Below are positions 1-64,000 of a stretch of 64,000 nt of DNA, piece after piece (position 1 is the stretch's first letter; each line of letters starts with the position of its first letter). The notes beneath the pieces were generated by a model. It was not told where the DNA came from, did not search any database, and was given only the letters and a program-made list of their open reading frames with translations. The stretch comes from Argyresthia goedartella (Eukaryota > Arthropoda > Insecta > Lepidoptera > Argyresthiidae): the NCBI GenBank assembly GCA_949825045.1, contig OX463810.1, forward strand, positions 31,878,201-31,942,200. Reading direction: 5' to 3'. A program made the translations under genes and the position numbers.

Positions 1-879
1 ATAATAAATTTTTGCCTTTAAATATTTAAAATTGTTAAATATTTTATATAATTAATGTACATGTTTTTAAAGTAATTAAATTAAGTTAGTCTTAAAGCTG
101 ATTGTTATTATTTTATTGACACAATTTTTTTTTTATTTAACTCATGTTAGCTATTATTATGAAATACCGTAAACAACTTATATTTCGTATTTTTATTTTC
201 AAGTATATACCAAAATGTTTTAGTCACGCTTTAGTTGCATGCAGGTTGGACCGACGCGTGCCATTTTGAAGTGCTCCTAATTAGATAACAAAAGGCAAAC
301 ATTATGAGCCCTATTGTTAAGCTTCAAGTGCATCGGGCCATGGTATATGAAATAGAGTATAACTATTTAGTAATCTGTGGTAAAGGTAATATTAAACAAC
401 CGAATTCTGAACCGATTAGGTTCAAATTTGGTACACGTACGCATATCTGTGACCCAAAGACGAACGTGTCACGTAAACAAAATAAGTTTAATGGGGGGCA
501 ACTCAGTAAATAAAAAAAAAATAGCACTGGCAGAGTTAATGAAGTTTATTTTTCCTGTGCGCGATATTCAGCCATGAATCACCACTTGAAGGATACATTT
601 CCATTTTTAAAACTCAAACCATAATAATCAGGTATGTACTCATTAGTTTAGTTGATCATATTTGATTTTTTTTTCCATGTATATGAGACTTAAGTAAATG
701 TTTGACTTACAAAAGTGCATTATTTTGCCTATTTGCAATAAATGAGTTTAGTTTAGTTTTAATAAAAAAAACTGTATCATGTGACATGTCAAATAAAAGC
801 GCTTGTTGTGAGGATTTCAAATATATTTTTTCATGATTGTGAAATACATTACAAAATAATTAAAGAAATAAACCTTCAC
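1..879. other. Intergenic stretch, no gene recognised
   Basis: AT-rich sequence with only short open frames that lack recognisable domains. A segment at about 537-598 (core ttcagccatgaatcaccact) reappears in reverse complement at about 31455-31545, so part of this stretch is an interspersed repeat. Nothing else could be assigned. Confidence 0.5.
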
Positions 880-1330
880 AATTAGTCAGACTCGCGCACG
901 AAGGGTTCCATACCACCACACATTGGTATTCAAGTATCTTGCATGGGGATTAGGTATCTTTAATTTTTCTGTGTGTTCATATGTATAGCAAAATATATAT
1001 TACTATTATTGGTACTTTCATACTCAAATGTATGTAACCATGTTTATTGCAAGTTTGTTTGTGGTATTGAATGAAATTGTGGCCCCCTATTTAAACCATA
1101 CATTTCCCTACATTCTTAATTATTCGTAATGTTTAACCCCTCAGTTACCACCATTATAGGTTTTTAATTTTATTACCATGGCATAGGGTTTAAAAACGCG
1201 ATCCGCCCCAACTACCCTCGGTTTTTGAGTAGTTAAGTAAACAGCCATGTTTCATATATTTCTCATTTTATTTGGGTCAGTAGTTTTGGAGATAAGGTGG
1301 GCGAGTGGTCTTTTTTGCCTATTTTGTGAC
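880..1330 (+). repeat. Diverged copy of GGGTTCCG-type interspersed repeat
   Basis: The sequence starts with a block like actcgcgcacgaagggttcc and continues with a block resembling the better preserved copies at 57766-58186 and 35518-35935. It is heavily diverged and extended. An inverted relative lies at 2560-3075. This is a non-autonomous repeat; no coding capacity is seen. Confidence 0.6.
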
Positions 1331-2559
1331 ATATTTTTTAACTAAACTGCGATTTTTAATTTGAAACAAACAACTGTCATGTTCTAGAACAAAACAGTTA
1401 ACTTTGACATTAATATTGGGAGGCAGTTGCCACGTCCGAAGGACATACTTGGAGCCTACAGCCCTTCACGTCCTCCAGTAGGTAGAGCTAAGGAGCAACA
1501 AATCAACACTAAAGTTACCAGTTTCTCGAAAGAGAACCTGTCCACATACAGTGAAATCTAGAAAAACACGTGACATTGACGAAATTAACCTCGATGTTAC
1601 CGCCATTAATTAAGAAATAATAATAAGACATTCATATTATACTTTTGTACTGGAAAATTACAGTTGTTTGTTTACATTTCTGGCCTCAAATTTAAAATAG
1701 CAGTATAAGCATTTCAGGTATATGAAAAAGATTTATTTGATATCCTCGCAACGAGCCCTTTCATTAGACATATCATAAGACCAACTGCCCCCAATTGCGC
1801 CGATTGCCCCCAACTTAAATTAAACAATTAAATTTATATTTACCAATAAATAGTTACTTACTTACTTACACAACGTAACATAACATAGCGTCACGCCTTT
1901 TCCCATACAGGGTGGCAGAGGCACAACTGTGCCCACTTTAATAATTCAGATATCGAGGATGTGGGCAGAAGAACCACATTACCTTTGCCTAGCATTAAAA
2001 GAAATCTAGCTGACACTAGCTTTCAATGTCACCATAACATCTAACTGGTATTGTATTTAGCATAACCGTGCATTCAATTTGTTTGATCGCAAAGGAGATA
2101 ACATGTAATGTAATGCGCTCATGGCGGGCGTCAACTGAGACATTCAAACCGAACCCAGCTTTTTTCTTTTTTTTTTTTACTTTTTGGAACAGGCCTTTGT
2201 CTTTACAAAGCCTTGACAATGACATTTTTTTATGTTTTGGCAAAAGTAAAATGGTCCATTATGCCAACAACAACTTTTTCCAAAAACTCAAGATTTAAAA
2301 TTATATTTAAATATGAAAAATCAAAATTATGGAAAATGGTAAAATGAAAATCCCTTAAGCTCTCGACCAACTTTCGAATTAGCTATTAAAATTAGGGGGT
2401 TAATAATTTGAAATGTTGTCATGAATCAAACCTGCACCTTGTTTGTGAGAAGCAAGCGTGAAACCCATTAGACCAGGGAGCTATGTTATACATACATACA
2501 TTTCTCATCATTTTGCCTGTTAAGACCAAATACATTTTTTTTAAATTCAGGAACAGTAA
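1331..2559. other. Intergenic stretch between inverted repeat copies
   Basis: No gene recognised. It contains a short block around 1885-1915 (tcacgccttttcccatac) that recurs near 34230, so it is at least partly repetitive. The open frames at 2016-2298 overlap each other on opposite strands and show no domain. Confidence 0.45.
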
Positions 2560-3075
2560 TTTTGGAGAAAAGAATGGGGGCAATGGTCTTTTTGCATATT
2601 TTCTTAAATAGTTGTGATGGGTCGCAATTTTGAACCTTATGGTAATAAAATTTAAAACCTATAATGGAAGTGGCATTATCTAACGCTGGTGGTATTCAAG
2701 AGGTTAAATAAAATGTAACATTTTAGGTTTCATGAAAAAAGCAATGAGAAATTTGAGGTCCTTGAAAAAGCCCATTCATTTGAAATGTCACACAGTTAAT
2801 TTTTTTTTTTTAATTTCTGATCTGGCCCTCAAAATTGCGTATTCAAGAAATGAAATGAAAATGAAACGACCATTCCCCTCTTATCTCTGAAACTACTAAA
2901 CCTAAAATTTTGGAAATATTACATAGTATGGTCAAAGAAAATATTACAGTAAAAATAATAAGAAATATATGGTTTAAATAGGGGGGCAGAATTTATTTCA
3001 ATATCACATACAAACTTAAAAATGCATGTGGGTGGTACGGAGCCTATTGTGTGCGAGTCCGAATTGTACTTGACC
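2560..3075 (-). repeat. Inverted diverged copy of GGGTTCCG-type repeat
   Basis: The reverse complement aligns by eye to 880-1330: both contain cccctatttaaaccata, a block like ccattataggttttaaattt, and a terminal segment with gtgcgagtcc. The two copies face each other across about 1.2 kb. The right end abuts the hairpin motif at 3083. Confidence 0.55.
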
Positions 3076-3082
3076 TTTTTTA

Positions 3083-3115
3083 GGGGGCTTCCGCCCCCTT
3101 ATCGACACTCTGACC
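3083..3115 (+). repeat. Recurrent GC hairpin motif (copy 1)
   Basis: The motif gggggcttccgccccc forms a 6-bp GC stem and is followed by ttatcgacactctgac. The same unit is found at 33635-33667 and, inverted, at 40877-40906. It is probably a conserved end of a dispersed element family. Confidence 0.6.
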
Positions 3116-3269
3116 CTCCAATGCACTAATAATAGGCGGGAATGAGGAGGTTGAGCTCAAATCTCACGACATCTCACCAGGTAATATGCCTCAAAAGTAT
3201 TTTTGTTTATTTGAGGTTCTTACTCTTACATTGCTAAGCTACCAATACTTATCAGACCATCCCACTCAC

Positions 3270-3790
3270 CAGTTTGAAGTTGATCTTGATCATCTGCTTG
3301 AGCGCCTTGAACCCCCACTCGCCCTTCTCGCCACCCTCCAGCTCCAGAACTCTCTGGAAGCTTGTCAGCGCGTCGTGCGGCTCATCTTCCTTTAGCGCCT
3401 TGCTGTTGTAATACTGGTTCTCTAGGTCCACATCCGGCTCCGAGTTGCTGTCTTCCGAGTACTCCTGGGAACGAAGAAAGTTGTGTCAGTCATATGCAAT
3501 ACAGCAGCAATGTGATCTGTTGTTATAATGAGAAAATTCTAACCAAAAAACTCTTTGGTTTGTGTAAATATATCAGCCAGTGGTAGGACATATCATATAA
3601 TCTTGCCAGCAACGAAGGAGTTTTGAGAATAACACAAGCAGGGCGGTATGAACAGTGGATATTTACGTGAATAACGCTAAAAGAGAAAAACCGAGATCTG
3701 GTAATTGTATTCAAAAGTTATCGAGATGTAACGTACCAATCCATAGTCTTCTTCTTCCTCACACATGTAGTCATCGTCATTGTCGGACAT
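3270..3790 (-). CDS. CSN2: COP9 signalosome subunit 2, first two coding exons (gene continues left of window)
   Basis: Coding exon 1 is 3737-3790 (ATG at 3790, 18 codons, beginning [18 protein letters not shown]) and ends at a GTACGT donor. Exon 2 is 3270-3464 (65 codons) between a CCCAG acceptor and a GTGAGT donor, both in phase 0. The acidic start followed by [20 protein letters not shown] and then [20 protein letters not shown] is the highly conserved N-terminus of CSN2 (Drosophila Alien). The full protein is usually about 440 aa; its PCI domain lies in later exons that must be left of position 1, so intron 2 exceeds 3.2 kb. CSN2 is a scaffold subunit of the COP9 signalosome, which removes NEDD8 from cullins and acts in nucleus and cytoplasm. 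Identification is strong from the N-terminal signature; the rest of the gene is not visible. Confidence 0.92.
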
Positions 3791-4029
3791 TACTACGGAA
3801 TTTAATTATTATAGCCTATTTTATGAGGGAAATTGTATAAAAATACAAACAAAAAATTTTGCGACTTCCGTCCGTCCGCCCTCTGCTGTCATCACTTGTC
3901 ATTGTCTGTCTGTCAATCTATTTTTCTTTTTCTTTTTTTTGTAATGTTTTTTCCTTTATGGAAAAGGCTAAGAGCTTAAGCCCATACCGCCTGGTCTTAT
4001 ATTAATTTCTTTTCTTCTCTTCATATTGA

Positions 4030-4131
4030 TTGAGGCTAAAAGCCTTGTAAAGACAAGGCTTTTAGCCTCAAAGCAAAGCAAAGATTGAAGAAAATACCTA
4101 CGGAAAGCCGTAGGTATTTTCTTCAATCTTT
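4030..4131. repeat. Two adjacent perfect hairpins, both with loop AAAG
   Basis: Hairpin 1 pairs 4030-4048 with 4053-4071 (19 bp) around loop aaag. Hairpin 2 pairs 4080-4103 with 4108-4131 (24 bp) around another aaag loop. No mismatch is seen in either stem. The arms do not share sequence with each other. See also 20342-20456. Confidence 0.85.
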
Positions 4132-4188
4132 ATTATATATTCGAGGCACATAGCCTTGTCTAACGTGTTTATTCTTTAACTTCATAAT

Positions 4189-4288
4189 CCAGTATGTTTA
4201 GGTCAATCCGTGTTGTCAAATCAGGTATCAATTTTCCTCCAGTATTTATAGGTCACATCCGAGTTGTCAAATCGGATAGTATAGGTTT
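4189..4288 (+). repeat. Two-copy tandem repeat, 50-bp unit
   Basis: Units 4189-4238 and 4239-4288 begin ccagtat and share ttgtcaaatc. They are diverged from each other. They lie in the presumed 3' region of the minus-strand retroposon that follows. Confidence 0.5.
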
Positions 4289-4399
4289 TTTCCGGTGTAT
4301 TATTATTTTTCAAATAACTCCAATGGTACTCTTGATAAAATTATAAATAGGGTAAAATGCTTCTATATTCATAAGGAGATCCTGAATAGAGCGCGGGAC

Positions 4400-7112
4400 A
4401 TCCAGGGCGTCTATAAGCTGTCAATGAATACTAGTCTTTGTATATTGAATTGAGGGCAATCAAAAAATATATGATTTAGAGTTTGGTTTTCAGAATTACA
4501 AAATGTACAATTTGGGGAAGGAATCATTTTCAATCTATGTAAATGTTCATTAAATCTGCCATGTCCAATTCTCAAAGGACAAATTGTTGTGTAAAAGTTT
4601 CTATGTAGATATTTTCTGACGATAAACCATGGTCTCTTAATGTCCGAGTTAATATAGCTGTACCATTTTCCTTTTATTTGTGTCGTTTCTCTCCAATGAA
4701 GCATCCATTGATGTTTAATATTCGTTCTAATGTCGGTTTTGCAATCTGAAGCTGGCAACTTAATGAGCTGGCAAGTTTATCAGCGAGTTCGTTGCCAGAG
4801 ACGCCAATGTGTGATATCTACTAATTTTGGATCTATACAATAACAGAAAAAACAATAGTCAAAGTGACTTCTTACAAGGGCTTTGTATAGAGTTAAAAGA
4901 ATCTTAGGATCGGCACCCCAATGGCTGCCAACCAAAGATCTTAAAGTGTTGGTAGCTCTTAAAGCTCGTTTCGTTATGCAATCAACATATCTACACCATG
5001 AGAGATTCTGTGTAAAAACTACACCCAAAATTTTTATTTGAGATTGAATTGGTAATAAGTTATTGTCATATTGTAGCTTAACTGGGATGACTTTTTTCTT
5101 TGAGAATATGACTACTTTACTTTTAGCTGGACTAATTTCTAGATTTAAATATTGAAAGTAACTGTGTAATTTTTCCAGAGCTAAATTTAATTTTTGAGTT
5201 GTGTGTGTGATGTTATTACCACTGCAATAAATAGCCAAAACATCGGCAAACTATCATTTGCTGACTTCTGTTCCTAACATTTCATTGAGCCTGTGGATGT
5301 AGAGAATATACAATAAAGGGCTCAAAATGCCACCTTGTCAGACGCCTTTAGTTGATAATCTAGGCCCAAAAATATTATTGCAACTCATCTTAACATAAAC
5401 TTCTCTTCCACTGATAAACTCATAAATCCACGTAACACATTTTTCAGTTATTCCCAAAGAAAAAAGAATAGTACATAAAACAGAATGATTAATGTTATTG
5501 AATGCTCCTACAATATCGAAAAAAATACAGACAAGATGTTTATTACTGTTAATCGCAGCGTCAGTATCATGCAAGAGATGCCCTATACTCTCTCTTGCTG
5601 ACCGACCGCGACGAAACCCGAACTGATTTCTTGGAAGAATATGATTGGATTCAATATAAAACTCAAGACGTTGTTTCATAAGTTGCTCAAAAAGTTTACC
5701 TGCACAAGATGTTAATGCAATGGGACGGTAAGAGTCTGCATCATTTGGATCTATTCCTGCTTTTAGAATTGGAACCAAGCAATCTTGTTTCCACTCTTTT
5801 GGAATTATTGATTGTTCCCAGAGTAAATTTAAAATATTTAAAAATTTCACAAGGCAATCTGTTTCACGTTTTTGAAACATTTTGTAAGAAATGCAATCTA
5901 AACCAAAGGTTGTGTCTTTACGTGACTTGATAGCTGCTTTTAACTCATCTATGGTGAATGGATTGATAATGTAACTATTGGTGGGGTTTACGGAAGAAGT
6001 ATTATTTATTTGCATTGGTTGTGAAACAAAGTCAGGTGTATATTTCCTTAAAAAGTTATTTATCCAAAGTATTTCATTATTATTATTTAGTTTCGTACTT
6101 TTACTGTAGGATTTATTAAATTTACGCATAGTTTGCCAAATTTTAGAAATTGGAGTGGATCTATTTATTTCAGTACAGTATTTCTTCCAACTATTTAATC
6201 TTTCTAATTTAATAATAAGTTTTTTCTCAGCCTGCATTTTTTTTAAATTAATATAGTTTAAATCACTAGGATCTTGTTTAAATATAATAAAAGCTTCCTT
6301 ACTTTTTTGAACCGCGATAGCACACTTTTCATTCCACCATGGCAGAGGAGGATGCCGGTATTTAAAATTGCTTCCTGTCTGTTCGAGCTATTATTATTCA
6401 TATTCGAATTTTGGGCCTGACTTCTAAACATCGATTGATTAATAGCTTTATGAATGATATCACAATAGTCATAGTAAGACAGTAGAGGATCGTTATGGTT
6501 AATAATAAATTCTTTAAGCATAGTGTTGGCGAGCTTTGAAAACTTATTCCAATTTACTAGCCGTAGATTAGGTCTTTTGAGTGCAGCTGTGTTATTTTGA
6601 GAAATAAAGTTGTTTGTAGAAGAATCAATGATAGTGTTGAACAAAATCTCAGTTATTGTGGGTAGATTATTAACTTCCCAGGGGATCATCATATACTGTC
6701 CAATTGCAATTAAGGGCTATAGAGGGACTGACTATTGTTAAATCCAAACCATTTGGTCTCCAGTTATTTGTACCTACAGTTGTTGGTTGTGTGTCATTTA
6801 ATAACACTAAATTGCATTCATTTACAGCGTCGAGGACATCTCTTCCACGAGGACTGACAGATTGGCAACCCCACATGGTGTGATGTGCATTGAAATCACC
6901 TGCTACTAAGCATGGTTGTGGTAAGGTATTAATAAAATTAACATATTTTGTTTTCCTAAAAGTAGGACTACAATTTGTCGGGATATAAAGACTGGCCATT
7001 GATAATGAACTGTTATTAAAGTTTATTTTTATAGCAATATTCTGAAGTGAATCATCAAAAAATGTTTTTAATCGACTGTATTGAATGTTGTTACGAATGA
7101 CTATGGCAACAC
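4400..7112 (-). mobile_element. Decayed I/R1-group non-LTR retrotransposon
   Basis: Read on the minus strand, the pieces run in the order endonuclease (about 7110-6670), linker, reverse transcriptase (6240-4830), remnant RNase H and Cys/His C-terminus (4830-4411). RNase H places it with the I/R1/LOA group. The 5' part is missing, cut where the next transposon begins at about 7115. Confidence 0.8.
4411..7110 (-). pseudogene. ORF2 remnant: APE endonuclease, reverse transcriptase, RNase H remnant
   Basis: The endonuclease half contains LVAGDFNAHHTMWG and DLTIVSPS. The reverse transcriptase keeps YRPIALTSCAGKLFE, NQFGFRRGRSARESI and FFDIVGAFNNINHSVL. The palm motif reads FADV instead of YADD, in a different frame from the upstream part, so catalysis is lost. 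Near 4800 the RT frame runs straight into HIGVSGNELADKLASS, the last RNase H motif, so most of the RNase H domain is deleted. The C-terminus keeps a zinc-knuckle-like CTFCNSENQTLNHIFFDC. Several frameshifts divide the gene. In an active element it would nick target DNA and copy its RNA onto it; this copy is dead. Confidence 0.85.
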
Positions 7113-7252
7113 TGAGGGATTTTTAAAAAAAAACTTCAGAAGTTCCAAATTTGTCAATAGATGTCGTTGAAAAGTCGTGGCTTTCACAGCCAGTTGCCAG
7201 ATCAAAAATTTGTGTTCTGTGGCTGATGGTGGCTGGTCTGTGATGTGTCAAA

Positions 7253-7448
7253 CCGTTTCTCCTGTGGTTACGCGACGCGATGTTTTGTTTTCCTGTTCTC
7301 CTCTGTTTTGTGACTATTACGACGACCCTGGCTATTCTTTCGGACTCTTGTAGCTCCTTCCCTCGACTGACCTCCGCGTGCACCCTGGACATTTGCTTGC
7401 CATTACGATTGACCCCTGCCTGTGTATTGGACTTCGATTTTGTCATCA
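7253..7448 (+). repeat. Left inverted arm of ISL2EU-type element
   Basis: Matches the reverse complement of 18954-19144 over about 191 nt. The only difference I see is a 5-bp insertion here (cgacg near 7271). It ends about 50 nt upstream of the transposase ATG and is probably promoter and leader sequence. The frame through it (starting MFCFPVLLC) appears in both arms and is not taken as a gene. Confidence 0.9.
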
Positions 7449-8472
7449 CGATACCTTCGCGAGCACCCTGTGTTGATGCTGTTCGACAGACTTTGGTTAC
7501 CATGGAAAAAAAGCCTAATCGTCCATGCGTTGTTAGGTTTTGTAAAAAAAATGGTACGTACTCATCGTTTCCCTAGTGATGAACATCGACGTTCACTATG
7601 GGTTCAAGCTGTTGAACCAGCAAAGCCTGGATTTACCCTAGGAAAGCATAGCAGGATATGCTCCGATCACTTCAAGCCATCCGATTTTAATAGAACACCG
7701 TTATCATTGTTACAGCCAGGTAAGTTTACCTAAAGATTTCCGAGTATGCCTAGTACGCACCATACCCGTGCTCATGAGTGCTTACTTTCGCGAGTCAGGT
7801 GTGATTTCATCTTTTGCACTAATTAGTGCTTATGCGAGCAAGCTTATCAGCAATGTTCTTGCCCAATCTGTACCTATCCTTACACATAATCCGTTTGACA
7901 GGTGGCAGATGCCAACGTCAACAGCTCGCCTAACGCGAATAGTATTAAATAGCTACTAAAATGTCCTTATTAACATGTGTTTTTTTTATAGATATTGCTC
8001 CAAAAACTTTGAAGAAAACCTCTGTTCCTTCATTGTTTTCATGGAAAACAACTCCTCAACAATTTCCATCAACGTCTGAAGAACAAAACTCGCTAACTCT
8101 TAACCTAACCAAAGTTGAAAAAACCTATGCACGAAGTAAGTCACCTATTGTTATCTATAGCCTAAAGGAATTCATTCAATATTCTGTCTTGCATTGAGCC
8201 TTGCAGGACTGCGAAGCATGCAGAGTAGTTCTGCAAGGTGGATAGAAATACAGTCACAAAAAAACATAATATTTGATACCGCGCAGGTGCAGTTATTTGA
8301 TATCCTGCACAGGGCCTGTAAACTCGGAACACTGCTTGTAGTCCTTTGCACAGTAATACTGTTCTGTGGCTTGTTGTCCTGCTTAGCCGGCCGTATTGCA
8401 GACAGGAATATGAACAAGATACTGTGACAAACATTGAGAAATGCCGCATTGCAAGTATACTAATGTTGTTTG

Positions 8473-8695
8473 ACGACCTCTGTAGCGTTGCAGTTGGGGC
8501 TGTGCTTTACAAGTGAGACGTCCCGGGTTCGACTCCTGGTGGGGCGGGAGGAAAAAACACCCTCATGAAATGGATGTTTACATGTTTGTGATGTTGCTGT
8601 TTCTGGTTCCTACAACACAGGGTATCCTAGTGTGAAACCAGAAGCAATGTATGTGCCTGTATGTAAATGTAAAAATAAAACTAGAGATTCAAATA
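8473..8695 (+). mobile_element. tRNA-derived SINE in transposase intron 2
   Basis: A tRNA-like head with a box-B match (cgggttcgactcc) is followed by a body shared with the SINE at 24775-24990 (gctgtttctggttcc, aatgtatgtgcctgta). It lies in the intron between exons 2 and 3 on the same strand. It ends a few bases before the exon 3 acceptor. Confidence 0.75.
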
Positions 8696-8947
8696 TGTTT
8701 TCTTTTATTTCCAGTGTGTCCAATATTATTTGTAGAAGAGCAACAATATTTGGTCGCTGTGGATAGTAGTTTAAATGAAGATCCCTTACACATGAGTGAA
8801 GAAGATGCAGACTCTGTCTTTGCAAATCCCAACGATGACATGCAAGAAGATATTGCTGTGGAACTGCACAATGATATAGCAGAAGAGTTAGAGATTTCTC
8901 AACATGAAGAGTTGGTGCAGGAGGGATCATTGAGAGATGATAAGATA

Positions 8948-9082
8948 ACTTCAAAATATGAGTCAGTACAAACTCATGAGTGTAGTGTCTCAACTTCAAA
9001 AGATGAGTCAGTACAAACTCATGAGTGTAGTGTCTCAACTTCAAAAGATGAGTCAGTACAAACTCATGAGTGCAGTGTCTCG
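8948..9082 (+). repeat. In-frame tandem repeat, three 45-bp units
   Basis: Three consecutive 45-bp units encode TSK(Y/D)ESVQTHECSVS three times in the acidic linker of the transposase. The units differ at one or two bases. The length is a multiple of three, so the frame is kept. Confidence 0.95.
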
Positions 9083-10106
9083 GGTTTTACCATCCACTTG
9101 TACACAAATAATGATAAAGTTGTGCAATTCTACACTGGCCTAGAGAATTTTGAAAAAGTGATGCTTGTGTTTGACACTTTAGGGCAATGTGCCTATCTAT
9201 ATAATCTTACCTATTTTTATGGACATCCACCAAAGAACCTCAATGCATTCGAACAATTTTTCATTACCTTAATGATAGTACGGAGACATAAACCTTTCGA
9301 AGAAATTGCTATGATGTATCAAGTAACAACCAAACAAATCTATAATATATTTATCACTTGGGTCAGGTTCATTTCGCTGCAATGGAAAAATTTGGACTTG
9401 TGGTTAGACAGAGATAGCGTAAGAGCATACATGCCTTTAGATATTCATGATAAGTATCCATCAACACGGGTTATACTTGATGCGACAGAAATCCCTATTA
9501 AAAAACCTAAACTACCTTTTGCGCAGCAAGTCACATTCTCTTCCTATAAAAACAGGAACACCTTAAAGATCCTTATTGGAATTACCCCTAGTGGCTTCAT
9601 TAGTTATGTGTCTCCATGCTATGGCGGCTCTGCTACTGATAGGCAAGTTATAGAACGCAGTACAATACTTAGTAGATTTGACTACAATGATGAAATAATG
9701 GTGGATAAAGGCTTAAATGTCCAAGACATTTTTGTTCCCTATGGTGTCAAAGTGAACATGCCATCTTTCTTCAAAAAAGGCAATCAAAGTCTACCTCAGA
9801 CACTTAGCTCCTCCAGAAAAGTGGCAAGCAAAAGGGTTCATGTAGAAAGGGTTATTGGCTTGCTAAAGACATATAAGATTTTGACTCAACCTTTGAATGA
9901 AACAGAAATTGTGTCGAGCGACATTGTGTTTATATGCGCAATGTTGGTTAATTTTAGGTCTAGCATAATAAATAAATAAAGATGCTTAAATGAATAGGTA
10001 AAATGAAGTTTTATTAAGCAACATCAATGATGTGTCGAAGGCCTCCTTTACACTTTTGTACTTAGCTTTTACGTTTTGTATAGGCACTAGGGATTTAGAT
10101 ACAAAT

Positions 10107-10119
10107 CACCCACTTCTCT
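10107..10119 (+). repeat. Left 13-bp target-site duplication of LOA-like element
   Basis: cacccacttctct here is repeated exactly at 17001-17013, immediately after the retroposon's 3' tail. Confidence 0.9.
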
Positions 10120-10640
10120 AGGGTGATCTGAGCGACTACCTCCTAGTGTGGGGGTGCTGAAGTGATGCAGAAGGATACGTCCGACTGCATAACTTCTGCT
10201 TCCTCCTGGTGCACCCTGGTAACAGCGGCTAGTGACTGGTCCCCGGACCTCTTACTAGCCGATGGCTAAAAGTCCCTCCGGTTCTGTCGGTTAAGGTGGG
10301 TGTACCCGGCAGACTATCTACACTCACCTGCGTCTTGTGGTCTGCGCAGTTGATCACCGTAGGCCAGGATGAAGGGGTCCTGGGGGGTTGAGCCGAACGT
10401 TGCTGTGGATTTAGCTTCGTAAGGCAACACGCCCTCTTTGGCCTGGATTTCAGGCAAAACGGTAGCCTCGCCCGTAGCCGCGGGTTGGGGTAACGGCCAA
10501 GTGTCCCGTCAGAGGGCCACGGCTAGGGGTGTAGGGTCCGCTAAGGCGTCAGTCATAGCGGTGGGATGGGTCATGCTGACGGGGTAAGCTTCGGTGACTA
10601 CGGCGGTGGGACCATGTCGCTGACACCTTGGTTCCCATCG
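10120..10640 (+). promoter_or_regulatory. 5' leader and probable internal promoter of LOA-like element
   Basis: No long frame. Non-LTR elements carry their promoter inside the 5' leader, so this stretch is assigned that role by position only. Sequence is distinctly richer in G and C than its flanks. Confidence 0.45.
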
Positions 10641-11642
10641 TCCACAGAAGCGAGCTCCCGATGTCGCGCCAAGTACCAGCCCTATGCTCCTATATCTACT
10701 CGGTACTCCTAGCGACTGAAAGCTGTTCCAAGCGAGTAGGCGCTCCCAATCGAGTCGCTCACGGACACTCATCCGCTTCGAACGCGTCGCGATTAACATA
10801 TCAGTGCGTCTACGCATAGTTCGCAACTACCGTAAAAATGAAATGTGCTAAGTGTACCAAGCTAATTAACAAAAAATCTCCTGGAATATTGTGTAATAAA
10901 TGCAATAAATGGTTTCACGCGTCGTGTATGTCCATCACAAATGATCAACTAAGTGTGTTACAAGATACCGACTCAGTGGATTGGAAATGTCGTACGTGTA
11001 CAGGCACCGCCAGACCGAAACGCTTGTCATGCATCTTACCAGAAGCCGAGGATGACGACAACACCGACACTGAAATTTTAACCAGCAGTATCTCCAACCA
11101 AATTCTTATGGATATTCGTCGTGAAGTACGTGAAACAATACGCATTGAAATGCAGACATCGCTGCAGTTCCTATCTGATAAAATTGATGATTACGAATTA
11201 AAAATCCAATCGTTTCTCAAGCAAGGCAAGGAATTGGAAAATCAGTGTAATGACTTGAGAAATGTATGTAAAAACTTGAAAATCCGGAACGAGGCACTAG
11301 AACAAAGACTTTCAACATTAGAGCAAAACCAGCTAGGTATTAGACCAAGTCGAAATATGTGGTGTGTCAGAAAAGGACAATGAAAATGTACAAGATGTAT
11401 GTAAAACCATCTGCAGTTCGCTCAAAATCAGCCCAGACTCGATCATTAAAGCCTATCGCAAAAAAAACTACAAAAAGCAGGGTACTACAAAAACGATTTC
11501 ATCATCGACTATAATTGTCCAGCTACGCGACGGTCACCGTGACAATTGGCTCCAGTCTTCAAAAACCACCAACTTAAAGCGCGTCTAGTTTATTTTTTTT
11601 AACTATTGTATTGTTATGTGATGAACAAAATAAAAAAAAAAA
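10640..11642 (+). mobile_element. Retroposon fragment (leader plus ORF1) ending in poly(A)
   Basis: A block with its own leader, an ORF1 start at 10838 and an A-rich end (aaaataaaaaaaaaaaac) is placed between the LOA leader and LOA ORF1. The 5' limit is approximate. I could not find a clear target-site duplication, so a hybrid element instead of an insertion remains possible. Confidence 0.5.
10838..11588 (+). pseudogene. Retroposon ORF1: PHD finger, coiled coil, FP-like domain
   Basis: The first frame (181 codons) opens with a PHD finger ([29 protein letters not shown]; all C4HC3 ligands present) and then a charged helical stretch that looks like a coiled coil. It stops at 11381. A second frame from 11364 continues with [21 protein letters not shown] and a segment typical of the FP-like RNA-binding region of Jockey/CR1 ORF1 proteins, ending at 11586. 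The frames are offset, so a frameshift near 11360-11380 is likely. The expected role is binding retroposon RNA. A diverged relative is ORF1 of Jockey B at 41815-51902. Confidence 0.7.
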
Positions 11643-11704
11643 ACAATTGTGCGGGCTCCGTGGAGGGTGGGAAATCGAGTAGACGAATCTCTATACATTT
11701 GACT

Positions 11705-13314
11705 ATGGATCGTGTCAGGTCAAAAAACCCCTCTGGAACGCTTCCAGCGGTGAAAACCGCAAGCGTCTCCAAACAGGTGCGAGAATCTGCCTCGGCAGAT
11801 ACTCAAGCCTCAACTGGGCGCACTGCCACCATCAGTGACCAAACCGGTAGTGATTCCACTGTGGAGGTTAGCTGCAAAAAACCCGAAAGTGAGTCGAGAG
11901 GCAGGGCCACGGGGCAACCCGGTGCGCGGAGCCATTCGACAAACATCGCCGAGCATTTCGCCAGCGCCTGGACGACGGTTGGTCGAAAGGGTAAACCACC
12001 CAAGCAATCTTTGCAAGGGAAGGGCCCATCGACTAAACGTCCAGATACGGTGCAAACCGGACCAGGGCGTAAGGCGAATCGTCGGTGGAAGAAAAAACAG
12101 CGTTTGGCTGCCACATCGGCCGCTGCCGGCGTAGATGGGGTTCCATCTGCCACGGTGGCGACCGATGGCGGTCCCGCTGTTAATACAGCCGGAGCTGCGG
12201 GTAAGGTGACCGGCTCCCGTGGTGTCAAAGGGGCAACCCTAGACTCAAACGGGGCTAAACCTACCGTAGCGTTCTCTGGTGGTCCAACTTCTAACAAGAA
12301 GTTGAAATCTGCCAAGAGATCCGGCAAAAACGAGCGCGCGGCTGCTAAGAGGGCTCGACTAGAGGATAGTAATTCTCCTCGAGTGGAGCCTAAAAAGCAG
12401 TGCACGGAAGCGCGCAGAGCTGGGGTCACCTATGCTCAGAAGGTGAAATTTGACCAGTACATCGCCGTAACTGACGTCGCTACTGGTCATATTTCACAGG
12501 ATCTGTCAACGCTCATCCTCAACGAGATTGATGACAAAATCTTGAGGGAAGCGTTGGCGGATCCGAGCAAGGAAAACCCCAAATTCGGTGGCAAGCCTCG
12601 TTACGAGGACGGCCACCTTAAACTGTTCGTGGAGGACGAGTACTCCCTGAACTGGCTGCGGGAGTGTGTCTCCGGTGTGTCTACACCATCCAACGTACAG
12701 TTGGTGGTGAAACGCCAATCGGAGATGGTCCGCAGGGTTCGATGTGGGGTGCTCATACCCAACGAACGAGGCAAGTGGAAGTCTGCGCCCGACGTCGGCG
12801 TAGTCCTCCACTTCATGAACAAATGGGCACAGGTTGACCGATGGCTCCTCCAGAAAGTGGATGAGCAGCAGGACAACCTGTTTCTCATCACAGACGTCCC
12901 TGAAGATGTGGTGCCGACCCTGCTGGGAAGGGGCAGACAGCTCCTTTTTGGTAGTGGTTCGGTCTACCTTAAATTTCAGGGACCCGGTGGGAAATTTGTG
13001 AAGGAACCACCGGTGGTAGCGCAGACCAGCTCTAAGCTGGTCATCACTGGGGTTTTATCTAGAACAGCTATGCCCCAGAGTTCCACTCCAGAGCGGCAGT
13101 AAACAGGCCCCGATGCAGTCGGGGAAAGTTCTGCTGCTCAACCGCAGGACGAGCACGCGCACTGGGAGGCCATGCTGCTTGGTGAAGGCGATGAGCCAGA
13201 ACCAGCAGTGGTGCCCTCTGAGGGCGAGGAGCTGTCCATGCGGCTGGAGGAGGAACTCGTCTTGGAGGTGGAGGAGGGGTTGACCAAAAATGGCGTCCCT
13301 CTCCCGCGATTGTA
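11705..13314 (+). pseudogene. LOA-like ORF1 (gag-like, DUF4780-type C-terminal region), one stop codon
   Basis: The ATG at 11705 is chosen because it follows the A-rich end of the inserted fragment; the open frame technically extends upstream. The first half is basic and low in complexity (Lys, Arg, Ser, Gly, Ala), as expected of a nucleic-acid-binding gag. The second half, from about DDKILREALADPSKENPKF to SVYLKFQGPGGKF, resembles the DUF4780 region found in arthropod retroposons. A TAA at 13100 interrupts the frame, which otherwise continues in register to 13314 and overlaps the start of ORF2. The protein would package element RNA. Confidence 0.7.
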
Positions 13315-16300
13315 AAATCCTCCAAGCCAACCTCCAACACAGCCAAACTGCAACGGCCCAGTTAAGACGCTGGTTGGGGGCAAACAGTACTGCGGCTGAT
13401 CCAGGAGCCGTGGATCAACCGCGGTAGCATTCGAGGGCTTGCCAATTTGAGAGGTAAGCTTTTCGGTACAACTGATCACGATAACCCTAGAACGTGCATC
13501 ATAACTACTAACAACATCCCAGCATAGCCATTAACAGAGTTCTGTTCCAGGGACCTGTGTGCCATAAGGCTGCAACTGCCCGACACAGCTAGGTGCCGCG
13601 AACTCGTGGTGGCCTCCGCCTACATGCCTGCGGAGGACAACCCGCCTCCACACGACCTGTGCCGGCTGGTGGACCACTGCGAGAAGTCGGGCCTCCAGCT
13701 CATCGTTGGGGCCGACTCGAACGCGCATCACCCACTGTGGGGCATGCCAGATATGAACAGCAGAGGTAAGACACTTGTTGAATACCTATTTACTACAAAC
13801 CTCAATGTGCTTAACATAGGTTCTGAACCAACTTTTGTTACCAAGCGGAGCAGAACTATCGTTGATATTACCCTGGCAACGGCGGACATATCCGACGACG
13901 TCGGGGGCTGGCATGTGTCCAACGACGCGTCATGCTCTGATCATCGATGGATACGCTTCGATATCACCGCAGCGTTCTCCCCAACTGTCCCTAAGAGAAA
14001 CCCACGCAAGACTGACAGAACCAGGTACAGAGCTATTCTAGGTGAAAGACTTGCTTGGGCTGAGACTCTACCAGATCCGGAGGGACCCGAACAAATCGAA
14101 CAACAGGTAACAGATTTTACAAATACTTCAATAGACTGCTACCACTCAACTTGCCCGCTTAGCACACCAGCGCCTACCAACATCAAGGGGCAGCCTTGGT
14201 GGGGTCCTGATCTAGATAGGATGCGTGCTAAGATCAGAAGACTGCTAAACAGGGCGATGAACACCAGTGCTGATGAGGATTGGGACAACTATAAAGATGC
14301 CAAATCCAAGTACAAGAAACGACTACTGTTCAAAAGCAGCAACTCATGGAGGAAATTCTGCAGCGACATTGAAACCGTTGATCAAGCAAATCGGGTAAGG
14401 CAAATACTAGCTCAACAAGGCAACTCCAGGCTAGGGTCGCTTAAAAAACCCGATGGAACATATACCTCTTCCACCACAGAAACACACAGTCTCTTGTTGG
14501 AAACTCACTTTCCCGGAAGTAGAACTATTCAAGAGATTGTGTGGCCGGAAGAGGTTCACCATGAAGCTGTCGACCACTTAGACATAACTAATAATATTAT
14601 CACTGCTGACAAGGTGAGATGGGCCATTAATAGCTTTAAACCTTTTAAATCAGCAGGACCAGATGGAATCTTCCCAGCACTTCTACAGTGGGGTGGGGAA
14701 CCCGTCATCAATATAATGGTCCGAATCATGAAAGCATGTCTTAGATTCGGATACGTTCCCAAAAGGTGGAGAGTAGTAAACGTAATTTTCATACCGAAGC
14801 CAGGAAGGAGCGACTACACTAACGCTAAATCTTTCAGGCCGATTAGTCTCACCTCGTTCTTGCTTAAGACTCTCGAACGTTTGTGCGAGAGACACCTGAG
14901 AGATGGAGCGTTAAAACATATACCCTTACACAAGAATCAGCATGCATATAGTTTGGGTAAGTCTACTGAATCAGCTCTCCATGCAGTTGTATCCACAATT
15001 GAAGAGGCGATTCAAAACAAATGCATCTGTCTTGGAACTTTTATTGATATAGAAGGTGCCTTTGACAAGACGCAGCATAGCAGTATAAGTGCATCTCTAA
15101 CAAGGCATGGGGTGTCAACAGCTGTAAACAACTGGGTCACAAACATGCTTAACAAACGTATCGTGCGTCTAGCTGGAGAGTCCCTGTCGGCGGAGGTAGT
15201 GCGGGGATGCCCGCAGGGAGGAGTGCTCTCCCCGCTTCTGTGGAATCTGGTCATTAACGACCTGATTACCAAGCTTAACGCTAATGGATACTACACCGTA
15301 GGATACGCCGACGATTTGGTAATCCTCATCACAGGTAAATTCGCGAGCACAGTATGCAACCTTAAACAAACAGCTCTTCGCATCGTGGAGCGCTGGTGTT
15401 TAGAATATGACCTGGCGGTTAACCCAACAAAAACGGAAATGGTCATGTTCACTAACAATAGGGCTCTTGGTAGGTATACCCTACCTAAGCTCTTTGGAAC
15501 GGAACTCCAGCTAGCAACTGAGGTGAAGTACCTGGGCATAACCTTGGACAGCAAGCTCAACTGGAGTAGCCACATCGACAACAAACTAAAGAAGGCGAGT
15601 ATTGCTTTCTGGCAGTGTCGGAGAATGGTGGGGAAAAAGTGGGGACTTTCTCCCAACATCATTCTTTGGCTGTACGTAACGGTGATCCCTCCTCTTGTCT
15701 GCTACGGAGCTGTGGTTTGGTGGACCAGGACCAAACTAACCACAATGGTAAGCAAACTCCAAAGCTTCCAAAGGCTGGCCTGCATGGCTATCACAGGTAG
15801 TATGAGAACTACTCCAACAGCAGCAATGGAGGCCATGCTGTGTCTTCCGCCACTCCAGCTGTATATTAAGCAGGAGGCCGCGTCATCTGCGGTGAGACTC
15901 AACACCTTAGGACTTTGGAGGAAAAACAGGACCTCACACACCGCCATCCTAGGGGAAGTTTACTAAAAATTTCCCATCTCTATGGCTTGCAGTGACAGAA
16001 TCCCTAAACAATTTGTTTTTGACAAAAAATACAATATACAGTTACATGAAGACCATCGGGTTGAGGGGCTCGACGTTAAAGAGCTCAGAATTTTTACCGA
16101 TGGTTCAAAAACTGAAGCAGGCACTGGTTCAGGCACCTTCTCGGAGGACCTAAACATCAAGATAGCCATTTCACTGGGTGCCCATAATACTGTCTTTCAA
16201 GCTGAATGCATGGGCATCATCTCGGCCGCTAATGCCATAGCATCGAGAAAGGTAAGAGATTCCTCCATTCGAATCCTCTCGGATAGCATGGCCGTCCTAC

Positions 16301-16911
16301 AAGCCCTAAATAGCAACACTATTAACTCAGGGCTAATCTACGAGTGTCACAAACGACTAATGGAGGTATGTCAACATAACCGCGTAATCCTTCAATGGAT
16401 AAAAGGACACAGCGGATCAAGAGGTAACGATGCAGCGGATGAGTTGGCGCGTAAAGGATCTAGCTTGACAGCGTATGGTCCCGAACCTATCATCCCTCTT
16501 CCCTTCAAGATGGTACGCTCATTTCTGAGAGAGTCGACCAGGAATGATCATGCCACTCTTTGGACAAACCATGAGGAGTGCAGGCAGGCCAAGCTGGCCT
16601 TGCCGTCCCCTAGCGCTAGGCTGGCTAAGACCTTGCTTCGACTTAGTAGGCCGCGCATGCGACTGGTAACTGCAGCACTTACTGGCCATGGTTTCTTTAA
16701 TAAACATCTATATGTCCTAGGTGTTACCGACAGCCCCCTTTGCAGAGCCTGCTTGGAGGCAGAAGAAACGGCTGCTCACGTCCTCATGGAGTGCACAGGA
16801 GTAGCGGACTACAGGGCTAAACACCTCGGTCAATCGAGGGACCTTCCAGGGATAGTCGGTAACGTAAAGGGCCTACTGGCGTTCCTGGAGGAGTTGGGTT
16901 GGCTCGAATGA
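13291..16911 (+). pseudogene. LOA-like ORF2: endonuclease, reverse transcriptase, RNase H
   Basis: An ATG at 13291 opens the endonuclease (KILQANLQHSQTATAQLRRW, then LIQEPWINRGSIRG). The first 300 bases contain frame changes and a stop. From 13606 a frame of 786 codons carries GADSNAHHPLWGM, the reverse transcriptase (FRPISLTSFLLKTLE, FIDIEGAFDKTQH, GCPQGGVLSPLLWN, YADD at about 15304) and the thumb region. A TAA at 15964 is followed in the same frame by RNase H (LRIFTDGSKTE, QAECMGI, ILSDSMAVLQAL, WIKGHSGSRGNDAADELA) and a CRACLEAEETAAHVLMEC finger. All RT and RNase H catalytic residues I can check are present. Only the few stops and shifts make it defective. Confidence 0.85.
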
Positions 16912-17000
16912 TGTTGCATTCCCACCCACACGCAAAATAGGCGCTTTAGTCGTCGAGTTGCGGAAACCAGCCCGTCTTACAATTGACATTGACAAATTGA

Positions 17001-17013
17001 CACCCACTTCTCT
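17001..17013 (+). repeat. Right 13-bp target-site duplication of LOA-like element
   Basis: Exact copy of 10107-10119. It marks the rejoining point of the transposase and nuclease 3' regions. Confidence 0.9.
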
Positions 17014-17081
17014 GCATTGCTGTTATGCTTTGTCCTATGAAAAGGGGTAATACAAAAAAAAGAGGTAATATACTAGGGTCA

Positions 17082-18954
17082 TTATTTTTTATTATACAGA
17101 AATTTATTAACAAGGGCTTCCTTAAAGTAGTCATTATAAAACTTCTCTAATTTTTCTAACATGCTTTCTATAAAACAATTGTTCCTTTGGATCACCATTA
17201 CTTTAAAATCACTTATTGTATAAACACAAAAGTATGCATTTTCTCTTCCACTGCACATCATTTGCCCCTGTACTTGGTAGTAATAATTATGACTTTCATT
17301 TAGTCTTAATAATCCTGTCTTTTCACACAGGTATAAGTAGGGTACATTTTCTGGAGAAATCTTTTGATTGCGTGCTGTGTATGGGCACTTAACTTCCAGT
17401 ACACTACTTGCGCCCACTAATCCGTCTGGTGTGGAAGCTAGAAACTGTTTTTCTTTATGAATTATAATGCCACATTTCCTTGCAACCAGATTTGTTTTTA
17501 CCTCAAACTGGTGCACAGCTTCAGCTTCATATCTCAGACCATGTTTGAATGCTGCAGTTGCCACATCCACATTTTTTACTAAAGTTTTAGCCAGGTTTTT
17601 CATATTGCTATTGCAGGTTTTGATTATCTTGCCATAAATAAAACTATGAATCCTCGTGAGTCGTTCTCTTTTCCATTCGTTTTTATTTCGTCTTGTCTTT
17701 TCTTCCACTTGCTGGATTCCTTCTTCTGTGAGGATCATGTTTTCTAGGAATGCCTCTTCAGTAGTTTTTTCTAGGTAATCATGATCCCCGAAAATGCTGG
17801 GTTTGTCTGCAGGTTTTATTATTTGAGCCATTGGCATAGTCACTGTAAATGTGTTGTTGGACTGGCCACAAAAGTTTGCAATTTTCTTTTTAAAATTACT
17901 TATATAACTTTCTGCAGATTCCGCTATTGGTCTTGGATCAAATACTGCCATTTTCTTATATTGTTCGTCTCTGAATTTGAGTGTGATATCTTCAGCCTTG
18001 AAAGGATCTCCGGAATGTATTTTACTTGGCCGATGAAATGTTTGAATATTGGTAGTAACGCTTGATTTAGTTTTGATTGTTTTATTTTCACTCATATCTA
18101 TTATGCCCAGGATCACCACCAAAACATGCTTACACTGGGAATATGGTCCCATTCCAGCAGCACATTCACACTGTGCCTCTATTATTAGGTGATTTTTCAC
18201 TTTGGTTGTGACATTATAGGTAATGTTTTTCCTCATCTCTGAAGCAACCATTCCAGTGAAATAATAATCATTATCCACTATAGCTATACGGCACGACATT
18301 AGAAAGTATTCTTGGTACATGTTGTGCGATGTTACTACATCGTCTCTTTCTGTGACCTGGCAAAAGATTTCTAGGTCCTCTGAACTCAGTGCCGGCATTG
18401 CAGAGTTACTGGTGACGTCTCGGAAATGTTGAGGTGCTGGTACAGTGATTTTGTAAACTGATTCGGGATCAGATACAAGAGGTCCAAAGAGTTTGTCGTA
18501 ATCTTCAAGTCTGCAACAATGAATAGTACAGTTATGTAACATATATATATATGTATATGGACTGTAGATAAGGGGGCGCCAAGTGTAGTATGGAAATTCA
18601 CTAAAGCCAAAAAATAGGTGCGACTGTTAGGTTCACATGTAATACAACAAGATTGCCATTATAGGTTAGGCCACAACTCGCCAGACACCGGTCGACCAAA
18701 GTTGTAAAGTGATCAGGCCAATATGGTGTGGCTGTGCTACATACACCTAATGCCCAATCTTGGCCAACGTTAAACTGGTGTCTCGCTCGGTGGACATAAC
18801 ACGAAGAGTATTTATTGTTGTAGATACAAACTACATACCTCTGAATGAGCGTTGCCTTTTTCCCAGAAAGCTTCGCATTTCGTTTTCGAAGCTCGTTTTT
18901 CAGGTCTGTCAGAGACCAAGAACCGTAATCCTTTCCCAGTGCTGGAAAACTCAT
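17082..18954 (-). CDS. SAP-SWIM-YqaJ nuclease of ISL2EU-type transposon, intact, two exons
   Basis: Exon 1 is 18839-18954 (ATG at 18954) and exon 2 is 17082-18510. The donor is GTATGT and the acceptor TTGCAG; joining gives TLIQR-LEDYDKLFGP in frame and a 514-aa protein. Residues about 8-40 form a SAP DNA-binding helix pair (SLTDLKNELRKRNAKLSGKK). Residues 153-167 are a SWIM zinc motif (CECAAGMGPYSQCKH). The C-terminal half is a YqaJ-type nuclease of the PD-(D/E)xK fold: an E in GLRYEAEAV, FLASTPDG (D about 401), LEVKCP (E411, K413) and the YYYQVQGQ motif. In phages this family resects DNA ends for recombination. In the transposon it presumably processes DNA during transposition, which is inference. 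No stop or frameshift is seen, unlike its partner transposase. Confidence 0.85.
18511..18838 (-). other. Intron 1 of the YqaJ nuclease gene
   Basis: Bounded by a GTATGT donor (minus strand) at 18838 and a TTGCAG acceptor ending at 18511. No coding content; it includes a short (at)n run at about 18541-18551. Confidence 0.75.
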
Positions 18955-19144
18955 GATGACAAAATCGAAGTCCAATACACAGGCAGGGGTCAATCGTAAT
19001 GGCAAGCAAATGTCCAGGGTGCACGCGGAGGTCAGTCGAGGGAAGGAGCTACAAGAGTCCGAAAGAATAGCCAGGGTCGTCGTAATAGTCACAAAACAGA
19101 GGAGAACAGGAAAACAAAACATCGCGTAACCACAGGAGAAACGG
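18954..19144 (-). repeat. Right inverted arm of ISL2EU-type element
   Basis: Reverse-complement match to 7253-7448. The identity ends exactly at the A of the nuclease start codon; on the left arm the equivalent triplet reads acg instead of atg. The arm therefore lies directly in front of the nuclease gene and probably holds its promoter. Confidence 0.9.
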
Positions 19145-19305
19145 ATTGAATTTAGACAACATGACCAGCCACAGAACACAAATTATTGAATGAAGTCACC
19201 GATCACAGATCCATTTTTGAAAGCCACGTCGAATCAAACGCCGTCTGCCGTAGCTTTCAGAACTATTTTTTTACTTTTTTTAGCTGTCAGAAAATCTCTC
19301 ATTGC

Positions 19306-19799
19306 GTTCTATGGAGTATCCTTTTTTCTTTTTTTTTCCTTTAAATCCTAGAGATCATTTTCAGGTCTGGGTTGATCAACAGGATCTTCTCCAAAAAGCC
19401 TTGAGGTTACTACTTTCACAGCCGAGTCTTCAGGGTCCTCCACGAAATGGACGATCACAATCATTAGAGCCGGGGTGGGGTGTTACTAATTGACGACCCA
19501 TTCTTCTCGCAGACGTTCTAGAATTGGTACTTTATTTTATTTATTTTTATTTATTTTGTACGAAAACAAATCCGGGTTATCACTGCTGTTTGAACACGAT
19601 GGGACGAAACACTATTTGCTTTCGACAATAATAATAATAAGCGTTTATTTCATGTAAGGTACAGTTTAGGTACGTTCGACCGGCCAGCCAACCCGACGGG
19701 CGGGAATTCAGTTATGTTGCCGCTAGCTTGGCTGGCAGTCGCGTCGCGCGCTAGCCGCTCTTCATAAGCAACTTTTCTGTGACTTTTGCAACAACAATG
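19306..19799. other. Intergenic stretch, nothing assigned
   Basis: Short frames only. It includes T-rich and tttattttta-type runs and a GC-rich patch at about 19675-19765. No domain, terminal repeat or RNA gene recognised. Confidence 0.4.
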
Positions 19800-20315
19800 A
19801 CTTAAGTACCTAACATTTTAGGGTATCTAAAGGAATTGTTCACAAATAAAATTCAATTCCTTTTTCATTGAATATCTATTTGTTAAACTAAAAGTAACTT
19901 AAAAAACATAGAGAAAGAAACACTATTCATTACTTATTTAAAGAAGTTCCTCATTGAAAAATGCTATTATGATGTGAAAGAATTGTTCAATGATAAAATT
20001 AGGTAAACATTTCTAGTCGCTAATTACTTGTCCATTACATGTTATTACTAATTTAATGTTTATATAATTTACTCTTAATTTATTTACTTATTGTTAATAA
20101 TAATAATCTCTACAATATTTTGTTAATTGTCTCTATACAATTTTGAACATAAATGTAATCATTTTTCAATTTTCTTTTCAATTTTTCGTAAAATGGACAA
20201 CTGGCTGTCCTTCGCATGTTGCTGTGCCCTAGCAGGGCGTCACAATGTACTAACTTTTATTTTACCACCTTGTGAAATTTTGTGACTTTGCAATAAACTA
20301 TTATGAATTATGAAT
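19800..20315 (+). mobile_element. 3' fragment of a Jockey-clade retroposon
   Basis: A frame near 19912-20002 reads FITYLKKFLIEKCYYDVKEL, the usual C-terminal end of Jockey-type ORF2 proteins. It is followed by an AT-rich 3' region and an end with aataaactattatgaattatg repeats. Everything upstream in the ORF is missing. Confidence 0.6.
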
Positions 20316-20341
20316 TAAACACTTTAGACCCAGTATAAAAC

Positions 20342-20456
20342 AAATGACAATTATATAAGTAAGGAGCTACCTCCTTACTTATATAATTGTCATTTCATCA
20401 TATTGGTAAATTCTAAGGCTAGGTACCTACGTACCTAGCCTTAGAATTTACCAATA
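20342..20456. repeat. Two adjacent perfect hairpins, both with loop CTAC
   Basis: Hairpin 1 pairs 20342-20366 with 20371-20395 (25 bp) around ctac. Hairpin 2 pairs 20401-20426 with 20431-20456 (26 bp) around ctac. Five bases separate them. The arms are unrelated in sequence. This is the same architecture as 4030-4131. Confidence 0.9.
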
Positions 20457-20466
20457 GCCTGAACAA

Positions 20467-21248
20467 GTACTAATACAACCTCTCTTAGATAGAGTGGACT
20501 AAAATTCACAAACTCAAATAATCGCACGTAGGTAACCCTACGGTGATCAACCGAGACAGGAGTTTACAGGATGACCTTGTGATGTCAAAGTAAAAGAAGC
20601 TCTCAGGCGTAGTAATGCGACACAATTTAGCCTGCAAGGACGGGGCAACCGATCCTGAAGGTGCTTAGCGATTGTTGTAGGTAGCTCAGGTGCGAGCTAG
20701 ATTGCGCTATAATGCCGCGCAGCGAGAGTAGCTATTTATTTAAATGTATTTGAGGAGTAATGTTTCTGTACGTAGTACTATTAAGTATTCAGTGCCCATA
20801 GTAAAATAAAATAATAAGCAATTCAATACACAGTCATAATTAAAAATTCAGATAAGAGTACTAATACAACCTCTCTTAGATAGAGTGGACTAAAATTCAC
20901 AAACTCAAATAATCGCACGTAGGTAACCCTACGGTGATCAACCGAGACATGAGTTTACAGGATGACCTTGTGATGTCAAAGTAAAAGAAGCTCTCAGGCG
21001 TAGTAATGCGACACAATTTAGCCTGCAAGGACGGGGCAACCGATCCTGAAGGTGCTTAGCGATTGTTGTAGGTAGCTCAGGTGCGAGCTAGATTGCGCTA
21101 TAATGCCGCGCAGCGAGAGTAGCTATTTATTTAAATGTATTTGAGGAGTAATGTTTCTGTACGTAGTACTATTAAGTATTCAGTGCCCATAGTAAAATAA
21201 AATAATAAGCAATTCAATACACAGTCATAATTAAAAATTCAGATAAGA
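20467..21248 (+). repeat. Recent 391-bp tandem duplication
   Basis: Copies 20467-20857 and 20858-21248 are head to tail. By eye they differ only at 20559 (g) versus 20950 (t). No open frame or known element is recognised inside the unit. Confidence 0.93.
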
Positions 21249-21429
21249 GTCATAGTATTAAAATTAAATTTAAAAGTAAAATGGCATGTCAATATGCACT
21301 AATAATAATTAAATAATGTATAAACTTAAAACTTAAAAAAGCCTATTTTCGGGTGGCCCTCATGTATACAAAGACCCTGTGGTTGTGTAGTGGACTGCAG
21401 ATATCATTAGATACAGCACGCAATATTGC

Positions 21430-23090
21430 ATTTTCAGTGCTTCTCAGTCCCCCACGCGGAAGGTATTCTGGACCTCAAGACGGTGAAGAAATCGGGGACT
21501 CTCGCGTCCGCGAACATGCTTGACGCACTACAGAATCGCGGCTGTCTGAGGAGAATGCGGAATGCATCGTTGTATTGAATCCTCAGGGTATTATACGCTT
21601 TTCTCGTGTAGTTGATCCACAGGTGGCATGTGTACTGGTTTTGGCAATATGCTTTAAAAAGGGTGACTTTAACCTCCTGTGGAATCTGCGTGCAAGCATG
21701 TTGCATCTGACTGAGAGAGTCCTTCTTTCCCATTCAATGTCACCATCATGTCTGAGATCCTCTGTCAGTATGTGGAGAAGATATTTGAAACGCTCCACAG
21801 TACGAACCGGAGAACCATTCAGGACAATCTGGGGCACCCTCTCCAGTCCTCTACTCTCCCTAAAAATCATTATCTCTGTTTTTAAAACATTATACTTCAG
21901 TCCGTGCTCATCCACATAATGCTCACACACTGACAGCAGCTTTTTCAAACCATCGATAGAGAGGCTGAGGAGCACCATGTCGTCCGCATGCCTGAGGTTA
22001 TTAAATCAAACACCACCAACATGACAGCCGACCTTGGTACTCCTCAGCCTCCTAATCCAATTGACGTAGAGATTGAAGAGGTCCTTATCAAAATCAAAAT
22101 CAAATCAAAATCAAAAATCATTTATTTCCATAGGATGTTGTTATATCACTTAGATCCGTCATTACATTTTTTTTGGGTGAGTTCACTAACCCAATGGCGG
22201 AATCTGTGGAGAAGACCTTAGAAGTGAGCACCCCCCGACGAACCCCGCATGCTAGCCTGTATTCGCTAAAAGTCGCGTCACCCCATCCCACACAATGAGT
22301 TTGACCTCCGTACCAGTATCTCAACAGACTCACCACTTCCTTTGGGACATTTGAGTTTAGCAGTTTGCTCCAGAGAATTTTATAATTCACTAAATCAAAC
22401 GCCTCACTCAAATCTAAGAAGCACGCATACACAAATGTACCCCTTTTCTTGTAGTAATTCACAGCGTGCTTCAGGTTCATAATTGCTGAGTCTGTCGAGA
22501 GTCCTGGGCGAAAACCAAACTGCGCGTCGTCTATTGCTAAATTTCCGACCTGTTCTGGCTGCAGAAGTTATTCCAGTATCTTATAGCCTATGACGGTCCC
22601 TGGGGAAATCAGACGAAAGTTGGCGGCAGAGGCAAGGTCACCCGTTTTGTTCTTTGCTATTGGGACCACAATAGTTTCCATGAGGGCATCAGGGAGATAG
22701 ACAAACCTTACACACATATTATATAATGCTACCAACTTTGTGAACAACTTATCTCCTGCGCAAAGTAAGTGCTCCACACTCAACACACATCATGAGCCGG
22801 TGACTTGCCTCTCTTCGTCTGCCGTATTGCTCGTGCAACATCAGCTGCCGTGAAATGAATCACCTGACTTGAGGCCACGGCCGACTGAGAGACATTCTCC
22901 ACCTGCGCGTCTGTCTGAACTGGCTCGGGACAACCTTGAACCTACGGCCAACCATTTCGACAATCTGAGACGGGTTCTGCAGACCCTCCACAGATACAGG
23001 TACACTCTGCTTATAATTTAACTTTTTAGTAGAATTCCAGAATTTTACAAAGTTTTTATCTTTTCTGTGCATTGCTAATATATTCATTTT
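21430..23090 (-). pseudogene. Decayed non-LTR retroposon ORF2 with an insertion
   Basis: On the minus strand the linker (SVPVSVEGLQNPSQIVEMVG), the start of the RT (LPDALMETIVVPIAKNKTGD), ACFLDLSEAFDLVNYKILWS and ACGVRRGVLTS are seen from 23087 down to 22230. After an inserted segment the RT resumes at about 22080 with LFNLYVNW, a palm motif reading HADD instead of YADD, and the thumb (HGLKYNVLKTEIMIF). It ends near 21434. Several stops and shifts are present and the endonuclease is absent. The clade is uncertain. Confidence 0.7.
22086..22225 (-). mobile_element. Short 3' retroposon fragment with (TTGATTT)-type tail
   Basis: The block, read on the minus strand, ends in repeats of tttgattttga and interrupts the RT frame between GVRRGVLTS and LFNLYVNW of the surrounding element. 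It carries no frame of its own. Confidence 0.55.
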
Positions 23091-23489
23091 TTATTTACTA
23101 TTCGGGTACGGAATCCTAATAAGTGTTGTCTATGAACTATGCATCACCGGAAGTGGTCAGAAATTGAGTAATTTTTTACACAAATAAAATCTAATAATAT
23201 TGAATGTTTATTAAGAGAGAGAGACAAGAGACCTAGGTGATTTCTAGTCAAGAGATCTAGACACGGTGTACATCTAAATAGGTACCTACTCTTATTCTGT
23301 TACATTGTCTCAGAGCTTTATCATTTTATGGCTACGGAACATATCAAAGACCAACAGAGATCCTTGGCTTATCTATTGTGCAGCAAATCGTGTCAGCAGT
23401 CCTGGGCATAGGTTACTGCAGCAATGAACTCATTAGAAATGAGAAATACCTATACAAAATTCGCACAAACTGTAGAAGAACTGTAACTA
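23091..23489. other. Spacer between retroposon fragments, nothing assigned
   Basis: No domain recognised. Contains a short gagagaga run near 23215. Confidence 0.4.
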
Positions 23490-24520
23490 CGTATGAATAA
23501 ATTGAAAGACAAAAAGGAGATTTTGATGAGGTTAATGGTGTATTGTGTTTAACCTTGAATTGGTTCACAGTCAATAATTTATTGTTAAACGCTGGTAAGA
23601 CCAAGTGTATCAAATTCTCACTGTCAGTCAGGCAAGTTGAGACCAGCTTAGTGTCAGACAAGAGCACGTAAGAATTAGTAAATGATACGAAGTTTCTTGG
23701 AAAAACCATTGATAGCAAATTCCAGTGGGGACCCCACATAGATAAATTAGCTGGTAAATTAAGTTCTGCGTCTTATGCTGTTAGGAACATTAGACAAAGC
23801 ACGGATGTGGCTACATATAAGTAGGCTAGTATATTTTAGTTACTGTCATAGTGTCATGTCCTATGGTATCTTGTTGTGGGGGAAAGCAGCGGATATTCAA
23901 ACTATTTTTATTTACAGAAAAGAGCTATTCGAGCAATTTATAATTTAAAACGAACAGACTCCTTAAGAGAGCTTTTAAAATAAATTGACATACTAACTGT
24001 AACTAGTCAATTTATTTTCGAAAATATAATGTATGTACGCAAGAACCTTACAAAATTTTCCAAACTTAGCGATAGCTGTAATGTTAACCTAAGAAATATT
24101 CACAGACTATGTGCGCCCTGGTTAAGACTCGCGAAGGTTAGCAATTCTTTCAAGGGTCAGTGCATTCTCTACTATAATAAGATATCTCTGGAAATTTTGA
24201 AATTGCCATTTGAGCAATTTAAAAAGCATGTTAAAGCGACTTTGTCGAAAAAGGGATATTACAATGTTCAAGATTAACAACACAGACCTTGATGTTAATA
24301 ATTTTGTAATTATTTATTCCTGCTTGTTAATCATAATAATTAAATTTTTCATATTTGTATTAGTTAAGCACAAACTATTTTTAAAAGAGATCTAAAAATC
24401 AATCTGTGGGAGTTTCTACGCCCTGCTTCTCCCACAGTGGTCCAATGTAGAGAAGAGGCAAAAAATGACGTTTGCTAAGTATATGTAAATATCTAAAGTA
24501 ATAAAGTACTTTGACTTTGA
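23490..24520 (+). pseudogene. 5'-truncated Jockey-clade retroposon (family C), plus copy
   Basis: The segment matches, with scattered differences, the reverse complement of the fragment at 59760-61022: both carry NWFTVNNLLLNAGKTKC, FLG..IDNK.QWGPHI, MYVRKNLTKF and SDSCNVNLRN. It starts inside the RT after the YADD region and ends after a 3' region with gggagtttctacgccctgct and a tactttgactttgact tail. The reading frame is broken several times. Confidence 0.8.
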
Positions 24521-24774
24521 CTATGAATAGAATAAGGTGAATTTTTGATTTATACCACAGCTTTAATCTGTTAGATACCGGTCCTAAACAGTTGCTAACT
24601 TGAAAAGCCTTTTTAATTTCAGGTTTAATAAAAAATTTGGTGTGGTGTTATTGGCTGCCTTGATGGTATACAGGTTGCTATTTTAAGCCCAAAAGTACAC
24701 GAGGACAGGTATATCTATCGGAAGAGCTATCAGTAATTCTCTAAATGTTCAATTGTAAGATTATAATAATAACT

Positions 24775-24990
24775 ATGACCTCTGTGGCGCTGTGGCGCTG
24801 TGGTTATGACTCTGCCTACCATGCGAGAGGTTCCGGGTTCGATCCCTGGCTGGGGATAAATAAAAGAAATCCCCAGGTCTTGGATGTTTATGTGTGTGAT
24901 GTCGCTGTTTCTGGTTCCCACGACACACGAGAGTGTGGGGCCAGAAACCATGTATGTGCCTGTACATAAATGTTAATGTTTATTTAGTTG
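24775..24990 (+). mobile_element. tRNA-derived SINE
   Basis: The tRNA-like head has a duplicated gtggcgct element, box A-like ggttatgactctgcc and box B ggttcgatccc. The body shares gctgtttctggttccc and catgtatgtgcctgta with the SINE at 8473. Confidence 0.75.
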
Positions 24991-25044
24991 CAAGATTAGC
25001 CTCTTTCTTGTAATGAATACATTCTAAAAATATCAATAATAATA

Positions 25045-25135
25045 ATACCTTGGACACTATTTACACACATTGATCTGGCCCCAAACTAGGATTCCCTGTA
25101 TCTTGGGTACTAGACAACGATACACATACTAATGA
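25045..25135 (-). mobile_element. Inverted 3' fragment of a SINE
   Basis: The reverse complement (cccaagatacagggaatcct and tgtccaaggtattatt) matches the 3' half of the SINE at 40080-40375. Head and middle are absent. Confidence 0.7.
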
Positions 25136-25905
25136 ATAACTAGGTGAACGTTGGCGCAGCTGTGTCACTGCAGCCCCGTAAGGGAAAATGTGTATGTTGT
25201 TGTAATAGATAAATGTTATATTAGCAAAAACATATATTTCAGATATGCAATTCAGATATACATATTAAACGTGTTGATGCCAGTTTTGTTGGATCCACAC
25301 ATAGCTCATTCATATGATCAGTCCATCCACTTCAAGACCAATTAAAAGGCCTCAGTTACAATAAAGGTCTTTGGCTTTTAGGTAAGTTGTTCTAATTGTC
25401 TTTCAAAGAAAGGATTATTTTGTTGAGTATACACACTATAGTACACCTACTATCAAAACAAAACTGGAATCCAATTTTATCTCAATTATTTTGTTTAGTC
25501 AATAACTAGAAATTTTCAAACAACAATGCTACTGAATTCTTAATTATTGTAATAATAGTTTATAAAGTTAAAATATGCCATTTCTTACAATCACATAAAC
25601 CTAATGAGAATGCCCCTACCTCCCGCACTAGTACTAGCAGTAGAGTTACGAGATGCAGACTACTAGCATTCTTATTTGTGTTGTCAAGTTACACTAAGAA
25701 CTAGAGTATGTATAACTGTAAGGCAGTCATTGGCAGTGGATGCGGGAGGCTCAGGACGGACCGGAGTAGATGGCGTAGTAAAGAAGAGGCCTATACCCAG
25801 CAGTCGATGAATGTGAGCTGATTGATGATGATGATGTATAACTAATTTAACATAACATATTTCAAAATTAATTGTATATTATTCACTATTCATCTAAATA
25901 TTTTA
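25136..25905. other. Intergenic stretch, no gene recognised
   Basis: AT-rich. A segment near 25735-25830 (gatgcgggaggctcaggacg, and tatacccagcagtcgatgaa) looks like the 3' end of an RTE-type retroposon, a common dispersed repeat in Lepidoptera; this is recognised only from memory. Confidence 0.4.
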
Positions 25906-25907
25906 TA

Positions 25908-25929
25908 TGAATGAATGAATGAATGAATG
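25908..25929 (+). repeat. (ATGA)n microsatellite
   Basis: Five units of a four-base repeat (atgaatgaatga...). Confidence 0.85.
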
Positions 25930-26879
25930 GTGCTTCTCCAGCCAGGGTTCTAAACCTGTTCCGGTCTTTCGGCCGGCATACCAGAGGGCACAAGTTTTGA
26001 GGGGGGGCGGAATGACCTGCTCTGTAGGAAGGGAAGGATAGTGAATTCAATCGACCGACTCTTCAGCCTGAAGCCAATATAGGATATGTGGAATGGGGAG
26101 GATGTGGGATTTGGAGAGCAGCTGTTGTTTTCTTCAAGTTCTTGTTTTCCTTCTATTTTCAGTTATTGTTAATAGTTGAGTTTCCTGAGTCGTGTTCGTT
26201 TGGGTTATCCGGTAAGTTCCCAGTTTCGCTTTTGCTGTCTGTTTCTGGGATACGGTATATTTGCCTCTAGGCCATCTTGACATCGTCCCTGTTGTGTGAT
26301 GATTCTGTCCAGTAACTGTGTTTGATGTTTGATGTCATGCTTAAGGAAATCTTTCCAGGTGTATATAAGCCGGCCGGCTTTCTTCTTCCTTGCTTCGTAT
26401 TTGAATGGAGCGTGTAGTAAGTGCTGTTGTGGGCGTCGCAGAATATGTATAGTAACATATCCGGCGGTTTTTGATTCGTTTGGTTATCGTTTTGCCCTGT
26501 AGTCAGTCATGAATTTTGTGGTATCTTGGATAGCTTCTGGCGTTCTCAAACATGTCTCTGAGGATCAGGCGTTCATATACTGACTGTCAACTGTTTGCTT
26601 TAGTGAGGGTTGCCGCTTTTTGTCCGTATTTTATAAACAGTGCAATGACCATTTTGTAAATCAGGCGCACTATATTTCAGTCTATGTTGGATTTCTTTAT
26701 AAAATGCATTAGGGCCTTGGAATTGCATATGGCTTGCCGGCACCTCTTTTTTATTGTGTCCTATGTCCTGCCGTAATATATGTGCCGAGATATTTGATTT
26801 CGTTTACGGTTCGTATTGGAACTACGTCCAATTCACTGGTTGTTTATGGGGTCTCTTATAAGAATTTTCGTCTTTCTAC

Positions 26880-27180
26880 TTTTAAGTTTGCCATGAGCAG
26901 TTCTCCGATGATATTTAATTATTCACTTTTAGCTACTCCGCGGCATGGCAGCGCTGCGTATAAACGCTCCTTCAGGCTGCGGGCGGTCCGACTCTGGAAC
27001 GCACCTCTTTGCAATATAAGAGACAGTCCGACTCTTTTTTCTTTTAAGAAACATATTAAAGAGCTCTACATGTCTCTTTCGTAAAAGTTACTGTATTTAT
27101 TTTATTATATGTAAGGTTTATTTATATATCGGTAAATATTTCGTATTTGCTATCTGTATTTTACAGATATTTTAATTTAT
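26880..27180 (+). pseudogene. Jockey-type retroposon 3' end inside the OTU element
   Basis: A plus-strand frame ends with RSFRLRAVRLWNAPLCNIRD and FSFKKHIKELYMSLS, then a stop at 27082 and a short AT-rich 3' region. The pattern 'VRLWN...FKKHIK' is the usual C-terminus of Jockey/R1-type ORF2 proteins. The rest of that element is missing. Confidence 0.6.
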
Positions 27181-27429
27181 TCCTAGGCATTTTAGTTATA
27201 GTAATTATCGTGCACTGCCTACCCTTTTATGATAGCAATTCCTGTAATGCCTTGTTTTGCTGGAAGAAATCTCTTTTCAGAGACAAGCTCGCCCTTGTAC
27301 ATGCATTTTCTTTTGATGTAACTTTTAAAATATTTGTGTGCAATATTGTGAAGGAGGTTTGTTCCTATAATTCCCTTTTTCCTGTATTTCTTTATAGCGT
27401 CTTGTCCGATGCGAGCATACAGATACCTA

Positions 27430-28115
27430 CCAGAGATAGTGTTTTGACATATGTATCATGTTTGTTTCCTGTATATAGGCTATGTGTATGTTTTTGTTAG
27501 TCAATTCCACGTCAATGTTGAGTCTTTTAGTTATTTCGGCGCATCCTCTAACCTTCCAAGTAGCAATGCGCATACGCTCGCATGTGACTTGTGGTTTACA
27601 TATGGGGCTGTTTCGTATCATCGTTGACCCTGAGGAGGTCATGGGTGTTGCATTAAGTATCGGCGAAAGTATGGTGTTATCAGTTTGGTTATCGGTTGCT
27701 TGATCCGTGGGTAAATTTGGCGATTCAAGCAAGTAAACGCTGTCGTAGTGGTGTCCTGTGACGTTGAGGTTGATAGATTTCACTGCATCCGCTGGATTCT
27801 TGGGCGTGAATGTGAGCGATGGTGTATTTTGCTGGTGGATTGTTGCGTTAAGTAGAAAGTATTCGGCAGCTGGTATTATAATCTCCTCTCCAGCCCAAGT
27901 ACCGTAATTGCGTAGATTTTCAGTGGTGAGTTGTTAAGGATTTCAGGCTCAGTGATTGCGAGCTTTGTTCTGTTCATCGCCGTTTTCTTCTACATATTTA
28001 ACTAGGTCCTTACGAATGTGAGTGTGGTTGCATGTTAATTGACATAGGTGATTAATTTGGTCAGCAATTGCGGTGAATAGGCAGTTACCATCTCAGCGTT
28101 GGTAAGGCTTCCATT
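27430..28115 (-). pseudogene. OTU protease-like domain fused to an APE endonuclease start (copy A)
   Basis: From 28115 down the frame reads DGNCLFTAIADQINHL, NHTHIRKDLVKYVEENG, then after a short region with stops GTWAGEEIIIPAAEYFL and GHHYDSVYLLE. These are the Asp-Gly-Asn-Cys and His motifs of OTU cysteine proteases (deubiquitinase fold). A linker leads into MRIATWKVRGCAEITKRLNI and IAYIQET, the first motif of an APE endonuclease. OTU and endonuclease in one retroposon polyprotein is unusual. At least one shift lies between the two OTU halves, so this copy is not functional. Confidence 0.72.
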
Positions 28116-28879
28116 AGGTTATCTTCTTGGGATGTTGTTGAAAGAAAGAACTTAGAGATAGCGTGATTTATTTGAACTACCTTTGTCTACGATTAACAGA
28201 TCGTACGGGTTGCGATTGTCAAAGTTTGTGCGTATCTTCGTGCGCCCTTATTCTCGGTAGAGAGCCGCTTAGGACAAAAAGTCTCCGATTTTATTGTTGT
28301 TATTGATCATCAGTGGAAGTCTTTTGTTAATTGCCTGTTTTCTGGAAGATGGTGAAATGATCCTTTTATGATGTGCAATTGTTTGCTGTTTCTCGCTATT
28401 TCTCAGAATATGCAGTTATGTAGTAGACGGGCTTGCATTATTGTTTTATTTTTGTGGGCTTGTCGGACCGGATAAAGTTAGAAATGGTTATGTTTTGTTT
28501 TACTGTTATTGGGTAGGTTCCTGCTTAGTTTTGTATTTAGGTATACCTATCTCTGGCCTACCTATCTAGGCACTGTGTCTGTGGAATAGTTTGGAGCTGG
28601 CGTAGTAATTTGAAGCGAGCGTGGTATCTGTTTATGAAATGGTATTTAGCATTACGAAGGGGGTTACCTGCCAGATATAGAGTTCGTTTTGCCTTTTGAT
28701 CTGAGTTAGGGCTATCATAATCGCAGCGATCTCACCAGGTTGTTGCTCAGCTAGTGAGACTCATTACACTGATATCACCTACTTCAATTCACTTCATTAG
28801 TGCATATTAGTTAGGTCCGTGACTCGGCCCTAGAGATGAATACCCGGTTGTATCTGACCCGGCGGAGGGGGATGCATGT

Positions 28880-30285
28880 GTTTGTGGCGTGTGAGTGTAT
28901 GTGTCGGTACGGTAAGTATCAAAGTCATTGGTCATCTTATCTTGAGTTGTGCATTTTGGGTAGGCCGGGGGAAGGTGTTTAGATTTACCGCTATCATATT
29001 ATCTGTTTTTGGAGCGGGTGGAACTTGAGGGTACTTTGGTAGTCGCGCTGTATTTTGGTATGGGAAAAGTGAGATGCTGCGATGTAGATTTGACTGGTTG
29101 TTGATAGGTTGTTGATTACGTTTTGGGGCTCTATTATGTATGCGCTGTCGTAGTGGCTGTCGGAAAAGGTCAAGTTGAGTTATATTCTTGTTGGGGGCTA
29201 TATACGATTGATGGGCCATTTTGTTGATGGATCGCTACACTTATTACGTAGAACTCCGCGGCTGCTATGATAATTTCTTCACCGCCCCACGTGCCCTGTA
29301 TGTGGAGATTTTTTATGTACTCATTGAAAGCTTCTGCGTTTGGTGCGTCGATCGCATGTTTGATGCGTGGATAATTGCTGTTAGCTTCCACGTATCTAGC
29401 TAAGTCGCTTCTGATGTGGGTATGGTTGAATGTCGCTCCAAACAGATGGTTGATTTGGTCTGCAATTGCATGGAACAGGCAGTTTCCCTCTCTGGGCATT
29501 GGTAGAGTTTAGATTGTGAGATATTACTACAGGAGAAAGCCTCGTGGTATTTTAGCTAATATGAATGTGTGTGTGTGGGTTGTTTCTAAGAGGTGTACGG
29601 CCGGTATGATGAGAGACGCTGTTTGGCTTTTTACGATCTATTTTTATTCTAATGTTTCCCGGTATTTCCAAGATGGGCTGACACCATAGAATGGGTGCCA
29701 GATGTGTGAGGGAACGTTGTGAGCCTTTTGTGCTTCGAAGCTTTTTCAATTGTTCCTAAATAGCAGTCAATTGTTTTGTCTAGTTTCTGGGAGTTTGGTG
29801 AGATGGCATTTTTATGGCCTGCACTTGTTTAGTTTTTGTTTATTGTCGGGTTTAGTATATTTGCAGTTTAGCAACATAACAATAATTCTAGGATTGTTAA
29901 GTTTTGGGTTGGCTTATTCACTGAGTTTCAGGGTTTAGTGGATGGTTATTGTTAATGACTGTTTTGAATGGTCTTTCGAAGATGAGGAGAAAATAAATCT
30001 CGAGGAGAATTATCTCGAATTTATTTTCAGGCAAAGCAATATAAGTATATGTAGCTATAATAATGTTTTATTAGTTGATTTTGATATTGCGTAGGTAGGG
30101 AATTGTTATATCCTGCCTATGACGCACCTATAAATGTGATTATGCCTTAGTCAATAGGGGCGACCGCGGCCGCGGTAAGTGGTGGTTTATTATTGTCAGG
30201 CGGCGAGTGGTGCTGAGAGAAATAAAGTTAGAGGTAGGTAATCACTATCAATGATGTCCTAATCGGAATGATCTCACCAGGTTGG
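28880..30285 (-). mobile_element. 5' part of a second OTU-bearing retroposon (copy B)
   Basis: The leader again starts near gatctcaccaggttg (30266-30280) and resembles the leader of copy A in blocks such as tctgg.ag.tggtgagatg. It ends shortly after the OTU domain, where copy A begins. The order suggests two insertions of one family, the second into or beside the first. Confidence 0.6.
28932..29499 (-). pseudogene. OTU protease-like domain (copy B), catalytic Asp changed to Glu
   Basis: The frame from 29499 reads MPREGNCLFHAIADQINHLF, NHTHIRSDLARYVEANS, GTWGGEEIIIAAAEFY and SVAIHQQNGPSIVY. The catalytic Cys is in GNCLF, but the usual Asp before it is Glu. After a frame change at about 29165 the His motif SHYDSAY and a linker follow, to 28932. 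No endonuclease is attached in this copy. It is about as diverged from copy A as different genomic copies of an old family would be. Confidence 0.7.
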
Positions 30286-32642
30286 TGTGTTTAGCGGCGG
30301 TGGTGGTGGAGGCAGTAGCGTTGAGGGTGTGTTGCGTAGGCGTCGCTCGCTGCCGGCCTGTCGCTGCGTGGCTCAGACGTGCACCTGGCCTAGAATAAAT
30401 TCTAGGGCTTGCACAGATGGGATGCCTAAGAGTATCGCGTAGTTCTCTGGGCATTCATTACACTTGACCGCACTAGTATCATCACAATCACTGAAATGCG
30501 TGGTATTGCACAGATGGGGTGCCTAGATGGATCACGCACATTCCCCAGGTAACTCTTACAGTAACACGCGGTATAAGCCAGGCTCGTTTTCGTGCCTCCG
30601 GAGGCAGAACAAAAGGCGCGCGCCGGGGATGAAAACTATTGTTTGTTTAAATGCGTTTGGGAGATCTCGGGGGGACACGTCCGTTCGGTCCGGCAACACA
30701 AACGCCACTCCTCATCTAAATATTTTATATGTGTAATAAATAAAGTAAGTTTTAAAGAGGATGCCTGTGGCGCAGTCAGTCAATAAGCCAGCAGTGAGCT
30801 GTTATAGGCTACTATGATGATTAATAAAGTAAAGTAGTTTTAATTACAATGATAAGAGGCACCTAATATTATATTTTTACTTGCAGGTGACTGGTTAGTG
30901 GTGATCCTTTGAGGAAAACTATGATGACCCCTATATTGGATGCAACAGAAGGCTCACCTGAAGCAAACTACACTAATTGCCAAGTCACCACTAGAAATGT
31001 AATTACACAGTTATTGTAAGTATCAAACATTCTTCTTTAGTTTTATGTTAGTTTTGGTAGTCTTTTAAAAATTACTAGGTTTGTATGTTATAAAGATTTA
31101 ATGTAATAAGATAAATATGTATGTATGTAAATATTTAGACAGTAACAATTTAGTATACAGATACTATAATATTATACTGTAGCACTGATTTTTTTGTAAC
31201 TTTTTAAAGACGATATCATCCATCTAATTTTTAATAAAACCATCTGATTTTCACTTAACTATTGTGTGTATATTGTGTATACTTATTTGTGTAGGTAATT
31301 ATTTTTTAAATCAAATAATTTATGGTAAGTAGGCATAAACAATGCACTTTTACAAGTCAAACACTGGATAAAAATAAAGATATAATCAAAAATGATCAAC
31401 TAAAGTAATGAGTGCATTACTGATTAAGGTCTGAGATTTACAAAGGAAATCTTCCTTTCAAGTGGTGATTCATGGCTGAATCTCGCACAGGAAAAGGAGA
31501 CTCCGTAAACTCTACCAGTGCTTCGGAAATACGCCCGTCAGAGAAGATAGTATACTTCAATTGATTCCGTTAGGTAGTTTACGCGAAAGAGTAACAAACA
31601 TCCATCCTCACAACCACAAACATTCGAGTTTATAATATTTGTTATTAATAACCAATGACCATCCCTTCCAATCTTTGATTGCACCTTCTCCCATCGAGTT
31701 ACGTTGCTGGGCAACTCTCTGCCACATTCTTTGGGTAGTTATAGTCTCACGCCTGAGTGGATTTATTATAGCCAAGACTATGTCTCCGTGTGATTTAAAA
31801 AAAATCACATAGATAGAGCCCCAATTGGCCATATGATACACGACAAGGGGGTCCTCGTAAATAAATATAAATTTAATACACCTATGTAATGTATGAAAAG
31901 CTTACATAAAAAGGAGGTGGGAGCCTACCATCCCTGTAAAAAAGTCTAGGAAATGTATGGTTCTTGAGATATTCAACCAAAACTAACCTAACCTCTAAAT
32001 GTTTTCATACCGAAATCGGAAATTTTTTCCACGGGTCCGAGTTGTTTTCAAACACAAAGTAACTTATAGCAACCAATTCGGTTCTGTGACATGCTCGGGG
32101 ATATCTCCTTTGACCTAACGTAACCCAAACTTGCTTATGCTTCTGCTCCGGCGCAACAACGTAGCGCCTCTGGCTCATAAAAACACTCTAGGGAGAAGCT
32201 ACAAGAGACGCCCAGGCGTGGGTTCTTATAAGGTCATAGTAGGCCTCCAGCAAGCATATCTATCACCGCGATTCGTTTTAATATGAATTTTTACAATTAT
32301 TGAACGTGCCCGTAGATTTGCTTTTTGATTGGTGGAAAATTCACCTATAGAAAGGCTTTATTCTGCCGCCTTTTTCGGCTAACTATTTGTGTACAGTTTT
32401 TACCGATTTTATGAACTAATTGATCATTGTTTTGAGTTCTCAAACTTACTTTGTTGGAGTTCCATTGTCAGCTCAACCCTGACGTGAGGAAATACTTCGA
32501 GCTGCTTCAGGACAACAAATTGGGGGGAAAGATTTCCCTGGCTTTGATACTTTTTTCTAAGCTTTGTTCCGTATTGTGTTACCTATAAATAATAACTAAA
32601 CTTAATTATTATGACAAGAATTAACTTTAGTTCACAGGATTA
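30286..32642. other. Intergenic stretch, only repeat fragments seen
   Basis: Two similar pieces, at about 30415 (gcacagatgggatgcctaag) and 30508 (gcacagatggggtgcctaga), suggest a diverged repeat. At 31455-31545 lies the inverted relative of 537-598. No coding exon or RNA gene recognised. Short frames lack domains. Confidence 0.45.
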
Positions 32643-32651
32643 TTTTGGCGC
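32643..32651 (+). promoter_or_regulatory. Candidate E2F site upstream of RnrS
   Basis: TTTTGGCGC matches the E2F/DP consensus TTTSSCGC. It lies about 300 bp before the RnrS start codon. S-phase genes for ribonucleotide reductase are classic E2F targets in insects; function here is inferred. Confidence 0.4.
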
Positions 32652-32952
32652 TTCTATAATTAAAATTAGATATTTCAATAATAAAAAACAGATTGAACAG
32701 TTATTTTAGAAGCAAGTATCGCTGATATCACCTGTTCTCACACATTGCTTTGTATTTGACAATGTTTCTTTAACATCTGATCGGAACTTTTATATTTGCC
32801 GCTGAAAGCGTTGAGTTCATTGTAATCAAAACGTCATTATCGTTGTATAAATTCCTCAGCCGGCTTTTTATTTTCCACTTCCAATCTCTTGCTAAAGGTT
32901 CTCGTGTGTGAAAGTCAGTGATTTTCGTGAAGTTAAATTACCACATTAAAAA

Positions 32953-35900
32953 ATGGCTCCAGTAAACAAAGAGAACATTTTCAATGCTCTAAACAATGTC
33001 CACATCAAGGTAAATAAATATTCTGTTATAATATTCTTCGATTTTGCTGTTTCTTTTCAGGAGATGTTACTGATATGTTGACTTGTAGTCCCCAGTAAAA
33101 AACACCGTGCTATCCGAGCGTAACAGCATTGAAAATGGGGAAAAAATGGAGGTCGTCAAGAGCTTGGGTTTCGAAGAGAAACCTTTTGACCCTCAGCTGG
33201 AGCCGTTGCTGCGTGAGAACCCGCGCCGTTTCGTCGTGTTCCCCATCCAATACCACGACATCTGGCAGATGTACAAGAAGGCCGAAGCCTCCTTCTGGAC
33301 TGTTGAAGAGGTTGACCTATCTAAGGTGAGTCAACATAACCTGTTTTGGAACATGTGTTTTTTGTTTACTTTATCATGGAATCCGTTTATGTTGAAGCAT
33401 CTGTGACCTGAAACTATCTTGACCATTTTTAACCCCCAACAACGAGAAAGAGGGGTGTTATAGGTTTGAAGCCTCTGACTGTTTGTGTGTGTATCTGTCT
33501 GTGGCACTACAGCTAAAATACTCGACCGACAAGAGCTCTCTTAAATAATGAATGAATGAAATGGAAGTGTGATTAACCCATAATTTGGCAGGATAACAAA
33601 AGTTGTAGTAGGACAGATTTTAATATGGTTTTCTGGGGCTTCCGCCCCCTTATCGACACTCTGACCGTCAGGACTGCGCAACGCAAAATGTGGACTTTCG
33701 CCACGCTGACGTTGCGTCTTTAAACCTTAATTTAACCCCTGTAGACTAATCAAACAATTAAAATAACAACTATATTGCTTAGCCAGAGAGTTGTTTGTAA
33801 CTGTTATCAATTAATTTTCAGGTAAATAATGTACTGTAGTATGATTTACGCGTCTCTAAAGTATTCAAATAGGTTTTTTTTATATTTTTTGAAAGAGACT
33901 AGTTTAATGTTTTTTTATAGAATTATAGAAACATTCCTTACCTGTAATTATCACTATTCAATTGGCAAATCAGGTAATATCGGTTGAACAAAGATTAATT
34001 TCAAAGCCAACTCAAAAGCGTAAATTCGCATGGTCGAAAAAAAAGAGCAGCGCACACTGAGGCGGCTTTACCCGCGCGAGTCTTGTACTCAAATTGCTTT
34101 TGTCAGTTTGTGTTTTTGTAATTGTAAATTAGAATGAAGACAATAAAATGCAACATTTTATATGGAAATAAATATTCTTAAATGTATCTTTTATTTTGAT
34201 ATAATAATTACAACAAAGCGACGTGATGTTATGTCACGCCTTTTCCCATACGGGTAGAATAATAATAATAATATTTTGTATACATACATGTGTACAAAAT
34301 CTTTTATATTATAGTTAAATATTGGACATAGGTCTTAAATTTACGTCTACCTTATCCCATACTATTATTATTTCTTGGTTAATGTATTAAACTATCACAT
34401 ATTTTAAGAGCTTTCTCAATAAAACCCTATTGAACAGATAAACCCAATAAAACATACACAATTACATACAGGCACATACATTGCTTCTGACCTTTCCCTA
34501 AAACAATGATATTGATATGAACACAAGGAAAAAATTGAGCTACATACAGTTCGTAATAAACTAGCACGATAAATACATACCCTGAGCTACTGCCCTCAAA
34601 TAAGTTACGAGGTGGTGCAAGGCCTCGCGGTTTTGCACCACGGCCTCGGCCTCGTGCCCGTCCTCGGCCTAAAACAGGACCGCCTCTTTCGCGACCACGT
34701 TCCGCTACCATATCACTAAAAAATAACAGATAAAATTAACAAAAGTACATACAATATTATCAAGATAACAATAAAACCATAAACTGCTGGGTTATTTCAA
34801 TTAAACTACTTTTTATTTAAAACGCCGACAACAACCACTTATTCCTAGACAGAAATAATTATCACTGAAAGACACAACATCATTACCAGTTTTCACCGCA
34901 AGTCAACGCTGTGCTTTATCGAGTGGACGTCTAGTCGCGGTCAAGCAAAATGGTTCCTTACGCTATGACGATAGATTTCAAACAACCAATCGTGACAGTA
35001 AATAAGATACGAAATAATGATTATTCACATGTTTTGGCCCTGTAGTGTCGGGTTTCTATCGTATTTACACAATATTAAGTACATTAGATTGATATGAAAG
35101 CAACCCCATAAAGTAAAACGTATTTTTTTTATTTTGAATTCTTTTATCGACGTATTTCCTTCATCAGCATTGATATTTTCAATAAAAACAGGGTATTAAC
35201 TAAGAAATAGGCTATGAATAGTACTTACAACCAGTTTTTCACTCAAAAACTACACAAATCACTGAAAATCTGACGATGATCTGAACCGGCGAACTACAGC
35301 GAAATCTTGGACTTTCATGAATGTTTACTTTTTTTGCTAGCTCTGTGTGGGTGAATTTCAAGCTGTACAGACTAGTTTATTCAGTTCCTTTACTCATTGG
35401 CTGCATTCATAAAAATTTATACGACCATAGCCAGTAAGAATATCACATAAAGATCGAAATAGAAACTCATGCTAGCCGTGCGTCAAACGCTGGTCAAATT
35501 GACCAATGCGCAGTCCTGCTTTTTAGGGTTCCGTACCCAACGGGTAAGAATGGAACCCTATTACTAAGACTTCGCTGTCCGTCCGTCTATCACCAGGCTG
35601 TATCTCAAGAACCTAGCTAGCTAGAGAGTTGAAATTTTCACAGATTATGTATTTCTGTTGCCGCTATAACAACAAATACTAAAAAACAGGATAAAAGAAA
35701 TATTTAAGGGGGCTCCCATACAACAATTCTTTCAATACCACATACAAACTTATGGATGCACCTGGTTACGTACATGGAGTGTGAAAGTAACCGCACCAAT
35801 AACTTTGTAAACAATATTTTGCTGTGTAAAATCCAAACTATTCACTCCACACCATCGCTTCCATTGAACGGTGGTACGGAAACCTTCGTGCGCGATTTAG

Positions 35901-38341
35901 ACTCGCACTTGACCAGTTTTTCCAGTTTCTGGTCAAATTGACCGTTGCGCGGTTGAGTCGATATATCAGTGCTTAGAAAATAATTGAAATAAGTCAGCCA
36001 AGTTTCCTTTATTGTGTCGGGGTCAGGGTTCCTTCAGTTCCTTACATTCATGTAATACCCCATCTCTGTTTTAGGATATGAACGACTGGCAAAACCTGAA
36101 AGATGACGAGAGGCACTTCATCAAGCACATCCTAGCATTCTTCGCTGCATCGGATGGAATTGTAAATGAGAATCTAGTGGAGAGATTCTCTCAAGAAGTG
36201 CAAGTGACTGAAGCGAGATGCTTCTATGGCTTCCAGATTGCTATGGAGAATGTACACTCGGAAATGTACTCCCTTCTTATTGACACATACATCAGAGATC
36301 CCAAGGAAAGGTAATGTTGAGTTAAATAATAAAGCCTATCTACAATTGTAGGTGAGCCCGCTTTGATATGCCAGTTCACTGAAATGGGTCACCCTTATCT
36401 CTTGTTGAAGTTCTTACTGGAATAGTCACCTTTGATTATTAATATGATTTGTGAAATAGGTATGATTAATAAGATACCACAAAATATGTTTTGTAGTAAC
36501 AGGTTTATGTTTTGCTGTAATATTTTTCACAAAAATACTAATACTACATATAAACTTGTGGGTTTTCTATAGAGATTACCCCTAAAATTGATGTCAAACT
36601 GTTTTAATTCTCAGAGATTTCCTGTTCAATGCTGTGGAGACTCTTCCCTGTGTGAAGAAGAAGGCTGACTGGGCGCTGCAGTGGATCGGCAGTGAGACCG
36701 CCACCTTCGCAGAAAGAATCGTTGCCTTCGCCGCAGTTGAGGGCATCTTCTTCTCTGGCAGTTTTGCATCCATCTTCTGGCTGAAGAAGCGAGGAATCAT
36801 GCCAGGCCTAACTTTCAGTAATGAGATGATTTCCAGAGATGAGGTTAGTATTTAGGTATACCTAAAAGTCTAGATGTACTACACGACCAACACAACTAGG
36901 CCCATGACAGGACTGCGGTTTCGGCGCCTGTACCCCTCCTACAATACGTAAGCATACGTATGTTCCTGTACCTGCAAGTCTCTAGCATGTGTGAACATTT
37001 ACTATAAGGTATGAATCACCGTTCTGGTGTTCACTCACTCTGTTGTTACAATGAATGTTTAGCTGTCGTGCGCCTAGTTGTTGATCGCGTAGTATGCCAG
37101 TATCGTATCAAGTGGAGGTCTTTAGTCCCCCGTCATCCGGGAAAAAGGCGTGAGCATATGTGTGTAAGTCTAGGTAAAAAAGTTTCTAATTCTAGAGCTA
37201 TCATATATGTTTTCGCAGGTAATTCCATAAAGATATCACAAATAGTTCTATATATTTTGGGGTTAATTATAGTGAAGAGGCCTCGGGCATTAAATATTGA
37301 ATACTGTATCTGTATTATAACAAATCAAGTCCTCAGGCCCGTATACCGCTCTCAGATTTGTCTCAGCTATGTCACAAAGAAAAAAGTAATTTTCATGTGC
37401 TTTAAATTTTTTTCAGAGCTGAGAGTGGTTTATTAATATGGGCCTTAATTAAATTGCATGCACATCTGAGTAAGCAATACATGTAACATTATGAAATGTT
37501 TACATAACAAAGTTAATACTGATCTCTCACAATCAGTACATAGTATGTAGTAGAGAGTATTACTTGTAGAGCCATTAATGCTGTGATACGTTATCCATAG
37601 GGTTGTATGATTATGTTTAATTATCATACAGTATATTTAATATGCTCTCGAACTAGGTACATGTCTAATTAGACATTCATCAGTGATGGCAGTGCAAAAA
37701 TTCCACTTCTTATCCAGGTGTTTGTCAATTACTTTTCTATATTATACTAAACCCGACCCCTCAATCTGCCGCCTCAGTCGTTTTTTTTATATTGCAATAA
37801 ACGGCGGATGATTCTTCTCAGGGCCTGCACACGGACTTCGCGTGCCTGATGTTCCGTCACGTGGTGCAGAAGCCTGCTCCCGGACGGGTGCTGCAGATCA
37901 TCCAGGACGCTGTGCGCATCGAGCAGGAGTTCCTCACCGACGCACTCCCCGTGCGGCTGCTGGGCATGAACTGCGCGCTCATGTCGGAGTACATAGAGTT
38001 CGTGGCCGACCGCCTGCTACTCGAGCTGTTGGGTGAGAAGGTGAGTGTGAGGCAAGAACTGCAATGAAAAAAAATGTATAAAAGCTTAGTGTAACTTAGG
38101 TCAGAGTCGGTATCGAACAGGGAAACCAAAGCACATGAAATCAATATCAAATATGTAATTAATTAATGGCTGTTCCTCTCTTCCCCAGCATTACAACACT
38201 AAGAACCCGTTCGACTTCATGAACCTGATCTCTCTCGAGGGCAAGACGAACTTTTTCGAGAAGAAAGTCGGCGAGTACCAGAAGTGCGGCGTCATGGCGA
38301 ACAAGCTCGACAGCGTGTTCACTCTGGATGCAGAGTTCTAG
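32953..38341 (+). CDS. RnrS: Ribonucleoside-diphosphate reductase small subunit (R2), complete, six exons
   Basis: Exons: 32953-33009, 33089-33325, 36075-36310, 36615-36843, 37822-38040, 38189-38341, all with GT-AG borders; the product is 376 aa. R2 carries the diiron centre and tyrosyl radical that start reduction of ribonucleotides to deoxyribonucleotides, working with the large R1 subunit in the cytosol. Seen: iron ligands D125 (AASDGIV), E156 and H159 ([10 protein letters not shown]), E219 ([11 protein letters not shown]), E253 and H256 (RDEGLHTDF), and radical Tyr163. The C-terminus SVFTLDAEF is the tail that docks on R1. Length is close to that of other animal R2 proteins, with a slightly shorter N-terminus. 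Intron 2 (2.7 kb) holds repeats and a possible antisense exon. The gene shows no defect and is clearly a host gene. Confidence 0.97.
33635..33667 (+). repeat. Recurrent GC hairpin motif (copy 2)
   Basis: ggggcttccgcccccttatc followed by gacactctgacc; same unit as 3083-3115. It lies in RnrS intron 2. Confidence 0.6.
34581..34715 (-). other. Possible antisense RG-rich coding exon inside RnrS intron 2
   Basis: On the minus strand a TTTTTTAG acceptor is followed by an ATG four bases in and a frame of 44 codons rich in Arg-Gly ([16 protein letters not shown]), then a GTATGTATTT donor. The exon length is 135 bp. A GTAAGTAC donor near 35228 could end an untranslated first exon (about 35230-35300). 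RG-rich N-termini occur in RNA-binding and Piwi-type proteins, but nothing identifies this one. I found no following exon between 33326 and 34570, so it may be an orphan fragment. Confidence 0.3.
35518..35935 (-). repeat. GGGTTCCG-type interspersed repeat in RnrS intron 2
   Basis: Starts tagggttccgtacccaacgg and matches the reverse complement of 57766-58186 almost throughout, including gcacctggttacgtacatgg and gccgctataacaacaaatac. The (GGAC)n run of the other copy is reduced to two units here. It is a non-autonomous repeat typical of lepidopteran introns. Confidence 0.85.
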
Positions 38342-38543
38342 ACGTTTCTAGATACAAGTAGGAACGCTAACACCACGGATAACTAACGTGCGGCCTTGCT
38401 CTCACTCAAACCGTAAGCCGCGGCCAGCTTATTAACTTCTCTTGAGAAGTTATTATAATAGGTCTGAAAATTGAAATAGGTAATTTTGTGTTTTCTTTAC
38501 GTTTTAAGACATGGAGAATCATTTGCAATCATTTTTAGAGTGA

Positions 38544-38581
<38 letters not shown>

Positions 38582-40075
38582 TACGTATGTACGTGATCAA
38601 AATTATGGAATTCGTTTTCTCAATAACTACTGGACCGAATCGCTTTGATGACCATATCAATCGATACGCCACGTCATGACTTAGATCTGAAAGGAGTCTA
38701 GAAAAAATCGGTCCAGCGGTTCGTTTTTTATTTGTAAAAAACTGACTTTTTTGAACACGCAACGTTAATTTTGTATGTAATTCCAAGTATTGAGGGGTAG
38801 ATGTGGGTTTTTGAGGGTGCTGGTTTCGAATCTTTCATCAGTTTTTTAAAATTCAAAATGGCGGACCCACTATGACGTCATCTTTTTCGTGAAAATTCTT
38901 TAAATTCGATAAAAAAAGAATTCTTCTCAAGAGAAGTTGCTTGTACGGTACTTGCTGCCGAACCGATTTTTTAAATAGGTAGCCATCTATTTAACCGCTC
39001 AAGCCCAGCTGTCATGTCGACATTTTCCTGTTAGGTTTGATGAAATTTGATTCAAAATCGCGACGCCTCAACGGGATTTGGGGCTCGTGAGGTTAAATAA
39101 GCTGCGTGCGACAAGAGGCATACAAGAAGACATCGATCTTGATTATTTACGCTGAACGTGACTTACGACATTAGTGATAGGCCAAGGTCTAACAACCCAG
39201 TATTATTACTTAAACAGAAGATGGATAGCTGAATTCCAGTATGGTGAATGACTGAATTCTACTACATGCATGTATCATGTTTTCTCCTTTTGTCTAAAGA
39301 TATTCTACGACGTTGCTGCGACGCAATATTCTTGACTTTCTTTTTGCATTACTTGACTTTTGACATTTCGTATCGCACGATAACTTCGTATATTTCGTGA
39401 CCTATATGCTTAAGAGATAAAGCTTTTATTAGATTATAAGGATATGAGTTAATACCAGTACCAGTTGACCCGGTATGTTGATAATTATGTACTTTTAATT
39501 AAACCTTGCTAGTTAAGAAATTGCTCTGACATGAAAGATTTTTATTATAAAAATTGTTATCCAGTAACGATTAAAACCAAATGACTATTCCAATGAATAT
39601 TTGCCAGTGTGATATATTATGCTATGCGTAGAATATAACACCATTAAATATACATCATGTTGACTGGCCCTTCTGGAATAAAGTGGATGACATATGTAAT
39701 GTGATCGGGCAGATCTTTTAGTATCGGTTCAAGAAACACTTGACTTAAATTGAGATAAATTATAACGCCAATTCTAGTTTTGAATATGTAAACTTTAATG
39801 TAAGTTAAAATTTTTGCTCTAAGTATATAATTGGTAAGTCGGAAAAAGATGCAGATTTAGATGTGAACTTTAAAAAGATATGTGTGATATTTATTATAAT
39901 TGTGTTAAGATAATATAAGGGTATGTATTTTATATCATTGAAATAAATTCACTTTCGTATGTACTTCTTATTTTGTTTTCTTCATCATTCTTCTTAGCAT
40001 ATACAGACAATACCAATAATATTTTCTATTATTTGTTAGCATACATATACACTCGAAAACCAAATATCTTTTCAT
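38342..40075 (+). other. RnrS 3' region, with possible polyadenylation signals
   Basis: No further coding exon. The nearest strong AATAAA is at 39942-39947 (gaaataaattcact), which would give a 3' UTR of about 1.6 kb; shorter ends are possible. A block around 38595-38900 (ctactggaccgaatcgcttt) resembles a dispersed repeat. Confidence 0.4.
38548..38578 (+). repeat. (TG)n microsatellite
   Basis: About 15 uninterrupted TG units in the presumed RnrS 3' region. Confidence 0.95.
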
Positions 40076-40079
40076 TTAT

Positions 40080-40375
40080 TGGAATGGCCGAGTCGGCAGT
40101 GACCCTGCCTACGAAGCCAAGGGTCCCGGATTCGAGTCCCGGTGGGGGCAAATATTTGTTTGACGAGAACGGATGTTTGTACCCTAGTCATGGTTGTTTA
40201 TCTATCTAAGTATAATATTTGTCTACATAAGTATGTGTATCATTGTCTAGTACCCAAGATACAGGGAATCCTAGTTTGGTTACGTAGTACTATTAACTAT
40301 TCTGTGGTTTGGGGCTAGATTGTGTGTCAATAGTGTCCAAGGTATTATTATAAGTAGAGATTCTGTTGTCATTGA
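40080..40375 (+). mobile_element. tRNA-derived SINE, near full length
   Basis: Head with box A-like tggccgagtcggcagtgacc and box B gattcgagtccc. The 3' half contains cccaagatacagggaatcct, ggggctagattgtgtg and tgtccaaggtattattat. The 3' half is the part found at 41451-41505 plus 61568-61605 and, inverted, at 25045-25135. Confidence 0.8.
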
Positions 40376-41039
40376 CATAGATAAATGACACTCCGCGCTG
40401 TCGGGGAAGTTAGAAATACAGCTTACTTATAGAGGAATAGAAATGCAGATATGTTACAAAAAACGGGTCAAGTGCGTGTCGGACGCTCCCGAATGGTTTC
40501 GTCGTACAAGAAAACTTGAAGACAAAAAATATACCTATGTGCGAAACGGACCTTAGTCCACAGGGACATTCGACGAACCACCTCAATATACCCAAACGAA
40601 ATCTGTGACCAAGCGGACATCATACGGGCCATCAACGAACCGCCCCAAGAAGAAATTATATATACTTACCGCATCAAAGATCTTCAAAAACTCTGTATGG
40701 GGTGGCGAAGAAATAATATTTTGCCGCTGTCGTATACTCAGTACCTGAATATTGCAGTCCACCAAAGAAAAACGCTACAACAACACATAAACTTCGGAAT
40801 TGAAACCAAGCCATTGGAACAAACATTTATGATAGTCCATATCTTGAAGATCTCTTATTAGAGATAAGCTCGCCTTTGGGTCAGAGTGTCGATAAGGGGG
40901 CGGAAGCTTTTTTATGTAACTCTTATTTTTTGTATGATTTTTGTGCAATAAAGAAATTATGAAAATTATGAAGAATCTATAAACACACCTCTGACAACGA
41001 TAACACAACGGAAACGTGCGCGTACTTCCAGCAGCAAAT
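40376..41039. other. Repeat fragments, no gene
   Basis: Contains a piece like the edge of the GGGTTCCG repeat (ggtcaagtgcgtgtcgga at about 40467) and the inverted GC hairpin motif at 40877-40906. Short frames lack domains. Confidence 0.4.
40877..40906 (-). repeat. Recurrent GC hairpin motif (copy 3, inverted)
   Basis: gtcagagtgtcgataagggg followed by gcggaagc; reverse complement of the unit at 3083 and 33635. Confidence 0.6.
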
Positions 41040-41054
41040 GTCGGGGTTTCGAAA

Positions 41055-41450
41055 TTCTGAATTACCGAAAGTTTAACGTCTTTGTCAAAAAATATTCAAA
41101 AAATTTCAGGAAAGACTGCCACAAAGCCAAGGGCCTACATCTTAACAATAAAATCAAAGCTTCTGGCGACAAAATTAAAATTACATGGAACATTATTAAA
41201 AAAGAGACAGGCAAGGTTAGGTCTAGTGAATCTAGTTTTAATTTAAAAGTTAACGATAAATTACTCTCATCAAACGAGGACGTTGCTAACGCATTTGAAA
41301 AGTTCTTCAGTACCATACCAATAATAACAACAGAAGCACTACCATCCTCTTCTGAAAAGTCTTTAGATTACTTGGTTGAAAATGTGCCCCAAAACAAGGA
41401 TGGCTTTAACTTCAAACCAATAGGCTCTATAACTATAGTTAAAACATTAT
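41055..41450 (+). pseudogene. Jockey A ORF2, first piece
   Basis: The frame YRKFNVFVKKYSKNFRKDCH, then WNIIKKETGKVRSSESSFNL and FKPIGSITIVKTL is the region between endonuclease and RT of Jockey-type ORF2. The endonuclease is missing (5' truncation). It is cut at the codon for Leu in VKTL by the SINE. The second and third pieces are at 61606-62028 and 62470-62812. Confidence 0.75.
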
Positions 41451-41505
41451 GTATGTGTATCGTTGTCTAGTACCCAAGATATAGGGAATCCTAGTTTGGG
41501 GCTAG
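41451..41505 (+). mobile_element. Truncated SINE, left half
   Basis: gtatgtgtatcgttgtctag through cctagtttggggctag matches the 3' half of the SINE at 40080. It stops exactly where Jockey B starts. The other half is at 61568-61605. Confidence 0.85.
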
Positions 41506-41629
41506 TTTTTTTTTTTCTTCGTTCGGTCATCGCAGACAGCAGACGTGTTGTTGCGTTCAGCATATTAGTCAAATTATAAATCAAAATTTAGTTCATACTC
41601 TGGTTACACACAAAGAGAGAAAAGTTGCA

Positions 41630-41705
41630 TCCTCGGTGTCATCGGCTGAGAATCGAACCCGGGCCTTCTGCGCTGCAGGCAGGTACGCTCCGTTCGAACC
41701 AACCA
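41630..41705 (-). repeat. tRNA-like segment in the Jockey B leader
   Basis: The reverse complement contains gcagcgcagaaggcccgggttcgattctcag split here for length: gcagcgcagaag then cccgggttcgattc, a clear box B. No complete cloverleaf could be drawn. Probably a SINE or tRNA-derived fragment. Confidence 0.4.
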
Positions 41706-41904
41706 GAACGAGACTTCGAGCGTCGAAACATATCACCACTAGCCTACGAACGTAATCCTTACAACATCAAGTTCGCACTAAGGTCAGCAGCGGTTCTCAA
41801 CCATCGGCGCAAATATGAACACCACCATAACCTTTCAAAGCTGTCAACAATGCAAAGGCAATATCACAGACGGTTCAGCTCAATGTTCGAAATGCAATGG
41901 ATTA

Positions 41905-44331
41905 GAGTTTGACCAGCGAGTGGCTGCACAAAAAAAAAGCGGCAAATTCAAAATATCTTTAGCTGGTAACACGAAGCATAGTGCAAAAAAAGTAATTTGA
42001 TACTTGGTCATCATCATCTGTGGCCGCTATAACAACAAATATTATAAATAGAAAATTAAATAAGTAAAAATAAATAAATAAATAAGTATATAAAAAAAAA
42101 CCCATACAAAAAATCGAATTTCTTCGTTGTTTTTTGCGATAGTGTCTAAACCGTTATAACTAGTCAGTTTAAATTTTCACAGATGATGTATTTCAAGTGA
42201 CTGAATTTCTTTTTTTGGTAACTTGTATATATGTATAGTATAACACGACAATTACTTTTTTAGCATAAGACAAGAAATTATCCCTTGCCCTAACAAAGTT
42301 TTACTAGTAATCAGAATAAAGTGACATATGTATATATATTATTTCCACTTGGAAATGTCATCTAAAGGGTAAAGTGCTACACATACCTGTAGATACATTT
42401 AATGGAGCTGAATGTAGTAAGGTGAAAGAAAACAATAATATTTTAAACTAATTTTAATATTATATTTTCTATAATCATAAATTTATAAAGAAGGTACAGA
42501 TTTATTCAAGATTCATAGTCAAAATCAGATTCCAGAAATTCAACGCCTGAAAGAGAACTATCAGTATCACTTTCATTATCACTTTCACGAACTTCTATAA
42601 TGAATGGAGCCAGTTCGTTATCCAGAATGTTGTCCTTAGACTTGTATTGTTGTTCAACATTGATTACATGGTCTGTACATTTTTTCCAATCTTCTGCTGT
42701 AATCATTGAAAAACATTCCCGGATCAAATTTTCAGTTTCTGAACCATGTAACCCCACATTTCTGCTAGCTACTTTTCGCTTTGCGAGGCTCCATATGAGC
42801 TCAATAGCATTTAGGTCACAATGATATGGAGGCAATTTAAGGACCTCATGCCCATGCTGCTTCAATATCTCCTCTGCTGCATATACAGGACCAATTTTGT
42901 TTTCCTGAACAAGGCACATCAATTCCTCTTTTTTATAACAGTCTTCATATGGTATATTATTTTCCCTTAGCCATTTTTGAATATCGGCCTTTAAGCTGTG
43001 AATGGTTGGAGGCTTATTTATTTGTGTTACATGGTAACTTGCATTGTCCATTACAATTACACTAGGCTCGGTCAAATTTGGGATCAACATTTCTCGTAAC
43101 CACTTTAAGAAATTTACACTGTTCATATCGTCATGATAATCAGCTGCTTTGGATTTTGTGCTAAAAACAAGCAAAGCGTTGGGCACAAATCCTTGCTCCG
43201 AACCAGCATGCACTATGATATGCCTTTTACCCGAAGAAATTTTTTCAACTACACCGGAAGTCGAAGGCCCTTGCCATGACTTCTTCGGTCTATAATTTTG
43301 GTGGACATATGTCTCATCAAGATACACAATCATTTTTCCTTCTTGTCGTTTTTTATGTATAGTTCTTAGAAATCTTTGTCTCCATCCAGATATTTCAAAA
43401 TTTTCCATGAGAATGGAGCGTTCTTCTTTATTTTTTTTAAACTGAAATCCATTCCGATGCAGTATTTTCCTCAGTGTTTCACGACATCCTGAGAATCCTA
43501 TAGATTCTTTCAATTCCGCATGTAAGGTTCTTAGAGTAGGTACCTGCTTTTTGACACAATAAAATTCGTTAATTTTATTACGGATGGCTGTCACATCAAA
43601 ATTATCTAAATTTGACACAGTTGGTGGGCGGGGACGTTTTTTTCCTGGCGTATTCCATTCGCCTTGGTTAATAGAGCCCTCTTTTTTAATTGTGCGTAAC
43701 GTTCGAATGCTTACACCTGAAAAAAAAAACAAGTGTTAACTCAAGGAAATCGACACATTAAAATATTAAGAAATCGAGATGTGTAAATATAGTTTATTAT
43801 TTATATTACCTGTCATAGTGGACACTTTCTCCAAATAACCTGATTCTGATTCGTTATTATCAATAACCTTCTTTAGTTCTCTTGCTAGCTTTTCAATAGT
43901 TTGTTTGACATTTTCGTCATCCACGCCAGCTGTAATAAAAATTATTCATAAGTAATACAAACACTAACGTTCCTACTTCGTGAATTAAAGATTTATATTC
44001 AGGGAAGTATCAACATTGTTTGACAATAACTTACCGGTCGCCTGAATGATTTCGTCCAACATTCGTTTCTTTTTCAGTAATCTCTCATTTTCGTCGCGTC
44101 TAACCTGATTATAGCTAGAGATTATCGTAAATAACATGCTTCTAACACTGCTTTTGATCGGTTTAGCCATTATAATACGATGTAATCTTCCGTAACAAAT
44201 GCACTGAGACGCTATTCTAGGTTATGTGCGAACAGAGGTTGACAATTAGTTTGACACTTTTGACAGATAAAATTGTTGCCATATATAGAATTCTGTAAAA
44301 ATGCTTGTGCAGCGACTCGCTGGTCAAACTC
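41905..44331. mobile_element. Tc1/mariner-type DNA transposon, 2427 bp
   Basis: Terminal inverted repeats start gagtttgaccagcgag at the left and, in reverse complement, at the right (about 23 of 24 bases match). TA is present on both sides (41903-41904, 44332-44333), the standard duplication of this superfamily. Excision restores ORF1 of Jockey B. Encodes one intact spliced transposase on the minus strand. Confidence 0.92.
42506..44170 (-). CDS. Tc1/mariner-type transposase, intact, three exons, wide D-E spacing
   Basis: Exons are 44035-44170 (ATG at 44170), 43810-43929 and 42506-43716, with GTAAGT/GTAATA donors and AG acceptors. Phases agree and the product is 488 aa with no stop. The N-terminus is basic and helical; SIRTLRTIKKEG and TLRTLHAELKESIGFSGC look like the paired helix-turn-helix. 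The DDE core shows VYLDETYVHQN, VIVMDNASYH and LPPYHCDLNAIELIW. The second Asp and the Glu are separated by 81 residues by my count, far more than the 34-41 of ordinary mariners, due to an insert (PTIHSLKADIQKWLRENN onward). The C-terminus is acidic and Ser-rich. It would excise and reinsert the element at TA. The element may be active. Confidence 0.88.
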
Positions 44332-45804
44332 TATTCCACTATCCTACCTGCACTAACATAAACAAGGCTGCATGGGGAAAACTGGGTCCAGACCGGCAAG
44401 TTTCCTGGAAATGCTCCACGTGCAAAACAGCTAAGTCCAATCAGATTATCACCAACTCAGCTCCCCCTACCATTCCGAAACGTAACAAACAGAATGACCA
44501 CAACCAAGCGAAGACCGTCACTGCACCCGGTCCCGCAACAGATTTGTGCCAAGGAAGCGATTTGACCCAACTTAATTAAATCGAACTGATGTTTGCCACT
44601 CTAACACAACTACCCAAGCAACTAGACGACATGCGTTCGGAACTAAATGCACTCACCGCCAAAATCAACATTCAATTTATTGAGGACCTGACCAAACGTC
44701 TCGATGAAATCGAAAACAAACTCTGCATCGTAGACGGACTAAAGTCAGATGTCTCAGTCCTGAAATCAAAGTTGGACAACCAAGAAAAAAATACGAAAGC
44801 CGAGCTCAAAAAGCGCGATAAGATCATTAGTGAACTCCAAACCACTACAAATCTCTTGGAAAAAGAGCACAAGCGATCCCAACAGCAGTATAGGCTATTT
44901 AACATCGAACTCATCGGCGTCCCTGAAACACCTAATGAAGTTCTACCACTGGTACTGATGAACATAGCCCATAAGTTGAACTCAGACCTCAAGCTGGAAG
45001 ACATAGAGTTTATAACCCGAGTCCAACCAATGAAAAGCAACCAAGACAAGCCCAAAACGATTATTGCAAAACTGAAGAGCAGACTGGTCAAGCACACATT
45101 AATCGATAAATACTTACAAACGCAAATCCCGCGAAAATAAAGGGCTTACCTCATGCGTCCTTGGATTCGAGGGAGACTCACGAAAAATATTCGTGAACGA
45201 ACACCTCACAATTGCAAACAAAATACTTCTTAATGACTGTCGAGAGAAGGCCAAGATACTTGGAGTGAAATTCGTATGGGTAAAAAACTGTTGCATTTAT
45301 GCCAGGAAAGACATCAAACACCCGCTTGTGCCAATATCCACTGTAGAAGTGTTAAGTATGTGGGAAATGACAACACAACGTTCTGCAGTGTGACCGTTTT
45401 TGGTATTTTCAGTACTAAACTAGTATATTTGAGGCACTGCAGAATGATATTAGTATAATTTTAGTACATTGCCAAATTTTAGTAGAATATTGGTAGAATT
45501 GAAACTTTTTTGGTATTTCTTTGGTACTTTTCAACTGGCAACACTAAAAACGAACAATTTACTCAACCTCATAGTTATTTATCTGTGGTCAAGCTGTATT
45601 TTTTTAATTGTCTGCCTGCCTTGTCTCTCATTGCGTTTTTCGTATGTACTATCCTTCTCTTTTAACATAGTGAGTGAATGGACGTTTGAGAAGCTTCCGG
45701 GTATTCCCCGATGGCGTGATGGCCGTGTGCATCGTTGGTATGTTAACTTGTGGGTTTGCTATGCTAGTTCGGTTTCAGTTCGTAGCGGGATTTTTTTTCT
45801 AAAG

Positions 45805-48069
45805 ATGAAGCGCAGATACGAGCAGAAATACAGGGCAGACTGGGAACAAAACCCTGAATTCTCTGCTTGGTTGAGTAAAGATAAAAACAGTGAGAACGCT
45901 TTATGTAAAGCTTGTGGAGTGACGTTTTCAAGTAGAATTGCAACAATAAAGTCTCATGCCGAGTCGGAAAAACATCGAAAGAAAACTATACATTACAGTG
46001 GACAGTCGAAGGTAAATAAGTTAACTGAGAAAGTAATTTATTACATAACCCCTCGTCTGTGACAGTGGTCGTTTTGGGCAGATAATTGAAATGTAATTGT
46101 TATAAAAGTACCCACTGACGAAAGGATAAGGAAGGTTGCACACACGGTCATACACCGCCGCCGCCCCGTCCCGGCGGCCCCGCCGCGCGCCGCCGTGTGC
46201 ATTCTGCAACCTCCCTATCCCTTAGTCTGCATTTACCCTACTTATTTTTCCTTTCTCTTATTTATTTTTCTGTTTCAGATTGATAAAATATTTCAAAGCA
46301 AAGGCCCAGTTTCCCAGCAGATAAGAAAAGCGGAGCTCCTCTTTTGCGCTGCTCTAGCCGAACATAATATTTCGTTTCGCGCCATGGATCATCTAAGCGA
46401 ATTATTTGGTAAAATGTTTCATGATTCAGAAATCGCAAAAGGTTTTTCCAGTAAACGTACTAAATCAGCACAATTAACTTATGATGTAATGGCACCAGCA
46501 TTTGAAAAGCAATTATTGACAGACATAAAAAAAACTTCAGAATTGTCAGGTAATGGTCCAGTATTTTCCTTGATCATAGATGAAAGCACAGACATAACGA
46601 CGGAAAAACTACTTGCCGTAGCGGTTAAATTTTATTGCGTCAATGATGATAAACTCAAAACTAAATTTTTATGTTCTGTCAAGCTTTCAGGCGAAACAGC
46701 GGATGATATTTTTGATGCACTGTGTAAAAAATTAATTGATTTAAATCTAAATATCAAAGATATCATAGGTTTTGCAGCTGATACAACGAATGTAATGTTT
46801 GGTAGAAATAATAGTGTTGTTTCAAAAATTAAAAATGTTAATCCGAAATGCATTTTCGTAAAATGTGTGTGCCATTCTTGTGCTTTAGCTGTAAGTTACG
46901 CATGTAAAAAACTTCCTAGAGCCCTAGATCAAGTTGTCAAAGAAACACATAATTATTTTGGCCACAGTTCGAAACGTCAAAGACAATTTGTAGAGTTTCA
47001 AGAATTTACAGGCTCAGAACAGCATAACATTTTACGCCACTACGAGATACGTTGGTTATCTCTACATGCATGTGTCAACCGCATAGTAGAGCAATGGGAT
47101 GCACTAAGGTTATACTTTCAGCAAGAGCATTTGGTTGAGCACAATCACTCGGCATTGTTTTTACATGAAAGTTTTGAAAATAAGCAAATAAAGCTGTATT
47201 TTCTATTCTTAGATTACATTTTACCGGTTGTGAACAAACTAAATGTAATTTACCAAGGAAATTCATGTGCTGTTCACACTATTTATAGAGATATGTCTGA
47301 TATGTTTAAAACTATACTTAGCTGTTACATGAAAAGTAGCTATGTCCGAGCTACGAGTATTGAAGACGTTGACCCAAGCAGTACAGTGAATTTCGTAGAA
47401 TTAAATGACTTGTATTTGGGCGTTCAAGTTTCCAGAGAAATTATGCTGCTACGAAATCAATCACATCAGGTTGCAGTTATCAAAGATTTCCTACAAAGGT
47501 GCCAAAGTTTTTTGATTGAATTATGTACTCAACTAAAATGCAGACTGCCAATAAATGAAAGGATATTTTTCGAAATCCGTTTCATGGATCCACAAATTGC
47601 TGTATACGAAAACTTTTTCTCCATTCTAAATGTTACAGAAAAGTTCCCTAACATTGTTACAAGTGATACCCAAAAACAATTAATTGACGAAGAATATCGT
47701 CAAATTAAATATGATCAAGAAGTACAAAATTTGATGTGTGGTACTAGTACCAGTGCACTTAATTGTGAACAGTTTTGGAGTAAGTTAGGCAATATTGTTG
47801 ACAGTCTGAAAAATCCTAAATATAACAATTTGATAAATTTTGTTAAATGTATAATGTGTTTGCCTATTTCTAATGCTCACTGTGAACGAATTTTTTCCCA
47901 AGTGAATATGGTCAAAACGAAATACAGAAATAGGTTTTTATCTGATCATATTTCTTCCATATTACACGTGAAACAAGGTTTGACTGATGGCTGTATCTCA
48001 TTTGAACCCTCGACCGAGATGCTTAAATGTAACAAATTAAGCAATACTGATTATACTATTGATTTATGA
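45805..48069 (+). CDS. hAT transposase with BED-type zinc finger, intact, two exons
   Basis: Exon 1 is 45805-46011, exon 2 is 46279-48069; GTAAAT donor and TTTCAG acceptor, phase 0, 665 aa. The ATG at 45805 begins MKRRYEQKYRADWEQNPEFS. Exon 1 encodes a BED-like finger (ALCKACGVTFSSR then SHAESEKHRKK). Exon 2 shows the RNase H-like core: FSLIIDESTDITTEKLLAVA (first Asp), IIGFAADTTNVMFG, FVKCVCHSCALAVSYACKKL (insertion domain start), YEIRWLSLHACVNRIVEQWD, and near the end MCLPISNAHCERIFSQVNMV with the catalytic Glu and dimerisation region. No stop or frameshift was found, so the element may be active or recently so. Confidence 0.9.
46122..46223. repeat. GC-rich foldback in the hAT intron
   Basis: aaggataaggaaggttgca (46122-46140) faces tgcaacctccctatccctt (46205-46223), 16 of 19 bases paired. 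The centre is very GC-rich (ccgccgccgccccgtcccgg) and pairs further. About 102 bp in an otherwise AT-rich intron; perhaps a tiny MITE. Confidence 0.7.
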
Positions 48070-48587
48070 TAAATATATGTGTGTTTTATTTAGAATATTT
48101 CTCAAAATAGCCTATGAAAATGTTAGTATAATTTTGGTATAATTGATTTTTCCTCTTAGTATTTTTTAGTACTGGCAGCACATTTTGTTGGTATGTTTCT
48201 AAATTTCAAAACGGTCACACTGACGTTCTGCTATAAGGACTCAGTAACCACTGTTTAATAGAGAGAGAGGTTCGAGTGCGCTGACGCAGTCTAGCGCACT
48301 CGATAGTTATAGCTACATACGTAACACTCCTCCGGACTTAGATAAGATACTACAAAGAATGTAATAATATTTACGTGTAACTAGATGCATACATGTGAAT
48401 ATATGATACTAGCTAGGTAACTATTGCTTATAATTAACCTTAGGACGGTCTCTTAAAATTATGCTTAAACCTATATCTCTAGGTCGTATTTGACCAGACG
48501 TTTGCTCATTAGTTCCTTCTCCCCCAAAAAGTTGCGTGCTTGCACATTATGTGGTGTCAGATGTGTCATCTGACAGCGTGTGAGTCA

Positions 48588-51500
48588 CCGGTGCGCTGGT
48601 CGATGCAGTTGAAGCGGCGCGGCGGTGGCAGCGGGGGTGAGGCTTGGATGTGCAGGCGGAGGGGGTGGCGGCAGAGCTGCTGGCGACGACGAGGAGGTTG
48701 ACAAAGGCCCGTCCTGGTGAGACGACGGTGACCAGTCGTCAAAACTGTCGTCGTTGTCCAGCTCCAAGCCATCATATTGGCCTTTGTATTTTATTATTTG
48801 ATTTTTGTGTCTTTTTAAACTTATTTCTAAGCTTGGTATATAAACTAAATATATGCTTTGTCATTGCTTCTCCTTTATAATAGCCTTGATCCATGATGTG
48901 GATGTTTTATGGTAATTACATACTAATACAGTTTCATTTGGCGCAAAGCTTACATTTCTTGTACCTTTATATGTATTACACTGTGAGCACTGTTTGATTC
49001 GGACAATTTCTTGCAATGTATCTCTCGATATTGACGATGATGATTGGTGGTGTGGATTTAATAAATCTAATCTAGACTTTAATGACCTGCCCAGCATTAT
49101 TTGTGCCGGTGATAACTCTGTCGTTGAGTGTTTTGAGTTTCTGTAGTCTAATAGGAAATCCCTGAGTTTAAATTGCATATCCTTTTTTGTTGATGATGAA
49201 GCCATGATACTTTTAATACCTTTTTTAATTATTTTGACGTATATTTCAGCCTGTCCATTGCTTGATGGAGAATAGGTGGGCGTTGTAACATACGTGATAC
49301 CGTTCTCTTTACAAAATGACTTAAATTCTGATGACACAAAAGCGGTACCATTGTCAGATACTATTGTTTCCATTAATCCAAAATGTGATATAAGTTCGTG
49401 TAACTTGTCTATCACTGCTGTTGAGGTACAACAACTCATGTCAAAACATTCCACCCATTTGGAGTAAGCATCCACAATGACTAAGTACGTTTTTGCATTT
49501 TAGGGCCGAGGAAGTCAATGTGAATGCGTTGCCATGGCTTGTCTGGCAACGGCCAGGGTGTGAGGGGTACCCGGGGTGGCGCCGACCTAAGCGTTTGGCA
49601 TATTGAGCAGTCTGCTATGAAAACTTCAATCTCCTTGTCTATATTGGGCCACCAAAATCGACCCCTGGCTTCACATTTGGTTTTAATTATTCCTAAATGA
49701 GACCTATGTAGTTCACTTAATACCGTATGTCTCAACTGATTTGGAATAATCAATTTATGTCCTCTCATGAGGCAGCCGTTTTCCAGAGATATTTCATATC
49801 TGCAATTGTAATATGGCTTTAAAGTTTGGTCACAGTGTTCGGCCAGCCAAACATAACAAAGTTGCAAACTTGTTTCATAAGTATATCTTTGTTTGTTTGC
49901 TCACGCACATCATCGAGTTGTAACGGTAAATTATTTGATGTTATGTGATTTATGAACTGCGCCCTATCACGGTCAGCTGATGCATTGGCCCCTCCCACTC
50001 CCACTGAGTTTGTATCTGAATCGGTTACTCCCGCTCTGCTAAAGAAATCTGCGCAGTTTTTTTCGCTTCGAACGTATTCTATTGTGAAGTTGTAAGCAGA
50101 CAGAAATATCGCGTATCTTTGTAATCTATTTGCTGACACCTCTGGGACACCTTTGTTCGGACTGAAAATTGACAGTAAGGGTTTATGATCCGTGCGAAGG
50201 ATGAAGGGCACATCTCGTCCATACAAGTACTGATGGTAGCGTTTAACTCCAAAAATTATAGCCGTAGCTTCCTTTTGAATCTGGCTGTAATTTTTTTCAG
50301 CCGAAGAAAGGACACGCGATGCATATGAAATCGGTCTTTCCCTGTCATTCTCTAACTGAGACAAAACTGCCCCGAGACCTGACGGTGATGCATCTACAGT
50401 TAAAATGAGAGTGGCATTCTGATCAAAATGAGTCAGCACTCTATCAGATGCCATCTCTTTCTTAATTTCGATAAAAGCATCTTCATGTTCTTGAGACCAA
50501 TTCCATTTTGCGTTTTTGAGCAATAGACTGTAAAACGGGGCCAATACGGTGGACGCAGACGGCACAAAACTCCTGTAATAATTTACTAAGCCAAGAAATG
50601 ATTGTAATTGAGTTACATTTTCCGGATTTTTGGCATTTACAATAGCATTTACCTTTTCTGGCGACTTATGCAAGCCATTTTTGTCGATTATAAAACCCAA
50701 ATAAGATATCGACTCTTGGAAAAAACTGCATTTTTCCTTCCTTAAAACAAGTCCTGCCTCACGAAATTTTTCAAGTACTGTTTGGAGACGATTTAAATGT
50801 TCTTGTCTATTACAACCTGTTATAAAGACATCATCCTGATAAGTCAATACTCCTTCTATACCCGTCAAAGTATTTTCTATTGATCTTTGAAAGATAGCAC
50901 TAGCACTAGACAGCCCGTATATCAATCGCGTGTACTGGAATAGCCCTTTGTGAGTGTTAATGCATGTGAGTGGTTGTGCATCCTCAGATAACAAAAGCTG
51001 CATGCAGGCATTAGCCGAGTGACTGGTATATCCACACACGCTGCAATGGATGTTGCCCCGGTTTTGTTGCTGTCTTGTAGCAATACGGTTCACGTTTGCA
51101 GCTTCCTCTTGAAGTGGGTGCATATATCCTCTTGTCGTCCCTGGAGTCACAAGTCGTGCTGCAGCGCGGGCGCAGCGAAGTCCCTGGGCGATATCTAGTG
51201 CTTTTGCCAAAGTGAGGGTAGATGCATCTTCCGTGAATAACTTGTCGCGGGCAGGTCCCGGCTCCATGCCGAGCACGAATCGGTCTCGGAGCGTCTCATC
51301 CAATGATGTGAATTTGCAATGGGTAGCTAAGCTCCTAACGCGAGCAGCCCACTCATTTAATTCTTCACCAAGCGTCTGGAGTGCAGCATGGAACATATGA
51401 CGCTCACCGATTATACACTTCCGCGGGACAAAGTGGTCATCCAGCAATTTCAAAACTTCTTTGTAAGTTAGCGAACTGATGTCCTTTGGATGTGAAAGGT

Positions 51501-51690
51501 CACGTACTAGCTAGTACGTAACCTCAGCGAGTGCACTGAGCAGTATAGCACGTCGTCTTACTTGTGATTTTTCATCATCGAGCAACTCATTTGCCATGCA
51601 CCACTGTTGAAAACGTTCTTTGAACACTAACCAGTCCTGTGATTCATGATTGAATATTGGTAAAGATCCAATTAGCGACGAGTTTGACAT
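48588..51690 (-). pseudogene. gag-pol of gypsy-type element, protease and RT start deleted
   Basis: ATG at 51690 (MSNSSLIGSLPIFNHESQDW). gag has one TAG at 51511-51513 inside a near-perfect palindrome, then continues in frame to a zinc knuckle CSVCGYTSHSANAC. The frame passes directly from the knuckle into RT palm sequence (GLFQYTRLIYGLSSASAIFQ, YQDD), so protease and the first RT motifs are lost by an in-frame deletion. RNase H follows (LILTVDASPSGLGAVL, RPISYASRVLS, LRTDHKPLLSIF). A shift near 49850 leads to the integrase zinc finger (HRSHLGIIKTK, CSICQ) and another near 49490 to the core (DAYSKWVECF, VSDNGTAFVSS, GQAEIYVKIIKKG). The C-terminal tail with a Pro/Ser-rich end reaches about 48588. 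Movement would need proteins from other copies. Confidence 0.88.
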
Positions 51691-51742
51691 AGTGGCGGTT
51701 TATTTGCACGCTAAAGTATTTATTTTTGATCCGAGTCTACAC

Positions 51743-51874
51743 TGTTAAGTATGTGGGAAATGACAACACAACGTTCTGCTATAAGGGCTCAGTAACCACT
51801 GTTTAATAGAGAGAGAGGTTCGAGTGCGCTGACGCAGTCTAGCGCACTCGATAGTTATAGCTACATACGTAACA
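51743..51874 (-). repeat. Right (5') LTR, 132 bp
   Basis: Intact LTR with tgttaag...cgtaaca ends (TG...CA on the minus strand). The same 10-bp stem as in the left LTR is present. Immediately internal (minus strand) lies gtgtagactcggatc, in primer-binding-site position; the matching tRNA was not identified. Confidence 0.93.
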
Positions 51875-51902
51875 AGAAGATATGAACGTGTTTCTCAAAT
51901 GA

Positions 51903-52397
51903 ATTGCATAATTTACTCTGCTTCTTTAACTGTAAGTTCATATTTCTTTCCCAATTTCCCCTCTCTGCCTAACCTATCAAAGTCATTCAATTTAAGTTTT
52001 TCCTATACAATAACCATTCAGACCTCTAATTACGCCAACACTACTGACTATACATTCATCTTCAAAAATCCTAAAGTAATGAATAGTTGCTTACCCCTGC
52101 CTTCGTTCATCGGTGCCCCGGCGATACCCGGCGAACATGTCCAGCGCTCGCGTATTGCGAATACCCTCAACTTCATCATTTAAACGCCGCCGCCACGCGA
52201 GCCTCTCGCCTGCCTCGACACACTTCCAGCTCAACAAAGTTTACCAGTTTTAGTTGTTTTAACTCGTCTTAAATTTTATTCTGTGCATGTGCATCCCACA
52301 AAACACGAACATTTAACGTTATTTAACATCGGAGTTACCTTCGTTTATTCTATCGATCAGTTCATATCCATCGTTTACAATCCAAACAAAATTAAAA
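51903..52397 (+). other. Spacer between ORF1 and ORF2 of Jockey B
   Basis: No conserved domain. Some frames are open, but stops occur in all three. It may include decayed ORF2 start sequence. Confidence 0.45.
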
Positions 52398-53969
52398 GTG
52401 AATAACTTAAGTTTTTACTATCAAGACGTTCGTGGTTTGAGAAGCAAACTACATAATTTCTATCAGAGTATAGCTATTAACGACTATGCCTTAATAATTG
52501 CAGTGGAGAGCTGGTTGCGTGAGGGCATCCTAGATTCAGAAATATGTAACGATAGGTATGATGTGTTTCGCAGTGACCGTCAACATAAGTCGTTGGGTGG
52601 TGGTATTTTGGTATTAGTCAAAAAACATCTCCACGCCTCGGAGCGCCCAGACTTGTGTTATGGGTCTGTTGATAGTATGTGGATAACAATACCTCGTAAC
52701 GCATTAAACTGCCACGGAGGCGTTGACTCGCAAAGTACATGCGATTTGCACATAGGAACCGTGTATGTACCCCCAATTTCCTGTGACGAAAATGCGCCAA
52801 AATTAATAAGTGATTTTATCAACTCGATGACGTGTGCTACCACAAAAACGCCTTCTGATATGTTTTTATTGGCAGGTGATATTAATTCTCATTTCGTATC
52901 GTGGGATCGTTCCCCATATGGGTATACTATCCACAGAGAAACTAAATCAGACTTGATAGAGGCCACGACGGAGTTTCTGAATATGACCGAACTGATGGGA
53001 CTTGCTCAATACAACTTCACGTGTAATTCCTGCGGCAACACACTCGACCTAATTTTTTCAAACCTAATTCTTGATTGGCGTGAGTGTGTCCAGCCACTTA
53101 GCAAAATAGACGTATTCCATCCACCACTTGAATTATTAATTAATGAGCTAAGCTCGCGTCCATTACGCACCCAACCTCGCGTATTGCGGAAATTTCACAA
53201 AGGCGAATACAAATTATTAAACGAAGAGTTGTCACAATATAACTGGCATCAATTACTACACACTGGCTCAGTCGATGATGCAGTTGATTGTTTTTACAAG
53301 ATTCTGGAAGTACTAATGTCTAAACATATACCCACTATCAAGACTTCGTCCCGATATCATTATCCAAAGTGGTACACCCCCGCATGATTAGCCTCAATTC
53401 ATCAATAGCCTCAAAGAAAAACACAGATTGCATAACTTATGGAAAAAATATAGAAACCCGCTAGACTACTCCGCTTTTTCATTAACACGTTCCTGTGAAC
53501 AACGACATTGTACGTCACTTCTTGGTAGTCACGTTGTGGCACACCGTACTACGACGCCCAACAAACATCGTCATTTTTATGCACAGCGTTATAGTACGGC
53601 GTCTTGCCATAGTACCGACTAAGAGTTCTGTTTCTGTGCTATGGCACATCAAATTCTCAAAACTCTAGTGCTACACCGCATCTTAATTTTGAACTTATTT
53701 GAATTCTCCCCACCCTGGAACAATGTACCTACTTTGTTTACGCACAACGTCGCTGTACGTCGTGTGTCGGTAAGTTGTCCTTGGATTCACTCAGCCTGTG
53801 CGCATCGCAAGAGAAGCGCGTGTGTTTCTTCCTGTCGTCAGGTGTTCGCATCGAATATCAAATGAAATCGTAAGTAGTGTTCTGTTAAATATAAATTACA
53901 TACATTATATAAAACGTGTTACCGTGAAAGTATTTTTAAACAATCTTTTTGTATTCTACGTCTTTTTAG

Positions 53970-56588
53970 ATGGATAAAAACAAGCAAAAGCAGCCGAAAT
54001 CTTCTATGACAATCTTCGAGTCCTCTTCTTCATCCCGGGGAACAACTCCAGACCCTTTCGAAGACGACGGAGAACATGGCTCGGATTGCGATTATGACCC
54101 ACTTTATGAAGAAGAAGATGACAGCTCATGTAAGTTGAGTTTATCCCAACGCAAACTGCATAAAAAGTCATCAACGGTTGGAAAAAAGTTTACACCTGCC
54201 AACTTTAAACCTGACAGTGGATCCTCATCAGATACCACATCTGAGGATTCCCTTGATAACACTGATGATTCAGACTGTTCAAGTTCTCAAAGCATTTTTG
54301 ACACTCAAAAAAGAAAGAAATGCAGTACAAGCAAACAACCCATGAGTAAAAAAAATAAGACAAGTCTAAAACAATCAGTTTGTGATCTAGATAGCATTGC
54401 CAATATGTCGATAGACTCTGAAGTGTTGCGAAAAAATGTAGGAGACGGTATTTTGGGGGATACCTTTTCACTCGACAACCTTGAAGATATAGGATACCAA
54501 TCGCCGATACTCTTGCATAACTCCAAAAGTAGGAAAGATAATGCTAAACCACAAGCCCAAGATCTAGATCCACAAGAAAATATGCAGCCGTCTTCGCTAT
54601 CTTTAACTCCAACACCACATGCAAAGTTGTCTTCGCCATCCATACTCCTAATGCAACCTACGCCACATCTGCAATCGCCTATGCCATCCTCGGCCCTTAC
54701 ACAACAAGCCCAGGCGTCTTCGTCAACCGTGAACCCAACAACATACATGCAGCTGCATTCTCCATGCTCAAATCACGAACAGCTACCTGCACAATGCTTA
54801 GGCCCAACAGCGCAGTTGCCAAATACACTACCACTTTCTCCGTGCCTGGTCCAAGAACAGCCATCTTCGTTATCTTCCGACCTGACTTCGCACGTGCTGC
54901 CACTGCCACGACAACACTTGGAGCCTGCTGAACCCTGTATACCAAATCCTGAAAGTGGTAATGACGATGTTGGAGCATATCAACGACGCCCAAGAAACTT
55001 TAGTCCTCAGCCAACTCAAGAATGGGAAAACACAACTTCAGACATTCCTAACTTTGACTTCGATGAAGCGTCAACTGGTGTCCAGTTTGAGATCACACAA
55101 AATATGTCACCATTAGACATTTTTAACAAATTAATTCCACCTCACATTCTGGAGTACATTATTACAAAGACCAATGAATATGGAAAGGCATTGTGCTCCT
55201 CAAATGCGCGACGCACACGAAACAATCCACAGCGTCAATTAAAGTACAGAGACGTAGATAGTGACGAAATGAAGAAATTCTTGGGATTATGTTTACTCAT
55301 GGGACAAGTAAATATTCCTCAAAAACGAAAACTGTTTACATACAGTGAGGTTTTATATTATCATCCCATTTTCCAATACGCTATGTCAGCGCGCAGATTC
55401 GAACAAATACTAAGATGTTTGTGTGTATCCGAACTCAATTCAAAAGGAAAAGATAAAATCGTCTATTTCATTGATCTAATGACCAAGAATTTCAGGGACT
55501 GTTATATACCTGATAAAGAACTTTCTTTGGATGAATCGATGCTATTATTCAGAGGTCGCCTGTCATTCAGACAATATATAAAAAGCAAAAAAGCCAAGTG
55601 TGGGATCAAGTTTTATGAACTTACAACTTCGGATGGGTTTGTCCTTAACATAATCATGTACGCTGGAAAAGATCAAGATCATGAAAATACAAAAGGGAAA
55701 AAAACAGAAAAGATCGTAATGCGTCTCATGAAGCATTACTTATTCAAAGGCTATTGGCTTTTCATGGATAATTACTACAATTCTGTGGAACTTTCCCAAA
55801 AACTTGTCGATCTAAAGACTCATGTAACTGGAACCCTCAGAACCAATAGAAAAGGTAATCCCATAGAGATCACCAAGAAAAAACTGAAAAAAGGCCAGCA
55901 TGTATGGGTTCGTAAAAACAAGGTTTACGTATCTAAATGGGTTGACAAAAGACCTGTTTTAATGATTACGACGTTAAAACATCCCAAAATTACCAGTTTG
56001 ATTGACAGACATGGAAATGTACGTGAAAAGCCAGAAGAAGTAGATATTTATAATAAATATATGTCGGGAATTGATAGAAAAGACCAGATGGTCTCATATT
56101 ATTCTTCCCCTAGAAAATCACTGCGCTGGTATAAGAAAGTGTTTTTCCATATATTTGACCTTTCCGTGTGGAATTATTTTCACATTTACAGAAAGCATTT
56201 GAAAAGCGGTGATAAACGTTATGATTTTCTCAGTTTTAGAGAAAGTTTGATACGATCACTTTTACACATATCACCTGATATGAAGCCCAATATGTTGATG
56301 CCACTGTAGAACAAACACGACAATAGAATGAGAGAATGGCCCGGTACATTGCCGTCTACTCAGACGCCGTCTACGAGTACTGGCAACATTGAAAATAATA
56401 CTATTAAAGGCCACTGGCCTGAAAAAATTCCACTAAAAGCTGGAACAAAGAAAACCAAAAATTACATGAAATGTAAAATGTGTGCTAAAAAGAAATTGAG
56501 AAGAGAGACAGGCCTTCGGTGCAAGGGCTGTCCCGAAAAACCAGCACTTTGTGCAATTTGCTTTGAAGAGTGGCATATTGAAGACTGA
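53970..56588 (+). pseudogene. piggyBac transposase, one stop before the Cys-rich domain
   Basis: The ATG at 53970 sits directly after a TCTTTTTAG acceptor, so a 5' UTR intron (from a GTAAGTAG donor near 53870) is likely. The first 380 residues are acidic and then Pro/Ser/Gln-rich, an unusually long tail. The DDE_Tnp_1_7 core follows: ELSLDESMLLFRG (first Asp), GYWLFMDNYYNSVELSQ (second Asp), YMSGIDRKDQM (third Asp group), SLRWYKKVFFHIFDLSVWNY. A TAG at 56307 ends 779 codons. The same frame continues without another stop to 56588 and encodes the zinc-binding end (CKMCAKKKLRRETGLRCKGC, ALCAICFEEWH). That tail normally binds the transposon ends, so this copy is impaired unless the stop is read through. 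Confidence 0.88.
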
Positions 56589-57172
56589 TTTTTGTTGTTT
56601 AATTTTATCTAGATAACTGCCTGATGCCGTGCTATTAATTAAGTCTATTTACTTAATTGTTACTACTATTCCAGAGATATTTAATTCCAGTGAGGCATTT
56701 ATAGCCATAAGTATAGTCTGGGTCTATAAGTACCCAATATAATTTTCCTTGTTAAGATGACAGTTCCTACTACTCTATTATTTTTAGAAGTTTATGTAAA
56801 GTAATGAACCAAAACTACAAAAAGTGATTTTTATTACATAATTTAGTTCAACTGAGTGATTGCTATTGTATCCAGATACATTTGATTATAATAATTGTGA
56901 ATCTTATCTGCAGTCACTCCATGATTATTATGGTTAATAAAGAAGTGACTTTTTAGTTTAAATTTTTCCATTGTTAGAACGCTATTGTTGCTTTGTTGTG
57001 AACAACGTACCCTATTTGTAAAAGTTATCTAACTAAGGCAGATTTACAAAGTAGTGTTTTGAATCTGATCTCTGAGACTGAATTAATGATTATAAAGAAA
57101 ATAAATGTATGTACAAAGAACTAAAAAAAAATCGTTTTATTTAATCTAATTAGGTACCTCCCTGCTTTTTTA
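56589..57172 (+). other. piggyBac 3' untranslated and subterminal region
   Basis: AT-rich, no frame of note. AATAAA-like signals occur near 56935-56942 (ttaataaagaag) and 57099 (aaaataaatg). Confidence 0.5.
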
Positions 57173-57545
57173 CGTCGACGTTAAACGTTGTTAGCGGCTA
57201 TGTATATTTTTGACCACGCTGTACAGGACAGGCGTCTTTATCCGTCTACGTTATTATGCGTTGTTAGAAGCTATGTATATTTTTGTATTAACTGCACAGC
57301 ACAGGCGTCTATATACGTCGACGTAATTAAACGGTGTTAGCAGCTATGTATATTTTTGTCTATGCTGTACAGCACAAGCGTCTATATACGTCGACGTTTT
57401 TATACGTTGTTAGCGGCTGTGTATATTTTTGTCTACGCTGGACAGCACAGGCGTCTATATACGTCTACGTTATTATACGGTGTTAGCGGTTGCGTACCTT
57501 TATGTCTATCCTGTACAGCACAGGCGTCTTTATACGTCGACGCCT
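57173..57545 (+). repeat. 73-bp tandem repeat in the piggyBac right end
   Basis: About five units start at 57173, 57243, 57316, 57389, 57462 and a partial one at 57535. Each has cgt(c/t)(g/t)acgt, gttagcggctatgtatattt and cagcacaggcgtct. Units are 70-73 bp and about 85-90% alike by eye. Confidence 0.9.
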
Positions 57546-57765
57546 TAGGACGTCAGTGCACTATATCGTAGCTCTCATTTTGCTAGCTATTTGCACAACG
57601 TCACTAGACGCCGATCCCATTTGTATGAGAACAATATGTGCATCGCCGCATAGCACTTCGATATTGACATGTTAACGTGAACGTGTTAATAAGATCCAGA
57701 ACTAAAGCACTATAAATCGAATGTCTTGAGCAATACCTGTTGCGATGTCAAAATTCTATAAAAAA

Positions 57766-58186
57766 CCGGTCAAGTGCGAGTCTAAATCGCGCACGAAGGG
57801 TTCCGTACCACCGTTCAATGGAAGCGATGGTGTGGAGTGAATAGTTTGGATTTTACACAGCAAAATATTGTTTACAAAGTTATTGGTGCGGTTAATTTCA
57901 CACTCCATGTACGTAACCAGGTGCATCCATAAGTTTGTATGTGGTATTGAAAGAATTGTTGTATGGGAGCCCCCTTAAATATTTCTTTTATCCTGTTTTT
58001 TAGTATTTGTTGTTATAGCGGCAACAGAAATACATAATATGTGAAAATTTCAACTCTCTAGCTAGCTAGGTTCTTGAGATACAGCCTGGTGACAGACGGA
58101 CGGACGGACGGACGGACGGACGGACGGACGGACAGCGAAGTCTTAGTAATAGGGTTCCGTTCTTACCCGTTGGGTACGGAACCCTA
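57766..58186 (+). repeat. GGGTTCCG-type repeat with (GGAC)n run, inside Jockey B
   Basis: From ggtcaagtgcgagtctaaat to gggtacggaaccctaaaaa; near-identical to the reverse complement of 35518-35935. It contains about nine GGAC units at 58093-58131. Flanking aaaaa on both sides may be the target duplication. Removing it rejoins the Jockey B frame. Confidence 0.88.
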
Positions 58187-58876
58187 AAAAGGACCCTTAA
58201 GAATTTTGGAAATATATTAAGTCTAAGCGGAACAATAATTGGATATCCGTGTAACATGCAATATCAGGGCAAAACACTTTCAAAAGGAGAAGACATTTGC
58301 AACTCATTCAACGAGTTCTTCCAAAGTGTATTTATTACTCCTTCCTCGTCTCATAAATTTGATGCAGGGTCAGATCAAAACACTGTATCTGATAATTTGT
58401 GTCATATTCAAGTAACTGATGCGGGGTTATTGAAGTTATTTAATGGACTTGATCACCGAAAAAGTGCCGGTACCGATGGAATACCAGCCATTTTCATACA
58501 AAAGTGCAAGCGTGGACTTCTTCTACCCATTAAAATTATTTATCAACGATCCTTGAATGAGGGTGTTTTTCCCAAACGTTGGAAAGAAGCACAAATTGTA
58601 CCTATTCACAAGAAAGGTGTCAAAAATTATATAACGAATTATAGGCCCATATCAAAATTCAATATTCTCGGTAAAATGTTTGAAAAAATTGTATACCACT
58701 ATGTATATGCAAATACTATCAAGAGCATACCTACGGCCCAGCATGGCTTTATTAAATCCAGATCAGTCGAAACCAACTTACTTCTTTTGACCGAGTATAT
58801 AACATCTAATATGAGCACAAAGGCTCAAATTGATGTTATATACACGGACTTTGAGAAGGCATTCGATCGAGTAGAC

Positions 58877-58908
58877 CACGATAACTTACTAGTTAGTAAG
58901 TTATCGTG
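58877..58908. repeat. Perfect 15-bp hairpin inside Jockey B RT
   Basis: cacgataacttacta (58877-58891) and tagtaagttatcgtg (58894-58908) around gt. The encoded DNLLVSKLSCVTKLRMLGI looks like DNLLVTKLRMLGI with extra residues, so the right arm is probably an inserted inverted copy. Confidence 0.8.
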
Positions 58909-59759
58909 CGTAACTAAGCTGCGTATGTTGGGTATAAACGGGAACCTACTTAGGTGGGTTGAATCGTACATAAAGAATAGGTGTCAGGCGGTGGTACTAG
59001 GGGGATATCGATCAAATTATATAACAGTGACATCTGGCGTTCCTCAAGGATCGCATTTAGGACCCTTTATTTTATAATATATACCTCTTCGACATACCTC
59101 AATGTTTCAAAAATTCTAATTATTTATTATACGCCGACGACAAGAAGATATTTAGACGAATAGAAACTATAGATGATTGCCACTTACTTCAATCTGATCT
59201 CGACAATCTTACAAAATACTATTCTGAAAATCGAATTAGTGTAAATACAAGTAAATGCCAGGTGATTTCATTTTCACGAAAACATACTACAATACAATAT
59301 AACTATATGATTAGTAAGGAAGCTACACCAAGAACGAATATAGTACGTGATTTGGGAATAATGCTTGACCATAAACTTACGTTTAATGAACATGTCGAAC
59401 ATATCACCAGCAAGGCATTCAAGTCATTGGGTTTTGTTATTCGGAGTAGTCTCCCATTCAAGGACGTACACTGCTTCAAAGCTCTTTATTATGCGTATGT
59501 CAGAAGTGTTGTAGAGTTTGGTGCCGTTGTCTAGCGACCATTCTACGCCCAATATCGCACCCAAAAAGAGCGTATCCAGTGTCTGTTCGTGAAGCACCTC
59601 AACTATAAAGCTAGGTTTCTATCTAACGACTATGCTGAATCTTGCTTACGTCACAAGGTAATGTCATTAGAGGACAGGCGCGATCTCATCGATATGATGT
59701 TTTTGTTCGACCTATTAAATTGTAAATTTGAATGCGGTGACTTACTCAAATACCAAATA

Positions 59760-61022
59760 CCAAATGTCTTTATTACTGTAGATATTTACATATACTTAGC
59801 AATCGTCATTTTTTGCCACTTCTCTACATTGGACCACTGTGGGAGAAGGAGGGCGTAGAAACTCCCACAGATTGATTTTTAGATCTCTTTTTAAAAATTG
59901 CTTATGCTTGCTTGCTTACTAATACAAAATATAATATTTAGTCATTATCATAATTAATAAGCAGGAATAAATAATTACAAAATTATTAACAGCAAGGTCT
60001 GTGTTGAGCCAGATTGACCCCATACAGACCCATCATTTAAGTAATCTTGAACATTGTAATATCCCTTTTTCGACAAAGTCGCTTTAACATGGATTTTAAA
60101 TTGCTCAAATGGCAATGTCAAGATCTCCAGAGGTATCTTGTTGTAGTAGAGAATGCATTGACCCTTGAAAGAATTGCTAACCTTCGCGAGTCTAAACCGG
60201 GGCGCAAGTAGTCTGTGATTATTTCTTAGGTTAACATTACAGCTATCGCTAAGTTTGGGAAATTTTGTAAGGTTCTTGCGTACGTACATTATATTTTCGT
60301 AAATAAATTGACTAGCTACAGTTAGTATGTAAATTTCTTTAAAAAGCTGTCTTAAGGAGTCTGTGCGTTTTAAATTATAAATTGCTCGAATAGCTCTTTT
60401 CTGTAAAATAAAAATAGTTTGAATATCCGCTGCTTTTCCCCTCAACAAGATACCATAGGACATGACACTATGAAAGTAACTAAAATATACTAGCCTAGAT
60501 GTAGCCACATCCGTGTTTTGTCTGATGTTCCTAACAGCGTAAGCTGCAGAACTTCATTTACCAGCCAAATTTTCTATGTGGGGTCCCCACTGCAATTTGT
60601 TATCAATGGTTATTCCAAGAAACTTCGTGTCATTTACTAATTCTAACGTATTGCTGTCCAACACGAAACTGGTTCCAACTTGCCTGACATTTGGAAGTGA
60701 GAATTTGATACATTTGGTTTTACCAGCATTTAACAATAAATTGTTAACTGTGAACCAATTCAAGGTTAAAGATAATACTCTATTGACATCATCAAAATCT
60801 TCTTTTTGTCTTTCAATTTTGAAGACCAGTGAAGTGTCATCAGCAAACAACACTATGCTAGTCAATTTCTCCACCATAAAAGGCAGATCGTTAATATATA
60901 CCAGGAATAAGAAAGGGCCTAATATGGAACCTTGTGGAACGCCAATTTTTACCCCCGATCCATCAGATTTAACGCCGTTGACTTCTGCCTTTTGAATTAT
61001 ATTGCTTAGGTATGATCTTAGT
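59760..61022 (-). pseudogene. Jockey C: 5'-truncated Jockey-clade retroposon inside Jockey B
   Basis: Minus-strand RT from about 61018: VKIGVPQGSILGPFLFLVYI, VLFADDTSLVFK, NWFTVNNLLLNAGKTKCIKF, FLGITIDNKLQWGPHI. After a short shift at about 60555, SYGILLRGKAADIQTIFILQ, MYVRKNLTKFPKLSDSCN and KATLSKKGYYNVQDYLNDG follow, with a 3' region down to 59760. The family also has the copy at 23490-24520. The RT palm FADD is intact. The 5' truncation lies inside RT, at a 13-bp hairpin (61006-61035). Lesions in this copy are few. Confidence 0.85.
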
Positions 61023-61035
61023 AGATCATACCTAA
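61006..61035. repeat. 13-bp hairpin at the 5' junction of Jockey C
   Basis: ttaggtatgatct (61006-61018) and agatcatacctaa (61023-61035), loop tagt. One arm lies in Jockey C, the other at the start of the resumed Jockey B sequence. Confidence 0.75.
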
Positions 61036-61567
61036 ACATGTAAGGTTCAATATACCCAACAAACGAACCCGTCGTACACCACTTTTGTACGTGCCCAAAT
61101 TCGGAACAAACTACGCTCAAAACCCCCCATTTATTCGCTTACCCACACTTTACAATAAAAATTTCTCATCTATTGATTTGTTTGACCTATCACGTAACAC
61201 ATTTAAAAGTAAAATTCTGTCTATCATTAACTTACATGAATGACTTTCTATTGTAGGTATATCGTTTATCGCTTATAAAGATACTTTACCCTACTCCATT
61301 CCTTCACCCGCCCGCCACCCTCCCCCCTCCTCCTACGTCATGAAATATGGACAAGTACATAATGAAAATAGTATTTACAATTTTAATTTAAATACCCACT
61401 CACTATAACTTAATAACATTAGACATAAGTAACTATCATTCTTTAAAACTGCTGTATTGAACTGTATATTTGAGTACCTTGTAATTGGCGTAATATCTTA
61501 TAATGTCACTTGAATATAATACTAAAAGCTGTAAGGTTTACCTAAATAAATAAATAAATAAATAAAT

Positions 61568-61605
61568 AGATCAATGTGTGTAAATGGTGTCCAAGGTATT
61601 ATTAT
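61568..61605 (+). mobile_element. Truncated SINE, right half
   Basis: tagatcaatgtgtgtaaatg then tgtccaaggtattatta is the 3' end of the SINE whose other half ends at 41505. A tttattt-type end follows, and attat is shared with the left flank at 41446-41450. Confidence 0.85.
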
Positions 61606-62028
61606 TTATTTATTATTTAAACTTCTTAACATGAAAAAGACTGAAGATTTATGGGGCATGTCGGTTAACGTGGTTAAATCAGTAATCGATGTGATTGCAC
61701 CATACATGGCAATCACATTCAATAGTTGTATAGCAAACGGAGTTTTTCCTGACCTCATGAAAATGTTTTTTATTACCATCATGAAAATGTTTAAATTAAT
61801 ACCACTTTTCAAATGCGGTAGTAAAGAAGACCCTGCCAACTTCAGACCTGTATCTGTATTGCCAGTGTTGAGCAAGGTGTTTGAAAAGGTCATATTGAGT
61901 CAACTACTCTCTCACTTCAATGCATCTGGGCTACTCCACAAAAAACAGTTCGGATTTACTAAAGGCAGATCAACAACAGACGCCGGAGTAGCGCTTGTAG
62001 AACACATTTATAGTGTTGTAGTTTGAGC
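61606..62028 (+). pseudogene. Jockey A ORF2, second piece (first RT motifs)
   Basis: LLNMKKTEDLWGMSVNVVKS, then LIPLFKCGSKEDPANFRPVS, KVFEKVILSQLLSHF and KKQFGFTKGRSTTDAGVALV are RT motifs 0-2 of a Jockey-clade element, preceded by a duplicated TIMKMF segment. The frame ends at the 19-bp hairpin 62010-62052. The palm with YADD is missing. Confidence 0.8.
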
Positions 62029-62052
62029 AAAAGGCTCAAACTACAACACTAT
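62010..62052. repeat. 19-bp perfect hairpin at the end of the Jockey A RT fragment
   Basis: atagtgttgtagtttgagc (62010-62028) and gctcaaactacaacactat (62034-62052), loop aaaag. The arm sequence is RT code, copied in inverted form. Confidence 0.85.
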
Positions 62053-62090
62053 GGTATCAAAGATAATATATATATGATATATATGTGGCA

Positions 62091-62412
62091 GGCAAATTGT
62101 AAGATTCCACATTTTACAAGGGGCGTCGTCCGTTTACAAACGCGCGCTGCTATGTAATATGCCGAAGGCAAATTGCAAATTGAAATTAAAATAGCAAATT
62201 CTAAGGGCAAAACGCTGCGGCAGCTTAGGTAAAGAGGGTGAGCGAAGCGAAGCCTCGTTTATCCTTCGTGTTAGGTTGAACATGTAAGAACAACAAAACA
62301 TACTAAAAACATAAAAGAGTGTCAATTTGCCTTCGGCATATTACATAGCAGCGCGCGTTTGTAAACGGACTACGCCGTTTGTAAAATGCTGAATCATACA
62401 AATTGCCTGCAA
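62091..62412. mobile_element. MITE-like element with about 90-bp inverted repeats
   Basis: The left arm from gcaggcaaattgtaagat to gccgaaggcaaattg matches the inverted right arm ending tacaaattgcctgc, including tccgtttacaaacgcgcgct. There is no coding capacity. The centre is about 130 bp. tata-rich sequence flanks both sides. The superfamily is not recognised. Confidence 0.8.
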
Positions 62413-62469
62413 CATATATACGAGAATATCATGCAATTAAGAAAAAACATAGCTTTATTTTAAATTGTA

Positions 62470-62815
62470 GGTGATAGCCATACAATTAACACTAGAAATC
62501 GAAATAGGTTAGCACTACCATTATATAGACTACGTAAAATAGGCACATCATTCATGGGGCACTGTATTCGCTTCTACAATAAAATACCACAGGAATCATT
62601 GATCCTTCCTGAAAAGAGGTTCAAAAACTATGTTAAAAATGAGCTGATAAGAATGTCCTATTATAGTATTAAGGAATACTTAGATGGCAAAACTGCATGG
62701 TCCATACCATCTCAGCGCACAGAAATACGACGAGGGGCGATGCATCAAGTCTATCACTCGCCGGCGAATTTTCTTAGACAGAAACCAGTACCTGTTCTAA
62801 AGTCACTTTTTTAAA
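62470..62815 (+). pseudogene. Jockey A ORF2, third piece (C-terminus)
   Basis: GTSFMGHCIRFYNKIPQESL, KRFKNYVKNELIRMSYYSIK and KEYLDGKTAWSIPSQR, with a TAA at 62812, are the usual C-terminal end of lepidopteran Jockey elements. The 3' region that follows ends in ttgattctgattctgatt near 62998. About 250-300 codons of RT are missing between this and the previous piece. Confidence 0.8.
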
Positions 62816-62998
62816 AAGAAGGTATGGGGGAGTTTCTTGCCGTTTCTTCTTAACCCCGAGGCCCACCTTCCGAAACGGTGTAGTCTTTTTTTATATAAAA
62901 AAATTTACTTGTAGTTATAAGTAAGTATAATTTTGACGTTGAATAAGATAATTTATTTATTTATATTCAATAAAAAATTGATTCTGATTCTGATTATG

Positions 62999-63404
62999 AA
63001 TGGACACTTAATTAGTGCCCGAAATATGAAATTTGTGCTCCCACGTGATTTAGAGATAAATGCGAAAAACACATTCACTCTGCTGGGAGAACGTTCTCCT
63101 AGATTTTTTTTAAAGAGACCTAGTTTATTGAAAGTTGAAGGGTAGGTAGCTTATATTTGTGCATAAATGTGCCCGAAGTGGGGAATTTGTGCCTCTTATA
63201 GGCGTTATTCATTTTTCAGCTGGGGTAACGTTTGAGGGTTTCTTTGCATCTCGGCAACGGCTGAACCTATGGATATGATATTTTGTACATTAGTTTAGTT
63301 TGGAGCCCTCTCATTCTAGTTCTAAGACAATAGCGGATCTGCTGCTGACTAATTATTTACCAGAGGCAATTATAAGGAGAGCGACATCTTCGGGAGTAAA
63401 GTAA
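62999..63404. other. Intergenic stretch, repeat-like, no gene
   Basis: A block near 63225-63300 (tctcggcaacggctgaacct) resembles a dispersed repeat seen in moths, from memory. No domain. Confidence 0.4.
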
Positions 63405-63618
63405 AAGGCTTGAGATGCGCGCGAATACTAGACTATACTATAGTGTATATCTATAATAAGTATGTGCGGGTACTTGCATCTGTATACTACCGTCGTATGT
63501 TAATAAATCCAGTCTCGTTTACAAGGGCGTTTCAATCGAGTGCTAGTCCTCTATTTATTCCCAAACAGACCATTTGGCGACGATTAAGCTATCTAAACAG
63601 TGCTAAAACGTGAACAAA
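63405..63618 (+). promoter_or_regulatory. Probable 5' LTR end and leader of an LTR retrotransposon
   Basis: Contains a TATA-like stretch (actatagtgtatatctataa), an aataaatccag polyadenylation-like signal at about 63501, and tttggcgacga at about 63574 in the position of a primer-binding site. LTR borders cannot be set because the other LTR lies outside. Confidence 0.45.
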
Positions 63619-64000
63619 ATGCCGAACGACGATAAGAAAGTGTTGGTCACGAAAAATATTCCGGATTTGAGTGGTATACGAGAATTCAAGGTGAACGCTG
63701 ACCGCTGGTCGACTTACGTAAGCAGGTTGAAGGCGTGGTTCGAGCTTCAAGAGGTTGGCACGTCGATGTATTCTAAATATTTGGTTGCTGTTGTGGGAAC
63801 AGAAGCATTGGATCTTATAATCGACCTTTGTTACCCAGAGAAGCCCGAGGTAACTCACTTTGACACAATCGTGAAGTTAGTCGAAGATCACCTGTCTCCG
63901 AAGCGGTCGCTTATCGCGGAACGCATGATTTATCGTGCATGTAAACAAACGGAAGGAATGTCTATTACGGAGTATTTGGTGAAGTTGAAGAAGCTTAGTA
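63619..64000 (+). CDS. Start of gag of a Ty3/gypsy-type retrotransposon, cut by window edge
   Basis: ATG at 63619 opens a frame of 127 codons to the edge: DRWSTYVSRLKAWFELQEVG, SKYLVAVVGTEALDLIIDL, VEDHLSPKRSLIAERMIYR, TEYLVKLKKL. The pattern of a W/F-rich helix followed by 'HLSPKRSLIAERMIYRACKQ' is the gag capsid region of gypsy-type elements, often annotated in insects near retropepsin/K02A2.6-like polyproteins. No lesion in the visible part. Capsid would package the element RNA in virus-like particles. Confidence 0.8.
   Translation, partial: MPNDDKKVLVTKNIPDLSGIREFKVNADRWSTYVSRLKAWFELQEVGTSMYSKYLVAVVGTEALDLIIDLCYPEKPEVTHFDTIVKLVEDHLSPKRSLIAERMIYRACKQTEGMSITEYLVKLKKLS

What the first reader, a model, noticed from the sequence alone, without database searches (positions are those of the whole stretch)
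41040..62998. Six-level nest of transposons that can be unstacked by reading frames
Jockey A contains a SINE, the SINE contains Jockey B, Jockey B contains a gypsy LTR element, one LTR contains a hAT, and the hAT intron contains a foldback. Jockey B also took a mariner, a piggyBac, a GGGTTCCG repeat and Jockey C. TSDs are seen for the mariner (TA), LTR element (agaag), hAT (acgttctg) and piggyBac (TTAA). Taking each out rejoins the host frame (VKTL-FKLL, CNGL-FHYP, TVE-DMN, FSL-IRSR). The stack gives an order of activity: Jockey A, SINE, Jockey B, then the DNA transposons and LTR element, with the hAT after the LTR element.
Basis: partly seen in the sequence, partly recalled or inferred. Interest (0 to 1): 0.85.

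Follow-up and report, generated by a model that had tools for sequence, protein, structure and literature searches.

The report
Five-deep transposon nest in insect genome
A 22-kb stretch of an insect chromosome (probably a moth or butterfly) is a stack of jumping genes inserted into one another five deep; the stack is real and well preserved, but stacks like this are a known and ordinary feature of animal and plant genomes.

Summary
The nest is real and most of the unstacking is right. The window lies in a 1.1-Gb genome, so each junction could be compared with other copies of the host element. The SINE site in Jockey A is empty in 6 of 6 fetched copies; the Jockey B site in the SINE in 3 of 3. 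Jockey B's insert sites are empty in 13 (mariner-like), 18 (LTR), 20 (piggyBac), 20 (GGGTTCCG) and 20 (Jockey C) of 20 fetched loci; in the rest the alignment does not reach the site. With inserts removed, the residue gives one uninterrupted alignment in 17 of 20 loci (10 nearly full-length). The four reported target duplications are exact.

Three corrections. (1) The sixth level fails: the hAT-intron palindrome is present in 22 other hAT copies, so the nest is five deep. (2) An unlisted, strong foldback lies in Jockey A (about 62068-62409) where 0.6-0.7 kb of Jockey A is missing; that join is not clean. (3) The stack orders these insertions, not family activity: 8 of 20 fetched Jockey B copies look far younger than this one.

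Divergences agree broadly with the order. The nested-insertion method has already been used on two lepidopterans. Low to modest interest.

The parts
41070..41448 (+). Jockey A (level 1), 5' piece of a 5'-truncated non-LTR retrotransposon. Three of 6 fetched copies align from 41070; the true left edge is at or a little left of this
   Evidence: Adjacent to 61615-62015 in 6 of 6 fetched copies
41449..41505 (+). SINE-like short repeat (level 2), left half, 5'-truncated; TSD ATT
   Evidence: Empty site in Jockey A copies; matches L014, L015 and window 25-kb and 40-kb copies
41506..41904 (+). Jockey B (level 3), block 1 (5' end)
41905..44331 (-). IS630-Tc1-mariner-type DNA transposon (level 4); TIR GAGTTTGACCAGCGAGT; TSD TA; transposase ORF 42506-43735 (-), DDE_3; 81 residues between second Asp and Glu
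   Evidence: Empty in 13 of 20 Jockey B loci, the other 7 do not reach the site; 30 other full-length copies at 97-100%; Pfam; spacing and TIR
44332..45349 (+). Jockey B block 2 (ORF1 region)
45350..51874 (-). Ty3/gypsy-type LTR element (level 4), antisense to Jockey B; TSD AGAAG; 132-bp LTRs at 51743-51874 and, split by the hAT, 45350-45385 + 48231-48326; internal ORFs with RT, RNase H and integrase domains; RT match starts at profile position 86 of 205 (deleted copy, inferred)
   Evidence: Empty in 18 of 20 loci; LTRs differ at 1 of 132 positions; Pfam
45386..48222 (+). hAT DNA transposon (level 5) inside the left LTR; TIR CAGTGTGACCGTTTT; TSD ACGTTCTG; two-exon transposase (exon borders read from sequence), intron about 46032-46279 with constitutive palindrome 46117-46227
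   Evidence: Pfam Dimer_Tnp_hAT
51875..53485 (+). Jockey B block 3 (endonuclease region)
53486..57685 (+). piggyBac element (level 4); TIR CACGTTC; TSD TTAA 53482-53485 / 57686-57689; transposase ORF 53970-56309; about five 73-nt tandem repeats 57171-57542
   Evidence: Empty in 20 of 20 loci; 10 other full-length copies running TTAA to TTAA at 98-99%; Pfam DDE_Tnp_1_7 1.8e-77; PDB piggyBat 3.5e-47; tandem repeats
57686..57765 (+). Jockey B block 4
57766..58185 (+). GGGTTCCG repeat (level 4), flanked by A5; another copy, 92% identical, at 35525-35914 (-)
   Evidence: Empty in 20 of 20 loci
58186..59750 (+). Jockey B block 5 (reverse transcriptase)
59751..61033 (-). Jockey C (level 4), 5'-truncated non-LTR element in antisense; TSD AAA; extra bases at its 5' junction pair with its own first bases
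   Evidence: Empty in 20 of 20 loci; RVT_1; relatives in L002, L005, L020 and window 23499-24506; junction
61034..61566 (+). Jockey B block 6, 3' end with (TAAA)n tail; TSD TAG
61567..61614 (+). SINE-like repeat, right half (begins with the TAG duplication)
61615..62067 (+). Jockey A, reverse transcriptase piece; around 62016-62033 a short stretch replaces about 75 bp of the element and copies nearby sequence in inverted form
62068..62409 (.). Foldback element in Jockey A (arms 62078-62175 and 62323-62420, 92% complementary) where 0.6-0.7 kb of Jockey A is missing; edges uncertain by about 10 bp; not in the finding
   Evidence: folding z -17 against 100 shuffles
62410..62990 (+). Jockey A 3' part and GATTCT-repeat tail; its end and TSD are inferred, not tested
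   Evidence: Copies match to 62832 at most, where the fetched loci end; tail read from sequence

Best explanation
Successive, independent transpositions built the nest. A 5'-truncated non-LTR element (Jockey A) landed first. A short SINE-like repeat then landed in it, and a full-length non-LTR element (Jockey B) landed in the SINE. Later a Tc1/mariner-type element, a gypsy-type LTR element, a piggyBac, a GGGTTCCG repeat and a truncated Jockey C each landed in Jockey B, in unknown order among themselves. A hAT then landed in the LTR element. Each arrived by its family's usual route. Shown: the nesting, the junctions, the empty sites and the TSDs. Inferred: the ages and the mechanisms of each insertion.
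For: Empty sites in uninterrupted copies of Jockey A, the SINE and Jockey B and an empty partner LTR. With inserts removed, Jockey B aligns in one piece in 17 of 20 loci, 10 of them from within its first 9 bases on; L011, L014 and L019 have a gap of their own. Other full-length copies of the mariner-like (30), hAT (19) and piggyBac (10) elements run the length of these inserts without a break. Divergence runs with the stack: private substitutions Jockey A 22/1003 (2.2%), Jockey B 81/4719 (1.7%); difference from the nearest copy seen: Jockey A 3.0% (6 copies), Jockey B 1.8% (20 copies), piggyBac about 0.9%, mariner-like about 0.16%, hAT about 0.13%; LTR pair 1 of 132.
Against: The A-versus-B difference in private substitutions is not significant (Fisher p 0.30). 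Nearest-copy differences also depend on how recently each family was active, so they are a weak clock. Jockey C, an inner element, is about 5.5% from its nearest relative among the loci held (L005), but no genome search for it was answered. TSDs of SINE, Jockey B and Jockey C are only 3 nt and could be partly chance. Jockey A is not restored by removing inserts: 0.6-0.7 kb is missing at the foldback. No sister-species or population empty site was tested. Genome searches for the LTR element, Jockey C and the foldback did not complete.
Confidence: 0.95

Rival explanations
1. The junctions are family-level composites: some elements normally carry the others, so fewer insertions happened here.
For: True for one claimed level: the hAT intron palindrome is in 22 other hAT rows. 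The mariner-like element, unbroken in 30 other full-length copies, also has interior bits similar to the GGGTTCCG repeat.
Against: For the other levels every fetched host copy that spans the site is uninterrupted.
Confidence: 0.03
2. Assembly artefact: unrelated contigs were joined through repeats.
For: Nests of high-copy repeats are where assemblies fail; I had no reads.
Against: The inserts sit at exact sites with target duplications and the host frames continue across them; misjoins do not make TSDs. No N in the window.
Confidence: 0.02
3. The locus is an insertion sink (for example a piRNA cluster or protected heterochromatin), which is why it gathered more insertions than its age predicts.
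For: Five direct insertions in this Jockey B against two of more than 100 bp (L014, L019) in 20 other loci that together carry 322 private substitutions to its 81; binomial P 0.005.
Against: The locus was picked because it is nested, so the P value is post hoc. The other copies were chosen by a near-unbroken 1.1-kb match, which disfavours interrupted ones. Seven of the 20 loci lose the left part of Jockey B, and an insertion there would look the same as a truncation; in L005 the break abuts a Jockey C relative. Inserts lie in both orientations. No small-RNA data.
Confidence: 0.12

Closest known systems
Nested TE clusters resolved by REANNOTATE (PMC2672092, passages) and TEnest (known only from those passages; its paper is not held)
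   Same: Host elements split by younger inserts; nesting level gives temporal order; a dated LTR element bounds ages in the stack
   Different: Those treat whole sequences automatically; this is one locus checked junction by junction against empty copies
TinT and interruption-matrix chronologies, including Heliconius melpomene and Bombyx mori (PMC4016481, passages) and TRANScendence (PMC5657132, passages)
   Same: Use of insert-in-insert events to order TE activity; already done in Lepidoptera
   Different: They pool many events per family pair; one stack cannot order families. PMC4016481 leaves DNA transposons out as less informative because they cut and paste
Sailor (DD82E) superfamily of IS630-Tc1-mariner (PMC8533490, passages)
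   Same: Long spacer in the catalytic domain (81 residues here); occurs in insects
   Different: TSD here is TA, Sailor mostly TATA; TIR here starts GAGTTTG, Sailor usually GT or CC

Membership tests
Nested TE insertion cluster | Uninterrupted host copies exist at each insertion site | tested here: met
   Levels 2 to 5: (for the hAT only the partner LTR was available)
Nested TE insertion cluster, sixth level (hAT intron foldback) | hAT copies of the same family without the foldback | tested here: not met
   22 other rows run through it unbroken, 37 rows do not cover it; 3 of 3 fetched full-length copies carry it; diverged L030 (94%) shows no recognisable intron, so an origin further back is open
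piggyBac | TTAA duplication, DDE_Tnp_1_7 transposase | tested here: met
hAT | 8-bp TSD, short TIR, hAT dimerisation domain | tested here: met
mariner (DD34D) | 34 residues between second and third catalytic residue | tested here: not met
   81 residues to the Glu; residues assigned by motif
Sailor (DD82E) | 82-83-residue spacer, TATA TSD, TIR starting GT or CC | tested here: inconclusive
   Spacer 81; TSD TA and TIR GAGTTTG do not fit (definitions from passages of PMC8533490); no tree made
Ty3/gypsy LTR retrotransposon | LTRs with TSD; RT, RNase H, integrase in gypsy order | tested here: met
   LTRs 1 of 132 different; domains on the minus strand in order RT, RNase H, H2C2, integrase core; copy looks deleted
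Jockey clade (A, B, C) | Placement in the Jockey clade by RT tree | not tested
SINE | RNA polymerase III-type 5' head and LINE-like tail | not tested
   5'-truncated here; no Rfam match at gathering score in 40000-64000

The most novel reading that the evidence does not exclude
The locus takes insertions faster than its age predicts, for instance because it is a piRNA-producing trap or an insertion-permissive heterochromatic pocket; the nest would then be the record of a functional insertion sink rather than of chance.
Probability: 0.1. Interest if true: 0.45.

Novelty: new member of a known kind. Interest (0 to 1): 0.2.

Why it matters
It is a clean worked example: nine nested elements (ten with the foldback) at one locus, with the main junctions checkable against uninterrupted copies in the same genome. 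It shows how to tell an insertion from a family-level composite (the hAT intron palindrome) and why one stack dates events and not families. It does not change what is known about transposons.

Tried and rejected
Rejected: the sixth level; a family-activity order from the stack; an assembly misjoin as the main account (TSDs and frames). Rfam scan of 40000-64000 at gathering scores: nothing. PDB sequence searches with the mariner-like and hAT transposases: no hits at E 0.001. Jockey A's own target duplication was not found by eye. The SINE's family name could not be tested. Genome searches for the Jockey A foldback, Jockey C and the LTR element never came back, so their copy numbers and, for the foldback, its family and borders stay unknown. 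Differences of piggyBac and mariner-like copies were taken from bit scores (gaps counted as mismatch-equivalents) because the fetch of 8 copies did not complete.

Papers: PMC4016481, PMC2672092, PMC5657132, PMC8533490: passages found by term search only; PMC2230558 is not held; others: search listings.

Full report
What the window is. It is positions 31,878,201-31,942,200 of contig 4 of a 1.11-Gb, 89-contig genome. The best named relatives of the hAT transposase are from Pieris rapae and Diatraea saccharalis, with beetles and Drosophila further down, and the named relatives of the piggyBac transposase are from Cydia, Pectinophora, Parnassius, Tuta and Hyposmocoma, so a lepidopteran is likely (inference).

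How the nest was tested. I compared it with other copies of each host element in the same genome. A genome search with a 1.1-kb piece of Jockey B gave 41 rows (40 of 83 candidates scored): the window itself and 39 other loci, one in two pieces. Twenty of these 39 were fetched, mostly the best matches. BLAST of the window against the 20 breaks at the predicted places: Jockey B consists of window blocks 41511-41904, 44332-45349, 51875-about 53490, 57686-57765, 58186-59750 and 61034-61568, which are adjacent in the copies. Flank-to-flank queries span an empty site in 13 of 20 loci for the mariner-like element, 18 of 20 for the LTR element and 20 of 20 each for piggyBac, the GGGTTCCG repeat and Jockey C. 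In the loci that do not count, the alignment to Jockey B starts right of the site. With the inserts removed, the 5,206-nt residue gives one uninterrupted alignment in 17 of 20 loci: in 10 it starts within the first 9 bases, in 7 it starts at 432-1744. L011 has its own deletion, L014 and L019 their own insertions.

Outer levels. A search with a Jockey A piece gave 41 rows, two of them the window itself (40 of 963 candidates scored). In 6 of 6 the two sides of the SINE are adjacent, with ATT duplicated in the window. The SINE-like repeat itself is uninterrupted in L014, in L015 and at window 25 kb; Jockey B splits it with TAG on both sides.

Inner levels. The LTR element is flanked by AGAAG; its LTRs are 132 bp and differ at 1 position (95% interval for the rate about 0.0002-0.04, computed on 131 sites). 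The hAT, 45386-48222, sits in one LTR with ACGTTCTG on both sides; the other LTR has that octamer once. On the minus strand the LTR element has RT, RNase H, H2C2 and integrase domains; the RT match starts at profile position 86 of 205, so it is probably a deleted copy. It was only described.

The sixth level fails. A genome search with the hAT gave 60 rows (40 of 114 candidates scored). Besides the window, 19 rows are full length (query about 7-2843) and three more cover query 738-848, the palindrome; all 22 pass through it without a break. The remaining 37 rows are fragments or diverged pieces that do not cover it. Three full-length copies were fetched; the 247-nt intron has 1, 1 and 2 mismatches. 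The palindrome is real (z -4.8 against 200 shuffles) but belongs to the family. An older capture by the hAT's ancestor is possible: the diverged L030 shows no recognisable intron.

A foldback that the finding does not list. In Jockey A, window 62068-62409 holds a strong foldback (arms of 98 nt, 92% complementary; z -17 against 100 shuffles). In the 6 fetched copies the same interval is 0.6-0.7 kb of Jockey A sequence. So either the foldback came with a deletion or one followed the other; removing it does not restore the host. Just left of it, about 75 bp of Jockey A are replaced by a short stretch that copies neighbouring sequence in inverted form. The search for its family did not complete.

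Ages. Private substitutions (sites where at least 80% of the other copies agree): Jockey B here 81 of 4,719, the 20 copies 2 to 63 each; Jockey A here 22 of 1,003, the 6 copies 2 to 59. The A-B difference is not significant (p 0.30). Difference from the nearest copy seen: Jockey A 3.0% (6 copies), Jockey B 1.8% (20 copies), and from bit scores piggyBac about 0.93%, mariner-like 0.16%, hAT 0.13%. Hosts are thus more diverged than these inserts, as the stack requires, though nearest-copy difference also reflects how lately a family was active. Jockey C does not fit or fail: its nearest relative among the loci held is 5.5% away, and its genome search did not complete. The hAT and mariner-like families look like recent bursts: 19 of 19 other full-length hAT copies are listed at 100% and 29 of 30 mariner-like ones at 99-100%, the last at 97%.

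What the stack does not say. Eight of the 20 Jockey B copies have only 2-5 private substitutions: the family of level 3 went on moving after this copy was buried. The stack therefore orders events at one locus, not the activity of families. It also gives no order among the five siblings inside Jockey B. Using insert-in-insert events to order families is an established method and has been applied to Heliconius melpomene and Bombyx mori (PMC4016481, passages); the general approach, and the statement that nesting is seen across eukaryotes, are in PMC2672092 (passages), and a family-level version in PMC5657132 (passages).

The 'mariner'. Its ends and TA duplication fit the IS630-Tc1-mariner group, and Pfam finds DDE_3. 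By motif the catalytic residues have 81 residues between the second Asp and the Glu, far from DD34D mariner and near Sailor, DD82E (PMC8533490, passages); but Sailor mostly duplicates TATA and has TIRs starting GT or CC, which is not met. I leave it as a Tc1/mariner-type element with a long spacer.

Load of insertions. This Jockey B has five direct insertions; the 20 others show two of more than 100 bp between them while carrying four times its private substitutions. Read naively that is P 0.005. But the locus was chosen for being nested and the copies for a near-unbroken stretch, and in seven loci the left part of Jockey B is missing, where an insertion could pass for a truncation. It is a lead, no more.

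Verdict. A true five-level nest of nine elements, ten with the foldback, well preserved, of a kind that is common and long described. Low to modest interest.

Noticed in passing
62068-62409: Strong foldback in Jockey A in place of 0.6-0.7 kb of its sequence; family unknown
   Followed up: partly
61751-61790 and 62016-62040; also L024, L025, L026: Jockey A copies carry short local duplications or templated insertions (24 nt and an inverted stretch here; 15, 9 and 12 nt in L024, L025, L026), a pattern like error-prone end joining (inference)
   Followed up: no
61014-61033: Jockey C's 5' junction has extra bases that form a hairpin with its own first bases, as if copied by snap-back
   Followed up: no
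42506-43735 (-): The 'mariner' transposase has an 81-residue Asp-Glu spacer, close to Sailor DD82E but with a TA duplication
   Followed up: partly
53970-56590: The piggyBac ORF stops at 56309; a Cys-rich stretch follows in another frame near 56420-56590 (read from sequence)
   Followed up: no
42017-42048, 42157-42194: Interior pieces of the mariner-like family resemble the GGGTTCCG repeat
   Followed up: no
L005:1274-2287: In Jockey B copy L005 a Jockey C relative lies directly against the left break of Jockey B, perhaps another insertion of C into B
   Followed up: no
63390-64000: A second LTR-type element with a gag-like ORF appears to begin just right of the nest (read from sequence; Pfam gave no match)
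   Followed up: no
20466-21250: A 391-nt unit repeated twice in tandem at 99%
   Followed up: no
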